DNA from: a virus
DNA: 64,000 nucleotides
Strand: one strand, 5' to 3'
Virus record (IMG/VR): IMGVR_UViG_3300043570_003132
Span: 54,726-118,725 of that record
In this document: positions 1-64,000 of the stretch, in pieces
How positions within the stretch are numbered: the first letter of the stretch is position 1
How the letters are laid out: each line of letters starts with the position of its first letter
Program-made: the position numbers and the translations under genes
The notes under the pieces: generated by a model
What the model was told of the DNA's origin: nothing
Seen by the model: the letters and a program-made list of their open reading frames with translations, nothing else
Databases searched by the model: none

Positions 1-14
1 TGATTGGTAATCAT
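1..14 (-). CDS. Possible 5' end of the next gene, cut by the window edge
   Basis: An ATG read on the minus strand begins at position 14 and stays open for the four codons left in the window (M-I-T-N). It lies 25 bases after the stop of the LamG-like gene, a spacing normal for this operon, and is preceded by A/T-rich sequence without a Shine-Dalgarno motif, as elsewhere here. Too short to identify. Confidence 0.25.
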
Positions 15-38
15 TAAGATAATATAAGAAAAATATTT

Positions 39-752
39 CTATAAACCAAACCTTCCCTTTTGTATGTTGTAATTTAATAATACTTCCGTAGATGATAGTG
101 TTCTATCATATAGTTGTACATTTCCTAAATACGCATTATGATATGTAGTATCTATTGCATATGAACAAAGTCTAGCTACCGTTGTTGCATTAATAGTACC
201 TGTATTACCTGCACTTGACGCCCAAGATGTACCATTTCTATATATTACCATTGCCCCCGTAGATGTATTTTTAGTAAAACACCAATAATTCCATCCTAAA
301 TAAGTTGAACCAGCTGCTTGAGACAATCTATCACCACCGCAATCAAAATAAATAGTTCCATCTGCCCATGGTAAATGTATATTTAATGTTCTAGCACCTG
401 CTATATCTCTAGATTCAACAACCGATGATTGTTGTGTAGTAATTCCGTAATTCCAAACACAAAAACTTATTTGATTTCCAAATGGAATTGATGATGGTGA
501 AACTGTAACATTCTGATTACTACCATTAAATATTAAATACCCACCATTGAATCCGCTAAATGTTGGGCTATTATTTAAAGTTGTAGTGATTCCGTTATAA
601 CTTAGATCATACCAACTGGTTCCTGAACCTGGGTAAGATGAAATATTAGCGGTATCCAAATGTAATACTAATCCATTTAATATAATATCATTAGTTGCAA
701 ATAATTTTGCACTTGAAGAATTTATTTCATATCCGCCAACATTTACACCCAT
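39..752 (-). CDS. LamG / concanavalin A-like adhesin, paralogue 1
   Basis: 237 residues. After a short leader (MGVNVGG...) the protein reads as a LamG/concanavalin A-like beta sandwich. Family features visible are NGLVLHLDTANISSYPGSGTSWYDLS near the start of the fold (residues about 26-50), a central FCVW strand, and a C-terminal YLGNVQLYDRTLSSTEVLLNYN block. This fold usually binds glycans or surface proteins and is common in phage tail appendages, so a role as a minor tail adhesin is inferred. It is the last complete gene of an adhesin operon, 13 bases after a 65-residue gene. Three paralogues lie at 1702-2469, 3916-4734 and 4745-5425. No signal peptide or membrane segment. Confidence 0.75.
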   Translation of the reverse strand: MGVNVGGYEINSSSAKLFATNDIILNGLVLHLDTANISSYPGSGTSWYDLSYNGITTTLNNSPTFSGFNGGYLIFNGSNQNVTVSPSSIPFGNQISFCVWNYGITTQQSSVVESRDIAGARTLNIHLPWADGTIYFDCGGDRLSQAAGSTYLGWNYWCFTKNTSTGAMVIYRNGTSWASSAGNTGTINATTVARLCSYAIDTTYHNAYLGNVQLYDRTLSSTEVLLNYNIQKGRFGL

Positions 753-765
753 AATTATTTATTAT

Positions 766-963
766 TTAATCGTAATATACTTCTTTTATTGTTAATGTAA
801 CACCAGAATAAATAGAATATCCATTCATTTGATTTATTTTATTTTCACATTCTTCTACAGTATTAAATTCATATATTCCATCACCTATTATTGGTGGATG
901 TAATATTAATGGGTCTCCAACATGTTCTATTTTTTTCTTTAATATTTGATATTTTATTGTCAT
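766..963 (-). CDS. Small hypothetical protein in adhesin operon
   Basis: 65 residues, not recognised. It begins MTIKYQILKKKIEHVGDP and has a mixed composition with EFNTVEECENKINQM as a likely helix. It lies between a fibrinogen-like adhesin (6 bases upstream) and a LamG-like adhesin (13 bases downstream). Small genes placed between tail-fibre genes can be assembly chaperones or minor tip subunits, but nothing in the sequence proves this. Two other small proteins (119 and 97 residues) sit in similar positions in the operon. Confidence 0.55.
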   Translation of the reverse strand: MTIKYQILKKKIEHVGDPLILHPPIIGDGIYEFNTVEECENKINQMNGYSIYSGVTLTIKEVYYD

Positions 964-969
964 ATAATA

Positions 970-1689
970 TTATTTTATAAACCACATATGATAATGTTGT
1001 CCACTACCACCTGCACATTCTACTTTATATTTTAAGTCGGGATTAGTTCCACTTCCTAATAATACCCAATATAATTTTAATACACTCATATCAGGTTGTG
1101 CACTACAACATGCATTTACAAAATTACCATCTCCCCAAGTACACATTCCACTACTTGTAAAAGAACCAGCGTAAACAGGACCACTATAATATCCAGAATC
1201 CGTTCCACCCCAAATAGCTGAACACTGTCCTATTGTAGATATTCTATGCATTAACATCATTGTATTAGTATATGAGTATCCATAATCATTTGGATTTTTT
1301 AATGTATATTGACTCGTCGTCCAACCACCACCACATCCCACTTCCACTACATTTACATTTAATATTTGTGGATTATTTTTTTGTAATCTACCAGAACTAT
1401 TCGTTTCCCAAGTTGCAGATGTATTTGAATTTGATGATTGTGGGCATAGGTCAGAAGTTACTCCCATCCAACCTCCACCATTAATTCCTGTATCCATTAT
1501 ACAATAAACTCTTTTAACTCCAAATGTTCCAAATTTAATGTAATAATAACCATCAGCAACTCCTGGATTTGCAGACATAATTGCTGAAGCACTAGACGCT
1601 GCCAATGATGGTATTGTTCCCAATTTTTTATTTAATTCGGACGATACTATTGTACCACTATACACATAACCACCTATATTAAATCCCAT
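970..1689 (-). CDS. Fibrinogen-related-domain-like adhesin
   Basis: 239 residues. After the leader MGFNIGGYVYSG and a linker, residues about 40-76 match the start of fibrinogen C-terminal-like domains: a DGYYYIKFG strand followed by VYCIMDTGINGGGWMGV (the Cys-x-Met-D...GGGW signature). Further Cys residues (C-P, VGCGGGW, GQC, MC, ACC, VECAGG) could form disulfides. These domains bind acetylated sugars and glycans in animals and bacteria, so glycan binding by a virion appendage is inferred. A more distant relative is encoded at 5726-6904. No signal peptide. Confidence 0.65.
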   Translation of the reverse strand: MGFNIGGYVYSGTIVSSELNKKLGTIPSLAASSASAIMSANPGVADGYYYIKFGTFGVKRVYCIMDTGINGGGWMGVTSDLCPQSSNSNTSATWETNSSGRLQKNNPQILNVNVVEVGCGGGWTTSQYTLKNPNDYGYSYTNTMMLMHRISTIGQCSAIWGGTDSGYYSGPVYAGSFTSSGMCTWGDGNFVNACCSAQPDMSVLKLYWVLLGSGTNPDLKYKVECAGGSGQHYHMWFIK

Positions 1690-1701
1690 AATTTTTTATT
1701 T

Positions 1702-2469
1702 TTATAAACCAAATCTTGATTTTTGTATATTATAATTTATTAAAACTTCATCCTCCGATAATTGTCTATTATATGCTCTAACTACTGCAATTTTTCCATT
1801 TAAAGGTACTATATAATTTGGGGTGTCAAAGTCTATACCAATTATAAGTGGTCTACTACTATTACATACCTCATTTATATGACTACCATATAAATAATTA
1901 GTATAAGATTGTGAAACTCCATTTTTATATAATTTCATTTGGGTATATCCACCAGAACCTTTTGAAAAAATTAAATGATTCCAAACTCCAGTTGTTACTA
2001 CGCCGGTTGATGATAATGCTCCTTCTAAACAACTTCCGTAACTTTGTGATGAGTAATATCCAACAAATTTTCCAGTATTATCAACATACATTGATATTGC
2101 CGGCCAATAATCATTTTCGGTATTTTTTTTCATAATACAATTATTAGAATTAAATGCTGTAAAATATACCCAAGTTTCTAAAGTAAATTCTGCTGTACTA
2201 CCAAAGTCAACATCTCCCGTCGTAACATAATCATTAGTTCCGTCAAATACAATACAACCACTATTTACACTACTGTAGGTTGGTCCATTTGTTAATGTAC
2301 CATTATAGAGATTTCCTGTTAAATCATACCAACCCGTTCCACTACCCACATATGAACCTGTAGATGAAGCGTCTAAATGTAATTTTAATCCTCTATTTAT
2401 AATATGTGTAGTTTGTATTGATTTTACTAATGTACTATCAACAACACTACCACTTATATTTAATGGCAT
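1702..2469 (-). CDS. LamG / concanavalin A-like adhesin, paralogue 2
   Basis: 255 residues. The leader MPLNISGSVVDSTLV is followed by the same LamG-like layout as the gene at 39-752: RGLKLHLDASSTGSYVGSGT..WYDLTG (about 27-52), CIVFDGTNDYVTTG, FTLETWVYF, and C-terminal PLNGKIAVVRAYNRQLSEDEVLINYN. Both proteins end in nearly the same IQK(S/G)RFGL tail. A carbohydrate- or protein-binding tail adhesin is inferred. It lies 13 bases upstream of the fibrinogen-like gene and 18 bases downstream of the 119-residue gene. Confidence 0.75.
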   Translation of the reverse strand: MPLNISGSVVDSTLVKSIQTTHIINRGLKLHLDASSTGSYVGSGTGWYDLTGNLYNGTLTNGPTYSSVNSGCIVFDGTNDYVTTGDVDFGSTAEFTLETWVYFTAFNSNNCIMKKNTENDYWPAISMYVDNTGKFVGYYSSQSYGSCLEGALSSTGVVTTGVWNHLIFSKGSGGYTQMKLYKNGVSQSYTNYLYGSHINEVCNSSRPLIIGIDFDTPNYIVPLNGKIAVVRAYNRQLSEDEVLINYNIQKSRFGL

Positions 2470-2487
2470 ATCTTATTATTTTCCATA

Positions 2488-2847
2488 TTATTGTTTATCC
2501 CATTTTAATTCTTCTTCATTCCAAATATAAAGATTATTTGTATCAGGATATGATATTGGTGGTTCCCATAAACATGTTTCTTCATTTAATATCCAACTAT
2601 TAAATGGTTTTGGTGCAATAAATGCATCTCTAATAACATCATATGTATATCCAATTCCTGCAAAGTTTTTTCTAAAAGGACTTCCACCATTTATATGTGT
2701 TCCTCCTAATGTATTAAATGATGTTCGTTTACATAATTGAGCACGAAAATCACCATAATGTCTTTCCCAATCAAAGTTAGTTTCATCTTTACCTACTATT
2801 ACTTCCGTAACAATATAATTTTCATCTAAAAAAGCATAATGTGCCAT
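2488..2847 (-). CDS. Small phage tail-associated protein (marine T4-like phage family)
   Basis: 119 residues. The layout matches a small protein seen repeatedly beside tail-fibre genes in cyanophages and other aquatic phages: MAHYAFLDENYIVTEVIVGKDE at the start, TSFNTLGGTHINGGSPFRKNFAGIGYTYD in the middle, then APKPFNSWILNEETCLWEPPISYP and W(N/D)EEELKWD. This recognition is from memory of the family, whose function is unknown. It follows the glycine-rich protein gene by 9 bases, so it may be an appendage subunit or assembly factor. Confidence 0.65.
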   Translation of the reverse strand: MAHYAFLDENYIVTEVIVGKDETNFDWERHYGDFRAQLCKRTSFNTLGGTHINGGSPFRKNFAGIGYTYDVIRDAFIAPKPFNSWILNEETCLWEPPISYPDTNNLYIWNEEELKWDKQ

Positions 2848-2856
2848 AATTTTTTT

Positions 2857-3888
2857 TTAAGTAAATGTTACTGTTCCAGTACCTGCTGTTATTTGATATA
2901 TTTTATTTAATCCAGATGTAATAGTTGTAACGGTTAAACCATTACTAAATGTTCCGATATAAGAATTAGGTACACTAATAATTACTACACCACTTCCACC
3001 TGCGCCACCTGCACTAGTACCTCCACTAGTAGTTGATGCACCACCACCTCCACCACCTGTGTTAGCCGTGCCGGCAACACCGGGATTGTTTAAATTCGGA
3101 GTACCACCTGCACCACCACCTCCCAAACCACCTGTACTTGCTGTACCAGGAGGGTTATGACTACCACCACCGCCACCGCCACCAATATAATAATTACCTC
3201 CTGAATTTTGACCTATAGTACTTCCTGATATTGTGTTTTGAATACCAGCACCACCATTACCACATGCATCTTGTGTTCCGGTTCCGCCAACGGCTCCTGC
3301 ACCGCCACCTCCACCATGATTGTACGCCGCTGTACTGGTACATGGTCCACCATCATAACCTTGTCTAGTTGCACTTATATAAGATGATCCGGGGTATATT
3401 CCATATCCATTTGTTTTTGATTCAGCGGCACCACCACCACTACCACCATTACCACCATTACCACCATCAAAACTAGAACCACCACCACCACCAACTGCGG
3501 TAGATGATCTAAATATTGTGTCTGATCCATTACCACCAACATTTGGATTTCCTCCTGCACCACCTGCACCTACCGTAATACTATAAGTATTGTTTATACT
3601 TAGGGTATCTGTTCCACTTATATACCCACCGGCACCACCACCCGCACCATGTCTATATCCACCACCACCACCTCCAGCAACAAGTAGAAATTGAGCATTA
3701 AAATTTGGTGATTTAACAGTTTGCCAAATTGCACCGGTACTATCATACCACTCAGGTTCTCCTATTGTACTATTAAATCTAAACATACCCGCACTTGGTG
3801 ATGCTGGTCTTTGTGCTGTTGTTCCACTAGGAAGTTTTAATGATCCAGTTCCCGACATTATAATATCACCTAATGTATTTATTCCCAT
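2857..3888 (-). CDS. Glycine-rich tail fibre protein
   Basis: 343 residues. Residues about 1-60 resemble phage fibre N-termini: MGINTLGDIIMSGTGSLKLPSG, then TTAQRPASPSAGMFRFNSTIGEPEWYDSTGAIWQTV, also seen in the protein at 5726-6904. Residues about 70-300 are extremely glycine-rich with runs such as GGGGGG, as in tail-tip proteins forming polyglycine sandwich folds. The end (VVIISVPNSYIGTFSNG...) is a beta-rich cap also found with glycine-rich phage proteins. Adhesion is inferred. A GATAAATA motif (plus strand) lies 3 bases upstream of the start, so a new transcript may begin here. Confidence 0.7.
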   Translation of the reverse strand: MGINTLGDIIMSGTGSLKLPSGTTAQRPASPSAGMFRFNSTIGEPEWYDSTGAIWQTVKSPNFNAQFLLVAGGGGGGYRHGAGGGAGGYISGTDTLSINNTYSITVGAGGAGGNPNVGGNGSDTIFRSSTAVGGGGGSSFDGGNGGNGGSGGGAAESKTNGYGIYPGSSYISATRQGYDGGPCTSTAAYNHGGGGGAGAVGGTGTQDACGNGGAGIQNTISGSTIGQNSGGNYYIGGGGGGGSHNPPGTASTGGLGGGGAGGTPNLNNPGVAGTANTGGGGGGASTTSGGTSAGGAGGSGVVIISVPNSYIGTFSNGLTVTTITSGLNKIYQITAGTGTVTFT

Positions 3889-3891
3889 ATT

Positions 3892-3899
3892 GATAAATA
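3892..3899 (-). promoter_or_regulatory. TATTTATA-type late promoter candidate
   Basis: On the minus strand the sequence reads TATTTATC, 3 bases before the ATG at 3888. It matches the recurrent element found before many virion genes in this window. If it is a promoter the mRNA would have almost no leader. Confidence 0.45.
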
Positions 3900-3915
3900 T
3901 TTGTTTTATTGTGTT

Positions 3916-4734
3916 TTAACAATGTGTACAACTTGGATCATAATTATAAAGTGCACATCCACTACCGCAATCAAACCATTGCTCAAACTTTTCTCTTGTT
4001 GCTTGATAATTTTGTATAATTTCAGTTGAGGTTAATGGTCTATTATATATCATAACAATAGATAAGTTACCGTCTAAATATTCTGCAGTTCCTGGTGAAA
4101 CCCCTATAATTGTACTACCTGTCTTTGTTTTTAATTGACCTCCTGAGGAATGTGCAGAACTAGTGAATAATGCACCGTCGAGATAAGTTTTTAATGTTGT
4201 ATTGTCATATGTTCCACTATAAAAATGCCATTGAGAGAGTGGAGCATTTGTTACAATTCCTGTTGTAGCGCTAGATGAATTTGTAATGTTAAAATATAAA
4301 CTAGTACCATTATTTGTACCACCGGCATAATTTTCTCTTCCATATCTAAATTCAAAACCACCAATTCTATCATCACTAACACCATTGGTTACAACACCTC
4401 TATATGGACCTGTTCCACCACCATTCTTATGCCAAACACAAAGAGTTATACCATTAGTATATGAATAGTTTTCCATACCAGTTGTTGTAACATAGTTATT
4501 TGAATAATTGAAAGCAAAATTACTAACATATGAATTACTAAAAGTTGGACTATTAATTAATGTTCCATTATAGGCGTTACCACTTAAATCAGTCCATGCA
4601 GTTCCAGTGCCAGAATATGAATTACCATCAGTAGCATTTAAATATAAAAGTAAACCGTTGGTGACTACATTACTTGATGATACAATATTTGCACCTAACG
4701 TACTGAATAACTCACCATTTATATTAAATGCCAT
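3916..4734 (-). CDS. LamG-like adhesin with Cys-rich tail, paralogue 3
   Basis: 272 residues. The leader MAFNINGELFSTLG is followed by a LamG-like domain: NGLLLYLNATDGNSYSGTGTAWTDLSG (about 27-53), ITLCVWHKNG, and C-terminal YLDGNLSIVMIYNRPLTSTEIIQNY. It differs from its paralogues in a C-terminal Cys-rich extension with five cysteines (FDCGSGCALYNYDPSCTHC), which could form disulfides or bind metal. Adhesin role inferred. It is 10 bases upstream of nothing but the Gly-rich gene side and 10 bases downstream of paralogue 4. Confidence 0.73.
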   Translation of the reverse strand: MAFNINGELFSTLGANIVSSSNVVTNGLLLYLNATDGNSYSGTGTAWTDLSGNAYNGTLINSPTFSNSYVSNFAFNYSNNYVTTTGMENYSYTNGITLCVWHKNGGGTGPYRGVVTNGVSDDRIGGFEFRYGRENYAGGTNNGTSLYFNITNSSSATTGIVTNAPLSQWHFYSGTYDNTTLKTYLDGALFTSSAHSSGGQLKTKTGSTIIGVSPGTAEYLDGNLSIVMIYNRPLTSTEIIQNYQATREKFEQWFDCGSGCALYNYDPSCTHC

Positions 4735-4744
4735 AATTAATTTT

Positions 4745-5425
4745 TTATACTCCCAATCTATTTCTAAAAACTTGATAATTTTGTAAAATTTCCGCCGCTG
4801 TTAATTCTCTATTATAAACTAATAAAAATGAAACATTACCATCAGAAAATTCACTAGAACCTAAATGACCACCTAATGAAAACCCATTAGGTCCTGCGGT
4901 TCCGGTAGTATTAGTTGTGTTTAATGCACCATTAATATACAATTTATATGTTCCTCCAATTACACCCGTTCCAGCATATATTCTCCAATTTGTATCGGAA
5001 CCACCTTGTGCTTCATTAGTTATCCATCCCGCAGAATAATATGCCGCCACGCTATTACCCCAATGACCTAATAACCAATTATTATTTAACGCAGATATTA
5101 TTCTTCCAGAACCATTCGCATATCTTGATGCTCCAATAACAGTAAAATTAGATGAAGTTAAATTTATACTACTATTTCTAAAATGTGCACCAGCCGCGGT
5201 AGTTACCATCCTTCCTCCTGTTGTTAAACTCCAAGTTGGACTACTATTAAATGTAAAATTATTACCATTACCACTTAAATCGTACCATGTTGTTCCGGTA
5301 CCAGGATATGAATTTGAATTAGCGGCATCTATATAACAAATCAAATTAGTTGTAACTATATTTTTATAATTAAAGTATTTTGTCCCGTTTGATGTTAATA
5401 TATTTCCGTTTACGTTTAATGGCAT
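4745..5425 (-). CDS. LamG-like adhesin, paralogue 4
   Basis: 226 residues. The leader MPLNVNGNILTSNG precedes a LamG-like domain: TNLICYIDAANSNSYPGTGTTWYDLSG (about 26-52), TVIGASRYANGSGR, FSLGGHLGSSEFSDGNVSFLLVYNRELTAAEILQNY near the end. The C-terminus (RNRLGV) resembles the RFGL ends of its paralogues. Tail adhesin inferred. It follows a 97-residue gene by 3 bases, which suggests translational linkage. Confidence 0.73.
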   Translation of the reverse strand: MPLNVNGNILTSNGTKYFNYKNIVTTNLICYIDAANSNSYPGTGTTWYDLSGNGNNFTFNSSPTWSLTTGGRMVTTAAGAHFRNSSINLTSSNFTVIGASRYANGSGRIISALNNNWLLGHWGNSVAAYYSAGWITNEAQGGSDTNWRIYAGTGVIGGTYKLYINGALNTTNTTGTAGPNGFSLGGHLGSSEFSDGNVSFLLVYNRELTAAEILQNYQVFRNRLGV

Positions 5426-5428
5426 TTC

Positions 5429-5722
5429 TTAATATTTTTGTATTATATTTTCAATCCAATTTATCACATCACTCTCTAACCATTCATCACCAACTAATGG
5501 CCCAAATGGTGTTAAATTATGTATCATTATTGCCCTATTTTTTATATCATCCACAGTCACTTCAATTAAACTATCTGGAATAAAATAATTTCTATCTTCC
5601 TCATTTGGTATAAAGGCAATATTTGTACCATTATCCATATCTAATGGAAGTGGAAATTCAATAAAATCAGGTTTTAAACTATCTTTTCCTATTCTGTGAT
5701 TTTTATATTCGTAAAATGGCAT
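5429..5722 (-). CDS. Small hypothetical protein in adhesin operon
   Basis: 97 residues, not recognised. It begins MPFYEYKNHRIGKD and is acidic, with FIEFPLPLDMDNGTNIAFIPNEED and a C-terminal helix-like VINWIENIIQKY. It lies 3 bases from both the fibrinogen-like protein gene upstream and a LamG gene downstream, so the three are surely co-transcribed. An appendage-assembly role is only a guess from position. Confidence 0.55.
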   Translation of the reverse strand: MPFYEYKNHRIGKDSLKPDFIEFPLPLDMDNGTNIAFIPNEEDRNYFIPDSLIEVTVDDIKNRAIMIHNLTPFGPLVGDEWLESDVINWIENIIQKY

Positions 5723-5725
5723 AAT

Positions 5726-6904
5726 TTAATTTTTAAAATATAATGATGCTGCAGTTGATGATGATCCCCATTGTACGCTACCAGCAGACGCTGCGGAGTT
5801 ACCCGTCCACGGATGTAAATTTGTATACCAAGATGACGCACCTACCGTCCAACATATTGGATATCCAGCACTTGATGTTTTAGTTCCCAACAATAAAGTG
5901 CTACCTGAACCAACTGGTGAATTGTGATCACTTATCCATATTGAAGTTGTATGAGCACATCTACTTTGTTCTGTTGGGACATACCGATATCCATAATCCC
6001 ATGTACCGTCATTTGCGGCATCAACATAAATGTCATATGGTTGTGATGTAGTTGGTAGTGCATCTGTACCCCAATTAGGTAATGATGAAAAGATTATTTT
6101 TAATGCACCCGCACCATAGTTCATAAGTGGATCCGCACTACCGGTAACTCTCCATAATGTTGTAAGTGAACTTTTTAAAATATTAATATCTGTACTTGGT
6201 ATTTTTCCTGCAGATAAACCAATTTGACTTGACGTCCAAGAACCACCAGCATTTACACCTCCAGCACCTGATAAATCAGTTGTATTATACCATTGAACTG
6301 CTTTAACCCATGGACCATCTGGTTTATCAAAGATAATATACGCTTGAAATGCTGTGTTAGAACCTGATACAAATTTTAACCAATAAACACCATTTGGTGC
6401 CGCCGGATTAAGTGCTTTTATCACACTTGCAGAAGGTGCCGCAGTTTCAGCAGATGAACCATTTAATGCTGACATATAAATCCAATCGGTTCCTGTATAA
6501 ACTTCAGCTAACCCAACACTTGTGTTAAATCTAACCATACCTGACAATGGTGATGATGGTCTTTGACCTGTTGTTCCTTTTGGTAACGTTAATGATCCCG
6601 TACCAGATAAAATCATATCTCCATTAAAATTAGAACTACCGTCAGAATGGCAAAGATTTATTTTAGCTAGTCCTCCTCCAATAAATGCGGTGGAATTGGC
6701 TTTCACATCAACTGCACCTGCAACTGTTAATGTTGTATCAATATTTCTATTATAAATTCCCCAAATTGCAGCATCACCCCAATTCATTAACCAACAATCA
6801 TTATTATTATCATTTGATTTAATAATTGCATTATCAACTGATGTGTTTCCAACATAAGTTTGAACGTTTGCCCCTGAACCTAAATGTGATGAGTTTACTC
6901 CCAT
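5726..6904 (-). CDS. Tail fibre protein with fibrinogen-like C-terminal domain
   Basis: 392 residues. Residues about 1-100 form an N-terminal fibre region; MILSGTGSLTLPKGTTGQRPSSPLSGMVRFNTSVGLAEVYTG (about 98-140) closely parallels the start of the glycine-rich protein at 2857-3888 and is a common phage fibre motif. Residues about 155-392 resemble a fibrinogen-related fold: PNGVYWLKFVSG.., YIIFDKPDGPWVKAVQW, and a late W-x-S-D-H-N-S motif before a Trp-rich end. A receptor-binding fibre is inferred. Key Cys residues of classical fibrinogen domains are mostly missing, so the domain call is less certain than for 970-1689. Confidence 0.6.
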   Translation of the reverse strand: MGVNSSHLGSGANVQTYVGNTSVDNAIIKSNDNNNDCWLMNWGDAAIWGIYNRNIDTTLTVAGAVDVKANSTAFIGGGLAKINLCHSDGSSNFNGDMILSGTGSLTLPKGTTGQRPSSPLSGMVRFNTSVGLAEVYTGTDWIYMSALNGSSAETAAPSASVIKALNPAAPNGVYWLKFVSGSNTAFQAYIIFDKPDGPWVKAVQWYNTTDLSGAGGVNAGGSWTSSQIGLSAGKIPSTDINILKSSLTTLWRVTGSADPLMNYGAGALKIIFSSLPNWGTDALPTTSQPYDIYVDAANDGTWDYGYRYVPTEQSRCAHTTSIWISDHNSPVGSGSTLLLGTKTSSAGYPICWTVGASSWYTNLHPWTGNSAASAGSVQWGSSSTAASLYFKN

Positions 6905-6907
6905 CTC

Positions 6908-9900
6908 TTATGATTTTTTAGGTGTTGCAATATTAGGGTTAACTTCAGTTAAAGCAAACTTATATACTTTACCCTTCTTATTATTATATAAGAATAAATC
7001 ATCTTCACCTTCCACTATTGTCCAATCACCAATTCCGTTGTTTAAGGATAAATCCGACGTATAAACTGTACTCCAACGATATGTTGCCGAACCTAAATCT
7101 CTTGTTCCATTTGCTTCAGGTAAAACGTTACCTGCTACCGTTAATGTTGAACCGTCAAATGTTAAATTGGCTTCAGCATTTAATGTAACTCCACCGGCAC
7201 TTGTCATTATTCTATTGTCAACAGCATTTGTAATTGTTGTTGTACCACTGGAACCTGAAGAACCGTTACTACCACTAGAACCTGATGTTCCTGAACTACC
7301 GTTAGAACCTGAAGAACCACTAGTTCCTGATGACCCTGAACTACCCGATGTTCCACTAGAACCTGATGAACCGTTAGATCCACTAGAACCTGATGTACCA
7401 CTAGACCCTGAAGAACCATTTGAACCTGATGTTCCTGAAGATCCACTAGTACCTGATGTTGCTGCAGTATATGATGTTCCGTTTATTGATAATGAACCAG
7501 TTATACTTAAACTACCTGTAACTTGATGTGTGTCATCTAATGTATCACCAAATTTTGTTGATCCTGAAGAATACATAACAGATGATGTAACATATGTCAT
7601 GAAAAGTTCGTCAGCCGTAATTGCCCCTTTAACTTTTAATGAACCTGTAATCTCAACATTTTTAGTTGCCGACCATATAGACCCTGTTTGTGCGAATATT
7701 GAATCTCCCGATGAACCACTTGAACCATTGGAACCTGAACTACCTGATGTTCCACTTGATCCTGAAGTACCTGAAGTACCGCCTGATCCAGATGATCCTG
7801 ATCCACCGCTAGAACCTGATGTACCTGATGTTGCGGACGTATATGATAGACCACCAATTGTAACTCCATTTGTAAAATTAGCTGAACCCGATACGATAAT
7901 ATCGTCACCAAAAACAACACTATTACCACCTGAACTTAATATTTTAGATCCGTCTTGTAGTACAATATTTCCTCTAACATCAACCGAACCCGTCGTTGGG
8001 TCAATTAATATATTACCTCCACCCGATGACTTTAATTGAATATCTCCATCCACAGTTTGGAATGTGATTGTATCTGTACCTTGTTCTAAAATCTTAATTG
8101 ATTGACCGTTGTCGGTTGTAATCTGTAATTCTTGGTTTGTACTACCTAAAACTTTTTGTCCGTCAATGTATAATGATGCACTTGATAAGTATAAGTGTCT
8201 AAATGGATTTGACTCACTACCCAAATCAAATGAACCACTACCTACAGGTACAATTGACCCACTGAATGTTTGAGTTCCTTTAAACGTATTTGAACCTGTG
8301 ATTGCAAAACCTAAATTTGTTCCTTGAACACTTGAACTTACAATATTACTACTTAATAGAGCTGAAGATAAATCCACCGCTCCACTAACCATATGTCCAC
8401 CTCTAACTACATTCACACTACCTGAAACTGCAAGTGGGAAATAAACATTAAGATTATTATTATCAACAGATTCTATTCTACTTGGTATGATTATACTTCT
8501 ACTATCGTCCCAAACCGTAACAACAGGGAAATCAATACCTAAATTGTGGAATACCGACCATGTTGCTAATGATGCGAATGTTTGTGTTGCTCCACCTATT
8601 CCATCTCTACCACTTGTTCCTGATGTACCTGAAGTACCACCTGAACCTGATGAACCCGAACCACCACTGGTTCCTGAAGAACCATTAATACCACTTGTTC
8701 CTGAAGAACCATTAATACCACTAGTTCCTGATGAACCACTAGTTCCAGATGAACCACTTGTACCTGATGTACCCGCAGTTCCCGCTCCACCTACAGTTAC
8801 ACTTATTGTTCCCTCTTGTGCAAATGGGAAATATACACTTATATTATTTGTGTCTGTTGAAATTATTTCACTTGGGATTACAATACGTCCGTCATTATCA
8901 AATACTTGAACTGATGGATATCTAACACCCATTTGGTGATTAAATGACCATGTGGCTGCTGCAACACTAACGTTTTGTGTTTTTGTTTGTCCATTTAATA
9001 CAACGGCGTTTAAAGCATGTGATGCCGTTAATGCGTATGATGAACTTGCAATTGTTGTTGTTGAACTTGATACGTATGAATTAAACCATGACTCATCTAA
9101 CTTACCTGTTCCAACAACTGCACCATTAACGTATAATGATCCAGTAATCTTTACAGATCCAGTAAAATTATGATTATCGTCAAATGTATTACCAAATGCT
9201 GTTGAACCTGATTCAAATAATACTGAAGACGTAACTAATGCCGTATGAATTTCTTTTGCTGTAAGTGTTCCTGTAATTGTTAAATCACCATTTACTTTAG
9301 CATTATTTGTGGTTTCCCAAACCGAACCTGTTAAAGCAAATAAACTATCTCCTGATGAACCTGATGAACCACTTGTTCCTGTTGTACCACTTGATCCTGC
9401 AGTACCTGAAGAACCTGCAGTTCCTGAAGAACCACTAGATCCTGATGTACCTGATGAACCGTTACTTCCACTAGTTCCTGATGAACCTGAAGTTCCTGTG
9501 GATCCACTAGACCCTGATGTTCCACTTGTTCCATTACTACCTGATGTTCCTGAAGAACCATTACTACCGCTAGATCCTGATGTTCCACTGCTACCTGATG
9601 AACCATTAGATCCACTAGAACCTGACGTACCTGAAGTACCTGATGATCCATTACTACCGCTAGATCCTGATGTTCCTGAACTACCTGAAGAACCACTAGT
9701 TCCTGTAGAACCGCTAGATCCTGATGTTCCTGAACTACCTGAAGAACCTGACGTTCCAGAAGAACCATTACTACCCGATGTTCCTGATGAACCATTAGAT
9801 CCTGAAGTTCCACTAGAACCACTTGTACCACTCGTTCCCGATGTTGTGGACGTATATTCGGTTCCATTTATATTAAATGAACCTGTTAAATTAATTGAAC

Positions 9901-10435
9901 CTGATAAAATTAAATTATTGTTTTCATCAAGTAACATTTGTCTGTTACCATTTCTACTGAAAACTAAACCATCAATATCAGTTGTTGCACCTCTTGCAGC
10001 ACCTATCGTCCAATTCTCTCCACTCCAATTAAAACGAACACCCGATGCAACTCTATTTGGTGTGTTAAATCCTGCTGCATTATAAATTGAACTATCAGGA
10101 ACAAATGCTTGAACATTTGCAACGGGGTCCGAACCTGATACTACTAATGATGTTAATGATGTATTCCCTAAAACTCTTAAAGAACCTGACGTATTTAAAG
10201 ATCCTGTAATATTTTCTGTTCCAATTAAATTGAAACTACCACTAAGATTTAATGAACCTGTGTTCTGAGCATTTGTAGTAACTATTTCCTCAATAGAGGT
10301 AGAAGCCGATCCTGATTTGGCAAAGTATAATTTACCGTCGGTTGTGTTTATTGCTATTTCCCCTAATTGTAATTGGGAGTTAGTAGGTCTATTCCCACCA
10401 GTGGAACTTCTACGTAGTTTTACTATTTGACTCAT
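6908..10435 (-). CDS. Giant tail fibre with collagen-like Gly-X-Y triplets, 1
   Basis: 1175 residues. Residues 1-50 (MSQIVKLRRSSTGGNRPTNSQLQLGEIAINTTDGKLYFAKSG) match the N-terminal peptide of many phage fibre and tropism proteins. Long blocks of GTS/GSS/GSN triplets with Gly at every third position and no proline lie at about 198-365, 548-611, 868-915 and 995-1065. Between them are beta modules shared with the other giant fibres: a TWSFNHQMGVRYP module near 500, a second TWSVFHNLGIDFP module near 625, and SVLFESGSTAFGN / SVMYSSGSTKFGD modules. The C-terminus (DLGSATYRWSTVYTSDLSL, then a KGKVYKFAL end) resembles fibre tips. It begins a unit with a long structured leader. Confidence 0.8.
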   Translation of the reverse strand: MSQIVKLRRSSTGGNRPTNSQLQLGEIAINTTDGKLYFAKSGSASTSIEEIVTTNAQNTGSLNLSGSFNLIGTENITGSLNTSGSLRVLGNTSLTSLVVSGSDPVANVQAFVPDSSIYNAAGFNTPNRVASGVRFNWSGENWTIGAARGATTDIDGLVFSRNGNRQMLLDENNNLILSGSINLTGSFNINGTEYTSTTSGTSGTSGSSGTSGSNGSSGTSGSNGSSGTSGSSGSSGTSGSSGSTGTSGSSGSSGTSGSSGSNGSSGTSGTSGSSGSNGSSGSSGTSGSSGSNGSSGTSGSNGTSGTSGSSGSTGTSGSSGTSGSNGSSGTSGSSGSSGTAGSSGTAGSSGTTGTSGSSGSSGDSLFALTGSVWETTNNAKVNGDLTITGTLTAKEIHTALVTSSVLFESGSTAFGNTFDDNHNFTGSVKITGSLYVNGAVVGTGKLDESWFNSYVSSSTTTIASSSYALTASHALNAVVLNGQTKTQNVSVAAATWSFNHQMGVRYPSVQVFDNDGRIVIPSEIISTDTNNISVYFPFAQEGTISVTVGGAGTAGTSGTSGSSGTSGSSGTSGINGSSGTSGINGSSGTSGGSGSSGSGGTSGTSGTSGRDGIGGATQTFASLATWSVFHNLGIDFPVVTVWDDSRSIIIPSRIESVDNNNLNVYFPLAVSGSVNVVRGGHMVSGAVDLSSALLSSNIVSSSVQGTNLGFAITGSNTFKGTQTFSGSIVPVGSGSFDLGSESNPFRHLYLSSASLYIDGQKVLGSTNQELQITTDNGQSIKILEQGTDTITFQTVDGDIQLKSSGGGNILIDPTTGSVDVRGNIVLQDGSKILSSGGNSVVFGDDIIVSGSANFTNGVTIGGLSYTSATSGTSGSSGGSGSSGSGGTSGTSGSSGTSGSSGSNGSSGSSGDSIFAQTGSIWSATKNVEITGSLKVKGAITADELFMTYVTSSVMYSSGSTKFGDTLDDTHQVTGSLSITGSLSINGTSYTAATSGTSGSSGTSGSNGSSGSSGTSGSSGSNGSSGSSGTSGSSGSSGTSGSSGSNGSSGTSGSSGSNGSSGSSGTTTITNAVDNRIMTSAGGVTLNAEANLTFDGSTLTVAGNVLPEANGTRDLGSATYRWSTVYTSDLSLNNGIGDWTIVEGEDDLFLYNNKKGKVYKFALTEVNPNIATPKKS

Positions 10436-10456
10436 ATATATGTGTTCTAAATCCTT

Positions 10457-10493
10457 GTGATATATATCACGGTTAAAGACCTATGTAGGTCTT
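10457..10493 (-). promoter_or_regulatory. Structured leader of giant fibre gene (two hairpins)
   Basis: Between the promoter-like motif at 10496-10503 and the ATG at 10435 lie a perfect 14-base palindrome (GTGATATATATCAC, 10457-10470) and a 6-bp hairpin with a 6-base loop (AAGACC-TATGTA-GGTCTT, 10476-10493). Most virion genes here have almost no leader, so this roughly 60-base structured one stands out and may control translation or stability. Confidence 0.4.
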
Positions 10494-10495
10494 AT

Positions 10496-10503
10496 GATAA
10501 ATA
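10496..10503 (-). promoter_or_regulatory. TATTTATA-type late promoter candidate
   Basis: The minus strand reads TATTTATC. It lies between the terminator of the 55-residue gene (10519-10544) and the leader hairpins of the giant fibre gene, the expected place for a promoter. Confidence 0.5.
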
Positions 10504-10511
10504 CTTATAAT

Positions 10512-10544
10512 AAATAAAAAAGGAGACTTTTTATGGTCTCCTTT
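10512..10544 (-). terminator. Intrinsic terminator after the 55-residue gene
   Basis: On the minus strand a 9-bp stem AAAGGAGAC/GTCTCCTTT (plus coordinates 10519-10527 and 10536-10544) with an 8-base loop is followed by a T-rich tract. It is 10 bases after the stop of the 55-residue gene. Confidence 0.8.
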
Positions 10545-10554
10545 GATGTTTTTA

Positions 10555-10722
10555 TTATACATTTTCGATTGAAAGGACCGTTCCTTCCTGTCTTCCAACA
10601 TATTTGTTTACTTCTATTGTTGTAATGTTTAGTGCCTCTTCTATTGAATTACCGATAGCACTACAATTAAATGTTATTTTTTCTTCACCTACTTGATATT
10701 CTACTTTAAATTTATGTCTCAT
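10555..10722 (-). CDS. Small hypothetical protein between fibre genes
   Basis: 55 codons plus stop, read from an ATG at 10722. The protein starts MRHKFKVEYQVGEEKITF, continues with a Cys and an S-I-E-E-A-L helix-like stretch, and ends VLSIENV. Not recognised. Support comes from position: it fills the only sizeable gap in the fibre region, starts 24 bases after the preceding stop and is followed by a strong terminator. The alternating charged/hydrophobic pattern suggests a small alpha/beta fold. Confidence 0.6.
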   Translation of the reverse strand: MRHKFKVEYQVGEEKITFNCSAIGNSIEEALNITTIEVNKYVGRQEGTVLSIENV

Positions 10723-10726
10723 TTTA

Positions 10727-11029
10727 GTTTATTTTGTTTTATTTTATTAAGGTGCTTCTGCACAGAATGATTTATTGGATACTATTCCGGTATACGAAAT
10801 GTTTCCTGAATATGGTGTGGCCCCTACACTATTTAAAGAAAACGCATGAGTTTCATTTTCACCGGTATATACTGTTACTAAATTAGGATCTAAAAAGAAT
10901 TGTTCTACATTAAATGGTTGATCTGCTGTTGCATATACTGTAGTGTAGAAATCCTGACCGTAATTTTGACAAGCCAAACTCGATGATGTGTAAGATGGTC
11001 CTAATTGATAAGCATATGATGTTGCAGGT
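10727..11029 (-). repeat. Long dispersed repeat, copy A (partner 54693-54995)
   Basis: About 303 bases match 54693-54995 at a constant offset of 43,966 with no gap and roughly 95% identity by eye. The repeat covers the last about 90 codons of both host genes and also about 20 bases of noncoding sequence after the stops, so it is a DNA-level duplication or gene conversion tract. Confidence 0.85.
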
Positions 11030-13623
11030 ATTGGTGTTGCGGTTGGTTCTGCTGTTGGTTCTGCCGTTGGTGGGAATGGTGTTGGTGTTGGTGATTGTGT
11101 TGGTACGTTAGTTGGTACGTTTGTTGGTACTACTGTTGGTTCTGGCGTATTAGTTGGTACTGCTGTTGGTTCTGGTGTATTAGTTGGTACTGCTGTTGGT
11201 ACTGCTGTTGGTACAGGTGTTGATGTTGCAGGTAATGGTGTTGGTGTTGCTGTAGGTGCCGCCGGACAAGCTGTACAAGCTGTTTGTGCTGTTCCGGTTT
11301 CTGCGGAACCATTTCTAATAAACTCTCTTTCATCTGTACCATTAGAAACCCAGAATGTGGTGTTATTAGTCATATCACCATACACGTTACCATACAATGT
11401 GGATGATAAACCTTTTATTTGAGTTAAGTTACATAATGATGTACCCTGTACGGTAATATTAACATTACCATATTCACCACCAGCACATGCTGTTGGTCCG
11501 TTAACTAAACTAACAAATCCACTAAACGTAGTTTCAAATGGTGTTGGTTGTGGTGTTGGTGTTGCAGTTGCTGGTACAGGTGTATTTGTTGGTACTGCTG
11601 TTGGTACTGCTGTTGGTACGTTAGTTGGTACTGCGGTTGGTACTACTGTTGGTTCTGGTGTAACTGTTGGTGTTGCTGTTGGTACTACTGTTGGTACTAC
11701 TGTTGGTTCTGGTGTAACTGTTGGTGTTGCTGTTGGTACTACTGTTGGTTCTGGTGTTGCCGTTGGTCCTGGAATAGCAAGACAATTTGTTAAGCTAATT
11801 ATCGATCCTAAGTTGTCTGTATCTATTACATATTTATTTTCTTCATATTCAATTATAAAGTAATTTCCAATTCCAGTAAAATATATACTTGATAATTCCA
11901 CATCTGTATATAATACATCACCAACATTTAATGTTGAATTTATACTGTAAAATGTAGAATCAACTGTTTGATTTTGACACGCCGTATATGGATCTAAATA
12001 TGTCCCACCTAAATGTACTCCGTAACTATATAAAGGTATTGGTGTTGGTGTTGGTGTTTCAGTTGGTGTTGGGGTTGGTGTTGGTGATTCTGCCGCTGAA
12101 CAACTTACACAAGCATTGGTAAATGTAAATATTCCACTTGTTAATACCCCCTCTCTACTGTTTGTTCCATCGGAAAACCATCCTGGTGCATCTCCAGAAA
12201 ATATATCGGCATCGTATGTTGATAATTCAAATCCTGTTGAGTTACATAATGTTGATCCACTAATGAAATTTCCACCTCCTAATATGTTTATATATGTGTT
12301 TAAATTATTACATGTTTCGTATGCACCACTGAATCCCATAGATAACGTTGGTGGTGTTGGTGTTGGTGTTGGTGTTGACGTTGCTGGTAATGGTGTTGGG
12401 GTTGGTGATTCTGTGGGTGCGTTTGTTGGTATTTGTGTACTAGTTGGTTCTGGTGTTGGTGTTTCAGTTGCTGGTAATGGTGTTGGCGTATCTGTTGGAT
12501 TTGATGTTGATGTTGGTGTTGGTGTTGGTGTAACATCTGGAGGTAATCCACTGTTAAAACCAAAACTTTCCCAACTAACTGTATAATTATTTAAACCTGT
12601 TCCACTTACTGGCGAAAGTACCTCAATTGTTCCCAAGGTTGTTCCAGATTGAATTACATCATTATAGTTAATATCTGGATCAGTATAAAAATTACTAGTG
12701 AAAGTATTATTAGATGTTAGTAAATTACTTTGGAAAAATCCACCATCCGGTATGTTTATTGTTCCTGTGGTGGTTTGTATTGTCAAAGACCATTGAATGA
12801 TAACATCGTCCGTCACATTATAATCCGAATTTGGTGTAAAATATCCTCGTAATTTTCCCGCTGCGGTTTGATAAAAAACAACATTCGCCATAATATTATT
12901 TACCGGTAATGGTGTTGATGTTGCGGTAGGTGTTGGTGTTGGTGTGCTAGTTGGTATTGTTGTACCTGTTATTGTTGGTGTAGGAGTTGGTCCACTTACA
13001 TTTGTACAATTAACTAAACTATTTATTTCTGCATTTGGTCCTACATTTACAACGTATTTATTTACCCCATCTTCAATAATGTTATAATCTTGTCCTGATA
13101 AACCAAATATTAAAGTAAGTTCAGAATCACTATATAAGATATGTCCCGTATTTAACGATGGATATTCTGTGTAAACAGTAGTATTAACTAATCCATTTTG
13201 ACACGCAATATAAGGTTCAAAATATCCATTGAGATCTATTTGATAAGAATATGACACAATTGTTGGTGTAGGTGTTGGAGTACTTGTTGCTGGTATTGGT
13301 GTTTCTGTTGGTGTTTCAGTTGGTACTTCTGTTGGTACTCCACTTGGTAGTGGTGTACTTGTTGCCGGTACTGGTGTTGGTGTTGCCGTTGCAACAATTA
13401 CCGTTGGTGTTGGTGTTGCAGTTGCACATGGAATACTAAAAGTACAAGTTTGACTAAAACCAGTAAATAATAATGAATAATCTCCCATGTAATTTTCACT
13501 TACATAGTCGTAAGGGACAACATGTGACCCTAAGTCAATCGTTCCACCACTACAAGGTGAAAATGTGATAGTGGCAGTTTGTCCACTATAATTTGTTGTT
13601 AATATTCTAATCGATGTTGCCAT
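10747..13623 (-). CDS. Modular Cys-domain adhesin with Pro/Thr linkers, 1
   Basis: 958 residues. Residues 1-70 form an N-terminal domain ([22 protein letters not shown]...FSIPC) nearly identical to that of 13699-15531, probably the virion attachment end. The rest alternates TPTP/PEPT linkers with beta modules: an ACQN-type module (about 125-210), a larger beta module (about 240-362), an ETCNN-type module (about 420-510), a second ACQN-type module (about 527-615), a TACAGGEYGN-type module (about 690-785) and a terminal module (about 865-958). Each carries conserved Cys pairs, which suggests disulfide-stabilised receptor-binding domains. The terminal module is shared with 54713-60076 and the TACAGG module with 52705-54024. 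Confidence 0.75.
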   Translation of the reverse strand: MATSIRILTTNYSGQTATITFSPCSGGTIDLGSHVVPYDYVSENYMGDYSLLFTGFSQTCTFSIPCATATPTPTVIVATATPTPVPATSTPLPSGVPTEVPTETPTETPIPATSTPTPTPTIVSYSYQIDLNGYFEPYIACQNGLVNTTVYTEYPSLNTGHILYSDSELTLIFGLSGQDYNIIEDGVNKYVVNVGPNAEINSLVNCTNVSGPTPTPTITGTTIPTSTPTPTPTATSTPLPVNNIMANVVFYQTAAGKLRGYFTPNSDYNVTDDVIIQWSLTIQTTTGTINIPDGGFFQSNLLTSNNTFTSNFYTDPDINYNDVIQSGTTLGTIEVLSPVSGTGLNNYTVSWESFGFNSGLPPDVTPTPTPTSTSNPTDTPTPLPATETPTPEPTSTQIPTNAPTESPTPTPLPATSTPTPTPTPPTLSMGFSGAYETCNNLNTYINILGGGNFISGSTLCNSTGFELSTYDADIFSGDAPGWFSDGTNSREGVLTSGIFTFTNACVSCSAAESPTPTPTPTETPTPTPIPLYSYGVHLGGTYLDPYTACQNQTVDSTFYSINSTLNVGDVLYTDVELSSIYFTGIGNYFIIEYEENKYVIDTDNLGSIISLTNCLAIPGPTATPEPTVVPTATPTVTPEPTVVPTVVPTATPTVTPEPTVVPTAVPTNVPTAVPTAVPTNTPVPATATPTPQPTPFETTFSGFVSLVNGPTACAGGEYGNVNITVQGTSLCNLTQIKGLSSTLYGNVYGDMTNNTTFWVSNGTDEREFIRNGSAETGTAQTACTACPAAPTATPTPLPATSTPVPTAVPTAVPTNTPEPTAVPTNTPEPTVVPTNVPTNVPTQSPTPTPFPPTAEPTAEPTATPIPATSYAYQLGPSYTSSSLACQNYGQDFYTTVYATADQPFNVEQFFLDPNLVTVYTGENETHAFSLNSVGATPYSGNISYTGIVSNKSFCAEAP
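11266..11557 (-). repeat. Dispersed module repeat, copy A (partner 52957-53248)
   Basis: About 290 bases align with 52957-53248 at one offset (41,691), about 85% identical by eye. They encode the same Cys-containing adhesin module (FETTFSG(F/Y)VSLVNGPTAC...TACTAC) in two different genes. Confidence 0.75.
13434..13623 (-). repeat. Shared N-terminal domain repeat, copy A (partner about 15342-15531)
   Basis: The first about 63 codons of the gene at 10747-13623 match those of the gene at 13699-15531, over 80% identical at DNA level by eye. The following [14 protein letters not shown] linker is also shared. It looks like duplication of a virion docking domain. Confidence 0.75.
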
Positions 13624-13628
13624 ATCAA

Positions 13629-13636
13629 TATAAATA
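13629..13636 (-). promoter_or_regulatory. TATTTATA late promoter candidate
   Basis: Exact TATTTATA on the minus strand, 5 bases before the ATG at 13623 and just after the terminator at 13651-13679. The terminator-motif-start arrangement recurs at 10519, 16067, 26805, 40739 and 54060. Confidence 0.6.
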
Positions 13637-13644
13637 GTTTATTT

Positions 13645-13679
13645 AAACAAAAAAGGAGAACTTTTTATGATCTCCTTTT
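13645..13679 (-). terminator. Intrinsic terminator after the 610-residue adhesin gene
   Basis: Minus-strand stem AAAAGGAGA/TCTCCTTTT (13651-13659 with 13671-13679), loop of 11 bases, followed by a T-rich tract. It lies 20 bases beyond the stop at 13699. Confidence 0.8.
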
Positions 13680-13698
13680 ATTATTTTTATTTGTTGTT

Positions 13699-15531
13699 TT
13701 ACGCACATTGACCATCAGTTCCATTTATGAATACACCACCTGTGATGTCCATTACTTGTGAGAATGTTTGTCCACCTGAAGCCGCAATACTTTGTGGTCC
13801 GTTAAATGCGGTAGATACTGTTAAACATCCATCAGGAGCAACATCGGCTATATGTACAACGACCGTTTGTGAACCTGTTAACGGAACTGTTCCTGAGAAC
13901 CCATCTCCAGGACTTCTTGGAAACACATCATTTGTTGTAAGTGATAAACCTCCAATTATAACACTTGTTATTGCACCACCAAAAAATCCATTACTACCTG
14001 TGACTTCAGTTGAAACTGCAGGTTCAGGTGTTGCAGTTGGTGGGAATGGTGTTGGTGTTGGTGATTGTGTTGGTACGTTAGTTGGTACTTGTGTTGGTTC
14101 TGGTGTTGGTGGGAATGGTGTTGGTGTTGGTGATTGTGTTGGTACGTTAGTTGGTACTTGTGTTGGTTCTGGTGTATTAGTTGGAACTGCTGTTGGTATT
14201 GCTGTTGGAACCGCCGTTGGTATTGCTGTTGGTATTGCTGTTGGTATTGCTGTTGGTATTGCTGTTGGTTGTGGTGTATTAGTTGGTATTGCTGTTGGTT
14301 GTGGTGTATTAGTTGGTACTGCTGTTGGTTGTGGTGTATTAGTTGGTACTGCTGTTGGTTGTGGTGTATTAGTTGGTACTGCTGTTGGTATTGCTGTTGG
14401 TATTGCTGTTGGTATTGCTGTTGGTATTGCTGTTGGTATTGCTGTTGGAACTGCTGTTGGAACTGCTGTCGGTGGTGGCGTTGGAGGTAACGGTGTACTA
14501 GTTGGTACTTGTGTCGGAACTGCTGTTGGTACTACTGTTGGTACTACTGTTGGTACCGGTGTTGCTGGTAATGGTGTATCAGTTGGTACCGCTGTTGGTA
14601 TTGCTGTTGGTATTGCTGTTGGTAAAGGTGTATCAGTTGGTACGTTAGTAGGTAAAGGTGTATCAGTTGGTACGTTTGTTGGTACGTTAGTAGGTAAAGG
14701 TGTATCAGTTGGTACGTTAGTAGGTAAAGGTGTATCAGTTGGTACGTTAGTAGGTAAAGGTGTATCAGTTGGTACGTTAGTAGGTAAAGGTGTATCAGTT
14801 GGTACGTTAGTAGGTAAAGGTGTATCAGTTGGTACGTTAGTAGGTAAAGGTGTTGCCGGTAAAGGTGTTACTGTTGGTGTTGCTGTAGGTTCTGCTGTTG
14901 GTTCCGCTGTAGCTGGTAATGGTGTTGCTGTAGGTTCCGCTGTTGGTATATTTGTTGGTAATGGTGTATCTGTTGGTACCGGTGTTGCCGGTATTGGTGT
15001 ACTAGTTGGAATATTAGTCGGCTCTATTGTTGGTTCTGGTGTACTAGTTGGTACATCTGTTGGTACCGGTGTTGCCGGTATTGGTGTACTAGTTGGTACG
15101 TTAGTTGGTAATGGTGTATCAGTTGGTACCGCTGTTGGTATATTTGTTGGTTCCGGTGTTGCTGTAGGTACTTGTGTTGGAATATCTGTCGGTGTTGGTG
15201 TATCTGTTGGTACAGGTGTTGGTATATCTGTAGGTAATGGTGTATCTGTTGGTACAGGTGTTGGTATATCTGTAGGTAATGGTGTTGGTGTGGCGGTTGC
15301 AACAATTACCGTTGGTGTCGGTGTTGCGGTTGCACAAGGTATACTGAAAGTACATGTTTGACTAAAACCAGTAAAGTATAATGAGTAATCTCCCAAATAG
15401 TTATCACTAATATAATTGTATGGAATAACATGTGAACCTAAATTGATCGTTCCTCCACTACAGGGTGAAAATGTAATTGTAGCAGTTTCACCACTATAAT
15501 TTGTTGTTAATATCTGAACCGTTATTGACAT
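13699..15531 (-). CDS. Pro/Thr-stalk adhesin with VNTR, 2
   Basis: 610 residues. Residues 1-66 are the same attachment domain as in 10747-13623 ([14 protein letters not shown]...FSIPC). Residues about 67-500 are an uninterrupted stalk of short Pro/Thr repeats such as [14 protein letters not shown] and TPQPT, likely an extended, stiff rod. Residues about 500-610 form a globular tip: [24 protein letters not shown]..., a [13 protein letters not shown] strand and a C-terminal [12 protein letters not shown]. The stalk contains seven near-perfect copies of a 10-residue unit. Unlike its neighbours it has only one terminal globular module. Long reading frames on the plus strand across the repeats are composition artefacts. 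Confidence 0.72.
14621..14849 (-). repeat. 30-bp tandem repeat (VNTR) in adhesin stalk
   Basis: A 30-base unit is repeated seven times almost without change; the second copy carries an extra 12 bases. In the coding frame each unit encodes [10 protein letters not shown]. Units are identical at DNA level, not only at protein level, indicating recent expansion by slippage or unequal recombination. The length is a multiple of three, so copy changes keep the frame. Confidence 0.9.
15342..15531 (-). repeat. Shared N-terminal domain repeat, copy B
   Basis: Partner of 13434-13623: encodes the first about 63 residues of the 610-residue adhesin, over 80% identical at DNA level by eye. Confidence 0.75.
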
Positions 15532-15543
15532 TTTATTTTTATA

Positions 15544-16026
15544 TTAAATTGTTGTTATTTCGTAATTTATATCACATGTTGTATCAAATGGTATTATAAT
15601 ATATGTAATGTCACAAGTCATATCAAATGGTACTACATTATATGTAATATCACAAGATGGTACGGATGGTGTTGGTGTTGGTGTACTAGTTGATACTGAT
15701 GTTGGTTGTGGTGTACTTGTTGCCGGTAATGGTGTAGTGGTACTAGTTGGTTGTGGTGTAGGAGTACTTGTTGCCGGTAATGGTGTTTCTGTACTAGTAG
15801 GTTGTGGTGTTGGGGTATCGGTTGGATTAGGAGTTGGTGTACTTGTTGCCGGTAATGGTGTTTCTGTATTTGTTGGTGTAGGTGTTGGTGTTTCTGTTGC
15901 CGGTAATGGTGTAGGAGTAGGTGTATTTGTTACAACATTAGTTGGTGCGGGTGTTGGAGTTGGTGTAAACGTTCCATTGTGAATATTTGGGACTATTTTT
16001 AGTCCTCCTGTAAATTGTATTCCCAT
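15544..16026 (-). CDS. Pro/Thr-linker protein with triple C-terminal repeat
   Basis: 160 residues. The N-terminus [14 protein letters not shown] resembles the short leaders of the small adhesins at 39-6904. Residues about 20-120 are a [11 protein letters not shown] linker. The end has three tandem copies of a Cys-D-I-T/N-Y-x4-P-F-D type motif (about 122-158), one Cys each. No full globular module follows, so it may be a truncated or minimal adhesin, or bind partners through the Cys repeats. It has its own promoter-like motif and starts just after a terminator; the 610-residue gene lies upstream 12 bases beyond its stop side. Confidence 0.6.
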
Positions 16027-16033
16027 AGTACTC

Positions 16034-16041
16034 TATAAATA
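16034..16041 (-). promoter_or_regulatory. TATTTATA late promoter candidate
   Basis: Exact TATTTATA on the minus strand, 7 bases before the ATG at 16026, and 25 bases after the terminator stem at 16067-16095. Confidence 0.6.
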
Positions 16042-16061
16042 GTTTAATTTCTTAATAAGAT

Positions 16062-16095
16062 AAAAAAAAAGGAAGATTTTTTAGGTCTTCCTTTT
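16062..16095 (-). terminator. Intrinsic terminator after the 1203-residue fibre gene
   Basis: Minus-strand stem AAAAGGAAGA/TCTTCCTTTT (16067-16076 with 16086-16095), 9-base loop, followed by a T tract. It follows the stop at 16114 by 18 bases. Confidence 0.82.
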
Positions 16096-16113
16096 AATTT
16101 TTGTTACGTTTTT

Positions 16114-19100
16114 TTAGAACGTTCCACCGTCTATTGTATTTGTGAATGTTAAACTACCATCTGAGGTTTTATAACCTAATATTGTAGTCACCACATCACT
16201 TGTATCTGTTGTCGGTACTTCACCAAATATGTCGTTAGCATTTTTAAATGTAACATTTGATCTTGTACTACTTATCAAGTCATTACCGTTAGTTGATACT
16301 TTTAATGTACCTGCTACCACTGTGTTTCCTGATACCGATTCAACTGTGAATTTATCTGTATTGAATTGTAATGTTGTTCCACTATATTTCAATAAACTAT
16401 CACCGATTGTGTTGTCAGAAGATGCAATTGGGAATGTTCCACTTGTTAAACTTGTTTCACTTCCTAATGTTCCTGCGGTCGTTCCAATTACTTTACTTGA
16501 ATTGTTAGAACCATCAACTGTTAACCAATCATTATTTACTGAGTCCCATAGTAAAGAACCTGATTGTCCTATTGAACCTGAATCATATCCACTAATACCT
16601 GCGTATCTTTGGAATGGTGAGTAAGCATTTACTAAGATAATATTATCACCTAATTCAACTGTATTTGATTGAATACTTACGTTTGTTGATGAACCTAATA
16701 CTTGTAAGTTTCCTGATACAAATAAATTACCACCTAACATTGTTGCTGAACCTGAACTTACTGTTAATGAACCTGTAATTGATGTGTTAGCATTTACTTG
16801 TAGACCTGCTGCAGTTACCGATGCTGTTACCGCACCACTTGCAATCTTATCTAATTGTAATCCTGTTACACCACTTGCTGGTATATTATAAAGTCCCGCA
16901 CCATCACCAATGAACGAACCTGTGAATACAGAAGAAGTTACTGGTTGGTTAAATTTAACACTTAAGTTTGTTTCCCAAACTGATCCTGTTAAAGCGAATA
17001 TACTGTCTCCTGAAGATCCTGATGTTCCTGATGAACCTGAAGAACCTGAAGAACCTGCTGATCCTGATGAACCACTAGATCCTGAAGTTCCTGCTGTTCC
17101 TGAACTACCTGATGTACCGCTTGAACCACTTGTACCTGATGAACCATTACTACCTGAAGAACCTGATGTTCCCGCTGTTCCTGAAGAACCGCTAGATCCT
17201 GAAGTTCCTGATGAACCTGAAGAACCACTAGTTCCTGATGAACCATTACTACCTGATGTTCCGTCAGATCCTGAAGATCCTGAAGTTCCTGATGAACCAC
17301 TAGATCCTGAAGATCCTGAAGAACCACTAGATCCTGAAGTTCCTGCAGTTCCTGATGTACCACTAGATCCTGATGAACCTGAAGTTCCTGAAGATCCTGA
17401 TGAACCTGAAGAACCGCTAGAACCACTTGTTCCTGCTGTTCCTGAAGAACCGCTAGATCCTGAAGTTCCTGATGAACCTGAAGATCCACTTGTTCCTGAT
17501 GAACCATTACTACCTGATGTTCCGTCAGATCCTGAAGATCCTGAAGTTCCTGATGAACCTGCTGTACCTGAAGAACCGCTAGATCCTGATGAACCATTAC
17601 TACCTGATGTTCCTGATGTACCTGAAGAACCATTACTACCACTTGTTCCTGATGTTCCGTCTGATCCTGAAGAACCTGATGTACCTGAAGTACCTGCTGT
17701 TCCTGAAGAACCTGATGTACCTGCTGAACCTGATGAACCTGATGAACCTGATGTACCCGCTGATCCTGAAGATCCTGAAGTTCCACCTGATCCACTTGTT
17801 CCTGATGAACCATTACCACCAATAGTAGCAATTACTGTACCTGTTTGTGCTTCATTAAAGTATACTTTTAAGTTATTACTATCAATAACTTCAATTTCTG
17901 TTGGTATAACAACTTTATCTGAACCGTCAAACACATTAATTGCAGGATATTTGTATCCTAAATTGTGGTTGAATGACCATGTTGTCGATGCTGAACCAAT
18001 TACTAACGTTTTAGTTTGACCTGAAACAATAACCGCGTTTTCAGCGTATATTGCGTAAGACGATGTTCCTGCGAATTGAGAATTAGAACCTGAAACATAT
18101 GTGTTGAACGCTGTTTCATCTAATTTACCCGTTCCAACTGTTACACCGTTCAACATTAATGAACCTGTGATGTTAACGGAACCTGTGAATGAATGTACAT
18201 CGTCTTGTGTGTCACCAAATTTGGTTGAACCTGATTGATAAAGAACTGAAGATGATACTAATGTAATGTTTAATTCTTTCGCTGTAAGTGTACCATCAAT
18301 AAATGTATCTCCATTTACTCTGAATGTTCCGTCAGATGCGATAGATGCACTTACTGAACCACTTACAATTTTATTTAATTCTAATCCTGTTACACCCGAA
18401 GCTGGAATGTTATATAAACCTGCACCGTTTCCAACAAATGAAGACGATACCACTGAAGCGGTTACCGCTCCAACAACTCTTACTGGATTTGTTGTTGACC
18501 ATATTGAACCTGTTAATGCAAATAAACTATCTCCTGAAGTACCATCACTACCTGAAGAACCACTTGTTCCTGAAGAACCACTAGATCCTGAAGTACCTGC
18601 CGTTCCTGATGAACCACTAGATCCTGAAGTTCCTGAAGATCCTGAAGTACCACTAGATCCGTTAGATCCTGATGAACCACTTGTTCCTGCAGTTCCCGAT
18701 GTACCCGCCGATCCTGATGATCCTGATGAACCATCACTACCACTAGATCCTGATGTACCTGCTGTTCCTGAAGATCCTGAAGATCCTGAAGTACCACTAG
18801 ATCCGTTAGAACCTGAAGAACCACTTGTTCCTGCTGTTCCTGATGAACCACTAGATCCTGATGTTCCTGATGAACCACTAGATCCTGATGTTCCTGTTGA
18901 TCCTGAAGAACCATCACTACCACTAGATCCTGATGTACCTGCTGTTCCTGAAGATCCTGAAGATCCTGAAGTACCACTAGATCCGTTAGACCCACTAGAA
19001 CCTGATGAACCATCACTACCACTTGTTCCTGATGTACCTGCAGTTCCTGAAGATCCTGAAGATCCTGAAGTTCCTGATGAACCGTTAGACCCACTAGAAC

Positions 19101-19725
19101 CTGATGAACCTGAAGTTCCCGCAGTTCCTGAAGAACCACTAGATCCTGATGTACCCGCAGATCCTGATGAACCTGAAGAACCACTAGATCCTGAAGTACC
19201 AGCTGTTCCTGATGAACCACTAGATCCTGATGAACCTGAAGTTCCTGAACTATTTGATGTATATTCAGAACCGTTTATAAATAAACTTCCTGTAACATTA
19301 ATTGAACCACTAACGTTAACTTGACTACCAAACGTTGCTGTTGTACCTGTTAAATTAGTAATTGTAACACCACTGATAGTATTACCTTCAATGTTACCAA
19401 CCAAATTCATGGTTGTATTACCAGCAATACCGGTGTCTAATATATATAATTTCTTTTCGGCAGTAGCGTAGAATGGTACACCATCTAAACCTGAACCATA
19501 TGTACCAGCAGCAATTGATGGTGCGTTTGCTCCTTGATAAATCTTGGATGCTGCCCTAAATGCTCCTGCAACTCCTTCATCCGATAATTCCGGAGAACCA
19601 ATAAATATAAAAGGTCCTTGTAAATTACCAATCGAACCGGTTGCGATGATTAATTCACCGTTTCTTGCCGTTGTGTTTTTGAGGGTTGATATCGAACCCC
19701 TCCTGTGTTTAATGATTTGTGCCAT
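16114..19725 (-). CDS. Giant tail fibre with collagen-like Gly-X-Y triplets, 2
   Basis: 1203 residues. Residues 1-155 form a distinct N-terminal region (MAQIIKHRRGSISTLKN..NGELIIATGS, then a YATAEKKLYILDTG motif), probably the virion attachment part. Triplet blocks (GTS, GSS, GSD, GTA; Gly every third residue, no proline) lie at about 158-398 and 638-905. Between them come a DSLFALTGSIW module, a GDGAGLYNIPASGVTGL module (the analogue occurs several times), a SVLYQSGSTKFGD module and a TWSFNHNLGYKYP module shared with the other fibres. Residues about 905-1203 form a tip with another GDGAGLYNIPASG copy. A trimeric, collagen-like fibre is inferred from the triplets. Confidence 0.8.
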   Translation of the reverse strand: MAQIIKHRRGSISTLKNTTARNGELIIATGSIGNLQGPFIFIGSPELSDEGVAGAFRAASKIYQGANAPSIAAGTYGSGLDGVPFYATAEKKLYILDTGIAGNTTMNLVGNIEGNTISGVTITNLTGTTATFGSQVNVSGSINVTGSLFINGSEYTSNSSGTSGSSGSSGSSGTAGTSGSSGSSGSSGSAGTSGSSGSSGTAGTSGSSGSSGSNGSSGTSGSSGSSGTAGTSGTSGSDGSSGSSGSNGSSGTSGSSGSSGTAGTSGSSGSDGSSGSTGTSGSSGSSGTSGSSGSSGTAGTSGSSGSNGSSGTSGSSGSSGTAGTSGSSGSDGSSGSSGSAGTSGTAGTSGSSGSNGSSGTSGSSGTSGSSGSSGTAGTSGSSGSSGTSGSSGSDGTSGDSLFALTGSIWSTTNPVRVVGAVTASVVSSSFVGNGAGLYNIPASGVTGLELNKIVSGSVSASIASDGTFRVNGDTFIDGTLTAKELNITLVSSSVLYQSGSTKFGDTQDDVHSFTGSVNITGSLMLNGVTVGTGKLDETAFNTYVSGSNSQFAGTSSYAIYAENAVIVSGQTKTLVIGSASTTWSFNHNLGYKYPAINVFDGSDKVVIPTEIEVIDSNNLKVYFNEAQTGTVIATIGGNGSSGTSGSGGTSGSSGSAGTSGSSGSSGSAGTSGSSGTAGTSGTSGSSGSDGTSGTSGSNGSSGTSGTSGSNGSSGSSGSSGTAGSSGTSGSSGSDGTSGSNGSSGTSGSSGSSGTSGSSGSSGTAGTSGSSGSSGSSGSSGTSGSSGSSGTSGTAGTSGSSGSSGSSGSSGSSGTSGSSGSDGTSGSNGSSGTSGSSGSSGTSGSSGSSGTAGTSGSSGSNGSSGTSGSSGTSGSSGTAGTSGSSGSSGSAGSSGSSGSSGTSGSSGDSIFALTGSVWETNLSVKFNQPVTSSVFTGSFIGDGAGLYNIPASGVTGLQLDKIASGAVTASVTAAGLQVNANTSITGSLTVSSGSATMLGGNLFVSGNLQVLGSSTNVSIQSNTVELGDNIILVNAYSPFQRYAGISGYDSGSIGQSGSLLWDSVNNDWLTVDGSNNSSKVIGTTAGTLGSETSLTSGTFPIASSDNTIGDSLLKYSGTTLQFNTDKFTVESVSGNTVVAGTLKVSTNGNDLISSTRSNVTFKNANDIFGEVPTTDTSDVVTTILGYKTSDGSLTFTNTIDGGTF

Positions 19726-19746
19726 CTACTTTGTGTTTGTTTAGTT

Positions 19747-19754
19747 TATAAATA
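19747..19754 (-). promoter_or_regulatory. TATTTATA late promoter candidate
   Basis: Exact TATTTATA on the minus strand, 21 bases before the ATG at 19725. No terminator hairpin was seen between it and the preceding stop at 19824. Confidence 0.5.
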
Positions 19755-19823
19755 CTTAATTTTTACCAATCTTCGAGTTATTTCTATCTATTTGTAATAT
19801 ATTTTTATTATTAATTTGTTTTT

Positions 19824-22800
19824 TTAAAAACCACCTAAATCCAATACAATATTATTTTGTTCTTGTGTTATTACGTTTTGTCCTCCCATTGATATTGAAG
19901 CAGAGATAATTTGTGATTGAATTTGAGCTTGCATCATTGCCATTGCACCTGATATAATAAGTGATTCTCTTAATGGATCAGTTGATGTTAATGTTGTTGT
20001 TCCACGTACTGTTAAATCTCCATCAATAATAACTGAACCTGTTGTACGTAATGAACCTGTAAAATCATGTTTATCATCTAATGTATCACCGAACTTTGTT
20101 GACCCTGATTGATAAAGTATTGAAGATGTTACATAATCAATACGTAATTCTTTTGCTGTGATTGTACCATCAATTACTACATCTGTATTAACTTTTAATT
20201 TTCCATCAGCTAATGATGCACTTACACTACCACTAACAATTCTATCTAAGTTAAGTCCTGTAATTCCTGATGATGGGATATTATATAATCCTGCACCATC
20301 ACCTGTAAATGAACCGCTAATTGTTCCGTTATTTACAGTTAAATCACCTGTGTTAATTTCTAAATCACTATTTGTTAAATCAACAAGACCATTGAAAACA
20401 TGTAAATTAGATCCACTTGTTAAATACAATGATGAACTGTCGGTCATTATTGTATTACTATCGGTAATTCCTAATTGAGATGTAATATTTAACGATCCCG
20501 TTATTTCTACATCATTTGTTGTCGTCCATGTGCCAGGTGTTGTTTCGGCAAATAAACTATCTCCGCTAGATCCTGATGTTCCACTTGTTCCCGATGTTCC
20601 ACTTGTTCCTGATGTACCTGCAGTTCCTGATGAACCTGAAGTTCCGCTTGTTCCAGCCGAACCCGATGAACCACTAGTACCTGATGAACCATTACCACCG
20701 ACAGTAGCAATTACTGTACCTGTTTGAGCCTCGTTAAAATATACTTTTAAGTTATTACTATCAATAACTTCAATCTCTGTTGGGATTACTACTTTATCAC
20801 TTGCATCAAATACGTTAATTGCAGGATATTTGTATCCTAAATTGTGATTGAATGACCATGTTGTTGAAGCTGAGGATACATTTAATGTTTTAGTTTGACC
20901 TGAAACAATAACTGCGTTTTCTGCATATATCGCGTATGATGATGTTCCTGCAAATTGTGATGTATTTGAACCTGTATATGTGTTAAACGCCGATTCATCT
21001 AATTTACCGGTACCAATTGCTTGTCCGTTTAATGTTATTGAACCTGTTATATTAACTGAACCCGTAAAATTATGTGTATCGTCTAAAGTATCTCCGAATT
21101 TGGTGGAACCTGATGTATATAAAACTGAAGAGGTTACATAATCAATGTGTAATTCTTTCGCGGTCAAAATACCATCAACATATAATGATCCTGTAATTGA
21201 TGTATTGGTGTTAATATGTAAACCATCTAAATCAATAGATGCTGTATTACTACCACTACTAATTAAATTTAATTGTAAACCTGTAACTCCTGATGCTGGT
21301 ATGTTAATTAAATTACTACCATCACCATAAATGTAAGCTCCACTTATTATTCCACCGTCAACATATATGTTTGAACCACTCGTCATGTATAATGACGAAC
21401 TATCTGTCATTATAATATTAGCATCAACAACTCCTAATTGGGAAGTTATTGATAATGATCCAGTAATTTCTACGTCATTTGTTGTTGCCCAAACGCTACC
21501 CGTTAGAGCAAATAAACTATCCCCTGAAGTACCATCCGAACCTGAAGAACCCGATGTACCTGAAGTACCACTTGTACCTGAAGTTCCGTCTGAACCACTA
21601 GTTCCTGAAGTACCACTTGTACCATCAGAACCACTAGATCCTGAAGTACCACTTGTACCATCGCTACCTGAAGAACCTGATGTACCCGCACTACCACTTG
21701 TACCTGACGTACCATCACTACCTGAAGTACCCGCAGTTCCTGAAGAACCATCTGAACCCGATGTACCCGCAGTTCCTGAAGAACCACTAGTTCCTGATGA
21801 ACCGTCTGAACCTGAAGTACCACTAGATCCGTTTGATCCTGATGAACCACTAGTTCCTGATGAACCATCTGTACCGTCAACACCTGATATACCCGAAGTA
21901 CCATCACTACCTGAAGAACCGCTAGTACCACTAGATCCGTTCGAACCTGAAGAACCACTAGTTCCTGATGTACCATCAGAACCACTAGATCCTGAAGTAC
22001 CTGAAGATCCTGATGTACCATCACTACCACTAGAACCTGAAGATCCATCTGAACCACTTGAACCTGAAGATCCTGAAGAACCTGAAGAACCATCCGATCC
22101 ACTAGATCCTGAAGAACCTGAAGATCCTGATGTACCATCACTACCACTAGATCCTGATGAACCTGATGTACCATCACTACCACTTGTTCCGGATGTCATT
22201 GCTGAGAAAGAAACTCCGTCTATTGAAAGACTACCACTTACAATATTAACTGATCCTGATATAAAAACCGAACCCGTAAACTCGTGTGTGTCGTCCGATG
22301 TATTACCAAATTTATTTGAACCTGATGTGTAAAGAACTGATGACGTTACATAATTAATATTTAATTGTTTTGCGGTTAATATACCATCAATATACGTGTC
22401 TCCATTAACCCTGAATGTTCCATCGGATTGAATAGACGCACTTACCGAACCACTTACTATTTGATTTAGTGCTAAATTTGTTACACCACTTGCCGGTATA
22501 TTATATAATCCCGCACCATCACCAAAGAAAGCTGCAGTAACAAAACCACCATTTTCAACAATGATATTACTACCACTTGTTAATATAAGTGATGAACTGT
22601 CAGTTAAAAATAAACTTGAATCAAATACACCTGAACCGTTGGATACTATTAATGAACCCGTAATAGATGTGTTGGTGTTAATATTAAATCCATCTAAACT
22701 AACCGAAGCCGTATTACTACCACTTGTAATTTTATTTAATTCTAATCCTGTTACACCTGAAGCTGGAATATTATATAATCCCGCACCATCACCAAAGAAG

Positions 22801-25052
22801 GCGGCAGTAATGTAACCACCATTTTCTATAATGATATTACTACCACTATTTAAAACCATTGAACTACTATCAGTCAAATACAAGAAAGAATTAACCGCAT
22901 TAGTACCTTGACTAACAGTTAATGAACCTGTAATAGATGTATCAGTATTAATATTAAATCCATCTAAATTAATTGAAGCAGTATTACTACCACTTGTGAT
23001 TTGATTTAACTGTAAACCTGTTACTCCTGATGCTGGAATATTAATTAAGTTTGAACCGTCTCCGTAGATATAGGCTCCACTTATTATTCCTCCATCTACA
23101 TATATGTTTGAACCACTAGTAAGATAAAGCGATGAACTATCCGTCATTATGATATTACTATCTGTAATACCTAATTGAGAAGTTATACTTAAACTACCTG
23201 TAATTTCAATATCATTTGTTGTTGCCCATACTGAACCAGTAAGTGCAAATAAACTATCCCCTGAAGAACCATCTGATCCACTTGAACCTGAAGATCCTGA
23301 TGTACCATCACTACCACTAGAACCTGAAGAACCATCCGATCCACTAGAACCTGAAGATCCTGAAGAACCTGAAGAACCATCTGAACCAGAAGAACCTGAT
23401 GTACCATCACTACCACTAGAACCTGAAGAACCATCTGATCCACTTGAACCTGAAGATCCTGATGTACCATCACTACCACTTGAACCTGAAGAACCATCTG
23501 TTCCGTCAATTCCTGATATTCCTGAAGAACCTGAAGAACCATCTGAACCACTTGTACCGCTAGATCCGTTAGAACCTGATGTACCATCTGAACCACTTGT
23601 TCCTGAACTACCATTACTACCACTTGTACCATCGGAACCTGATGTTCCTGAAGTCATCGCTGAGAATGAAACTCCGTCTATTATTAAACTACCACTTGAA
23701 ATATTAACTGAACCACTGATAAACAATGAACCCGTAAACTCGTGCGTATCATCCGATGTATTACCAAATTTATTTGAACCTGATGTATAAAGAATTGAGG
23801 AACTTACATAATCAATATTTAATTGTTTTGCGGTAATAATACCATCAACATTTAACGAACCTGTAATCTGTACGTCATTTGTTGTTGCCCAAAAAGATCC
23901 TGTTTGTGCAAATAAACTATCTCCTGATGTACCATCAGAACCACTTGTACCGCTAGATCCGTTAGAACCTGATGTACCATCAGAACCACTTGTACCTGAT
24001 GTACCATCTGTTCCGTCAACTCCACTTATACCACTAGAACCTGAAGAACCGTCTGATCCGTTAGAACCTGATGTACCATCTGAACCACTTGTACCATCAG
24101 AACCTGATGTACCATCTGAACCACTAGTTCCACTTGTTCCTGCGGTTCCCGCTGAACCTGAACCTCCACCACTTGTTTGACCACCAATTAATGAACCTGT
24201 GGTATCACTAATCTTAATGTAAATTGGTAGTGGATTTGTTGCCGGTTTTACATTCGTTACATAAGATGTATTTGATGCAGTTGCATCGTAATATAATATA
24301 TCACCAATTGAAAATCCTGTTAATGTTAATCCCCCTTTGATTTCACCAAATGGTTTAACTGCCATGTTTCCATCTTCAGGTTCATTTACTGACGTAACAA
24401 TACCAAAAGATTTTTCAACTTGAGTTGCGTTTGTTGTGTCAACTAATTGAAATGTTCCTGTTGAATCTAAATAAACTATTTGATTAACACTATAACCTGT
24501 ATTATAAACTAAATTAGTATCGTTATTGTTGTAATATGTTGTTGTTAAATTTCTATATTGAAATTTTGCATACATGTCATTAACAAAATAGTTAATGTCA
24601 GGTAAATAAGGTTGTAACAATTGTAATCCACTTAATATTGGATCTCCGTCATCGGATAAATAAAATAATAATCCGTTATTACCTTCGCTAGGGGTATTAA
24701 AACCACTAAATGAAGTGTCGGATAATATATTATATAAACCAACATCTTTTAAAACAACATCAATTTCCGTTGCACTTGTTGGTGTTGATGTACTTATAAT
24801 TTTATAAGATGCGCCGTTACTACTTTGACCAAACCACATTCCTTCATTTACAAAATATGCATCATACATAAATTGATTTGGTGTAATTCTATCGTCAGAA
24901 GTGAGTGTTGCGGTTACTTGTAATGTACAATTAAATGTATATCCATATCCATGGTAAGTACTTCCAGTATTATTATAAAATGTACTAGTAGTAATACTAC
25001 CAGGTTTTATATTAGCAACTAATGTAATTGGTAATGATTCTAATCTTGCCAT
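19824..25052 (-). CDS. Giant tail fibre with collagen-like Gly-X-Y triplets, 3
   Basis: 1742 residues, the longest of the triplet fibres. Residues 1-290 are a unique N-terminal region with no repeats (MARLESLPITLVANIKPGS..., a WFGQSSNGASYKI segment and a GEIKGGLTLTGFSIGDILYYD segment). Triplet blocks follow at about 294-377, 467-597, 954-1177 and 1450-1494, alternating with modules that recur within the protein: ATTNDVEITGSL, YVTSSVLYTSGSxKFGD, IIMTDSSSLYLTSGSNIYVDGG and GDGAGLYNIPASGVTGL. A TWSFNHNLGYKYP module lies near 1390. The end (residues about 1650-1742) holds a short Met/Gln-rich helix and IVLDLGGF. Internal duplication is obvious at DNA level too. Confidence 0.8.
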   Translation of the reverse strand: MARLESLPITLVANIKPGSITTSTFYNNTGSTYHGYGYTFNCTLQVTATLTSDDRITPNQFMYDAYFVNEGMWFGQSSNGASYKIISTSTPTSATEIDVVLKDVGLYNILSDTSFSGFNTPSEGNNGLLFYLSDDGDPILSGLQLLQPYLPDINYFVNDMYAKFQYRNLTTTYYNNNDTNLVYNTGYSVNQIVYLDSTGTFQLVDTTNATQVEKSFGIVTSVNEPEDGNMAVKPFGEIKGGLTLTGFSIGDILYYDATASNTSYVTNVKPATNPLPIYIKISDTTGSLIGGQTSGGGSGSAGTAGTSGTSGSDGTSGSDGTSGSDGTSGSNGSDGSSGSSGISGVDGTDGTSGTSGSDGTSGSNGSSGTSGSDGTSGDSLFAQTGSFWATTNDVQITGSLNVDGIITAKQLNIDYVSSSILYTSGSNKFGNTSDDTHEFTGSLFISGSVNISSGSLIIDGVSFSAMTSGTSGSDGTSGSNGSSGTSGSDGTSGSNGSSGTSGSDGSSGSSGISGIDGTDGSSGSSGSDGTSGSSGSSGSDGSSGSSGSDGTSGSSGSDGSSGSSGSSGSSGSDGSSGSSGSDGTSGSSGSSGSDGSSGDSLFALTGSVWATTNDIEITGSLSITSQLGITDSNIIMTDSSSLYLTSGSNIYVDGGIISGAYIYGDGSNLINIPASGVTGLQLNQITSGSNTASINLDGFNINTDTSITGSLTVSQGTNAVNSFLYLTDSSSMVLNSGSNIIIENGGYITAAFFGDGAGLYNIPASGVTGLELNKITSGSNTASVSLDGFNINTNTSITGSLIVSNGSGVFDSSLFLTDSSSLILTSGSNIIVENGGFVTAAFFGDGAGLYNIPASGVTNLALNQIVSGSVSASIQSDGTFRVNGDTYIDGILTAKQLNINYVTSSVLYTSGSNKFGNTSDDTHEFTGSVFISGSVNIVSGSLSIDGVSFSAMTSGTSGSDGTSGSSGSSGSDGTSGSSGSSGSSGSDGSSGSSGSSGSSGSDGSSGSSGSDGTSGSSGTSGSSGSDGTSGTSGSSGSNGSSGTSGSSGSDGTSGISGVDGTDGSSGTSGSSGSNGSSGTSGSDGSSGTSGSSGTAGTSGSDGSSGTAGTSGSDGTSGTSGSAGTSGSSGSDGTSGTSGSSGSDGTSGTSGTSGSDGTSGTSGTSGTSGSSGSDGTSGDSLFALTGSVWATTNDVEITGSLSITSQLGVVDANIIMTDSSSLYMTSGSNIYVDGGIISGAYIYGDGSNLINIPASGVTGLQLNLISSGSNTASIDLDGLHINTNTSITGSLYVDGILTAKELHIDYVTSSVLYTSGSTKFGDTLDDTHNFTGSVNITGSITLNGQAIGTGKLDESAFNTYTGSNTSQFAGTSSYAIYAENAVIVSGQTKTLNVSSASTTWSFNHNLGYKYPAINVFDASDKVVIPTEIEVIDSNNLKVYFNEAQTGTVIATVGGNGSSGTSGSSGSAGTSGTSGSSGTAGTSGTSGTSGTSGTSGSSGDSLFAETTPGTWTTTNDVEITGSLNITSQLGITDSNTIMTDSSSLYLTSGSNLHVFNGLVDLTNSDLEINTGDLTVNNGTISGSFTGDGAGLYNIPSSGITGLNLDRIVSGSVSASLADGKLKVNTDVVIDGTITAKELRIDYVTSSILYQSGSTKFGDTLDDKHDFTGSLRTTGSVIIDGDLTVRGTTTLTSTDPLRESLIISGAMAMMQAQIQSQIISASISMGGQNVITQEQNNIVLDLGGF

Positions 25053-25054
25053 TT

Positions 25055-26755
25055 TTATATATAAATATTATTTGTAGGTACTTGCCATGTTATGTATTGT
25101 ACTACCGCACCCGTACCATATATACCAGTAAATCCTGTTCCTAATGCCTTAAATGTCATTAAGGTTTTTGCTGCGTTTTGTACACAGACTGATTGGCCAG
25201 TTGATGTTCCTCCCATATTTCTACTTAAGAAATCTCCACCAATAAGTTGTGAATGTGTCATAAAATTTATTCCCCATAGTCCTAATGGATGTGTTACACT
25301 TATTTCAGTTGCACTAACTCTTGTAAATGTCCAACCACCAGTACCTGATGTTATAGTATTACCTAGTGGGTCGGTTGCCGCAGCAAAAGGACTCGCATCT
25401 AAACTACCTGCCGAATATGTTAATTTTAAAACATACACACCTCCACCACCCGCCGCCGATGTACCTGAAGAACCTGATGTACCCGATGTTCCCGTTGCAC
25501 CACTTGTACCTGATGAACCCGCAGCACCTGAAGTACCACTAGAACCATCAACACCTGATGTTCCCGATGATCCAGCAATACCTGAAGATCCACTAGATCC
25601 TGAAGTTCCCGAAGAACCTGTCGTTCCTGAACTACCATCTGAACCACTTGTTCCTGAGGTACCCGATGAAAAACCTAAAGGTGATGTACCCGATGAACCT
25701 GAAGTTCCCGCACTACCTGATGTACCGTGTGAACCAGTTGCACCCGTTGTACCCGATGTTCCACTTGAACCTGACGTTCCTGAAGTACCACTAGTTCCTG
25801 AAGTTCCGTCTGAACCTGATGTTCCACCACTTCCCGCAATACCTGATGTTCCACTTGATCCTGAAGAACCTGATGTACCACTTGTACCATTTGTACCTCC
25901 ACCACCGCCACCAACTATAGTCACTCTAACATTACCCGCACCAATATCTGTAACGGTTGCACCACTAAATATGATTTTATCTACTCCATTAATTAATGTT
26001 GATCCGTCACCGACTTTAAGTGTTGATGTTCCTCCTCCTTCTCCTCCACTTATTGAACTATATAAATTAATGGACCAACTATTGTGATCACTACCTCCTA
26101 CATGTTCTAAAATTCTTATTATTAATTGTGTACCTGAATAACTTACAACACGTCCTATTAAATAATTTAATATATTACTTGCAGCAATTACAAGTTGACC
26201 CGTGGTATAAGATAAATTACTATCAACTGTGAAAGTAAGGTCTTCCCCATCGTGTTCGTCAATATCTGTAATGTATGTTGTTGATGATGTTTGATAAACA
26301 TTTCCTGAAGTGCCTGATGTACCTGAAGTACCTCTTGCTCCCGATGTACCCGAAGAACCACTTGTACCGTGATTACCCGCAATACCGCTTGTTCCTGAAG
26401 AACCACTAGATCCGTTTGATCCTGACGTTCCACTTATACCTGAAGATCCTGATGTTCCCGAAGTTCCTGAAGAACCTGTTAAACCTGAAGAACCACTTGT
26501 ACCAGATGTACCACTAGTACCTCTTGCACCTGAAGATCCTGAAGATCCTGAAGATCCTGAAGTACCTGACAAACCTGAAGAACCTGATGTACCTGAAGAT
26601 CCTGTGGTTAAATCAGTTAAACTTGTTCCTGAAACATATAAATTATCTGCGTAGACCGCATTTAATGGAGTTGTGGATGAACCGAGATCAATTGTGGTAC
26701 CTGGTGTGACGTTTTCCGTCTCAATCTGTGTCCAATTTATTCTTTGTAGTGCCAT
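25055..26755 (-). CDS. Tail fibre with collagen-like Gly-X-Y triplets, 4
   Basis: 566 residues. Residues 1-50 (MALQRINWTQIETENVTPGTTIDLGSSTTPLNAVYADNLYVSG) match the N-terminal pattern of phage fibres. Triplet blocks lie at about 50-150 and 285-435. Between them is a beta domain (STTYITDIDEHDGEDLTFTVDSNLSY..., about 155-240, then LKVGDGSTLINGVDKIIFSGATV). The C-terminal domain (about 440-566, GGVYVLKLTYSAGSLDASPF...) contains single copies not seen in the other fibres. Only 2 bases separate it from the 1742-residue gene. It starts the fibre block and follows a terminator at 26805-26834. Confidence 0.78.
   Translation of the reverse strand: MALQRINWTQIETENVTPGTTIDLGSSTTPLNAVYADNLYVSGTSLTDLTTGSSGTSGSSGLSGTSGSSGSSGSSGARGTSGTSGTSGSSGLTGSSGTSGTSGSSGISGTSGSNGSSGSSGTSGIAGNHGTSGSSGTSGARGTSGTSGTSGNVYQTSSTTYITDIDEHDGEDLTFTVDSNLSYTTGQLVIAASNILNYLIGRVVSYSGTQLIIRILEHVGGSDHNSWSINLYSSISGGEGGGTSTLKVGDGSTLINGVDKIIFSGATVTDIGAGNVRVTIVGGGGGGTNGTSGTSGSSGSSGTSGIAGSGGTSGSDGTSGTSGTSGTSGSSGTSGTTGATGSHGTSGSAGTSGSSGTSPLGFSSGTSGTSGSDGSSGTTGSSGTSGSSGSSGIAGSSGTSGVDGSSGTSGAAGSSGTSGATGTSGTSGSSGTSAAGGGGVYVLKLTYSAGSLDASPFAAATDPLGNTITSGTGGWTFTRVSATEISVTHPLGLWGINFMTHSQLIGGDFLSRNMGGTSTGQSVCVQNAAKTLMTFKALGTGFTGIYGTGAVVQYITWQVPTNNIYI
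25060..25067 (-). promoter_or_regulatory. TATTTATA late promoter candidate
   Basis: Exact TATTTATA on the minus strand, 7 bases before the ATG at 25052 and inside the last codons of the upstream fibre gene, so it may be partly constrained by coding. Confidence 0.4.
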
Positions 26756-26774
26756 GTAAAAGTAAAGTCTTTTA

Positions 26775-26782
26775 CATAAATA
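26775..26782 (-). promoter_or_regulatory. TATTTATG late promoter candidate
   Basis: The minus strand reads TATTTATG, 19 bases before the ATG at 26755 and just after the glutaredoxin terminator. Confidence 0.5.
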
Positions 26783-26804
26783 CTTTTATTCCACTAATAG
26801 GCAT

Positions 26805-26832
26805 AAAAAAAAGGGTTTCAAACCCTTTTTTT
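26805..26832 (-). terminator. Intrinsic terminator after glutaredoxin gene
   Basis: GGGTT-TCA-AACCC core (26813-26825) flanked by an A8 run on one side and a T run on the other, so it is strong and could work in both directions. It begins at the stop of the glutaredoxin gene (26833). Confidence 0.85.
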
Positions 26833-27108
26833 TTATAATGTGTATTTTTTTATGATTTCAATACCTTCATCTCGATTATTAAAATCTTTTCCAGGTATAA
26901 AAACTAACCCTTCATCTGTGTTTTCTTTAGTAATATAGATAGTTGGAATTACATTTTGTTTTGTTTGTTCAACAACTTGGTTCCACACTTTTTTATTTTG
27001 ACTTATCTCTATTTCATTAAATGATATTTGTAACTCATTTAATTCTTTTTTAAGATCATGACAATGTCCACATCCGTTCATAGTAAACAATACTATATTG
27101 TTAGACAT
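26833..27108 (-). CDS. grx: Glutaredoxin
   Basis: 91 residues. The active site C-G-H-C lies at residues 13-16 after a beta strand (NIVLFTMNG), followed by a helix (DLKKELNELQISFNEIEIS) and the cis-proline loop V-I-P-T-I-Y-I of the thioredoxin fold. Glutaredoxins reduce disulfides and can serve ribonucleotide reductase; many large phages carry one. Directly downstream (3 bases) of a thioredoxin gene and last before a terminator, so the two are co-expressed. No ribonucleotide reductase gene is in the window. Confidence 0.85.
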   Translation of the reverse strand: MSNNIVLFTMNGCGHCHDLKKELNELQISFNEIEISQNKKVWNQVVEQTKQNVIPTIYITKENTDEGLVFIPGKDFNNRDEGIEIIKKYTL

Positions 27109-27111
27109 ATA

Positions 27112-27417
27112 TTATAATGTATCTAAAATTTTACTATATACACTGTCAACGTTAGCCCCAACTGATCTGTTTATTAATGTATCCCCCTCGTAAATCATAA
27201 TGGTAGGTACAGTATTAATACCTAACTCCATTACAGCGTCTTGGTTTTCATCAACATTTACTTTAACAAATGTAATATCTGAATATTTGTTAGATAAGTT
27301 AGATAATCTTGGTGTTAGTGCTCTACATGGTGAACACCAATCGGCTGTGTACTGAACTAATAATTTTTTTCCTTCTAATTGTAATTGTGCAACTTGTGCG
27401 GATGTTACGTATTCCAT
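27112..27417 (-). CDS. trxA: Thioredoxin
   Basis: 101 residues, the normal length for a thioredoxin. The active site is A-D-W-C-S-P-C-R (Cys28, Cys31); Ser replaces the usual Gly of WCGPC. The D-E-N-Q-D-A-VMELGINTVPTIMIYEG segment with the cis-proline is intact. It reduces protein disulfides in the cytoplasm and in phage T7 acts as a polymerase processivity factor, but no such role is shown here. It lies 9 bases downstream of the AAA ATPase gene. Confidence 0.9.
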   Translation of the reverse strand: MEYVTSAQVAQLQLEGKKLLVQYTADWCSPCRALTPRLSNLSNKYSDITFVKVNVDENQDAVMELGINTVPTIMIYEGDTLINRSVGANVDSVYSKILDTL

Positions 27418-27426
27418 TTTATAATT

Positions 27427-28509
27427 TTAAAATCCTATTTTATTTCCTTTTGGGGATGTTTTATAGACTTCTGTGTCTATGTTATAAATATCAGCTAAAA
27501 CCATACCTTCCTCAACTACTTGATTTTTTTCTAAATGTTTTAATAATTTATTGGTTTCCTCCACCGATAACTTCTCAAACTTATGTTCGGCAATTAAACG
27601 ACCCTTACGAAGTAGTGCTTGATCAATTTTCTCTCTCTTCATGTTGAAGGTTGCAATAACTTGAATATTTAAACAATCCCCCAAAATACCGTCAGTTAGA
27701 TTAAGGATATTAGATACACCTGCCGGTGACCCGTTACCTTCACGATCACTAATAACTCGTTCAGCATCCTCAATTATTAAAACTGAGTTTTTGTGGTCCA
27801 TCAAGAATGGTATAATAGTTGGTTCAGATAACATCTCCGCCATCGATGGTGGAATGAATAAAATATCTTTATCTTTAACCAAAGTAGTCAAATGTTTAAT
27901 ATAAGATGTCTTACCAGTACCAGGATCTCCGTGAAGTAAAATTATCCCCTTATCGTTATTTTTATTCAATCTTTCAACAATAACCTCATGAATCTTATTA
28001 AAATCACTTCCATAATTTAATTCTAAATCTGTAGGTGGAACATATAAATCGTATTCTTCAGTATCTAAATGACCCATATCACTTTTAACAAGTTGAATAT
28101 TCGCTTTCTTTTTTGCAACCTCATACTTTTTGAATACACTAAAATCAATTTGTTCTTTAATACCTCCCTTTGTTCCATCGTAAGCAAATTCAATATGGAC
28201 ATGATTTTCTTTTGGTTCTTTATGTCCTCTACTTGACTTATATGTTCTTACAAAAATTCCCGCAACATCATTCACAAATAAAGATTGTGTTGATGATTCA
28301 TAAGTTTTAGATTTGATATTAATTTTTATAACTTCGGTGAACCCGTTCTTTTTTATTTCTTCAATAATATCAGGTTCATACAACAAACTTATATCCGTAA
28401 ACTTTGATGGTAATTTGTCATACTTAATAACATAGTATTGTTCTGTTGGTATTTCATTTCCATAAACGGTATCGTAAATGGAATAATTAATTGGTAAATT
28501 CTTATTCAT
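27427..28509 (-). CDS. AAA ATPase (BCS1-like)
   Basis: 360 residues. The AAA core has Walker A GDPGTGKTS at 194-202, Walker B LIIEDAE at about 244-250, a sensor-1 type IQVIATFN near 285 and an arginine-rich LLRKGRLIAEHKF segment typical of the BCS1/AAA family. Residues 1-180 form an N-terminal domain with no recognised match, which probably determines the substrate. A phage remodelling or chaperone ATPase is inferred; virion assembly and replication are both possible. It sits between a 111-residue unknown gene and thioredoxin in a tight operon. Confidence 0.8.
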   Translation of the reverse strand: MNKNLPINYSIYDTVYGNEIPTEQYYVIKYDKLPSKFTDISLLYEPDIIEEIKKNGFTEVIKINIKSKTYESSTQSLFVNDVAGIFVRTYKSSRGHKEPKENHVHIEFAYDGTKGGIKEQIDFSVFKKYEVAKKKANIQLVKSDMGHLDTEEYDLYVPPTDLELNYGSDFNKIHEVIVERLNKNNDKGIILLHGDPGTGKTSYIKHLTTLVKDKDILFIPPSMAEMLSEPTIIPFLMDHKNSVLIIEDAERVISDREGNGSPAGVSNILNLTDGILGDCLNIQVIATFNMKREKIDQALLRKGRLIAEHKFEKLSVEETNKLLKHLEKNQVVEEGMVLADIYNIDTEVYKTSPKGNKIGF

Positions 28510-28517
28510 ATAATATT

Positions 28518-28853
28518 TTAATTAAGACAAATTGAACCGAAATTGGAGAATTCAATAAACACCCCATTATCGTAATCAAAGTCTTCTTTTTTAAATTGTA
28601 TTCCGTTTTTAAATTTTGTTTTATTAATGACACTAATCGCCGCAATTGTTTTTCTTAATAATTCAAATTGTTCTCTGTCCAATGTTGCTGTTCCATTTTT
28701 TTCATAGTTCTTCTGTGCAATCTCAGTCATATGTTTGTAAAACAATTCTTCATCTGAATTACTTAAAAAAAATTCTTTTGCTTCTAAATTGGTTTCAAAG
28801 TAATTTTTAACCGATTGAAGATATATTAAAACTTCAGGCGATAATTTATCCAT
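28518..28853 (-). CDS. Hypothetical protein next to NusG-like gene
   Basis: 111 residues, not recognised. It begins MDKLSPEVLIYLQSVKNYFE, is mostly helical by appearance and ends in a short beta stretch (GVFIEFSNFGSICLN). Its ATG shares the last base of the NusG-like gene's stop (28853), so translation is probably coupled. A partner of the NusG-like factor or the ATPase is possible but unsupported. Confidence 0.6.
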   Translation of the reverse strand: MDKLSPEVLIYLQSVKNYFETNLEAKEFFLSNSDEELFYKHMTEIAQKNYEKNGTATLDREQFELLRKTIAAISVINKTKFKNGIQFKKEDFDYDNGVFIEFSNFGSICLN

Positions 28854-29377
28854 TAAGGTTTCTGTATTTGGTCCAAAGTTAACGAAACTGCAGTATTTCT
28901 TCCAAATATTTTTATTTCTACGTCAACACGATCACCTTTTACTTCTTTAATAATACCACTAAATTCTTTGAATGGTCCTTCACATACTATAATAGATTCT
29001 CCAGTATCAAATTTTAATTTTTTACTTTCAATATGTTCTTCTAACGTATCATCTTTCAATATACGTCTAACGTCAGTATCTTTTAATAACATTGGCATCC
29101 TATCACCCATCATACCCATAATATTAGGTATTAAAGATATTACCTTCAAATCATCATTTTCTAATTGTTTAAGAGATTCAAAATAAAGATATCCACTATA
29201 TAATACTTTTTCTCTAATAACTTTTTTATTTTTAACTACAACGAATTCTTTCTCAGTAGGACAAACAAATCTTACAATTTTATTTATTCTACCTAAACCA
29301 ATATCTTTATTGAATTGTTCAGTTAATGATCTTTCTTTACCGGGTAAAACTTTTACCACGTACCATGCTGTATTCAT
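28853..29377 (-). CDS. nusG: NusG-like transcription factor
   Basis: 174 residues, close to bacterial NusG length. The N-terminal NGN domain starts TAWYVVKVLPGKERSLTEQF, with a VLYSGYLYFE strand pair near 82; the region around 98-110 holds the family V-x-G-x-x-x-G equivalent (IPNIMGMMGDRMP). The C-terminal KOW domain is clear: ESIIVCEGPFKEFSGIIKEVKGDRVDVEIKIFGR (about 128-160). NusG proteins bind RNA polymerase and adjust pausing and termination; specialised paralogues such as RfaH or LoaP antiterminate particular operons. A phage-borne copy in a genome with terminators between late genes suggests control of read-through. Start chosen at the only ATG upstream of the NGN strand. Confidence 0.82.
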   Translation of the reverse strand: MNTAWYVVKVLPGKERSLTEQFNKDIGLGRINKIVRFVCPTEKEFVVVKNKKVIREKVLYSGYLYFESLKQLENDDLKVISLIPNIMGMMGDRMPMLLKDTDVRRILKDDTLEEHIESKKLKFDTGESIIVCEGPFKEFSGIIKEVKGDRVDVEIKIFGRNTAVSLTLDQIQKP

Positions 29378-29382
29378 GTCCT

Positions 29383-30396
29383 TTATTTTATATCCTTTAA
29401 TTTATTCTTTAGTTCCGTTTCTAATTTTTTTAATCTTTTTTCTTCTTCTTTTCTTTCTTTTTCTACTTGTCTTGCCTTTTTTAAAATATCTCTTATTTTT
29501 CTTTCTTCTATCAATCTGTGTTTTTTCTCTTCTTTACCTTCAACTTGTGGAGCCTTATAATTCATAATCAATAATTCCGTTCCTTCATTTTGTGTTCCGT
29601 CTTTCTTAGCTGCGGCCGCTTTCTTAAAATTCTCGGTTCTCCATTCAAATTGATCTTTTGGAAACCATTCAACTAATTGAGGGAAATTGTAATATGATAA
29701 ACTAAATTTACCTTCAATACTTTTCATACACTCCGCTAATCTAATATGATCGTTAACATCAAAATCGTGATTAGAATAATAGTTCTCAGTTTTCCAATAT
29801 GGTGGATCCATATAGAAATATGTTGTCGGTGAATCATATTGTTTTACAACATCACAAAAATCTTTGTTCTCAACAAAACTAATACGATCAATGTGTTCTC
29901 TATATTTTGGGTTCTTTAACTTATCCATAAAAATTAAAACCTTACAACGATAGGCACCTTTATAATCTGTATATGAAGATGTTTCAGGTTTTGACCCTGA
30001 GAATACTTGTGTCAACACATACACATACTTACAAGTTATTTCTAAACTATTCTCTTCTGTTATAACTAATTCAGGATTAAATACTTCTTTCTGATATTGA
30101 TTAAACATTTGTTCATATTCAGGTGGTGTGTCTTCAACTCCAACCGTTTGACATGGGTACGTCGATAACGCCTGATGTAAAACATCATATTGTTTCGTCC
30201 ACTTCATTAAGTTTGCATTAAGACGATTAAAGTCATTATAAACGACCGTTTTTAGATTTGGGAACTTGTCCAAATCCATATTAAAGAATACCCAAAACAT
30301 ACCACTAAAACCTTCTACGTATGTTTCAATATCTGTGGGTATATGTGGAACAATCCATTTACCTATTCGTGCCTTTCCTCCAATGTAACTAATCAT
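29383..30396 (-). CDS. dam: Dam-like DNA adenine N6-methyltransferase
   Basis: 337 residues. MISYIGGKARIGKWI at the start is the SAM-binding F/Y-x-G-G-K motif of D12-class methylases, and FYMDPPYW (DPPY at 197-200) is the catalytic motif. The YNDFN motif follows at 53-57. It methylates adenine in DNA, which may protect phage DNA from host restriction or mark replicated DNA. Residues about 275-337 are an unusual Lys/Glu-rich helical extension not typical of Dam. It starts divergently from the plus-strand pair and lies 5 bases upstream of the NusG-like gene. Confidence 0.85.
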   Translation of the reverse strand: MISYIGGKARIGKWIVPHIPTDIETYVEGFSGMFWVFFNMDLDKFPNLKTVVYNDFNRLNANLMKWTKQYDVLHQALSTYPCQTVGVEDTPPEYEQMFNQYQKEVFNPELVITEENSLEITCKYVYVLTQVFSGSKPETSSYTDYKGAYRCKVLIFMDKLKNPKYREHIDRISFVENKDFCDVVKQYDSPTTYFYMDPPYWKTENYYSNHDFDVNDHIRLAECMKSIEGKFSLSYYNFPQLVEWFPKDQFEWRTENFKKAAAAKKDGTQNEGTELLIMNYKAPQVEGKEEKKHRLIEERKIRDILKKARQVEKERKEEEKRLKKLETELKNKLKDIK

Positions 30397-30404
30397 TAAT
30401 CATT

Positions 30405-30412
30405 TATTTATA
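30405..30412 (+). promoter_or_regulatory. TATTTATA motif in the divergent region
   Basis: The plus strand reads TATTTATA 57 bases before the first plus-strand gene, in the same orientation relative to its gene as the motif on the minus strand elsewhere. It is also 9 bases from the Dam-like start, where it reads TATAAATA, so its owner is ambiguous. Confidence 0.35.
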
Positions 30413-30468
30413 TCAAAAAATATAACCAAAATATTTGATAAAGAGAAATTTAAAGTATATATTTTATT

Positions 30469-30609
30469 ATGGCTTGTAAAACATGTAAAGAAAAGGGTGA
30501 CATCAAAGATGCTGGTAGTTTTGTACCTACAGGAGTTATCGTATTTGCGATAATTTGGACCTGTTTTGGTATCTATGGTGTTTATTCTTTAATTCATAAA
30601 TTTCTATGA
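30469..30609 (+). CDS. Small CxxC membrane protein
   Basis: 46 residues. The N-terminus is MACKTCKEKG (a C-x-x-C pair with Lys and Gly), then a short polar stretch, then a single membrane helix VIVFAIIWTCFGIYGVYSLI (about 23-42). The Cys pair would face the cytoplasm if the charged end stays inside. The stop overlaps the start of the next gene as ATGA (30606-30609), indicating coupled translation. One of only two plus-strand genes. Function unknown. Confidence 0.65.
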   Translation: MACKTCKEKGDIKDAGSFVPTGVIVFAIIWTCFGIYGVYSLIHKFL

Positions 30610-31244
30610 AAAAGGGAAAATATTTTATAGTTCTTTTTTGTAATAAAAAAAGAGTCAAAGTATTATACCGTTGTATGAAAAGAACCACCGTATATGAATA
30701 TTGGAGGGAATTTAAAACACAGCGTGTACCTCCATTTCTAAAAGTACAGGGTAGTAAACGCAAACAGGAGTTAGTATATGAGATTGCTTTAATCTTCCCA
30801 AATAACCGTTGGGCAACTGCAACATACGTTAAAGATAGTTTGGGTAGGAATACAAAAGCTAAGATTGAAGACGATAAATTTCGTATCAAAGAAATCTTAC
30901 CATATTGGCAAGAAGAGTTAATCTATGATCTTCAAACAAAGAAAAGAATCAGATATCATGAGATGGTGGATAAAATTCTACCGATAACTGAAATTACTCA
31001 AATATTCACTTTAAATAAAAATCTATTTGTTCAGATTGAGGATGACGTTAAAATGTATGGAAATAAAAACCTTAATGACTCTGACAGATTATTTGAATTA
31101 CTAAAACAGGATCTACTTAAAAAGAAAAAGACGAACTTTATGTTCGTCAAAGACATTACAACCTATCAAAGAAAACAATTATATAAATTGTTAGAGTCTA
31201 AAGGATTCAATAGACGTGAATTATTTAGACATTACTCATATTAA
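30606..31244 (+). CDS. Hypothetical protein, basic, on plus strand
   Basis: 212 residues, not recognised. Rich in Lys/Arg, with beta strands at the start (KYFIVLFCNKKRVKVLYRC), a WATATYVKDSLGR segment and a helical Lys-rich second half (LFELLKQDLLKKKKTNFMFVKD). It resembles nucleic-acid-binding phage proteins only by charge. The start is fixed by the ATGA overlap with the 46-residue gene. It converges with a minus-strand gene, overlapping tail to tail by about 20 bases. Confidence 0.65.
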   Translation: MKKGKYFIVLFCNKKRVKVLYRCMKRTTVYEYWREFKTQRVPPFLKVQGSKRKQELVYEIALIFPNNRWATATYVKDSLGRNTKAKIEDDKFRIKEILPYWQEELIYDLQTKKRIRYHEMVDKILPITEITQIFTLNKNLFVQIEDDVKMYGNKNLNDSDRLFELLKQDLLKKKKTNFMFVKDITTYQRKQLYKLLESKGFNRRELFRHYSY

Positions 31245-31458
31245 AGATAATATCTACTTCACCTATACTAATTGTAAATGTTTCTTCTGGTTTTTCAATT
31301 CTTCTTCCGTATTTTTTTTGTATAACATTAAACGCAATTAAAAATTCTTCCTCTTTTAAGTTTAATACAATAGTTTTTGATTCTGTATTTGTGTTTAACT
31401 TTTCTAATAAGTCACTTATAATAGCCAATTGATTTAATAACTCACCTTTTTTTTCCAT
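31225..31458 (-). CDS. Small hypothetical protein
   Basis: 77 residues, not recognised. An N-terminal helix (ELLNQLAIISDLLEKLNTNTE) is followed by beta-like KTIVLNLKEEEFLIAFNVIQKKYGRRIE and ETFTISIGEVDIIFNMS. Its start overlaps the end of the upstream gene by 17 bases and its end overlaps the convergent plus-strand gene. Confidence 0.5.
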   Translation of the reverse strand: MEKKGELLNQLAIISDLLEKLNTNTESKTIVLNLKEEEFLIAFNVIQKKYGRRIEKPEETFTISIGEVDIIFNMSNV

Positions 31459-31639
31459 AACCTAATATCTTTAATAATTTATCTATTATAGATACTTTCT
31501 TTTTTGGTTTAAACAACTCTTCCTTATTAATTTTTTTTATTTCATCAATCATCCTCGTCTTCTGTATCTCCACTTCCTTCTGATCCTTCTTCATTTCCTT
31601 GTCCAGCCAATTCAATCCCTGTTGTAATTTCTTGTCCAT
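31442..31639 (-). CDS. Small basic hypothetical protein
   Basis: 65 residues, or 36 if translation starts at the internal ATG at 31552 (MIDEIKKINKEELFKP...), which overlaps the upstream stop by only 8 bases. The shared C-terminal half is Lys-rich with a hydrophobic helix (VSIIDKLLKILGYGKKR) that could bind membrane or protein. The longer start would overlap the 151-residue gene by 95 bases; the shorter start seems more likely, but both frames look protein-like. Confidence 0.45.
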   Translation of the reverse strand: MDKKLQQGLNWLDKEMKKDQKEVEIQKTRMIDEIKKINKEELFKPKKKVSIIDKLLKILGYGKKR

Positions 31640-32000
31640 AATTATCAGTTAGATTTATCTCTTTTAATTTATCTAAAGTTTCTGTTTTAAATAATTCTTG
31701 TAATTCTTTTACTTTTTGGTGGAATAACTTTTGTTTTTCTTCTTCCTCCTTATTATATTTAAATATTTCATCCGCACACGCAAATACAACGTCGTAACCT
31801 TCTTGAGTTGCTTGTGAGATAAACGATACTAAATTAAATTTATCGTTTTTATCCTGTACTTTTAAAGTAACAGTTCTATATGGTTTTACTATATCTTCAT
31901 ACTTCCAAGATAAAGGTACTTTAATGTCTAAACTAACATTATTTTGTATCTCTCTTAAAGAATGAAAGTGTGGTCTTAATGATTTTATTTCTTCAAACAC
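31545..32000 (-). CDS. Hypothetical protein with acidic tail
   Basis: 151 residues, not recognised. A beta-rich start (VPLSWKYEDIVKPYRTVTLKVQDKNDKFNLVSFISQATQEGYDVVFACADEI) is followed by a Lys/Glu helix (EEEEKQKLFHQKVKELQELFKTETLDKLKEI) and a very acidic tail (about 132-151, GNEEGSEGSGDTEDEDD). The acidic tail could be a protein-binding or DNA-mimic end. Confidence 0.6.
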   Translation of the reverse strand: MFEEIKSLRPHFHSLREIQNNVSLDIKVPLSWKYEDIVKPYRTVTLKVQDKNDKFNLVSFISQATQEGYDVVFACADEIFKYNKEEEEKQKLFHQKVKELQELFKTETLDKLKEINLTDNYGQEITTGIELAGQGNEEGSEGSGDTEDEDD

Positions 32001-32004
32001 GGTA

Positions 32005-32187
32005 TTAAATTAAAATGTAGGTTATTATATATGAAGATGCCACTAATAGGATTATTTGTTCCACATTAGATAATTTCATAGGTTCAGGGTTTTCTTGAAA
32101 TAATTTTACAATAAATTCAAGTAAAAATTTTGTAAGATATAATATACTTAATACAAAAAAGAAAAGTTTAATTTGTTGCATCATCAT
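32005..32187 (-). CDS. Small two-helix membrane protein
   Basis: 60 residues. Two hydrophobic segments: LFFFVLSILYLTKFLLEFIV (about 8-27) and IILLVASSYIITYILI (45-60), separated by a short polar loop (KLFQENPEPMKLSNVEQ). This hairpin topology is common for holins and membrane regulators. No lysis gene is adjacent, so holin is only a possibility. Overlaps the upstream Hc1-like gene by 20 bases. Confidence 0.5.
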   Translation of the reverse strand: MMMQQIKLFFFVLSILYLTKFLLEFIVKLFQENPEPMKLSNVEQIILLVASSYIITYILI

Positions 32188-32359
32188 GTTGTTTCATTTC
32201 ATCAAGGATCTCTTTTCTGTAGACTCCAATTAATTGTTTTATTTCTTGGGCGTATTTTCTTGCTCTAATAGAAGCACTTCTGTTACCCTTTCCATAAACC
32301 TTCTCCGTGTCAACTTTCATCTTCATGAAAAGTTCGTCAATTTTTTTTAAGGTTTCCAT
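32168..32359 (-). CDS. Hc1 / histone H1-like protein
   Basis: 63 residues. The segment from about 5 to 57 matches the Hc1-like family found widely in Bacteroidetes: a helix with E-L-x-M-K-M-K-V-D-T-E-K-V-Y, then G-K-G-N-R-S-A-S-x-R-A-R-K-Y-A-Q-E-I-K-Q-L and R-K-E-I-L-D-E-M-K. The GKGN-x-x-A-x-x-R-x-R-K core is the clearest signature. These basic proteins are thought to bind DNA. Presence in a phage suggests interference with host nucleoid or packing of phage DNA. The host link supports a Bacteroidetes origin. Confidence 0.7.
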   Translation of the reverse strand: METLKKIDELFMKMKVDTEKVYGKGNRSASIRARKYAQEIKQLIGVYRKEILDEMKQHDDATN

Positions 32360-32398
32360 ATTTTATTACGATTTTAATATCAATATATGGAAAAAAAT

Positions 32399-32872
32399 TC
32401 ACTTTTTCAAGTTTTGTTCTAACAATTTGTATAATTCCGTTAACATATCCAGTTCAGATCTGGTTTTTCGGTGAACAAAGTCAAAAAGTACATAAAAATA
32501 TTCTGGTATTCTTATTGTATTTTCTAAATTCTTAGGGTAATAATAAGCCTCTAAATAGAAATTCCACATATATTCATATGCGTTACCCCTTTCTTTAAAA
32601 TAAATTTTTTCTTTACTAAAACTATCCACCGCTTTATCCCAACACCATGTAAAATGGTTCATTTGATCATCGGTTGTTTTAACCGCATCGGGACCTAAAT
32701 AAGTTTCTTCGATTAAATTATATAGTGAAATAAGAAAATCATAGAAAAGTTCAGTTTTTTCTCTACTAATATTGTATGCCCTATACCATACATCAATTTG
32801 TTGTTTGTAATTTTCCGAGCCAATAAACTCTAAATAATTCTCTTTATTTTCCATAACTTTATTATAATACAA
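32399..32872 (-). CDS. Hypothetical helical protein
   Basis: 157 residues, not recognised. Rich in aromatic residues and helix-like throughout (FLISLYNLIEETYLG, YEYMWNFYLEAYYYP, LDMLTELYKLLEQNLKK). The better start may be Met7 (MENKENYLEF), which follows an A/T-rich stretch. It is alone between the Hc1-like gene and the 415-residue gene with about 30-40 base gaps. Confidence 0.6.
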   Translation of the reverse strand: MYYNKVMENKENYLEFIGSENYKQQIDVWYRAYNISREKTELFYDFLISLYNLIEETYLGPDAVKTTDDQMNHFTWCWDKAVDSFSKEKIYFKERGNAYEYMWNFYLEAYYYPKNLENTIRIPEYFYVLFDFVHRKTRSELDMLTELYKLLEQNLKK

Positions 32873-32904
32873 ATATAAAGATTAATGAAAAGATTTAAAA
32901 GGTA

Positions 32905-34152
32905 TTATTGAGTTTTTTCGTTGTATTTAAACATTTTCTTCATCTTCTCAACTTCTTCGTTGATTGATTTAGATTTAACCGGAACGGCTTGTTTGGTATA
33001 TAACTCTCTACTATCCTTATCCTTTTGTCTGTCTTTAACTTGTTTTTCAATTCCTTTAGCCGTTTCAGGTGTTGGTATTACATTACCATCTTTATCTTTA
33101 GGTTCTTCTCCAAGTTTAGATCCATTAGATGGTTTAACATCTGTCTTTTCTGTTGTTGGGGCATTACCAGTTGTTGAATGTCCCTCAATTGATTTCTTTA
33201 ATCTATCTTTAAATTGTTGAGATGGTTCAATATCGTAATCTAAGTTTTCTAAACCTGCGAAGTTTTTCTTAATTTCATCTTCTTGTGCTGGTGTGTTCTT
33301 TCTTGCAACCTTTTCACCTTTACCAATTGCCTTAGGAAATTCAGGGTTATCGTTACCATCAAATTTCATTGTTGCCGCTATTTTCTTTTCAACTGCAGCA
33401 ATATTAGCCTTGTTTTCTTTACCACTTTCAGTGTGTGATTTTTTAGCCGCATCTAAACCAGGTATTGATTCACTAACCATTTTAGCAATCATATTAGTTA
33501 ATTCAGTTTCAGTTAAACGTATTGTCTTCTTTTTTGATTCATACATACCACCACCACATTCACACATTTCTTTACCACATTTTTCACAACTTTTCTTTTC
33601 TTCACCCATTTCATTAGGTGTTTCTTCACCTTTATCTACATAACTATGTTTTTTTCTTCTACCTCTTAACATTTCTTCAAAATCATCTCCACCTTCTTCC
33701 TCTTCTTCCATATAAGAACCACCACACTCTTCACAGTCTTCTTCCTCTTTTACGTCATATTCTTTATCACCAACTTTAAATTCTTTATCACCTTTTAATT
33801 TAGCGGCAGCTAATGCTCCACCAAACGCATTTCCTTCTTCCGGTTGCATTTCTGTATTTTCCATATTGTCTGTTTCTTCTAATTGATCATTCATTTCGTC
33901 TAATTTATCTAACATGTCGTGATGTGATTCATAAACACCTTTCTCAATGATAAGTTCTTTACCTGGATGCATTTCTTTAAATTTATCCATATCATTTTCA
34001 GCCTCTTCTTGACTATTATAAGTACCTAAAGGAATTCCCTCACATTTGATGTGATACACTTCTTTATTACCTTCAGACTCTTCAATTATAGTTTTTCTAA
34101 CTTCGTCAGTAACTATACTTTCTATTAGTTGTTTTATTTCACTTACTTTCAT
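32905..34152 (-). CDS. Acidic protein with two Cys clusters
   Basis: 415 residues. It begins with a helical segment (MKVSEIKQLIESIVTDEVRKTII), a start common in large aquatic-phage capsid-core or structural proteins. Then comes a very acidic, low-complexity region with two Cys clusters: EEDCEECGGSY (about 139-147) and KKSCEKCGKEMCECGGG (about 187-203), both possible zinc sites. A second helical motif RLTETELTNMIAKMVSES occurs near 212. The C-terminal half is charged and disordered by appearance. A scaffold or internal virion protein is a guess. A TATTTATA motif is 5 bases before the start. Confidence 0.6.
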   Translation of the reverse strand: MKVSEIKQLIESIVTDEVRKTIIEESEGNKEVYHIKCEGIPLGTYNSQEEAENDMDKFKEMHPGKELIIEKGVYESHHDMLDKLDEMNDQLEETDNMENTEMQPEEGNAFGGALAAAKLKGDKEFKVGDKEYDVKEEEDCEECGGSYMEEEEEGGDDFEEMLRGRRKKHSYVDKGEETPNEMGEEKKSCEKCGKEMCECGGGMYESKKKTIRLTETELTNMIAKMVSESIPGLDAAKKSHTESGKENKANIAAVEKKIAATMKFDGNDNPEFPKAIGKGEKVARKNTPAQEDEIKKNFAGLENLDYDIEPSQQFKDRLKKSIEGHSTTGNAPTTEKTDVKPSNGSKLGEEPKDKDGNVIPTPETAKGIEKQVKDRQKDKDSRELYTKQAVPVKSKSINEEVEKMKKMFKYNEKTQ

Positions 34153-34154
34153 AT

Positions 34155-35000
34155 CTATATAAATATATCTTTAATCTCATTTAATACGATATTTTCCACT
34201 TGTTTACGTGGTAAACCGTATGTTTTTGAGATTTCGTTTATTATTTGTTGTATTTCTTTGTCTTCATTAACGTATTCAATTGCTCCCGTATTACCTTGAT
34301 TACAATAAGGAAACTTCTTACATTTCTCTTTTACCTTAACAAAAACACTATCTGGTCCTCCCCATTTAGGGAAATTCTTATCCTTGACCGCTCTACCTTT
34401 ATAGATACTGTCAGGTCCGTCAATCTTCAATGGGTCTTTACGACCACCAGAGGTTGATTTACCGAACGCAGGGACATCAAATGCACCTGAAGAACTTGAA
34501 TCTGTTACTTCCCCTAATTCTTGTTCGTTTGGTTCAAAATTAGGTATTTTAGATATTTTTCTTTTAATCACATCTCCATCTCCACCAAACGCCGATCCTT
34601 CAAAAGAACCTGACGAATCTGCACCTGTTTCTTTTACTTCTTCTTTCTTTTTTGTCATATCCACGACCCACAATTTGGGGTTAATACCTTTACCAATTAA
34701 ACCAGCAAGTCTTGTATTACCACCTAAAAGGTCATAATCGTTCTCACCAAATTTAACTACCATTGGTATTTCAACTTCACCCTCTTTAAAATGCTTTTCA
34801 AATCTTTTTTTCTTTTCATCCTCAAGTGTATCATAATCTAAATCCACATTATTCAATACTTCTTTAATTGAATTAAAATTAGAAATTTCAAAATCTTTAG
34901 ATGCTTTCTCTAACCACTTGTCCTTACCCATCTTTTCAAATTCACGGTAACGAAGAGCCTCACTCCACTCATGTTCAAAGTTTGGTTTAGAATACTTCAT
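34155..35000 (-). CDS. Protein with ParB-like (sulfiredoxin-fold) motif
   Basis: 281 residues. The core is at about 75-113: EIPMVVKFGENDYDLLGGNTRLAGLIGKGINPKLWVVDM, which contains the G-G-N-T-R-L motif of ParB/sulfiredoxin-like domains. Residues about 115-225 are low-complexity, with repeated SSxxFxxxAFG stretches. The end (about 226-281) has K-E-K-C-K-K-F-P-Y-C-N-Q-G and a helical YGLPRKQVENIVLNEIKDI. Function unknown; ParB-like folds in phages can be nucleases or switch proteins. Its start overlaps the stop of the 79-residue gene by one base. Confidence 0.6.
   Translation of the reverse strand: MKYSKPNFEHEWSEALRYREFEKMGKDKWLEKASKDFEISNFNSIKEVLNNVDLDYDTLEDEKKKRFEKHFKEGEVEIPMVVKFGENDYDLLGGNTRLAGLIGKGINPKLWVVDMTKKKEEVKETGADSSGSFEGSAFGGDGDVIKRKISKIPNFEPNEQELGEVTDSSSSGAFDVPAFGKSTSGGRKDPLKIDGPDSIYKGRAVKDKNFPKWGGPDSVFVKVKEKCKKFPYCNQGNTGAIEYVNEDKEIQQIINEISKTYGLPRKQVENIVLNEIKDIFI
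34158..34165 (-). promoter_or_regulatory. TATTTATA motif before the Cys-cluster protein
   Basis: Exact TATTTATA on the minus strand, 5 bases before the ATG at 34152. It is inside the final codons of the ParB-like gene, so its sequence is partly fixed by coding. Confidence 0.4.
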
Positions 35001-35239
35001 TATTTAACAGATTTTAAAGCAGTTTCCCAAAATGATTTTCTCTGCCATAGGGTCTTGAATAATTCAACTACTACTTTGGTTGATAAATCAATTATTTTAT
35101 CGTCTATCTTTTTTGTTCCTAACTCGTCTTGAATCATCTTCACAACAATCTTATGGGCCTGTGTTGTGTCCATAAAAGATTTAATCTCTTTCTTTGTGAT
35201 ATTCTCAATCTCTCTCTTGTCTTGATCTGTTAGTGCCAT
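35000..35239 (-). CDS. Small helical hypothetical protein
   Basis: 79 residues, helical throughout: DKREIENITKKEIKSFMDT, KIVVKMIQDELG, IIDLSTKVVVELFKTLWQRKSFW. This type of small protein is familiar from aquatic large phages but has no known function. It shares one base with the ParB-like gene and is 3 bases from the 180-residue gene. Confidence 0.6.
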   Translation of the reverse strand: MALTDQDKREIENITKKEIKSFMDTTQAHKIVVKMIQDELGTKKIDDKIIDLSTKVVVELFKTLWQRKSFWETALKSVK

Positions 35240-35242
35240 TTA

Positions 35243-35761
35243 TTAGTTAGTTTTTCTCTCTTGTATTAATGGATTCATTGCAGTTTCAAATGTTTCTTGA
35301 AACTTAGCTAATTTTTCTAATTCATTTGCAACGTCTTGTTCCAATTTTAACATATCAGCATTGATATATGCTCCTGACTCTTTACCCGCAATAAAAACAA
35401 AACTAATGTCTTGATCAGTTAATGAACCATCTAATCTAACTTGATCGGGAGCAATTGTAATACCAGGAGTAAAGTCGGCAATTTGTGAAACTTGTTGTTT
35501 AAAATTATCAATTAACTGAGATATAGCTGTTTTTTCACTATCTTGTAATGTTAAGTCCGCCTCATCTGAAGAATTCATTTTAATTTCAACATCATTTACT
35601 ACCATGACGTCATTCTTAAGATTTTCTTCGGATTTATCCACCTCAGGTGATTGGAATCCAACTGCCTCGTTTAATGTTCTATTTGATGCCTTTGATTCTG
35701 TTATAGTCCTAATGGTCTTTAACATACCTTTCATTACATCGTAATCATTTTTAGTTTTCAT
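35243..35761 (-). CDS. Hypothetical phage protein
   Basis: About 172 residues from the ATG at 35761 (MKTKNDYDVMKGMLKTIRTITE); upstream alternatives at 35767 and 35785 would extend it further into the amidase gene. Contents: helix, linker with SPEVDKSEENLKND, a domain with IKMNSSDEADLTLQDSEKTAISQLIDNFKQQV and a long C-terminal helix (ADMLKLEQDVANELEKLAKFQETFETAMNP). It resembles structural or scaffold proteins but was not identified. Overlaps the amidase stop by 11 bases. Confidence 0.58.
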   Translation of the reverse strand: MKTKNDYDVMKGMLKTIRTITESKASNRTLNEAVGFQSPEVDKSEENLKNDVMVVNDVEIKMNSSDEADLTLQDSEKTAISQLIDNFKQQVSQIADFTPGITIAPDQVRLDGSLTDQDISFVFIAGKESGAYINADMLKLEQDVANELEKLAKFQETFETAMNPLIQERKTN

Positions 35762-36353
35762 TTGCATTGTTAAAAAAAACCCCAAAGTTAAAGGAAGGGT
35801 TTATATCTGTATAAATACTTGAAAAATTGGATTTACATACTATCCCTGTGAAATTTGAAGCATTTTCCAAGTATCCGTGGGATGGTACCACTTGTTTAGT
35901 TATTTTATGTTTATCACACAACTCATTACAAAGTTCAGAAAGGGATTTTAATTGGGTTTCGGAGTATACGTCCCAAAAATAATAGTTCCTCCAATTACGG
36001 ATATGTGGTTCACCTCTGTATGGGTCTCCAATCCAATTATAAAGGACACCAGTGATGGTATCTTTGTTCAACCATCCTAAGTTCTCGACGGCTATTTTGA
36101 TCTGTTTTTTGTCTATCTGAGGGTCATTAAATGTATTGGAACTATGGTCGGTATCAAACAGTTGATAAACTACACCTAATTTAGATATAACATAATGAGG
36201 GACATCTTCATATTTCCCATTTAGACGATATTTCATTTTACTTAAAAAATCATCTAATCTTCTTTGGGTGTCGTATAGGAATATTTGCGTCTTCTTAGAC
36301 TTTCTACGAGTAATATTTAAATTATCTAAAATTTCTACGTCTTGAACTAACAT
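35751..36353 (-). CDS. Amidase-like endolysin
   Basis: 200 residues. The layout is that of N-acetylmuramoyl-L-alanine amidase_2/PGRP proteins of Bacteroidetes phages: VPHYVISKLGVVYQLFD (51-67), a WRNYYFWDVYSETQLKSLSELCNELC segment (121-146), SHGY (158-161, His159) and FTGIVCKSNF (168-177, Cys173). Such enzymes cut the lactyl-peptide bond of peptidoglycan in lysis. Where the family normally has its first zinc-binding His, this protein has L-Y-D-T (Tyr27), so one ligand may be missing or displaced. No signal peptide. Its start lies inside the end of the -1 frame extension of the upstream gene. Confidence 0.62.
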   Translation of the reverse strand: MLVQDVEILDNLNITRRKSKKTQIFLYDTQRRLDDFLSKMKYRLNGKYEDVPHYVISKLGVVYQLFDTDHSSNTFNDPQIDKKQIKIAVENLGWLNKDTITGVLYNWIGDPYRGEPHIRNWRNYYFWDVYSETQLKSLSELCNELCDKHKITKQVVPSHGYLENASNFTGIVCKSNFSSIYTDINPSFNFGVFFNNANEN

Positions 36354-36585
36354 TTCTCGATATAACTTTTTCTCCTTGTGGTAGTGTGTTTATTTCTTCT
36401 TCGGACGTTGGTATGATTGTTTTATTATTTTCCAAATCATATATTACTTGATTTGGGTTAGTATCATCAGATTCCCAATATAAAGTCTCCTCTTTAGAAT
36501 CTGTTAATTCTAACGTTTGGATTTGCTCTTGGGGGAGTGTATTTTCTATTGTTAACGAAACCAAGTCCACCTTCAATTCCTCCAA
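36322..36585 (-). CDS. Acidic protein, probable -1 frame extension of the membrane protein
   Basis: 87 residues from a TTG at 36585; there is no ATG near its start. The frame is open back to 36618, right through the A10 run that ends the 382-residue gene, and begins just inside a TGA at 36619-36621. Contents are acidic and Glu/Thr-rich (EEINTLPQGEK, LELTDSKEE), like the C-terminal part of the membrane protein, and end with a basic SRNVSSRRRNFR. A -1 slip on the A10 run gives a fusion of about 477 residues. Otherwise it could be a separate gene with a weak TTG start. Confidence 0.55.
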   Translation of the reverse strand: MEELKVDLVSLTIENTLPQEQIQTLELTDSKEETLYWESDDTNPNQVIYDLENNKTIIPTSEEEINTLPQGEKVISRNVSSRRRNFR

Positions 36586-36605
36586 TGTCGGAGTTAGGGA
36601 CTCTT

Positions 36606-37754
36606 CTAATTTTTTTTTTCATCATCTTGTTCGGATGATGTGGTTTCTTTGTTTTCGTAATGTAATCCTTCGTTCCCGTTCTGACCTATAATATCCATTC
36701 GTTCATTGTCCTCATCTATTTTTAACTCCACGACTTCCTCAGGTGTTGCAAATGGTTCAGGAACAAAACCATCAAATTCTTGTTCGGAAACTTCCAAATC
36801 CTCTTGAACTAAAATATCAAATTCAAGTGTTTCGTTATCTTGGAAAATATTCTCCGTTTCGGGTTCTATAGTGGAAAAATTTCTTTGAACTTCTTCTTCA
36901 GTGGGTTCTTCTTGTAAAATATTCTCAATTTCTTCTTCCGTAAAGAAAGGTTCTTCGTCTTCTAAACCATCCATTAATGTTTCATCCCAATCAGATACTT
37001 CATCATCCAAATCTTCTTTAATCATTGGGTTATCAAGTGGTTCATCATATAAACCCATCTCTTCGTCGTTCTTCATTATCTCTGCCAATAATTCTCCTCT
37101 TCTTTTATATTCTTCCTCCGCTTTCTTTAATTCTTCATTTGGTGGAGGTGGATTTAATAATACCTCTTCCAATTTTTTTAAATCATCTTCACTTAAATTT
37201 AATCTTACAGACTCATCAATAAAGTTTTTTAAATCTTCGGGGTTAGATTCCGATTCTTTAATTGGTGGTGTTTCATTTTCTTTTAATCTATCTTCTTCCG
37301 TAAATTTAACTAACATATGAAGAAAGGATAATGAAATGATTGGTAACATACCTCCAGCAAAAAACGCTAAGAATCTTTTATTACCTACTAAGTCAGTTGA
37401 ATCTACTCCCATTAATTCTGTTAATGGTAATACTAAATCAACCCAATCCCTAAACGACTGTCCATTGATATCGATATATGTATACGCAAAAAATACATTA
37501 CCTATAAACTGTATTAACGTCACAACCGCAAATGGGAAATAAACTTTCTTACCCATGTTTGCCGAAATGGCCGCTAATGCCGATAATGCCGCAATCTCAA
37601 TTCCAATTGATAAATAAACAGCCCAACTTACTGGATTGGATATACCATACCATTTTGTTACGTGTGAAATAGAAACAATTGCAACAGTAATGATTGGAAT
37701 CAAAAATGCCGCAATAATTAATGTTTTAAAATTTTGGTTTAACCAATGTTTCAT
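36606..37754 (-). CDS. Membrane protein with long acidic cytoplasmic tail
   Basis: 382 residues. Four hydrophobic segments lie in the first half: LIIAAFLIPIITVAIVSI (about 12-29), VSWAVYLSIGIEIAALSALAAIS (42-64), FPFAVVTLIQFIGNVFFAYTYI (73-94) and FLAFFAGGMLPIISLSFLHML (128-148). The rest is an acidic, Glu/Asp-rich coiled-coil-like tail (LNLSEDDLKKLEEVLLNPPPPNEELKKAEE..). The C-terminus ends in QDDEKKN at an A10 run followed at once by TAG, and the frame-shifted continuation is acidic too. Function unknown. It overlaps the 97-residue gene by 4 bases (ATGA). Confidence 0.65.
   Translation of the reverse strand: MKHWLNQNFKTLIIAAFLIPIITVAIVSISHVTKWYGISNPVSWAVYLSIGIEIAALSALAAISANMGKKVYFPFAVVTLIQFIGNVFFAYTYIDINGQSFRDWVDLVLPLTELMGVDSTDLVGNKRFLAFFAGGMLPIISLSFLHMLVKFTEEDRLKENETPPIKESESNPEDLKNFIDESVRLNLSEDDLKKLEEVLLNPPPPNEELKKAEEEYKRRGELLAEIMKNDEEMGLYDEPLDNPMIKEDLDDEVSDWDETLMDGLEDEEPFFTEEEIENILQEEPTEEEVQRNFSTIEPETENIFQDNETLEFDILVQEDLEVSEQEFDGFVPEPFATPEEVVELKIDEDNERMDIIGQNGNEGLHYENKETTSSEQDDEKKN
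36610..36619 (-). other. A10 slippery tract
   Basis: Ten A on the gene strand span the last codons of the membrane protein gene (GAA AAA AAA AAT TAG). A -1 slip, or transcript insertion of one A, enters the 87-residue frame without an intervening stop. Confidence 0.6.
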
Positions 37755-38044
37755 TTAGATTCTTGTTCTTTTTTTAAGTTTTCTTTAACAATAAAATGTA
37801 GTTCCATTAACTGTGGCCCTCTATCTTTTTGTGTGATCCAATTATCATAAAAACCGTGAATTGCTATTTTTTCATTTTTATGTGTTGTTTTAAGACTATC
37901 AATCGTAGATACGTTTTGTTTTTGAATTTTTTCTAATTTAGTCACTCTACTTGAATTGCTACAAGACTTAAAAAAGAAGATGACTGTTAAAAAAATCAGT
38001 ACCTGTAATTTATATGTTTTTATTAATTCGATTAACTTTTTCAT
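37751..38044 (-). CDS. Small membrane-anchored protein
   Basis: 97 residues. The N-terminus has a membrane helix (LQVLIFLTVIFFF, about 13-25) followed by K-S-C-S-N-S-S, a lipobox-like Cys but with Lys before it, so lipoprotein processing is uncertain. A helical tail follows (LEKIQKQNVSTIDSLKTTHKNEK, then LMELHFIVKENLKKEQ). Coiled-coil membrane proteins of this kind can act in lysis or host takeover. It overlaps the membrane protein by 4 bases and follows the sigma gene by 12 bases. Confidence 0.55.
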   Translation of the reverse strand: MKKLIELIKTYKLQVLIFLTVIFFFKSCSNSSRVTKLEKIQKQNVSTIDSLKTTHKNEKIAIHGFYDNWITQKDRGPQLMELHFIVKENLKKEQESK

Positions 38045-38056
38045 AATATTATATTT

Positions 38057-38866
38057 TTATAAATAGTTTAATAGACCAAAACTCTCGTTTCTAAGCTTTT
38101 TAATGGCCTTATCACGTAATTGTCTAATACGTTCTTTTGTACAACCGTATTCCTCCCCCAAGTCCTCTAAGTTTGATTCAACACCTGTTAGACCATAATA
38201 TCTCTCAATAATAACTCTTTCTCTTTCATCTAAGACACTTAACATTGCTGAAACTTTTTTCTTTATTTCTTCAGGTGAGTTCATAATAGCATCAGGTCTT
38301 TCCGCTTCTTTGTTTGGAATAATATCAATTAGTTGATCTCCGTCTTCGTTTATTTCTCTATATAGACCAACACAGTATGGTAGACCACTTGACACCGGTT
38401 CTTCACTATTATTAATAAAGAAATTATCTTCTTGACTTAATTCTTCTTTTTTAGATTTCTGTGATTCTTGAACCAAATTTGACGGAAGACGTATAGTTCT
38501 TGCGTTTTCATTTAATGATGCCATTATTGATTGTCTAACCCACCACACAGCGTATGATATAAATTTTAATCCACTTGTTGGATCAAATCTTTCCGCCGCC
38601 TTCATTAAACCAATATTACCTTCGGATATGATGTCCATAATATCCATCCCTTGATTTTGAAACATTTTTGCAACTGATATAACAAATCTTAAATTACCTA
38701 CAACCAACTCATCGTATAAAAATTTCTTTTCATGTTTAGTAATTGTCTTATCATTAAGTCTTTCAAAAATAACCTCTTGTCTTTCATGTGATATAACAGG
38801 TATTCTACGAATGTCCTTTATGTACTGTTGTATTTCCTCGGTGTTGTTTAAGATGGATTTTTTCAT
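38057..38866 (-). CDS. Sigma-70 family RNA polymerase sigma factor
   Basis: 269 residues. An N-terminal helix (TEEIQQYIKDIRRIPVISHERQEVIFERL) is region 1.2. Region 2 has NLRFVISVAKMFQNQGMDIMDIISEGNIGLMKAAERFDPTSGLKFISYAVWWVRQSI (about 53-112), close to Bacteroidetes RpoD; ARTIRLPSNLV begins region 3, and region 4 carries ERERVIIERYYGLTG..LEDLGEEYGCTKERIRQLRDKAIKKLR (about 212-258). Region 3 is shortened and holds an insert. It probably directs host polymerase to phage promoters, most plausibly the late TATTTATA-like ones. A sole phage sigma near the structural genes fits that role but is inferred. Confidence 0.85.
   Translation of the reverse strand: MKKSILNNTEEIQQYIKDIRRIPVISHERQEVIFERLNDKTITKHEKKFLYDELVVGNLRFVISVAKMFQNQGMDIMDIISEGNIGLMKAAERFDPTSGLKFISYAVWWVRQSIMASLNENARTIRLPSNLVQESQKSKKEELSQEDNFFINNSEEPVSSGLPYCVGLYREINEDGDQLIDIIPNKEAERPDAIMNSPEEIKKKVSAMLSVLDERERVIIERYYGLTGVESNLEDLGEEYGCTKERIRQLRDKAIKKLRNESFGLLNYL
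38058..38065 (-). promoter_or_regulatory. TATTTATA motif before the small membrane protein
   Basis: Exact TATTTATA on the minus strand, 13 bases before the ATG at 38044. It overlaps the last codons of the sigma gene, so chance is less easily excluded. Confidence 0.35.
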
Positions 38867-38911
38867 GTGGTTGGTGTTTAATTGTGTATATATAAAAATA
38901 AGTAAAAAATA

Positions 38912-39367
38912 TTACTTTTCAAAATTGTCTAAGAACTTTTTTTCCTCTTCAGTTAGACTTTCAATCCCATATAGGTCAATTTTATCTAATACGTCGTCTA
39001 ATTCTAATCTTTCTCGTTGTACCTCAGTATGTTTTTCGTATTCAACTTTAATCATTAATGGATCAGAGGTTGCTGGTTTAAAAATAAAATCATTAATTGT
39101 TTCAGGTAGATAAACACTAACTATAGAAGTTTTTTCAATTAGAAAATAAAATTTAACACTATCGTTTTTTGATAACAAATGTATTTCATCGGATAATACC
39201 CCGTGGTCTTCATTAGAATCAAACATAACAATTATGTTTTGATTATTTTCAATAACATATCTAACAGTCCAAACAAATGGTGATTTACCTAATATTTCTA
39301 AACAAAAAAATTCTATATCTTGGTGGTCATCAAAAACACCATATATGAATAACAAATATGATCTCAT
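38912..39367 (-). CDS. Hypothetical protein with Bacteroidetes-type C-terminal motif
   Basis: 151 residues. The body is mixed alpha/beta (LLFIYGVFDDHQDIEFFCLEI, IIVMFDSNEDHG). The end, LDKIDLYGIESLTEEEKKFLDNFEK (about 127-151), resembles the C-terminal motif (L-D-K-I-x-x-x-G-x-x-S-L-T-x-E-E-K-x-F-L) found at the end of Bacteroidetes rhomboid-type proteins. This motif was probably acquired from the host. Function unknown. Confidence 0.55.
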   Translation of the reverse strand: MRSYLLFIYGVFDDHQDIEFFCLEILGKSPFVWTVRYVIENNQNIIVMFDSNEDHGVLSDEIHLLSKNDSVKFYFLIEKTSIVSVYLPETINDFIFKPATSDPLMIKVEYEKHTEVQRERLELDDVLDKIDLYGIESLTEEEKKFLDNFEK

Positions 39368-39373
39368 ATTAGT

Positions 39374-40021
39374 TTATTTCTTACGATTTACGTTCCAATA
39401 AACACCTCCACCAATAAACGGAACTAATTGACCACTAGTTCCATCAGGCCCTACTTTATTTGATACTCCAATACCAATCTTATATAAATGTTTAGCATCT
39501 TTATCTTTTATAATAAAACCTAAACCAATAAGATTGATAACATTTGGTTTATCTAACTTAGCATCAATACCAAAATAATATAAATTTTTTCTTGCGTCCC
39601 CTAAGAATGTTGTATCTCTAACTACTTTTTGTTTGATATCGCTTTTAAATGAACGACCTAACACCCTACCATTTGATATGGTATCAAACACAGTTACGGT
39701 TCCAACGTTGTTTGGTAATTTAAGAATGTCTTTCTTAAACATTTTCATTCCGATTGAATTTAAAATTGCATTGGTATCAATTGGGTTAGTTACTGTAAAA
39801 GTATCATGAACCGCATATGGAATTTGTACTTCCACAGGTATTTCTACTTCAATGGGAACTTCAATACCAACTGTATCATGAACGGGAACTTCATATCCCA
39901 CCGTATCATGTATAGTAATCGTTCTATGTGGCATAATACCTTTTGGGTTTACGAATTCCACAATAGCCACACCAATCAATAATACAATTATTATATTTCT
40001 AATGTCTAAGATGTGTTTCAT
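39374..40021 (-). CDS. Membrane-anchored protein with HDTV repeats
   Basis: 215 residues. An N-terminal membrane helix (IIIVLLIGVAIVEFV, about 9-23) is followed by repeated HDTVGxEVP and EVPVEVQIP units (about 37-70), an extended repeat. The C-terminal part is beta-rich (VINLIGLGFIIKD, YKIGIGVSNKVG, QLVPFIGGGVYWN), like an outer-membrane beta-barrel end or porin-like fold. Possibly an exported virion-release or superinfection protein, but unassigned. It is adjacent to the two coiled-coil membrane genes. Confidence 0.58.
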   Translation of the reverse strand: MKHILDIRNIIIVLLIGVAIVEFVNPKGIMPHRTITIHDTVGYEVPVHDTVGIEVPIEVEIPVEVQIPYAVHDTFTVTNPIDTNAILNSIGMKMFKKDILKLPNNVGTVTVFDTISNGRVLGRSFKSDIKQKVVRDTTFLGDARKNLYYFGIDAKLDKPNVINLIGLGFIIKDKDAKHLYKIGIGVSNKVGPDGTSGQLVPFIGGGVYWNVNRKK

Positions 40022-40023
40022 AT

Positions 40024-40449
40024 TTATTTAAGAAGATATAAAGATGTCATAATTATTCCAGCAAAAGATCCAACCTTATAAAGGAATGTTTTTCTTCTTT
40101 GTCCTTTTAATTCTTTTAATAGACTTTCAGATTTTTGTCTTTCTAATCCAAATTGTTCATCTTTCTTATTGATAATCACCTCTAAATTAGAAATTTTTTG
40201 GTCTTTTAATGTATCTTTTTGTTTAAATAAATTAATTTGTTGGTCTTTTAAACCAATGACATTATTTAATTCAACAATCTCTAATTTTGTACCATCATAA
40301 CGAATTAAGTCTTGGTAAACTAATCTAGCGACTTTTGTTGATATGGTAACTTTAGTAGTGTCTAATACAATAACTTTAGTTGTATCTGTTTGTGAATAAC
40401 TGCTCAAGCTCAAGATTACCAATAGTAGTAATAGCGTTAACTTTTTCAT
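40024..40449 (-). CDS. Secreted coiled-coil protein (spanin-like candidate)
   Basis: 141 residues. Residues 1-20 form a signal peptide with a typical Bacteroidetes end (S-S-Y-S-Q). Then a Thr/Asp-rich segment (TDTTKVIVLDTTKV), a long heptad-like helix (IVELNNVIGLKDQQINLFKQKD..LEVIINKKDEQFGLERQKSESLLKELKGQR) and a C-terminal hydrophobic segment (VGSFAGIIMTSLYLL). The first 74 bases overlap the end of the upstream gene in another frame, an arrangement known from Rz/Rz1 spanin pairs. There is no lipobox, unlike a classical o-spanin. Confidence 0.58.
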   Translation of the reverse strand: MKKLTLLLLLVILSLSSYSQTDTTKVIVLDTTKVTISTKVARLVYQDLIRYDGTKLEIVELNNVIGLKDQQINLFKQKDTLKDQKISNLEVIINKKDEQFGLERQKSESLLKELKGQRRKTFLYKVGSFAGIIMTSLYLLK

Positions 40450-40711
40450 CTGTGTTGTTTTTAATAATAGTTATGTTTTTTGTAACGTTATCGATTTCTT
40501 TATCGACATTAACAATGTGATTATCAACCTTTTCAATTTGATTGTCAATTTCTTTATTTGCAGTGTAAACTGAATCGATCTCCTTTTGTAAGGATTCAAT
40601 TTTAGCATTATACCCTGCAACGTCGGTTTTTATACCTTGATTTTGGAATATGGTATAAGCGGCTAAACAAGCAATCAAAACTAATAGGATATTTGTTTTA
40701 TCAATCTTCAT
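40376..40711 (-). CDS. Membrane-anchored coiled-coil protein (i-spanin-like candidate)
   Basis: 111 residues. One N-terminal membrane helix (ILLVLIACLAAYTIF, about 8-22) is followed by a long coiled coil rich in I/V/N/D heptads (KIESLQKEIDSVYTANKEIDNQIEKVDNHIVNVDKEIDNVTKN). This is the topology of an inner-membrane spanin subunit. Its 3' end contains the start of the next gene. A TATTTATA motif lies 14 bases before the ATG. Confidence 0.58.
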   Translation of the reverse strand: MKIDKTNILLVLIACLAAYTIFQNQGIKTDVAGYNAKIESLQKEIDSVYTANKEIDNQIEKVDNHIVNVDKEIDNVTKNITIIKNNTDEKVNAITTIGNLELEQLFTNRYN

Positions 40712-40725
40712 ATTATATGTTTTAT

Positions 40726-40733
40726 TATAAATA
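40726..40733 (-). promoter_or_regulatory. TATTTATA late promoter candidate
   Basis: Exact TATTTATA on the minus strand, 14 bases before the ATG at 40711, just after the terminator of the ClpP gene. The genes downstream look like lysis or late genes. Confidence 0.55.
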
Positions 40734-40736
40734 TGA

Positions 40737-40760
40737 AGAAAGGGGGTTTTATCCCCCTTT
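40737..40760 (-). terminator. Intrinsic terminator after ClpP gene
   Basis: Minus-strand stem AAAGGGGG/CCCCCTTT (40739-40746 with 40753-40760), 6-base loop, followed by a modest T-rich tract; 4 bases after the ClpP stop. Confidence 0.75.
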
Positions 40761-40764
40761 GACT

Positions 40765-41442
40765 TTATTTCTTCTTTTTACCCACAATTTCATCGATGAT
40801 ACCGTAGGAAAGTGCTTGTTCCGCATCTAACCATAGGTCACGACTTGCATCGTTTTTAACTTGTTCTGCTGATTTTCCACAGTACCCACCCAATAATTCA
40901 AATAGGATGTTGTTCACTTTTCTCCACTCAATCATACTGATTTCAGCGTCTTGGATATTTCCAACCGCTCCACCTGAAGATTGGTGTAACATTGTTTGAG
41001 AGAACCTCAACGAACCTCTTTTACCTTTGGTACCTGCACCTAATAGGACTGAACCCATTGAAGCTGCCATACCTGTATTAATAGTTCTAATGTCTGATTT
41101 GATATAATCCATTACATCTACCATAGAAAGACCTGACTTAACAGATCCACCGGGACTGTCGATGTGCATTGTAATATCGTTACTGTCGATACTGTCTAAG
41201 AACATTAACTGAGCCTGAACAATGGTGGACATATGATCGTCCACACCACCTGCAACCCAAATGATACGTTCCATCATCAAACGTGAGAACACGTCCATAA
41301 CGGTTACATTTAAGGTTCGTTCCTCTAAGATGTAAGGAGTTAAACTGTTTTCTACTTTTTGGTTATAATAGTCCAATTTCAACGAACTAATACCCTTGTC
41401 TTTTGCGTAAAGACCAAACTGTTGGTAATCTTTTGGTGTCAT
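40765..41442 (-). CDS. clpP: ClpP-like protease
   Basis: 225 residues. The catalytic triad is visible: Ser128 in GMAASMG, His153 in MLHQSS and Asp202 in SRDLWLDAEQA. The oxyanion-loop HIDSPGGSV (93-101) is intact. ClpP proteases form tetradecameric chambers with ATPase partners; in phages they may work as prohead protease or in host degradation. Residues 1-45 differ from host ClpP and there is no recognisable Clp ATPase partner in the window. Downstream of SbcC by about 40 bases. Confidence 0.9.
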   Translation of the reverse strand: MTPKDYQQFGLYAKDKGISSLKLDYYNQKVENSLTPYILEERTLNVTVMDVFSRLMMERIIWVAGGVDDHMSTIVQAQLMFLDSIDSNDITMHIDSPGGSVKSGLSMVDVMDYIKSDIRTINTGMAASMGSVLLGAGTKGKRGSLRFSQTMLHQSSGGAVGNIQDAEISMIEWRKVNNILFELLGGYCGKSAEQVKNDASRDLWLDAEQALSYGIIDEIVGKKKK

Positions 41443-41483
41443 AAATTTAGTTTATAGGACAAATATAATTAAGATATTCGAAA

Positions 41484-43820
41484 CTAAGAAATTTTTGTTG
41501 TAATAAAATCCACGGAAGAGACATTCTCCTCTTTTTTAATCATAATGATATTATCCGACCAGTTACGTATTAAAGAATTATGTGATATAACAAGAATATG
41601 GTCAAAATAATTTTTAATCTTTTTAAAGAACTCACCCACCATTTCAAGGTTCTCATCTGCAATCTTACCGAATACTTCATCCATTACAACTATATTGGGC
41701 TTAGGTAATGATGATATCTTGGTCAATACACTACGAAGTGCTAATGAGGATATGGTTCTTTCATAACCAGAACCCGCATTAAGGGGTTTAACGATTCGGG
41801 TCTCAGTATCTATCATAATAAATTCAACCTCATTCTTATCGTTTATATTCATCTCTAAAATGAAATGACAACTATCAACTAACAAACGATATAACTCCTG
41901 ATTAATTAATGGAATCATATTTTTAAGAATAATTTTGGATATACCGTTTTTACCATATACAGTTAAGTATATTTTAAACACAGCGGATAATTCTTCCTCA
42001 GCTGTAATCTTTTTAATTAACTCCTCATTAATACCAATCTTCTCATTCATGTTTGTAATGTTGTTGGTATGTTTTTCTATATTCGTATTTGTTTGTCTAA
42101 TGTCTCCGTTAGCGGTTTCTATTTTAGTTTTAAGTGCAATTACTTCCGCATCAATTTTTTGATTCTCCTCAAGTTTATTTTTATTACTTTCGTAATTGTC
42201 TAATCTTTTTTGTTTACTATCAATTTCCAATTGTTTTTGTTCAACCTCTAACTCATATCTTTCTTTACGAAGTTTATTTCTTTCGTAATTTTCAAATTCA
42301 GTTTTTAATTTATCAAACCCTTCAGATTGTTCCTTTAATAAATCAAATTGATTTTGATTTAATTCCATCTCTTTAATGATGTCTTCAATTTCCTTTTTAA
42401 TCTTTTCAATTTCATCAGTATGATCTACTTCATCTAATGCTCTATTACAAGTAGGACAAACTGTTCCTTCTTCAAATTGTTTAATTAGTTTTTCTCTTTG
42501 AGTCTTTTCATGTTTGGATACAACATCAATTCCTTGGAGATTTGCCATTTCACCTTTTAACTCTTTGTGTTGGTCTTCGTTATAAAATTGTGACGGTTCA
42601 ACAACACTAACTCCGTCGGCGTTTATTTGACTTACATTTTTTTGAGTTAATAAAAAAATAACTTCTCTTTGTAATAAAACTAGATTGGTATTAATAAGTT
42701 CCCTATCTACGTCGTTGTTTCTTTTTAAAAATACTTCGTCTCTTTTCTTTTCTAACTTTGTTAATTCTTTTTCAAACTTACCTAATTCTTTTGTCAATCT
42801 AACAATCTCACTTTCAGAATTAGTAATACTTTCTTTGTGTGTTTCATTATCAGATTCTAAACTAACTTTGTTATATGTGTTAGATACTAATTTCTTAGAC
42901 CAATCATTATACATCTCTTTAGCAATTTCTTCTTTTGCTTTAAGACTTTCTAATCCCATGAACTTTGTTAATATCTGTCCACGAGCTGTGGGTTTAGATT
43001 CAATAAGTTCTTCTAAGTTATAACCTGTTGTTAATATAGTTGATAAGAAATCTTCTTGTGTTCCAATTGCAGACGATATAAATGCTTCCGTCTCTCTTCT
43101 TTGTTCACCGGATAAATTTACAATGGATCCATCTTCAGCTTTCTTAAAAAATTCTAAGTCATTCTTAACCGTGTATTCACCTGACTTACTCATCTTACGA
43201 GATGTCTTTCTCTCAATTACATAATCATCTCCATCAATTGTAATCTCACCACGAACACTCACATCATTCTTATCGGTAAATCTATTAAAGATTTCTCCGT
43301 TAGTTTTAGTTTTAGTTGTTGTGTTGAAGAATAAGAACATTAAAAGATCTACTGATGATGTAGACTTACCACCAAAGTTCTTTGGTGTGGATTCAATTAC
43401 CGTAATACCGTCCAACCCAGTAAAATCAATAACGTTATTATCTCCGAATGATAGAAAATTAGAAAACTCCACTTTCCTAATATACCATTTATTATATCTA
43501 ACTTTGTTTTCATTTAATTTATCTATTTGGGAATTTACTTTATTATCTAATCTTTCCATTAACTCCTCCTTAATGATTATTTCATTATCGGAAAGAAAAT
43601 CTTTCATCAATTTCTTTTGATATTGATGATCTAAAATATTGTCCGACGCTTCTAAAGACTCTAAACGTGTTTGATTAACATTAGTTAAAGTTTTTGTTAT
43701 TACCTGAACGGTCTTTGCATTATACTTTTTCTCAAAATAAGATTTTACCCTTCTGATTTTCTCAGGGGTGAAATTCTCAGGTACATCTTCCCAAGTTACT
43801 TTTATAAAAGGATTACTCAT
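41484..43820 (-). CDS. sbcC: SbcC/gp46-like recombination nuclease subunit
   Basis: 778 residues. The RecN/Rad50-type ATPase begins at about 113 (YIRKVEFSNFLSFGDNNVIDF), Walker A is STPKNFGGKST (144-154), the zinc hook is C-P-T-C (Cys455, Cys458) in the middle of a long coiled coil, a signature-like GSGYERTISSLALR is near 688 and Walker B is NIVVMDEVF near 708. With SbcD it processes DNA ends in recombination-dependent replication, as gp46/47 in T4. Residues 1-112 are an extra N-terminal domain absent from T4 gp46. The start overlaps the methylase gene by 8 bases. Confidence 0.88.
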   Translation of the reverse strand: MSNPFIKVTWEDVPENFTPEKIRRVKSYFEKKYNAKTVQVITKTLTNVNQTRLESLEASDNILDHQYQKKLMKDFLSDNEIIIKEELMERLDNKVNSQIDKLNENKVRYNKWYIRKVEFSNFLSFGDNNVIDFTGLDGITVIESTPKNFGGKSTSSVDLLMFLFFNTTTKTKTNGEIFNRFTDKNDVSVRGEITIDGDDYVIERKTSRKMSKSGEYTVKNDLEFFKKAEDGSIVNLSGEQRRETEAFISSAIGTQEDFLSTILTTGYNLEELIESKPTARGQILTKFMGLESLKAKEEIAKEMYNDWSKKLVSNTYNKVSLESDNETHKESITNSESEIVRLTKELGKFEKELTKLEKKRDEVFLKRNNDVDRELINTNLVLLQREVIFLLTQKNVSQINADGVSVVEPSQFYNEDQHKELKGEMANLQGIDVVSKHEKTQREKLIKQFEEGTVCPTCNRALDEVDHTDEIEKIKKEIEDIIKEMELNQNQFDLLKEQSEGFDKLKTEFENYERNKLRKERYELEVEQKQLEIDSKQKRLDNYESNKNKLEENQKIDAEVIALKTKIETANGDIRQTNTNIEKHTNNITNMNEKIGINEELIKKITAEEELSAVFKIYLTVYGKNGISKIILKNMIPLINQELYRLLVDSCHFILEMNINDKNEVEFIMIDTETRIVKPLNAGSGYERTISSLALRSVLTKISSLPKPNIVVMDEVFGKIADENLEMVGEFFKKIKNYFDHILVISHNSLIRNWSDNIIMIKKEENVSSVDFITTKIS

Positions 43821-44925
43821 TAGTTTTTATTTCATCAATGAAACCATTATTAATTAATACACCTTGTATTAAATCTGATCTTAAATTAAACGCTCCGTTT
43901 GTTGATTTAAAAGATACTTTAGACCAATCGGTATTAGTAAGTAAATTAAAAATATTTTCTTTATTTTTTAATATGACAATACCATATCCAGTTTTTTTAG
44001 GTAATGATAAAAAATTATCATGTATCCTCATATTATCCTGACCAAAACAAGTCAATGGAAGATATATATCACATTTATCTAACATATTTTTATTTCTGGT
44101 TGTTGCAATTGTTCCTCCATTAGACAACGAATATAATTTTATATAATCATTACATGTTCTACTATCTTTTTCAATTTTAAAACTCTTAGACCATATTTGA
44201 AATATGACATTAACCTTAACTTCTTTTCCATCGGGAAAATAAAAATGAGGATTAATGTTTGAACTATATATTAAATTCAACCCTTCTACTCTTGATTTAG
44301 TTGATCCCTTACCGTCGCTATCAAATAGTTGTGGCAATATAAAACCAACAAAATCTGCGTAATTTGAATGATTTAAAAATCTTAAAGCCAAATTTGATCT
44401 TAATCCGAATGGTGGGTTACCTAAAACCAAATATTTCTTATCCGTATCGGGTGACCATTTCAAATAATCTTTAATAACAATATTTTCTAAATTACTTTCA
44501 ATGTCAATACCAACTCTTCTATCTTCAGGAAATAAATTATAAAAACTACCGTCCCCAACGGATGGTTCTACATATGTGTATTCTAATTCATCTACATCAT
44601 GTTCTTTTAAAACCGTTTGGAAAAGATCAAAACATAATTTGGCAGTTTCTTTTGATGTAAAGAATTGATCTTTTTCTTTTGGAGTTAATGTTGATAGATC
44701 AACAGGTATACCCAACATTTCCGATAAATCAAATTTATAATAATTGGGTACATTATCAAGATCAATCCATCTTTTTATTGTACCGTTATTAACATTGATA
44801 TATTTTGATATATGTTTTATACCCTCAATCCCTAAACTAATTTTTTCTTTTTTTGTTTGTTCTTTAGTAAAAGTAATGTTAGAGTATTTTTCAATACATT
44901 TAAATAAAATATCTAAATTATCCAT
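43813..44925 (-). CDS. N6-adenine methyltransferase (probable R-M modification enzyme)
   Basis: 370 residues. The SAM-binding motif is EPSVGDGSF (120-128), followed by a GIDIE acidic motif at about 139-143, and the catalytic NPPF is at 170-173. Residues about 33-75 look like a helix-turn-helix (IKHISKYINVNNGTIKRWIDLDNVP), as in type II methylases that regulate their own operons. The order of motifs (I then NPPF) fits gamma/alpha-type methylases. It shares 8 bases with the upstream nuclease-like gene and 8 with SbcC, so the three are translationally linked. It may protect phage DNA from its own partner nuclease. Confidence 0.75.
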   Translation of the reverse strand: MDNLDILFKCIEKYSNITFTKEQTKKEKISLGIEGIKHISKYINVNNGTIKRWIDLDNVPNYYKFDLSEMLGIPVDLSTLTPKEKDQFFTSKETAKLCFDLFQTVLKEHDVDELEYTYVEPSVGDGSFYNLFPEDRRVGIDIESNLENIVIKDYLKWSPDTDKKYLVLGNPPFGLRSNLALRFLNHSNYADFVGFILPQLFDSDGKGSTKSRVEGLNLIYSSNINPHFYFPDGKEVKVNVIFQIWSKSFKIEKDSRTCNDYIKLYSLSNGGTIATTRNKNMLDKCDIYLPLTCFGQDNMRIHDNFLSLPKKTGYGIVILKNKENIFNLLTNTDWSKVSFKSTNGAFNLRSDLIQGVLINNGFIDEIKTNE

Positions 44926-45613
44926 TAATAATTAAATGTTTTTCTAAAAATCTTTTTATTTGTTCATCTGTAGAATTATATATTTCTATTGTGTTTCCAA
45001 ATCGAACTCCTTTATATAATGAACTAAGACTTAATGTTAATTTACCAACATCAGTTCTTTTTCTTATACATAATTTAACATTAAAAACTTCGTGTGTTTC
45101 AATTGGATATAATTCTGAAGGATTAATAGATGTCATAAATATTTCATTTGGGGTGATAGACATTAATATATACTTATCACATACGTTTTCTTTAAACGTC
45201 TCATATTGAAATGTATTATTGTTTGTTCCAACTGTTGCAGTTTTAATTTCAGTCCTAACCGTTGTATTAGATTGTAATGGGTATATTTTCATATCGTAAA
45301 TACCATCACCTTTATTTGTGTTTCTATCTCCATCGTATTCAACAGTAAACGTTTTGGGGTAATTTTTAACGATTGATTCAACCATTAATTCCCCTACTTT
45401 TCCTACTGCATCTGAATTACCTAAACTTTTTATTTTTTCGTTTTTAGACCCTACCCATTTATTGCTGGTTTTAATTTTTTCAATTGATTCTAATAAAACA
45501 TTACTACAACTATTATTTTTCGATGGTGTGTCTTGTTCAATTATTTTTATTTGTTTTTCAATTTTTTGATTGTAAATCATTATATCCTCATCAGTTATTG
45601 TAATATTTGCCAT
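44918..45613 (-). CDS. PD-(D/E)xK nuclease, probable type II restriction enzyme
   Basis: 231 residues. The core fits a PD-(D/E)xK nuclease: GELMVE (Glu75), GDGIYDMKI (Asp107), then T-E-I-K (Glu122, Lys124) as the E-x-K motif on a strand, followed by a Thr-Ala-T-V-G turn. The ending (LSLSSLYKGVRFGNTIEIYN) could be a specificity part. No family was recognised. The 8-base overlap with an adenine methylase is the usual arrangement of type II restriction-modification, which suggests the pair, but DNA repair nucleases share the fold. Confidence 0.55.
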   Translation of the reverse strand: MANITITDEDIMIYNQKIEKQIKIIEQDTPSKNNSCSNVLLESIEKIKTSNKWVGSKNEKIKSLGNSDAVGKVGELMVESIVKNYPKTFTVEYDGDRNTNKGDGIYDMKIYPLQSNTTVRTEIKTATVGTNNNTFQYETFKENVCDKYILMSITPNEIFMTSINPSELYPIETHEVFNVKLCIRKRTDVGKLTLSLSSLYKGVRFGNTIEIYNSTDEQIKRFLEKHLIING

Positions 45614-45620
45614 TTTATTT

Positions 45621-45935
45621 TTATTTTATTCTATTTTCTTCAAAAAACTCAATTATTGAATTTAGGCACCACACCGCTCCCGATGTAAAAACAGCATCAG
45701 CAAAAAGATTCCAAAATAAATTTGTTTGGAAATAGTGATTACATAAACCACCTAACGCAAGTGACATTACCCAACCTAAGTGAAAACCCAAACATAGGGG
45801 ACATGTCATAAGTTTATAAAAGAAAGAAGATTTAGTTTTTACCCATTCTCTCAAGTCTTCAAAGATTGTCGACCAAGAAATTATACACATACATCCGTAA
45901 GCGGCAAGGACCCAAAATAACATTATCATAATCAT
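45621..45935 (-). CDS. Small membrane protein with CPLC motif
   Basis: 104 residues. Hydrophobic segments at MIMIMLFWVLAAYGCMCII (1-19) and about 50-62 and 78-95; between them a C-P-L-C-L-G-F-H-L-G-W motif (45-55), which is typical of small phage and bacterial membrane proteins of the DUF1360 kind. Function unknown. It follows the terminator of the 183-residue gene and a TATAAATT element, so it may start its own transcript together with the R-M genes. Confidence 0.58.
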   Translation of the reverse strand: MIMIMLFWVLAAYGCMCIISWSTIFEDLREWVKTKSSFFYKLMTCPLCLGFHLGWVMSLALGGLCNHYFQTNLFWNLFADAVFTSGAVWCLNSIIEFFEENRIK

Positions 45936-45960
45936 TAAATTTTTTATTATTATAAATTAA

Positions 45961-45996
45961 AATAACCCCCATATTAATTAAAATACAGGGGTTATT
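45961..45996 (-). terminator. Intrinsic terminator after the 183-residue gene
   Basis: Minus-strand stem AATAACCCC/GGGGTTATT (45961-45969 with 45988-45996), 18-base A/T-rich loop, then a T-rich tract; 6 bases after the stop at 46002. Confidence 0.7.
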
Positions 45997-46001
45997 CTAT
46001 A

Positions 46002-46553
46002 TTAAAAGTTTGTATCTAAAATGTACACACCATCAATTAGGTTGTACACTTCAACATCTTCTCTTTTAAATGATCTCCATTCTTCAGGTTCACCTGTGGT
46101 AATCCATTTGGTTTGGAAATTTGCAACATGACATTTAGCGGGATTTGCAAATGTTTCAGGTCTAATTAAAATAACCTGAGAAAAATCCACATTAGTTCTA
46201 ATGTAAATATTTTTATCCCATCCTTGGTTTTTTTCGGGATTCCAATATTTGGATTTCCTCCACCAAGGGATGTTTACGGTTTTAAAACCTAAACCGCTTT
46301 TGTTATTGAGGCCCTTGTTTTCATCTGAGAAGAAATCACCAGTCCAATTTTTGGAATGTTCGATTTCTATTCCCCAAATAGGGTCTTCTTTGTACAATAA
46401 ATCAATACCGTACTTATTTGGATTTGCAATCATTTCAAGTTCTAATGTTTCCATTGAGAATTTAATTATTGCATTTCTTGATGAGGAATCATCGAAACCT
46501 CCCGTGTTGTAGACTCTTGGTCTACCTGTAGCCATTGTTGACATAAGATTCAT
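46002..46553 (-). CDS. Hypothetical protein, possible nuclease fold
   Basis: 183 residues. The Met at 46553 may be upstream of the true start; a second Met occurs at residue 4 and at 7. The central part has GIDLLYKEDPIWGIEIEHSKNW (49-70), an Asp then Glu-x-Glu on strands that could be a PD-(D/E)xK-like core, and a Trp-rich VNIPWWRKSKYW stretch. No family recognised. A phage exclusion or repair enzyme is possible. Confidence 0.5.
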   Translation of the reverse strand: MNLMSTMATGRPRVYNTGGFDDSSSRNAIIKFSMETLELEMIANPNKYGIDLLYKEDPIWGIEIEHSKNWTGDFFSDENKGLNNKSGLGFKTVNIPWWRKSKYWNPEKNQGWDKNIYIRTNVDFSQVILIRPETFANPAKCHVANFQTKWITTGEPEEWRSFKREDVEVYNLIDGVYILDTNF

Positions 46554-46640
46554 TTTTTTATATCATTTATTTATCATTTCTGATTATAATAAAGTATAAA
46601 GAAATTATCTCGTAAAAAAAAGTAAGTTGCCGGAAATATT

Positions 46641-47174
46641 TTATTCATCATACAGTGATCCTAAGTCACTATTTTTAAGGTATCTACCTTTACCTAATCC
46701 ACTTAAAGATTTAGTTATTTTTTCCAAATCAGATTTTAATTTATCGTTTTCTTTCATCAACTTTTCTATCTCTTCGTTGTTGGTTATCTCTTTAATAACT
46801 TCCACAATTTTTTCAACAGGAACCTCTTTAATAACTTCTTTAGTTACGGTCTTGGTCTTACCCTTCTTTTCGACTACAACCTCTCTAATGACCTCTATTG
46901 GTACTTCTATTCTTACTTCCTTGATTACCTCTTTAATAACTTCAATAGGTACCTCTACAATTTTTTCAACTTCAACAATCACTTCCTTTATTACCTCTTT
47001 TGTGACTTCGACTATTTCTTTAGTTCTATTACCATTTGGTGTCTCACCATACTTTAACAAAGAAAACCCTCTATTGAAGGTTTCTTGTGCTAACTTATCT
47101 ACATTATCTATTTTATTTAATTCACAATATTGAATAAACTCATTATCCAAGATTAACGTGCTCTTCGGTTTCAT
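46641..47174 (-). CDS. Coiled-coil protein with Val/Lys/Glu repeats
   Basis: 177 residues. Residues about 52-128 are a tandem repeat of short EVxKEV / PIEVIKEV units. Such segments form extended beta or coiled rods and are frequent in phage and bacterial structural proteins. A second coiled coil (EEIEKLMKENDKLKSDLEKITK) and a short end follow. The N-terminus holds a helix with C-E-L-N-K-I-D-N-V. Unknown function. It overlaps the SbcD gene by 32 bases. Confidence 0.58.
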   Translation of the reverse strand: MKPKSTLILDNEFIQYCELNKIDNVDKLAQETFNRGFSLLKYGETPNGNRTKEIVEVTKEVIKEVIVEVEKIVEVPIEVIKEVIKEVRIEVPIEVIREVVVEKKGKTKTVTKEVIKEVPVEKIVEVIKEITNNEEIEKLMKENDKLKSDLEKITKSLSGLGKGRYLKNSDLGSLYDE

Positions 47175-47967
47175 TTTCTATGTCTTTGATATCGTTTATT
47201 CTAAAGTGTAGGAACGGTTGTGTATTTTCTAAATCGTGAAATTCATATTCATTAGATTCTACATCATATACTCCATACCCATGATGTTTAACTGTCTCTC
47301 CAAAATTTTGTTGTATAAGACTACCAACCATTATTGCATGACCTCCATTTGGTAATGTGAACTGTTGTCTCTTGTGAATATCACCACATAACAATAAATC
47401 TAAATCAACAAAGTTTAATTGATCATACGCATCTTCAAACTCATAACCTAAGTCTGTCGATAACCCCATAATCGGTCCATGGAACAGTCCAACCGTTAAT
47501 AAACCTTCTTGTTTTGTAAATTCAGGTCTTACGTTGTGTTGATATAATGAATAAACAACCCATTGAACGCTACCATCGGTATCAACATAATCACCACTAT
47601 CTTTTAGGTATGTGATGTGTTGATTGTCTAATAATTGAACGACTGGTGTTATACTATCCATACGTTGTGTATTATTCTCCAAGAAGTCGTGATTACCTGG
47701 TATTATTACAACCTTACCAAAACGAGTTAACTCTTTTAAAAACCAACTCGTTAATAATAATTGTTCATTTGAAATATTAATTTTTTGATGTGCGATATCA
47801 CCCGCAACAACAATTCTAATTTCGTTATGTGATATATTTTCATCTGCCCATTCTAAAAATTTTACACTTAATTCATTTAATAATATTTCGAATTGTTCTC
47901 TATACAAATCATGCATTTGAATTGTACGAATATGTAAATCAGCAATATGAATTATCTTTTTGACCAT
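47143..47967 (-). CDS. sbcD: SbcD/gp47-like nuclease
   Basis: 274 residues. A calcineurin-type nuclease: Asp10 and His12 in IADLHIRT, GDIAH (Asp57), PGNHD (90-94), His163 in LFHGP and GDIH at 195-198. With SbcC it resects DNA ends. Shorter than bacterial SbcD (no long cap domain). The pair is split by the R-M-like genes, a coiled-coil gene and two others, so they are about 3.3 kb apart instead of adjacent. It overlaps the RecB-like nuclease by 16 bases. Confidence 0.87.
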   Translation of the reverse strand: MVKKIIHIADLHIRTIQMHDLYREQFEILLNELSVKFLEWADENISHNEIRIVVAGDIAHQKINISNEQLLLTSWFLKELTRFGKVVIIPGNHDFLENNTQRMDSITPVVQLLDNQHITYLKDSGDYVDTDGSVQWVVYSLYQHNVRPEFTKQEGLLTVGLFHGPIMGLSTDLGYEFEDAYDQLNFVDLDLLLCGDIHKRQQFTLPNGGHAIMVGSLIQQNFGETVKHHGYGVYDVESNEYEFHDLENTQPFLHFRINDIKDIENETEEHVNLG

Positions 47968-48821
47968 CTTGAAATATATTTTGATAAATCCATTTGTAGG
48001 ATTGCGTTGTTAATTTGATGTGGAACTTTATATTCAACAAATGTTGCGTCGTCTTTTAATAATACAACTACATTACCTAATAATTTAGTATCGTTATATT
48101 TTGTTCCTTCCAACATCTTACGCAACAATCGACCATATAATGGTAATTGTAAATAATAATGACCTAAAGCATTATCATGATAATTGTTAAATGGTGGATA
48201 TAATCTACCCGTGTAATGATGAACTTCAAAGTTCTTTGGTTGGTTTGTTTTCCAATCTGTAATAACAAATCCAAATCCATCCTTCTCTTTGTTTTGCATT
48301 AACCATACTTTATCTGGTTGTCCTGTGTATTGTTCAATTGGGTCTCCTAATACAATTTCTGTATCCAACAAGACTCCACCACGTTCTAACATTAAATCAA
48401 GAAATTGTTTTCCTGCAATAATCATGTTATCACTCTTACGTTGTTGTTCTTCATTAATTTCAAATATTGGTTGTCTAACTTCTTTGTAGTTATCGAAACG
48501 ACCAATTAATTCAGATTCTAATTCAAAGTGAACACGGCTACCCATATTAGTTGATAAATCACCAGCTTGTTTCCATTCGGCAAGTAATTGTGCTTGACCT
48601 TCAGGATCTCCTTTAGACATCTTAAGTGCCATACCGTCAGCATCAAATGGTTTATGAAATTTCTTTACAATTTTTGATACTGACGGGAAGTTCTTTTTAA
48701 TTTCACCATCAACATCTTTCATATAGTAGATGTGTTCTTCTTCTATAAATGTTAATTCTAATTCTTGTCTTCTTTTTTCTAATAAGTCATTTATCTCTAA
48801 TGAGATGTCTTTTAAATTCAT
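47952..48821 (-). CDS. RecB/Cas4-like PD-(D/E)xK exonuclease
   Basis: 289 residues. Motifs in order: VHFELE (His98-type), GQPDKVWLM with Asp170, TDWK (Asp189, Lys191) and Q-x-x-x-Y in YLQLPLYGRLL (about 224-232). This is a typical exonuclease arrangement of the PDDEXK_1 family and suggests DNA degradation or end processing in recombination or replication. It shares its operon with primase and SbcD. Confidence 0.75.
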   Translation of the reverse strand: MNLKDISLEINDLLEKRRQELELTFIEEEHIYYMKDVDGEIKKNFPSVSKIVKKFHKPFDADGMALKMSKGDPEGQAQLLAEWKQAGDLSTNMGSRVHFELESELIGRFDNYKEVRQPIFEINEEQQRKSDNMIIAGKQFLDLMLERGGVLLDTEIVLGDPIEQYTGQPDKVWLMQNKEKDGFGFVITDWKTNQPKNFEVHHYTGRLYPPFNNYHDNALGHYYLQLPLYGRLLRKMLEGTKYNDTKLLGNVVVLLKDDATFVEYKVPHQINNAILQMDLSKYISRWSKR

Positions 48822-48822
48822 T

Positions 48823-49764
48823 CTAATCTATTTGTTTCATTTTATATTCACTTAAGTTTCCCTGTAAATCGGCAATATCTTTATCCCCTTCTAATCTTAT
48901 ACTCCACACTTTCCCCATTAGTTTTCCACAATTCAATCTATGGTATAATCTTTCTTGATCATTCCACGCATCAGGATCTAGTACTATAACTATTTTTTTT
49001 GCATTATTGTAGAGTTTCATAAATAAATGTTCACTCATAAACTTTCCCAACATTGGAATTGCATTGGGAATAAAGATGCTATCAAACGCACCTTCCACAA
49101 TGTATATTGGTTCATCCCAATTAATTAAATGCTCATTGAAAATAATAATCTCCTTTTGTGCTTCGGGGTTCATGTATTTTCTCTTTGTCTTTTGTAAATA
49201 AGAACGAGCAATGAAATACGTTAATCTTTTATTCTCATCATAGGATGGAATTATAATTCTACTCTCATATGGTCCACTATAACAAAATCCAATATTATAA
49301 ATTTGTAACATCAAATCAGTGATGTTTCTTTTTTTAATGTAATTGTATGCCTGCTTGTATTGTGGGGTCATCTTTAAACCCATACTAGCATCTTTAAATG
49401 GAATAAACTCTTTAGGTAATTTTACAGGTTTGTATGTTCTTGCAGCAATCTCCTCATCATCTTCAGGTTTTAATAAAAGATATTTCTTTAATTGTTTTGG
49501 ATTACCAAACTTCTTAATTAACTTATAGATTGATCCGTGGGTATTATGTGTCTCAGCACATACCCAACATTTATAAACACCATATTTGTAATTGATTTCA
49601 AGGTTTCCCTTACCGTCTCCTTTATCTAATCCTTTAATTTCATGTGAACACACAGGACAATCAAAGGACACTTGGTACCTATAATCATTATGATTTTTAT
49701 AGTCACCAAATATATCTTCTAAAATATCAAATACGGCAGAATAGTCTACTTCTTGGGTGTTCAT
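48823..49764 (-). CDS. DnaG-like DNA primase with TOPRIM domain
   Basis: 313 residues from the ATG at 49764; a further upstream reading frame to 49836 exists but would run through a terminator and an RNA-like locus, so it is not used. Zinc-finger cysteines lie at CPVC (36-39) and CWVC (66-69). The TOPRIM part contains YIVEGAFDS (222-230, Glu224) and VLDPDAW (261-267). It synthesises RNA primers for phage replication. About half the length of bacterial DnaG, with no helicase-binding C-terminal domain. Confidence 0.82.
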   Translation of the reverse strand: MNTQEVDYSAVFDILEDIFGDYKNHNDYRYQVSFDCPVCSHEIKGLDKGDGKGNLEINYKYGVYKCWVCAETHNTHGSIYKLIKKFGNPKQLKKYLLLKPEDDEEIAARTYKPVKLPKEFIPFKDASMGLKMTPQYKQAYNYIKKRNITDLMLQIYNIGFCYSGPYESRIIIPSYDENKRLTYFIARSYLQKTKRKYMNPEAQKEIIIFNEHLINWDEPIYIVEGAFDSIFIPNAIPMLGKFMSEHLFMKLYNNAKKIVIVLDPDAWNDQERLYHRLNCGKLMGKVWSIRLEGDKDIADLQGNLSEYKMKQID

Positions 49765-49791
49765 GATTATAATATAATAAAAAAGTATGAT

Positions 49792-49827
49792 AAAAAAAAA
49801 TGGGAGCCGGACACCACGCCGACTCCC
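49792..49827 (-). terminator. Strong intrinsic terminator of RuvC/late unit
   Basis: The minus strand forms a 9-bp stem (GGGAGTCGG with CCGGCTCCC, one T-G pair), an 8-base loop and a run of nine T. Plus coordinates: 49802-49810 and 49819-49827, T run 49792-49800. It is GC-rich in an otherwise AT-rich region. Confidence 0.85.
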
Positions 49828-49860
49828 TCCAACCAAACTTGTATTTCTACAAGTCCCGTC
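49793..49860 (-). ncRNA. Candidate small structured RNA
   Basis: The locus has a TATTTATA promoter-type motif at 49865-49872, then a GC-rich 5' end (GGACGGG on the minus strand), a perfect 7-bp hairpin with a GAAA tetraloop (ACTTGTA-GAAA-TACAAGT; 49837-49854), a GGTTGGAGG linker and the terminator stem ending in nine T. No start codon follows the motif. A GGAC near the 5' end could pair with GTCC beside the terminator loop. Alternatively it is a compound terminator of the RuvC gene. No family recognised. Confidence 0.45.
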
Positions 49861-49864
49861 CTAA

Positions 49865-49872
49865 TATAAATA
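49865..49872 (-). promoter_or_regulatory. TATTTATA motif before the RNA-like locus
   Basis: Exact TATTTATA on the minus strand followed by TTAGGACGGG; the G's would be the transcript start if it is spaced as in phage late promoters. It is the only copy seen that is not followed by a protein start. Confidence 0.5.
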
Positions 49873-49916
49873 TATCTTTTACAGCTCGTAAAGTAAAACT
49901 TTAGTTGCCGAATATT

Positions 49917-50525
49917 TTAAGATGTTTGTTTGTTCATGTTAACATAACCAATAACGCAACATGCCGCATCGGCCATGTCATAATTTTCTTTTTTAAGATT
50001 ACCCGTTTTACCGTATAACCAATTGATATCAGGACATACATTATTAACGTGTTCCCAAATGACGTGTTTCTTATCAATATCTCTTGGGTATCCACCAAAT
50101 AAAACGTTACGTCCTTTATCATTTGGACCAACCAAATCAGGGAAAGCAAATTTTCTTGAGTTATACGTGGAAATAAATGTTGGTAATACTCCTAGCACAT
50201 CATAACAGTTCTTAAGTATCAATGTATTATAACGTAATAATGTTCCTATAGTATAAATGTTATTTGACTGCAACAATGGTTCTTCAATAATAACACGAAG
50301 AATTCCCATGTCTTTATAACTTTCCAAATGTTTTTTAAATGCGTCGGCCTTTTTAATTAATTCCTCAATCTTATCTTCTGGTTGTGGTTTAATTTTTGGT
50401 GAAAAATGTGTTAGTTCTAATAATTTAGAACCCGTCATATCAAATAAAGCAAAGCCGATCGTCTTCGTGGAAATATCAAGACCGAGAATCTTTGGTTTGT
50501 TTTTGAAATTAATATCTATACTCAT
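49917..50525 (-). CDS. ruvC: RuvC-like Holliday junction resolvase
   Basis: 202 residues. The RNase H-type core is LGLDISTKTIGFALFD with Asp17, the central Glu pair V-I-I-E-E-P at 78-83 and the C-terminal D-M-A-D-A (Asp183, Asp186). It resolves Holliday junctions and other branched DNA before packaging. It lies at the end of a run of structural genes and 50 bases upstream of the RNA-like locus, so it may be expressed late. Confidence 0.82.
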   Translation of the reverse strand: MSIDINFKNKPKILGLDISTKTIGFALFDMTGSKLLELTHFSPKIKPQPEDKIEELIKKADAFKKHLESYKDMGILRVIIEEPLLQSNNIYTIGTLLRYNTLILKNCYDVLGVLPTFISTYNSRKFAFPDLVGPNDKGRNVLFGGYPRDIDKKHVIWEHVNNVCPDINWLYGKTGNLKKENYDMADAACCVIGYVNMNKQTS

Positions 50526-50564
50526 AGAGTAAAAATTAAATCAAATTAACTGAATAGTAAAGCT

Positions 50565-52679
50565 TTAGAAATCTAATTTAATTGCGAAAACTTGAGTTCC
50601 TGTTCTTTTAATTGGTGTAGATGTTTTAGCAATCACTAACGGTTCTTTTAATGAATCTAATAATGCGACTTCGGTAATATATGTGGGAGTTGTTCCGGTT
50701 GTTGGATATGTTGGGTTTTGTGATGTTAAGAATTGAGTAGATGGTAAGTTTATTAACATATTCATTTCTTCAATATCGGTTGCTCTTACTAATCTAATAC
50801 TGCCAGGGAACGGTTGTTCGTCACCAAATTGTGGTTGTGTTGTTGATCCCGTTGTATTCCACAAATAATCAGTTGTTACATCTGACATATGGTCTTCTAA
50901 ATCAAAAGACGTTCCACCAGTGTAATCACTTTTTGTAATTGTAAACGTATAGTTAACCAAATTTGTTGGATCAATATATCCACTAGTATATCCTGATATC
51001 TTTGATGTTATATCAATTTTTATCCATTTGGAAGTAGTTGGTGTTGTTCCTGTTTGTACTAAGGCGTAAAATTTATTAGCAATAAATCCGTCTTTAATAC
51101 CGCTTGGGGTAGTGTACATATTTGGAAATGCTCCTGTATTAAATTTAAATGTTAATTGTGAAGGGGTTCCGTTCCCTGTTATTTTATTAAAATAATTGCA
51201 TGGTAATGCATTTAATGTAGATCCACTAGTACTTGTATCTCCAAACATATATGTAAACCAAACAGTATCTCCTGTGGTTGGTAGTAAGGAATTAATTGCC
51301 GTTCCGTCACTTGGTACCGATCCCAATTTAGGTGATGGTAATGTATATCGTCTATTAGATCTATAATCTAACATCGCCACCAACTCTTGATCGTCGAATA
51401 CAACTATTTTGTTATTAATAAAAACTTTACCTACTTTATTAGTTTGTTCGTCTAACAAATATCTAAATTTTAATTCAAATCTAGACCCTGTTGTTCCTGA
51501 AAATGGTTTAATGTAATAATCAACAGTGTCCATTGTAAATAACGCACCTAATGTTATTCCTGTATTTCTATGATAATTAATAAATGGTATGTAAATTTCA
51601 AAATAGTCACTATCAGTTTTATTATAGTCTCTATCATCTGTATCTAAATCACCAAATAATGTAATACTTTCACCTGTAGTTCCCGTTAATGAACTTATAT
51701 AATCATCATATTTAAAAAATCTTTCAGGATCATTTGTAACATCTCCAAGTTCAGAATAATGTATAATTGCAATACACCTTTGTTCTGACGGTAAAACTTC
51801 AACTAATTCATCGAATGAATTTTTAAATGTAGTTCCTGTTATAGTTGTTCCTACAAAATTTGTAAATGTTTGTCCTGATTTTGTATATCCTAATAATTGT
51901 TTTGTTGAAACATATTGATTACTATTATAACCACTTAAACTTTCATCTAAATCATTTGTTGGGTAATCTGCCCCGATTGGTTTGTCCGACCATACTGTAT
52001 TTAATCTCCATGAATTAAGTTGTTGTGTATAATCAATTGGGTTAAATATGTCAGTTGTTGGTGATTCGTCGAAATATTCATTTAATACTACTTGTACATT
52101 ACCTGTTAGTCCTGTTAAATTAGGGAGTTTACGATCTAGTGTTAATGTATTATCTGTTTTTGATACTACCTTATAGATCATACTATTTGTTTGTCCCGTA
52201 ATTGTTGTACTTGAAAAACCATCTAAAACTACTGTTATAAAATCATTTGGTTTAAAATTCGTACCATCCACCACAACCAGACTTGTTGTTCCACTTAGTT
52301 TACTATATGTTAATGGTTGTGGTGTTGTTTTTACTGTTGGTGCGGTTGAATACATAGATACAAATCCAGCACTACCCATTTCATTTCTTAAAGTTGTAGT
52401 TGAACTATTACTAATTGGTGTTCCGTATGTTGTTGAAGTTAGGGTATCACTACCTAAAGAATACGGATATTTAACACCTGATTCATTATCAAATGGAGCA
52501 AAAACTTTTTGTTGTCCTGTTGTTCCTGTTAAACCACTAAAAATTGTATCGTAATCAAATTCAGAATCTCCTATTTGAAAGAATTCAATATTGAAAGTAC
52601 CTTTGGCAATAGCCTTTCTACCCTCGTTTGTTATTCGGGCCGTTAAATATTCCGCGTGATTACTGTTTAAAAAACTCAT
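50565..52679 (-). CDS. Large structural protein of tail/baseplate type
   Basis: 704 residues. The start MSFLNSNHAEYLTARITNEGRKAIAKGTFNIEFFQIGDSEFDYD is a recurring motif of tail or baseplate proteins in aquatic large phages. Residues about 100-700 are beta-rich, Thr/Gly-rich, with many GTTG turns; no known enzyme motif. A TATTTATA motif lies 4 bases before the start. Its neighbours upstream are Pro/Thr adhesins, so it belongs to the virion set. Confidence 0.65.
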   Translation of the reverse strand: MSFLNSNHAEYLTARITNEGRKAIAKGTFNIEFFQIGDSEFDYDTIFSGLTGTTGQQKVFAPFDNESGVKYPYSLGSDTLTSTTYGTPISNSSTTTLRNEMGSAGFVSMYSTAPTVKTTPQPLTYSKLSGTTSLVVVDGTNFKPNDFITVVLDGFSSTTITGQTNSMIYKVVSKTDNTLTLDRKLPNLTGLTGNVQVVLNEYFDESPTTDIFNPIDYTQQLNSWRLNTVWSDKPIGADYPTNDLDESLSGYNSNQYVSTKQLLGYTKSGQTFTNFVGTTITGTTFKNSFDELVEVLPSEQRCIAIIHYSELGDVTNDPERFFKYDDYISSLTGTTGESITLFGDLDTDDRDYNKTDSDYFEIYIPFINYHRNTGITLGALFTMDTVDYYIKPFSGTTGSRFELKFRYLLDEQTNKVGKVFINNKIVVFDDQELVAMLDYRSNRRYTLPSPKLGSVPSDGTAINSLLPTTGDTVWFTYMFGDTSTSGSTLNALPCNYFNKITGNGTPSQLTFKFNTGAFPNMYTTPSGIKDGFIANKFYALVQTGTTPTTSKWIKIDITSKISGYTSGYIDPTNLVNYTFTITKSDYTGGTSFDLEDHMSDVTTDYLWNTTGSTTQPQFGDEQPFPGSIRLVRATDIEEMNMLINLPSTQFLTSQNPTYPTTGTTPTYITEVALLDSLKEPLVIAKTSTPIKRTGTQVFAIKLDF

Positions 52680-52683
52680 ATGT

Positions 52684-52691
52684 TATAAATA
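52684..52691 (-). promoter_or_regulatory. TATTTATA late promoter candidate
   Basis: Exact TATTTATA on the minus strand, 4 bases before the ATG at 52679. Confidence 0.55.
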
Positions 52692-52704
52692 TCTTTATTT
52701 TATT

Positions 52705-54024
52705 TTAATCACAAGGACAAGTTACGTTTGTAAATGATGAGAAGTATATTGCTGATGGATAGTTTGTTGCCATATAAGCACTATCTTTATTCGTGTCTAT
52801 TCTTGAACAACATTCACTATTTATCGTCACAAAACTTAAATTACCCGCACTATAATCTACATAATATATTGCTGTTAAATCACATCTCTCATACACATCA
52901 TATGTTTGCGGTGTAGGAGTTGGTGGTAAAGGGGTTGAAGTTGGTGGTGCTCCTGAACAAGCTGTACAAGCTGTTTGTGCTGTTCCTGTTTGTGCCGAAC
53001 CATCTCTCATAAATTCTCTTTCATCCGTACCATCAGAAACCCAAAACGTGTCATTAACTATCATATCACCATATACGTTACCATACATTGTGGAAGATAA
53101 ACCTTTTACTTTTGTTAAATTACATAAAGACGTACCTACAACCGTAATATTAACATTACTATATTCACCACCAGTACATGCTGTTGGTCCGTTAACTAAA
53201 CTAACATAACCACTAAACGTAGTTTCAAATGGAGTTGGTTGTGGTGTTGCAGTTGCCGGTAAAGGAGTTGGTGTTGTAGGACAACTACAAGATGTTGCAC
53301 TATAATTTATAAATGAAATAGTTGCACCAACTTGGGATAATGAACCATATTGCAAACAATCGTTTATTACTTGTGGTCCAATACCAAATGTTAAATAAAT
53401 TGTCTCACCGCAACAATCAATATATCTAATATCACCAGCACTATCAACTTCAAATCCTACAGATATTACACACTCAGGTGTTGGGGTTGGGGTTACAGTT
53501 GCCGGTAATGGGGTTACAGTTGCCGGTAATGGGGTTACAGTTGCTGGTAATGGGGTTACAGTTGCTGGTAATGGGGTTACAGTTGCTGGTAATGGGGTTA
53601 CTGTTGCCGGTAATGGTGTTACTGTTGGTGTATTTGTGGGAGTTGCCGTTGGTACAACTGTTGGTGTGGGAGTTGGTGTGGGAGTTGGTGTAGTCGGCAT
53701 TCTTATTGTTAAATTATTATAATCAACACATTCAACACATATAACAGGGTCACCATCTTTTCCATTAAATTCTGATGGTACCACTCTAATTGTTTTTATT
53801 CCCTCCGGAACAACTACATATGTACCATTTAAACTTGATCTTGGAATATTGGAATATCCAACTAAAGGAAAATATTTTGACGAGTCAGATCCTGAAAGGG
53901 ATCCTGTACATAAAGATCCTGAATTATTAGTACAATCATCTAAACTACCTGTACAAGCATATAAATCAACATTTAATATTGATACACCTAAAGTAAATCC
54001 TGTTAATCGTATTGTATATGACAT
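52705..54024 (-). CDS. Modular Cys-domain adhesin with Pro/Thr linkers, 3
   Basis: 439 residues. Residues 1-110 form an N-terminal domain with Cys residues (LYACTGSLDDC, SLCTGS) and IRVVPSEFNGKDGDPVICVEC. A linker with six near-identical ATVTPLP units follows (about 135-172), then a module beginning ECVISVGFEVDSAGDIRYIDCCGET (about 175-240), the TTFSGYVSLVNGPTACTGGEYSN module (about 257-350) shared with 10747-13623, and a short terminal Cys module (VYERCDLTAIYYVDYSAG..., about 370-439). The modules occur in other genes in other orders. It has its own terminator-motif-start signal. Confidence 0.72.
   Translation of the reverse strand: MSYTIRLTGFTLGVSILNVDLYACTGSLDDCTNNSGSLCTGSLSGSDSSKYFPLVGYSNIPRSSLNGTYVVVPEGIKTIRVVPSEFNGKDGDPVICVECVDYNNLTIRMPTTPTPTPTPTPTVVPTATPTNTPTVTPLPATVTPLPATVTPLPATVTPLPATVTPLPATVTPLPATVTPTPTPECVISVGFEVDSAGDIRYIDCCGETIYLTFGIGPQVINDCLQYGSLSQVGATISFINYSATSCSCPTTPTPLPATATPQPTPFETTFSGYVSLVNGPTACTGGEYSNVNITVVGTSLCNLTKVKGLSSTMYGNVYGDMIVNDTFWVSDGTDEREFMRDGSAQTGTAQTACTACSGAPPTSTPLPPTPTPQTYDVYERCDLTAIYYVDYSAGNLSFVTINSECCSRIDTNKDSAYMATNYPSAIYFSSFTNVTCPCD
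52957..53248 (-). repeat. Dispersed module repeat, copy B
   Basis: Partner of 11266-11557, offset 41,691, about 85% identical by eye; encodes the TACTGGEYSN-type Cys module. Confidence 0.75.
53470..53615 (-). repeat. Short tandem repeat in adhesin linker
   Basis: An 24-base unit encoding ATVTPLP-type residues is repeated about six times nearly identically. Copy-number change would alter the linker length while keeping the frame. Confidence 0.75.
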
Positions 54025-54029
54025 ATTTC

Positions 54030-54037
54030 TATAAATA
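54030..54037 (-). promoter_or_regulatory. TATTTATA late promoter candidate
   Basis: Exact TATTTATA on the minus strand, 5 bases before the ATG at 54024, and 22 bases after the terminator at 54060-54085. Confidence 0.6.
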
Positions 54038-54054
54038 GTATTATATACAATTTA

Positions 54055-54085
54055 AACAAAAAACCCCTTAAAATAAAGGGGTTTT
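54055..54085 (-). terminator. Intrinsic terminator after the 185-residue gene
   Basis: Minus-strand stem AAAACCCCTT/AAGGGGTTTT (54060-54069 with 54076-54085), 6-base loop, followed by a T-rich tract; 22 bases after the stop at 54108. Confidence 0.8.
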
Positions 54086-54107
54086 AATATTGTTTTGTTT
54101 TTAAATT

Positions 54108-54665
54108 TTATGTTGAGCAAACATTAATGTTCGTTACAAATCCACTTGCTGAAATTTGTCCTGTATATGTTGCAAATCCACCGGTTCTATAATAAGCGTG
54201 ATATTCATCCTCTCCACCATAACCACTTGTTAAACCAGCATCAGTAAAGAATTGTTCTACATTGGCTGCATTATTTGTTGCTGCAAATACTTCAGTTAAG
54301 GGACTTTGAGGTTCTCCACCACTACCAGTAATAGCAGCACAAGCCTGTCCAATATTCGATTGTGTAACTGATGTTCCTAATTGATATGAATATGATGTTA
54401 CTACAGGTGTTGGACTCGGAGTAGGTGTTGGGGTTGCGGTTTCCGGCGGCCACGGGATTGTATTAGTACAAGTACCTGTACTTGCAATTGTTCCCCCTGT
54501 TATAGCATCATTAATACCGGTAATTGTATGACCTGTTGTTAATTGGGCTTTTGTAATACCAGAGGCTAATTCTGATACAACGTTAGCATTTGTTGTTCCT
54601 GAAATATTAAACGGACCCGCCGAAGTTCCTGACGATCCCGATGTTAATGTAAATGTTACTGTCAT
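54108..54665 (-). CDS. Short adhesin with one Cys module
   Basis: 185 residues. Residues 1-70 form an N-terminal domain (VTFTLTSGSSGTSAGPFNISGTTNA...), then a short [15 protein letters not shown] linker (about 72-86) and one module (about 90-185, SYSYQLGTSVTQSNIGQAC...AANVEQFFTDAGLTSGYGGEDEYHAYY...) clearly homologous to the terminal modules of 10747-13623 and 54713-60076, but diverged. A minimal example of the docking-linker-module plan. Its own TATTTATA motif lies 16 bases upstream. Confidence 0.68.
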   Translation of the reverse strand: MTVTFTLTSGSSGTSAGPFNISGTTNANVVSELASGITKAQLTTGHTITGINDAITGGTIASTGTCTNTIPWPPETATPTPTPSPTPVVTSYSYQLGTSVTQSNIGQACAAITGSGGEPQSPLTEVFAATNNAANVEQFFTDAGLTSGYGGEDEYHAYYRTGGFATYTGQISASGFVTNINVCST

Positions 54666-54681
54666 ATTATTTGTTTCTTTT

Positions 54682-54689
54682 TATAAATA
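54682..54689 (-). promoter_or_regulatory. TATTTATA late promoter candidate
   Basis: Exact TATTTATA on the minus strand, 16 bases before the ATG at 54665. Confidence 0.5.
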
Positions 54690-54692
54690 TCT

Positions 54693-54995
54693 GTTTATTT
54701 TGTTTTATTTTATTAAGGTGCTTCTGCACAGAATGATTTATTGGATACTATTCCGGTATACGAAATGTTTCCTGAATATGGTGTGGCTCCTACACTATTT
54801 AAAGAAAACGCATGTGTTTCGTTCTCACCAGTATAAGTAGTTACTAAATTAGGATCTAAAAAGAATTGTTCTACATTAAATGGTTGATCTGCTGTTGCAT
54901 ATACTGTAGTGTAGAAATCCATACCGAAATTATCACAAGCCATACTCGATGATGTATAAGATGGTCCTAATTGATAAGCATATGATGTTGCAGGT
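54693..54995 (-). repeat. Long dispersed repeat, copy B
   Basis: Partner of 10727-11029, offset 43,966; encodes the last about 93 residues of the 1787-residue protein plus about 20 bases after its stop. Confidence 0.85.
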
Positions 54996-57900
54996 GGTGG
55001 TGTATTAGTTGGTGTTGGTGTTGCCTCCTCCGGTACAGGTGTTGCTGTTGCTGGTAATGGTGTTGCGGGTATTGGTGTTGCTGTTGCTGGTAATGGTGTC
55101 GCCGTTGCCGGTACAGGTGTTGCCGTTGCAGGTAATGGCGTTGGTGTTGGACAACTTACACAACCCTCTTGTGGATAAGCTCTATTTGTTGATCCCGATT
55201 TTTGATAATATCTTGATTGTCCGAATCCTTCACTTAACCAAAAATACCCGTTTGGATCGATTTCTGCTTGAATAATACCACCTTCTATATAACTATTTGC
55301 GTCACACATTGTTCCATAAAATCCATTAAATTGGTATGCAAAATATGGTGTAAAACTTCCACCATTACATGCATCATAACCACTATCTAAACTAATATAA
55401 GCGGTAAACGATGTTGCAGGTATTGGTGTTGCTGTTGCTGGTAATGGTGTCACAGTTGCTGGTAATGGTGTCACAGTTGCTGGTAATGGTGTCACAGTTG
55501 CTGGTAATGGTGTTGGTGTATTAGTTGCAGGTTGAGCACATAATGAACTACAACTTGTAACACCTAATGCAAACATAGTTGTTAATAAAGCAATCTGTGG
55601 AGTTGTTGAATTAACGACCTGAAATATATAACCTGTTTCAGGGTCTAATCTAAACCTTGCGTTTAACACTAATTCTATATCATTAGCAATAACAATAGTT
55701 TCAACATATTCACAACTACCATTTTGTAAACATTGATATCTATCCGCCTCATAATAGAAATTAGGGTCAGGTGTTGGTGTTACTGTTGGTACATTAGTTG
55801 GTATATTGGTTGGTATATTGGTTGGTATATTGGTTGGTACGTTAGTTGGTATATTGGTTGGTTCTGGTGTATTAGTTGGAACCGCCGTTGGTATTGCCGT
55901 TGGTACGTTAGTTGGTACATTAGTTGGTATATTGGTTGGTATATTGGTTGGTACTGCTGTTGGTACGTTAGTTGGTAATGGTGTTGGTGTGCTGTAGATA
56001 ACATCAACATCAACATTAAAGTTACAATCTGGCGTTGGAGTTGGAGTTGGTGTTGTAGTGTTAGTAGGTGTTGGGGTTGGTGTATTTGTTGCTGGTAATG
56101 GTGTAGGGGTTGGTGTATTTGTTGCGGATTCCGGTAATGGTGTTGGAGTATTTGTATTTGTTGGTGTAGGAGTTGGTGTACTATAGATAACATCAACATC
56201 AACATTAAAATTACAATCTGGTGTTGGAGTTGCGGTATTTGTTGGTGTTGGAGTTGCGGTATTTGTTGGTGTTGGAGTTGGGGTACTATAGATAACATCA
56301 ACATCAACATTAAAATTACAATCTGGTGTTGGTGTAGGTGTTGCAGTGTTAGTAGGTGTAGGAGTTGGTGTACTATATACGACTAAGACATCAACATTAA
56401 AGTTACAATCTGGTGTTGGGGTTGGTGTTGCAGTGGATGTTGGGGTTGGTGTTGGGGTACTATAAAATATTTCTACGTCAACAGCAAACTCACAATTTGG
56501 TGTGGCTGTTGGGGTTGGTGTTGGAGTTGGAGTGCTAGTAACAACTAAAACATCGACTAAGAAATTACAATTTGGTGTTGGGGTTGGAGTAGGTGTTGGG
56601 GTGCTAGTAACAACTAAAACATCGACTAAGAAATTACAATTTGGTGTTGGGGTTGGAGTAGGTGTATTTGTTGCAGGTGATGCAGTTACTGTTGGTGTTG
56701 GGGTGGAAGGTAATGGTGTTGCAGTTGCAGGTAATGGTGTTGGTGTTGGTGAAGGAGTTGTGGTAGGTGTTGCGGTTGGTGTTGGTGTGTTTGTTGGAGT
56801 TGGTGTTGGTCCTGGCTCATATATCGCTAATCCTCCACTAAATCTACAATCTTTTACATCATTTTGACCAATTGACACATATCCATAATCTAAATAATTT
56901 TTTACTGTACAATCATTTGGGCCATATTTGTAAGACGTAAATTTAATTTTTTCACGTCCTTCATTATCTATGAAAATTTCATATGATAGTATTTTTTGTT
57001 TTGTTGTTCCCGTAATTGATGAATTACCAATTTCAGTTCCATATTGTGTATTTTTACCTTCTCCATCTATAGTTGATCCAGAATAGGTGTTAATATATGT
57101 AATTGTATTTTGTATCGCCCTTTTCCACAATATTTTTAATTGTGTGTCGTATGATAAATCATTATAATCTACAAGATCATTAGTGGTACCTCCACTATAT
57201 AAATTAATACTAACACCATCCGTTGTTATAGTATTGTCATTATTAATTATTGTTGTTCCAGTTAATGAGGTGGCACCACTTATTAAAACATATGTACATC
57301 CCGTTACATTTGTATTCCAAGTATCTGTCTTCCAAGTACCTGTAGTTTCATAAAGACGAGTATATATTGTACCTGATGTTGGATTACTTGTATTATTGTT
57401 TGAACTTTTTAATACTCTAAAATTAATACTTTCTGAATCGTAAATAGTATGGGTTGAACCAGATGATATAATTTCATCAAACGAATCTTTATTTAATGCA
57501 GATATATTACCTGGATCTGTCATACCAGAATAAACTTTACCGTCAATTTCAAATACCGGATAAAGTTTAACATAACCGTCAAATTTCGTTTCTCCAGATT
57601 CATCATTTTCAATACTAAATCCAAGCTCATTGTCCGCCTGTTTTATTAAATAACCAAAATAACTTGTATATCCTGTTGGTATTTCTAAATCAAAATTAAT
57701 ATGGTCTTCCGTTTCTGTAGGTTGGCATCCATATCTATATTGATATTTTGATCTACCAAAAATATTATTTGAAATTAAATTACCTCCAGTCCATAAAGTT
57801 GTTGCAGGAATAATTTGATCAATAACACTTGTCCAATAAGGACTCATTTTTTCAATAAACAAATTAACATCGGGAAAACTATATGGTGTGAAATCTGTAT

Positions 57901-60076
57901 GTGATATGTAATCTTGATAGATGTCCTCTAATGTAATATAATTCTTCTTATATTTTATTAAATTAGAATTTTTAATTTGTTGATGTATCATTAAATCAAC
58001 ATACTCAGCAAATGTTACTCCTGTTTGTGGTGTTAAACTATTTGTACCGAATGTTGTACCTGTTGTACCAAAGTCTCTTGATTTACGATATATGTCATAA
58101 TCAACCGCTTGTGCTGACGATAAATAAACTTCAATATTTTTTCTATTTAATAATAAACCAGAATTATCATTAAGATTTTCTGTTTGATTGTTATCGATAA
58201 TATTTTTTAATTTATATCCTGAGTCTAATCCTGGCAATTTTCTATAAACGTCAAAATAATCTTCACCATATGTGTATGCACTATTTTTAGTAACAATATT
58301 TTTAGTTCTTCCTGTTACCGTTGAATTATCGATATCAATCACTAATGGTGATTTATGATCTGTAGTATTATCATACCAACCAGATCCTTTTTGGAAAAAA
58401 TATTCTGTTGATCCCGTAATTCCTTTAGGTAATAACGTATCTCCATTAACGGGATAATTTTCAGAATTAAATGTTGTTGTACCTGTAGTTATACCAGTAT
58501 AATATCTATATGGAAGATATGTTACACCATTAATAGTTCCACCTGTTGGTAAGAATATTCCTGTTTTGTAAATTTTAGTTCCCGATATAACATCATAAAT
58601 GTCACCTTTTAAATCAAATGATTTAGGTAAAGATATTACCTTGTAAACGTATTGATTAATTTTAATCATTGGTTCGGGTGCACCTAAAAATCTTAAAAAG
58701 AATTCTAAAGATTGTCTTGTACCTTTTGATTTATAAATGTAAGCCAAGTTAACTAACAACCTTCTATAAAATTCATATTCGGCATCTATTAAAGACGTTC
58801 CCGATACTAATCCAGAATATTGTTGTGATGTCTTAGTGTATAATAATTCATCTAAACCTTTCTCATCAATTAAGTTAATTGTATCTAATCCTAAAGTATT
58901 CGCTAAATTCTTTAACAATACATCGGGTACGTTATTAATACCGTCATAACTTACATTTCTCATGTAAGCAATATTATCAATATATTTTTTTACACTATCA
59001 AAACTTTGTCCATATAATTGAAATAATGATTCGGCCTTTTTATCGGGACTATCAAATTCAAACAATTGAGGTGATGTTAAAAACCTAACAAATAAGTTAG
59101 ATTTATAATCATCAATTTCATCTGCTATGTTACTTAAATTTGTTAAATAACTATCATATTCTAAACCTGTAATTTTAATGTTCCAATCTTCCTTATCGGA
59201 TAACGGCCAACTATAATTTACTGAAATTAATTCGGTTTTTGTTTCATCAAAACTATCTCTTGGAACTTTGAAACTTGAGGTGTACTTTGGAAAACTATCT
59301 CTATTTAATAAACTTTCCTCTAAATCATCTAAACCTTTAAAGAACTCTTCAATAACACCATCATTTGGTTTAATTAATATATTTTCAGAAAACCCCGTTA
59401 AGTTACCAAATGGTTTACCACTTACCTTTAATGAAATTATATTATCACTATTAGGTTCAATATATGAAATTACATCATAGGTTTTTCCACTTATTGAAAT
59501 TAAATAATTTTTAAAAGAAGTGTAAAAATCTCTGTTTTTATTAATTGAAGGTAATATGGTATTACTTTTCGGTGTGACCATAACAATCGAAAATGGATTG
59601 TATAGTTTACTATATTCAACTTGAAACTGAGTGGTATTACTTATATTATCGTATGTAATATTATTAGCGGTAAAATTCGTTACTTTAATTAAACTATTAG
59701 AATCAATCAAAATAGCCGCCGGAAAATTATTAATTATATTAGTTGTCGCAACACCTAGTCTACTTTTTAATGATCCAAATAAAGATTTAGCGGCATCATT
59801 TTTAGAACCTTTAAATTTTATTTCTTTATTTTTACTTGCGGTACCACTCGTAGTTGTACTTGAAGTTTGTCCTTTTAAATCATCTAATGTTAAAAAATTA
59901 GAAAACGGATTTGTTTTAAAATTCTTTGTATCTCTTTGTATTACCTCACTATCTAACGCAAAGTTCGTATTAGTCAACTGACCGGTACCCGTGGTAATTT
60001 GATTACCAACTAGGTTGTCACTGAATGTATCGGCACCACTTGCAGCTTGACTTGGAATTTTACGTAATTTTGCCAT
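54713..60076 (-). CDS. Giant baseplate/tail protein with modular adhesin end
   Basis: 1787 residues. Residues 1-1085 form a non-repetitive structural part ([14 protein letters not shown]...). It includes [34 protein letters not shown] and [34 protein letters not shown] (about 435-470), seen in tail/baseplate proteins of aquatic phages. Residues 1089-1437 are Pro/Thr linker with seven copies of a 13-residue C-x-F-x-V-D-V motif, one Cys each. Then come a Cys module (about 1438-1517), an ATVTPLP linker, a DACNGGSF-type module (about 1555-1640), another linker and a terminal module (about 1698-1787) nearly identical to that of 10747-13623. It appears to join a baseplate-type protein to an adhesin end. 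The start overlaps the next gene's stop. Confidence 0.72.
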
Positions 60077-60987
60077 TAGATATTAGTGATTGTATCAAAG
60101 TTTAAAGTTTCATCAATATCATTACGGTTTTCTCTAACCTCATATAGAGTTTCGTTAAAGTCGTCTTTAATTTCAAATAAGTTATATTGTTTATAGATGT
60201 TATTATCTTTATCGTAAATTGTGTAAATACCTGGAGTAACCGCCTTAGTTTGATTACCGTAAAGGGCATTTGCAAGTGTTGACGCATCATGTTCAACCAT
60301 ATCAATTTCGATAGTTGTTGGGTTCATATATGTATTTGATAAAATAACCATTTGACCTGGACTACCGATAAATGGAACCGTGTTTGGTTTATTCGATGGT
60401 GCTGACGATGGTGTAATTGTTAAAAACATAAAGTTTGTTGCACCTTCACTATATTGATATCTTACCGACTTTTGTGTTGAACTATTTAGATTCGCAGTAA
60501 CAGGTGTACAATAAAAAGAAGATGTAACAATTTTATAGAAATTTGGTGTTTTTTGTTTGTTATTAGAATTTATATATTCAATCCTATATCCCACTAAACC
60601 TTGTGGTGTAAATTTATTTCTATCTTCAGACTTAACATTTGATAAATCCAAGATTAGTCCTCTTACTGATGGTAATGATGCTAAAACACCACAATCCATA
60701 ATTGTTGTTCTAATTTGTTTTGGTCTGATATGAAGTGTGTATATTCCTAAATCGGGAAAATCTACCGCATTTAATTTAAGGTTATATAAACCTCCTAAAA
60801 TTTCCACACCGCTTTCTCCACCGGTATTTCCGTTGTGTAAAATTGGTGTTAAAACCTGATTTGGTGTTAACTTTTTTAAGGTTGTTATTGACGTCGAGAT
60901 TCTATTTGGTGCATAATGATATAGAATTTCTACATCATCAGGTGATATATCCGCCGGTCTAACTATTCCATATGATCCTACTGCCAT
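60076..60987 (-). CDS. Structural protein of tail/baseplate type
   Basis: 303 residues, not recognised beyond context. It starts [29 protein letters not shown] and is beta-rich with [31 protein letters not shown] and [13 protein letters not shown]. Its stop overlaps the start of the 1787-residue gene by one base, so the products are likely made in linked amounts and may assemble together. A TATTTATA motif lies 10 bases before its start. Confidence 0.6.
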
Positions 60988-60997
60988 ATTCTTTTAT

Positions 60998-61005
60998 TAT
61001 AAATA
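60998..61005 (-). promoter_or_regulatory. TATTTATA late promoter candidate
   Basis: Exact TATTTATA on the minus strand, 10 bases before the ATG at 60987. Confidence 0.5.
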
Positions 61006-61011
61006 TAAATC

Positions 61012-62439
61012 TTATTGTTTTTTAACTTTAAAAAATCCATTTCCATAAACATCTAACTCACTCATGTTGTCAATTTCACCCAATCTTAGGTTAACCTCCA
61101 TGACACCTTGACGTCCTCTTTCCACAAAAATGTCAGAATATACTGTTGGGTCATCTATAAAACCTAAAAAATGTTCGTTTCTTGTTAACATATGATTTAT
61201 TACGTATTCTGTGTCATATTGAGTTGTGTTTCCGATTGTTGTAAGGTATGGAACGGTGTTTATTGTATTTCCCGTTATTTCATATGTGTAACCACTAGTT
61301 GGTCCAAATCTATAGTTTGGAACACTACCCGTGATCATTGTATATCCATCTGCTAAGTCCATATAATATAAACTTCCGCTGTCATTAGGTAAAGTGTAAC
61401 CAGAGTATAGTGAACCTGAAAATAAACCTGTTGTGTAAGATGATGTACTCACGGTACTTTCACCATATTTTCGTAATTCACCTATTCTACTAATACCTAT
61501 TGCCATAAATTTAAATGGCTTGGTGGGTGTTGCAGTATATCCTGTGTTAGAATAATCATAATCATTTAAATAATTTTGATAGTTACTTCCTGTGTAATAA
61601 ATGTTACCAGGTAGGGTAAAACCGGTGGAGGTTCCTAATACATTATCTATTGTAACACCTGTTGATATTGTTATATTTTTTATTATTTTTTCTTTATTCC
61701 AAGGAGAATCTAATGATAATGTTAATGTATAACTACCCGTTGTATTTCCCGTTACCGTTGGATATGTGTGTCCCGAATTTGGGAAATTAGAATATAATAC
61801 TCCACTATTAACAGTTAACCCTGATGTATATCCATCTCCCCAATCAATTGTAAATTCTTGATCAACAATTTTTCTTAATTTATTTGGGTTTACCGTATTA
61901 TAAACCGTAACAACTGAACCTGATTGTTTATAAGTAAAATTTATTAATTGTTCGACCTGTTCAATATTACCATCAAAGGATGACATTACACCCATTTCAT
62001 CCGCACTTGCTTCAAGTGCAATTGGTACTACATATTCATAACCCGTAAATCCCGTATATAAATTCCAATTATCTCCATCCCATTTATAATATTTCCCCTT
62101 TGTATTATTAATTGCAGTTTGTTCAACTTCTTTCCAATATACACTACCAGATGGTATGTTATTTAAATTACTACCTGTTAATGATTGATACGTTTTACCA
62201 CTATAAAATAAAACAACGCTTCCTGTGTATGTAATATCGGGATACCATTTTATGTCACGTACCAAATGTAAACTACCTGTCTCATTTGAAGATGGTACCA
62301 TACCATCTATTGGGACTGATGCGCTATACCAAGATTTCCAATCATTTATTTCTGTATCAAACCAAAAAGTACCAGTTTCTGAATGTAAATTAACATCAGG
62401 TATTTGTCTTTTTAATATGGTATATTCGTTCTTTTTCAT
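61012..62439 (-). CDS. Structural protein with PKD-like domain
   Basis: 475 residues. Residues about 193-250 look like a PKD/Ig-like domain: FTIDWGDGYTSG (WGDG at 200-203), then HTYPTVTGNTTGSYTLTLSLD (HTY 224-226). PKD domains mediate extracellular protein or polysaccharide contacts. The first 190 residues are beta/Trp-rich (TGTFWFDTEINDWKSWYSA) and the last 200 are beta-rich with many Tyr. A virion surface or baseplate protein is inferred from the neighbours. Confidence 0.62.
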   Translation of the reverse strand: MKKNEYTILKRQIPDVNLHSETGTFWFDTEINDWKSWYSASVPIDGMVPSSNETGSLHLVRDIKWYPDITYTGSVVLFYSGKTYQSLTGSNLNNIPSGSVYWKEVEQTAINNTKGKYYKWDGDNWNLYTGFTGYEYVVPIALEASADEMGVMSSFDGNIEQVEQLINFTYKQSGSVVTVYNTVNPNKLRKIVDQEFTIDWGDGYTSGLTVNSGVLYSNFPNSGHTYPTVTGNTTGSYTLTLSLDSPWNKEKIIKNITISTGVTIDNVLGTSTGFTLPGNIYYTGSNYQNYLNDYDYSNTGYTATPTKPFKFMAIGISRIGELRKYGESTVSTSSYTTGLFSGSLYSGYTLPNDSGSLYYMDLADGYTMITGSVPNYRFGPTSGYTYEITGNTINTVPYLTTIGNTTQYDTEYVINHMLTRNEHFLGFIDDPTVYSDIFVERGRQGVMEVNLRLGEIDNMSELDVYGNGFFKVKKQ

Positions 62440-62443
62440 TTTA

Positions 62444-64000
62444 TTATATTACATCAAATGTTATACTTGCATATTTTCCATTATCATATGAACTTGTTAT
62501 TGTGAAATTATAAACTCCTTCACCCAATGTTACATATTGTGTACTGTCAGGTGCTGTTAAAGCTGGCGATGTGGCATTTAAAAATATATCACCAGCAACA
62601 AAACCACTATTCGAACCACCACTTGTTGTTCCACCAAAAACATTTAAAGTAACTTTTACACTATAACTAGCATATACTGTTAACGTTCCTACCGCATAAC
62701 CATTATTAGAATATCCTGCATTTGTTGATCCTGTCACACTATATGGTAAAGGAGTTGGTGTATTTGTTGGTGGTAAAGGAGTTGGTGTTGCGGTTATTGG
62801 TCCTGCTGTTGGGGTTTCTGTTGGTGGTAAAGGAGTTGGTGTATTTGTTGGTGGTAAAGGAGTTGGGGTTGGGGTTGGTGCACATGATATTTCACCATAA
62901 AACACGGATGAAATTGATGCAATTACTCCTGATAATGAATTATTTTGAATACAATCATTAATTACTTGTGGTCCAATACCAAATGTCTCGATAACTTCGG
63001 TACCCTCACAATTAAAATATCTAACAGTTCCACCAAAATCAACATCAAAACTTACTGACGTTACACAAGGACTTTCTGTAGGTGTTGGGGTTATTGTAGG
63101 AATTACTGTGGCCACAGGTGTAGGTGTTGAAGTTGGGAAAGGTGTTGACGTTGGTCTAGGTGTCGCCGTAACTCCACCGATAGGTGTTGGAGTTGGGGTT
63201 GATACTGGTAATAATACTCCACCTCCTTTTTCGTAGAATGTTATACTATCAGTCGTTGTATAACCTGTGCCTATTCTACCTAACTTTGTTGTTCCCGTAT
63301 ATCTATATATTTGATACGTTCTTTCATAATGATCAAAATCAATTTGATAATACATATCTTTTTCTTCTGTTATATTATAACTTGTTGTTTGACCTGAATT
63401 TATAAAATCTAATATCTCACCTCTATCCGCATTGAAAAATTTTGCCGTCATGAAAAATGTATTCATTCCATGATAAAAATTTCTATTATAGGTTATTTGA
63501 TTTGGTATTGTAAATGTTTGACCTGTCCAACCAATTAACGTTGTTCCTGTTGTTGGTATATTAACTTGTGTTATTTCATTATTTTCATTTGTAAATAATA
63601 TAGTTTGTATTGTAGTTCCAGTTCCAAAAACATATTGATCTAATGTTGTTGTTCCGCTTAAATTTGTGTCGGTTAAAACACTCTCATTATCAAACCAAAA
63701 CAAATACATGTTTTCTTTGTTTCGATAATTTGAACCCGTAAAAACAGGTACATATATGTTATACCCATAGTTACTACCTGTATGAAAATATTTTTCACCT
63801 AAGGGTAATGCTAAATTTTTAGAATTTATTAATCTTCTATTTTGTCTTGTCGGTGGCTCACATGTTAAAACATAATTTGTTATACTACCAGGTGTTTTAT
63901 AAAACTCTAACCTAAAAAAACTTTCAATTGACTGTTTTGTCATCAACTGATTTTCTTGTGTTGATATACCTACAGGATTATAATCTAAAACATAATTTGG
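62444..64000 (-). CDS. Structural protein with Pro/Thr linker adhesin end (5' end beyond window)
   Basis: The reading frame is open from 62444 to the window edge. In-frame codons upstream of the TTG at 63946 continue as ..NYVLDYNPVGISTQENQL, so the gene begins outside. The visible part has a structural N-terminal segment (SIESFFRLEFYKTPGSITNYVL, NKENMYLFWFDN), a VSTPTPTPIGGVT linker near 250, an SPCVTSVSFDVDFGGTVRYFNC module (about 290-355 from 63946) homologous to that in 52705-54024, another linker and a C-terminal beta domain (about 405-500). It combines a baseplate-type protein with an adhesin end, like the 1787-residue protein. Confidence 0.68.
   Translation of the reverse strand, partial: PNYVLDYNPVGISTQENQLMTKQSIESFFRLEFYKTPGSITNYVLTCEPPTRQNRRLINSKNLALPLGEKYFHTGSNYGYNIYVPVFTGSNYRNKENMYLFWFDNESVLTDTNLSGTTTLDQYVFGTGTTIQTILFTNENNEITQVNIPTTGTTLIGWTGQTFTIPNQITYNRNFYHGMNTFFMTAKFFNADRGEILDFINSGQTTSYNITEEKDMYYQIDFDHYERTYQIYRYTGTTKLGRIGTGYTTTDSITFYEKGGGVLLPVSTPTPTPIGGVTATPRPTSTPFPTSTPTPVATVIPTITPTPTESPCVTSVSFDVDFGGTVRYFNCEGTEVIETFGIGPQVINDCIQNNSLSGVIASISSVFYGEISCAPTPTPTPLPPTNTPTPLPPTETPTAGPITATPTPLPPTNTPTPLPYSVTGSTNAGYSNNGYAVGTLTVYASYSVKVTLNVFGGTTSGGSNSGFVAGDIFLNATSPALTAPDSTQYVTLGEGVYNFTITSSYDNGKYASITFDVI

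Follow-up and report, generated by a model that had tools for sequence, protein, structure and literature searches.

Seven genes of an uncultured virus raise the question of whether several surface proteins of one phage can be drawn from a common stock of interchangeable parts and, if so, how such parts are exchanged. In the sequence-only reading of this DNA, the genes were described as strings of a few types of cysteine-containing modules that are joined by Pro/Thr linkers and attached to different N-terminal domains, and a mix-and-match system for host-range change was proposed. Here, the window denotes the whole stretch analyzed, 64,000 nucleotides at the end of a virus record that is linear and 118,725 bases long (positions 54,726 to 118,725). 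The description was borne out in the main, while several details (the module count, gene 15544, the cysteines, and the start at 63946) had to be revised. Considering all evidence, we put at roughly two in three the probability that the genes encode virion surface proteins of a T4-type jumbo phage, in which anchors carry swappable, putatively receptor-binding modules on Pro/Thr linkers.

Module types of the seven Pro/Thr-linked proteins

All seven genes were recovered where they had been reported, as open frames on the minus strand, and Pro/Thr linkers were present in every one (Table 1). Each protein was cut at its Pro/Thr-rich stretches to define segments; the linker share amounted to 38% in gene 10747 (g10), 73% in 13699 (g13), 68% in 15544 (g15), 30% in 52705 (g52), 15% in 54108 (g54a), 24% in 54713 (g54b), and 21% in 62444 (g62). 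The TTG start assigned to the last gene at 63946 is an artefact, with the record ending at window position 64000 and the orthologue at locus L001 comprising 601 residues, not 500.

TABLE 1 Window coordinates of the seven genes, their anchors and modules, and the copied or replaced stretches
Feature	Position in window	Strand	Description
Gene g10	10747..13623	-	958 aa: N domain, then A, unique, B-like, A, B, A; Pro/Thr linkers
g10 N-terminal anchor, family F1	13435..13623	-	81% identical to g13 N domain
g10 module A (m1)	13006..13248	-	Modelled as window 12988-13266
g10 m2	12550..12900	-	Without cysteine; without partner in window
g10 m3, B-like	12097..12333	-	Weak link, E 5.5e-4
g10 module A (m4)	11779..12024	-	All-versus-all BLAST
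g10 module B (m5)	11269..11520	-	87.6% DNA identity to g52 B, 274 bp
g10 module A (m6)	10750..11016	-	94.5% DNA identity to g54b A, 274 bp
95-bp exact copy	10727..10821 (g10 end) and 54693..54787 (g54b end)	-	Runs through stop codon and ~20 nt beyond
Gene g13	13699..15531	-	610 aa: F1 anchor, 443-residue Pro/Thr linker, C domain unpartnered in window
g13 linker	14014..15342	-	Near-perfect 30-bp tandem repeats at 14252-14389 and 14678-14853
g13 C-terminal module, family F32	13702..14013	-	Also ends F1-anchored gene of L072 (336-kb contig)
Gene g15	15544..16026	-	160 aa: short N-terminus, Pro/Thr linker, short CDITY repeats; no full module
Gene g52	52705..54024	-	439 aa: anchor F9, C, B, C-terminal module unpartnered in window
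g52 module C	53296..53463	-	All-versus-all BLAST
g52 module B	52957..53211	-	Modelled with flanks as window 52933-53229
Gene g54a	54108..54665	-	185 aa: small docking domain, then module A
Gene g54b	54713..60076	-	1787 aa: ~1084-residue scaffold, linkers with short CNFxVDV units, m1 (F6), B, A
g54b block m1 + B, replaced in L003	55025..55772	-	Ends at residues ~1435 and ~1684, both in linkers
Gene g62	62444..63946	-	Cut by record end; scaffold, C, C-terminal module (F20)
g62 C-terminal part, B + another module in L003	62444..62765	-	Junction at nucleotide 1485/residue 495, in linker

All-versus-all BLAST placed 13 of 21 non-scaffold segments, counted without the two long scaffolds (54713 and 62444) and pieces shorter than 30 residues, in types that occur at least twice in the window. 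Type A was found five times (g10 m1, m4, and m6; the C-terminus of g54a; g54b m3), type B four times (g10 m3 and m5; g52 m2; g54b m2), type C twice (g52 m1 and g62 m1), and one N-terminal domain type twice (g10 and g13). The strongest links were those of g10_m6 to g54b_m3 (E 1.6e-63) and of g10_m5 to g52_m2 (E 6e-59), while g10_m3, the weakest member of type B, stood single at E < 1e-6. The two halves of type A met at E 0.005 within the window, with stronger intermediates in relatives. The proposal of a few module types oversimplifies the picture. The other 8 segments had no partner in the window, and two genes do not fit the description of being built of shared modules: gene 13699 is without A, B, or C and shares its N-terminal domain only, and gene 15544 is limited to linker and short repeats.

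To these proteins were added Pro/Thr-linked proteins from loci fetched from viral contigs (L numbers; longer records carry G numbers), giving a wider set of 84 non-redundant proteins after removal of frames below 90 aa, of those with too few Pro/Thr motifs or very high G/L/V, and of identical or contained proteins. The filter left out g54a and retained one spurious antisense frame at window 25092 (plus strand). After removal of segments below 30 aa or above 30% Pro+Thr, 282 segments, anchors and scaffolds included, formed 136 single-linkage families, 47 of them with at least two members, several two-member families being merely near-identical orthologues. Among the 248 segments of up to 260 residues, 449 pairs were detected at E < 1e-6 and 60% coverage, compared with 0, 0, and 0 pairs in three residue-shuffled control sets; judged by this comparison, the sharing of modules is not a product of chance. 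Cysteine made up 3.2% of the residues in the 248 segments versus 0.43% in seven other window proteins, in keeping with the conserved cysteines claimed for the modules, but g10_m2 and g62_m2 contain none. In addition, 21 exact matches of at least 24 bp connected different genes of the seven, 14 of them lying entirely in linkers, while seven control genes yielded no such inter-gene match.

Low-complexity DNA can mislead, and the contigs of G001 and G008 indeed terminate in the g13 repeat, indicating that repeats do break assemblies. That chance resemblance or misassembly of such DNA accounts for the families is nevertheless hardly credible: the matches sit in non-repetitive modules, shuffling abolished all pairs, and two contigs from other metagenomes (that of L007, and L001) were 100% identical to the window over 14 to 18 kb. 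This explanation is refuted for the module families, although single junctions could still be wrong.

Exchange of modules among related genomes and between genes

The g54b scaffold was detected at 17 loci in viral contigs, the g10 N-terminal anchor at 22, and module B at 20, with contigs overlapping among the three lists. Three further contigs, which bear L001, L002, and L007 and come from other metagenomes, represent the same virus; L002 encodes the same proteins as the window virus, and the 217-kb record G005, which contains L007, carries g10, g13, and g15 identical to the window copies. A longer g13 of 1598 residues in G005 was discarded as the length of a stop-to-stop frame, the gene comprising 610 residues in both G005 and the window.

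Module strings were compared between all complete proteins that were not identical and whose homologous anchors shared ≥80% DNA identity, after exclusion of proteins cut by a locus end and manual assignment of three N-termini to anchors. The strings were unlike in 66 of 72 such pairs and alike in 6, with some of the unlike pairs at 95 and 97% anchor identity; the 72 pairs are non-independent, and among the 66, six include a linker-only protein and seven include g13, a paralogue of g10. Half of the agreeing pairs came from anchor type F22, which retained its module in 3 of 3 comparisons. For instance, the g54b scaffold, at 95.4% DNA identity, is followed by F6-B-A in the window lineage and by F10-A in L003, and the g62 scaffold, at 97.4%, by C-F20 and by C plus a unique segment in L009, while g52 showed an identical string in both lineages at 94.6%. 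Blocks also changed anchors. The block F39-F40 occurs behind anchor F37 in L015 and behind anchor F9 in L006, and the F1-anchored gene of L072 combines A, F6, and the g13 C-terminal module, which the window splits over g10, g54b, and g13. Outside the anchors, 33 families had more than one member, and 21 of these were located behind at least two anchor types; a stricter hand count from the same table, accepting only anchors that form families themselves, gave 13. An identical module order in all relatives, which would have spoken against interchangeability, was not observed.

The mix-and-match part of the earlier interpretation is accordingly upheld by the differing strings, together with blocks swapped with their ends in linkers and one gene conversion (both described below), whereas the variation within populations that it also anticipated was not seen. 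Module arrangement agreed wherever it was compared among the near-identical records G000, G001, G005, and G008, in which g10 could be compared with G005 only, G001 and G008 stopping within the g13 repeat, and in which the assembled consensus cannot reveal minority variants. The only change between near-identical contigs belonged to another lineage, where L075 and L077 (99.9% identical) had a common module string and a linker that differed by 42 bp.

These observations bear on a programmed switch, namely a diversity-generating retroelement or a DNA inversion rearranging the modules within one population. Such a device would be compatible with the multiple similar modules in one genome, with linker tandem repeats that could misalign, and with the 42-bp linker difference. 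Against it, a single arrangement was found in the four records where compared, and seven records, which are linear and possibly incomplete, contained neither an RVT_1 reverse transcriptase nor a serine recombinase of the Resolvase family. We therefore regard a switch as very unlikely and ordinary recombination as the likely mechanism.

Comparison of L001 with L003 revealed how blocks were replaced. The two loci are largely collinear over ~23 kb, mostly at 91 to 96% DNA identity, and two module blocks are replaced between them, one within g54b and one at the end of g62 (Table 1), with all three internal junctions lying in Pro/Thr linkers; their placement is only as exact as alignment ends within repeats permit. 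Past the g54b block, collinearity resumes at 95%. The loci also differ outside the linkers: gene 61012 and the g54b scaffold contain stretches that do not align, and a stretch of 83% identity spans the end of this scaffold and the first linkers. Ends located in linkers are expected from any exchange of whole modules and so are no proof that linker DNA is a preferred site.

In addition to exchange between genomes, one module was copied within a genome. The last A modules of g10 and g54b, which lie 44 kb apart, have an identity of 94.0% within the window and 91.4% within G003. Between these two genomes, the g54b copies share only 79.9%, although on a scaffold that is 94.8% identical. The corresponding g10 copies are 90.5% identical, a value suggesting strong displacement of just one of the two loci. 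At 21 informative sites, 19 grouped the paralogues, none the orthologues, and 2 crosswise, and the 19 paralogue sites formed one run (permutation p 0.012, a modest value). This pattern of sites shows that the A module underwent conversion between g10 and g54b. Moreover, the two genes of the window end in an exact copy of 95 bp (Table 1). Past this copy, the DNA following g10 is similar to that following g10 of G003. The part of the copy after the stop codon is similar to what follows g54b in the window and in G003, from which we infer that g54b was copied into g10. The same site test grouped module B (g10/g52) by orthology at 22 sites and by paralogy at none, and module C (g62/g52) by orthology at 33 sites and by paralogy at 1, with no conversion indicated for either. 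Thus, conversion was not general among the modules but affected one module pair.

Predicted folds and putative function of the modules

AlphaFold2 models were made on single modules of types A and B (pLDDT 89.6 and pTM 0.77 for A; pLDDT 88.9 and pTM 0.79 for B), and both were confidently predicted as small beta folds. Each has a helix close to its beginning, and the elements follow one another in a similar order in the two models. Foldseek searches of both models against the PDB returned none at E ≤ 0.001. With VIA-align 2, the best match of B was PilZ 4i86_B (Z 4.3, rmsd 3.1, 73 aligned) and that of A was 2fhq_A (Z 3.4, rmsd 3.6, 69 aligned); with Z below 5, these may reflect merely a common arrangement. 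Among viral predicted structures, B had one match at E ≤ 0.001, to A0A6J7WGP7 from an uncultured Caudovirales phage (E 1.1e-5). Sequence profiles searched against the PDB gave five matches for A, all at E ≥ 0.27; with B nothing was found up to E 10, and with the g54b scaffold nothing up to E 1. As candidates for one superfamily, types A and B were joined by single-linkage BLAST via intermediates; their direct profile comparison was not significant (probability 3.6%), and a wider comparison yielded no A-B link above 30%, while A was linked to families F7 (94%) and F15 (86%).

Pfam searches up to E 1 found no family in the seven proteins, and searches with the family members gave single-member matches only, the best at E 0.012 for B (19 members) and 0.1 for A (12 members). 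In PHROGs, g10 alone matched, best in a mostly-linker stretch. The description of some N-terminal parts as baseplate-type drew slight backing from the g54b scaffold, for which the phage tail domain TIGR02242 was hit by 4 of 10 members below the cut-off (best E 0.091). Adjacent collagen-like genes matched tail-fibre PHROGs through their repeats, in low-complexity sequence. Laminin_G_3 (PF13385) exceeded the Pfam cut-off in 3 of 9 Pro/Thr-linked proteins of relatives and was found in none of the seven window proteins; its carriers are proteins of distant relatives on anchors other than those of the window. By analogy, this domain gives a hint towards a host-range role of the modules, which may be putative glycan or receptor binders on tail-associated anchors.

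The modules might instead be structural spacers, or a capsid or tail decoration whose targets are glycans or particles of the environment and not host receptors. The great length of linkers (443 residues in g13), the many module copies, and the lectin-like domains in relatives are in line with such a role, as are phage Ig-like adhesins reported to bind epithelia rather than bacteria (PMC13370021). Whole modules are, on the other hand, replaced on nearly identical scaffolds, which would suggest selection on the bound target, and we consider a spacer or decoration role unlikely. The reading preferred here is that of surface proteins, probably tail or baseplate associated, each attached to the virion by its N-terminal anchor, with the small, mostly Cys-containing modules behind the linkers most likely binding surface glycans or other receptors.

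Probable role of recombination in a T4-type jumbo phage and comparison with known systems

A T4-type gp23 major capsid gene was found in 4 of 5 records searched, among them G005, which covers the window virus at greater length. Full-size copies occurred in G005, G009 (336 kb), and G010 (317 kb), the match in G003 was a 98-aa fragment, and none was found in G000, a partial record. The closest gp23 proteins among isolates, those of Microcystis phage Mel-JY01 and Flavobacterium phage immuto, were ~38% identical. A RecA-family gene, probably UvsX-like, occurred in 4 of 5 records (in 3 above the family cut-off), and the window itself carries SbcC-like, SbcD-like, and primase genes. Searches by tblastn of 50,697 phage records with g10, g52, the g54b scaffold, and one anchor and two modules of relatives returned no matches. 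Module B had no relatives in the bacterial genomes searched, and the one match of an A-like query, in a Hyphomonadaceae MAG, covered 24 residues at 50% and was too short to use; these results thus permit no host inference.

Under the surface-protein reading, the linkers would serve as spacers in the protein and, at the DNA level, as joints for the exchange of blocks between related phages, with at least one module also copied between genes of one genome via gene conversion. The engine is likely the phage's own T4-type recombination, with the RecA-family and SbcC/SbcD-like proteins, and would require no dedicated switch: variants would arise as co-infecting relatives, and likewise paralogous modules, undergo homologous recombination, and selection would favor new surface specificities. 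A bolder version holds that co-circulating T4-type jumbo phages share one community-wide pool of dozens of adhesin modules, in which repetitive Pro/Thr linker DNA acts as a universal homologous joint and any module can be placed behind any anchor. This extension is tentative and, in our judgment, rather doubtful; if true, it would allow combinatorial change of the surface through the phage's own recombination, without a dedicated switch.

The exchange of C-terminal domains on conserved N-termini of phage receptor-binding proteins is well known. Smug et al. (2023; PMC10684548) described closely related phages with a near-identical N-terminal part and exchanged non-homologous C-terminal domains, as well as domains common to otherwise unrelated proteins, and both traits were found here, with fragments shared by unrelated proteins and a conserved anchor carrying an exchanged C-terminal part. 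It is therefore conceivable that the locus represents ordinary tail-fibre mosaicism, in which horizontal exchange is slow and selected, point divergence accumulates, and linkers are passive. We hold the chances for this to be about even, noting that it overlaps the preferred explanation and that the odds are not exclusive. The domain shuffling described as widespread in receptor-binding proteins (PMC10684548) points this way, as does the transfer of the BACON repeats of tail-associated proteins as separate domains (PMC6949934), and so do the stable strings among near-identical records. The presence of the same families on several unlike anchors per genome and the inter-gene copying of a module, by contrast, go beyond the swapping of one fibre tip.

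Compared with the mosaicism described in PMC10684548, the present system differs in its one pool of small modules behind several unlike anchors per genome, in arrays jointed throughout by Pro/Thr linkers, in one conversion within a genome, and in window modules absent from Pfam; the words "linker," "gene conversion," and "paralog" were not found in the main text of that article. Among the titles and abstract starts of the open-licence PMC papers listed, we recognised none on Pro/Thr-linked module pools in jumbo phages, and PMC12619734 and PMC7674155, searched by term, yielded nothing relevant. Consequences follow for the study of adhesins: anchors, joints, and putative binding modules can be separated by sequence alone, and exchange is readable from closely related genomes, which lets the role of repetitive linker DNA in the exchange of protein modules be tested. 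The system also provides small beta modules that belong to no Pfam family, and it suggests how large-genome phages may keep several adhesins evolving at once.

Other phage systems share some of these features. The BACON tandem repeats found in gut phages, crAss-like and others, are likewise small repeated domains of tail-associated proteins, carbohydrate-binding by name, and in two lineages the transfer of single domains accounts for most of their spread (PMC6949934), whereas here no Pfam match was obtained at E up to 1, many module families occur per genome, and Pro/Thr linkers join them. The Ig-like adhesins of gut phages are modular surface adhesins too, in which domain variation alters the binding, with epithelial cells as targets (PMC13370021); the seven proteins differ in lacking a Pfam match and in belonging to an uncultured T4-type jumbo phage. 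In haloarchaeal hafunaviruses (PMC8651126), host range is linked to a hypervariable region that contains a tail-fibre adhesin gene, and the hypervariable segments are confined to that one adhesin gene, while the module pool described here extends over multiple genes.

Docking domains and divergence between related loci

Profile comparison of small docking domains from different genes, namely the anchor families F37 and F45, the N domain of g54a and the N-termini of proteins in loci L074 and L048, yielded pairs at 33-95% probability, and these small domains may be distant kin. A contig of the same virus (L001) and a relative's locus (L015) shared 96% identity across the initial 7.7 kb, g62 included, with identity falling to 75-91% in the g54b region, which is a sign of a mosaic contig or of recombination reaching past the modules.

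Repeats and further Pro/Thr-linked proteins

The repeated units in the g54b linker are not long enough to be folded modules. The linker of g13 also carried repeats; two contigs of the same virus break off in this gene. Three more Pro/Thr-linked proteins were encoded outside the window, in the 217-kb record of the same virus (G005, locus L060), and the majority of their segments had no relative among the set of Pro/Thr-linked proteins compared.

Features of the window and of locus L060
Feature	Coordinates	Remark
g54b linker, short CNFxVDVxV-type units	window 55754-56824	1 cysteine per unit
g13 linker, near-perfect 30-bp tandem repeats	window 14252-14389, 14678-14853	
Pro/Thr-linked protein	L060 3690-6668	992 residues
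Pro/Thr-linked protein	L060 8157-8480	107 residues
Pro/Thr-linked protein	L060 8506-10254	582 residues
Collagen-like TSGSSG repeat genes	window 6908-10435, 16114-26755	tail-fibre PHROG matches
DNA methyltransferase-like gene	window 29383-30396	PHROG 56, E 5.1e-43
SbcC-like gene	window 41484-43820	
SbcD-like gene	window 47143-47967	
Primase gene	window 48823-49836	

Neighboring genes

In the region of the collagen-like genes, a 117-bp stretch at ∼21924-22040 of the window was 80.7% identical to LR756501 and LR756503, two 735-kb uncultured phage records. The SbcC-like, SbcD-like and primase genes lie between both adhesin clusters.
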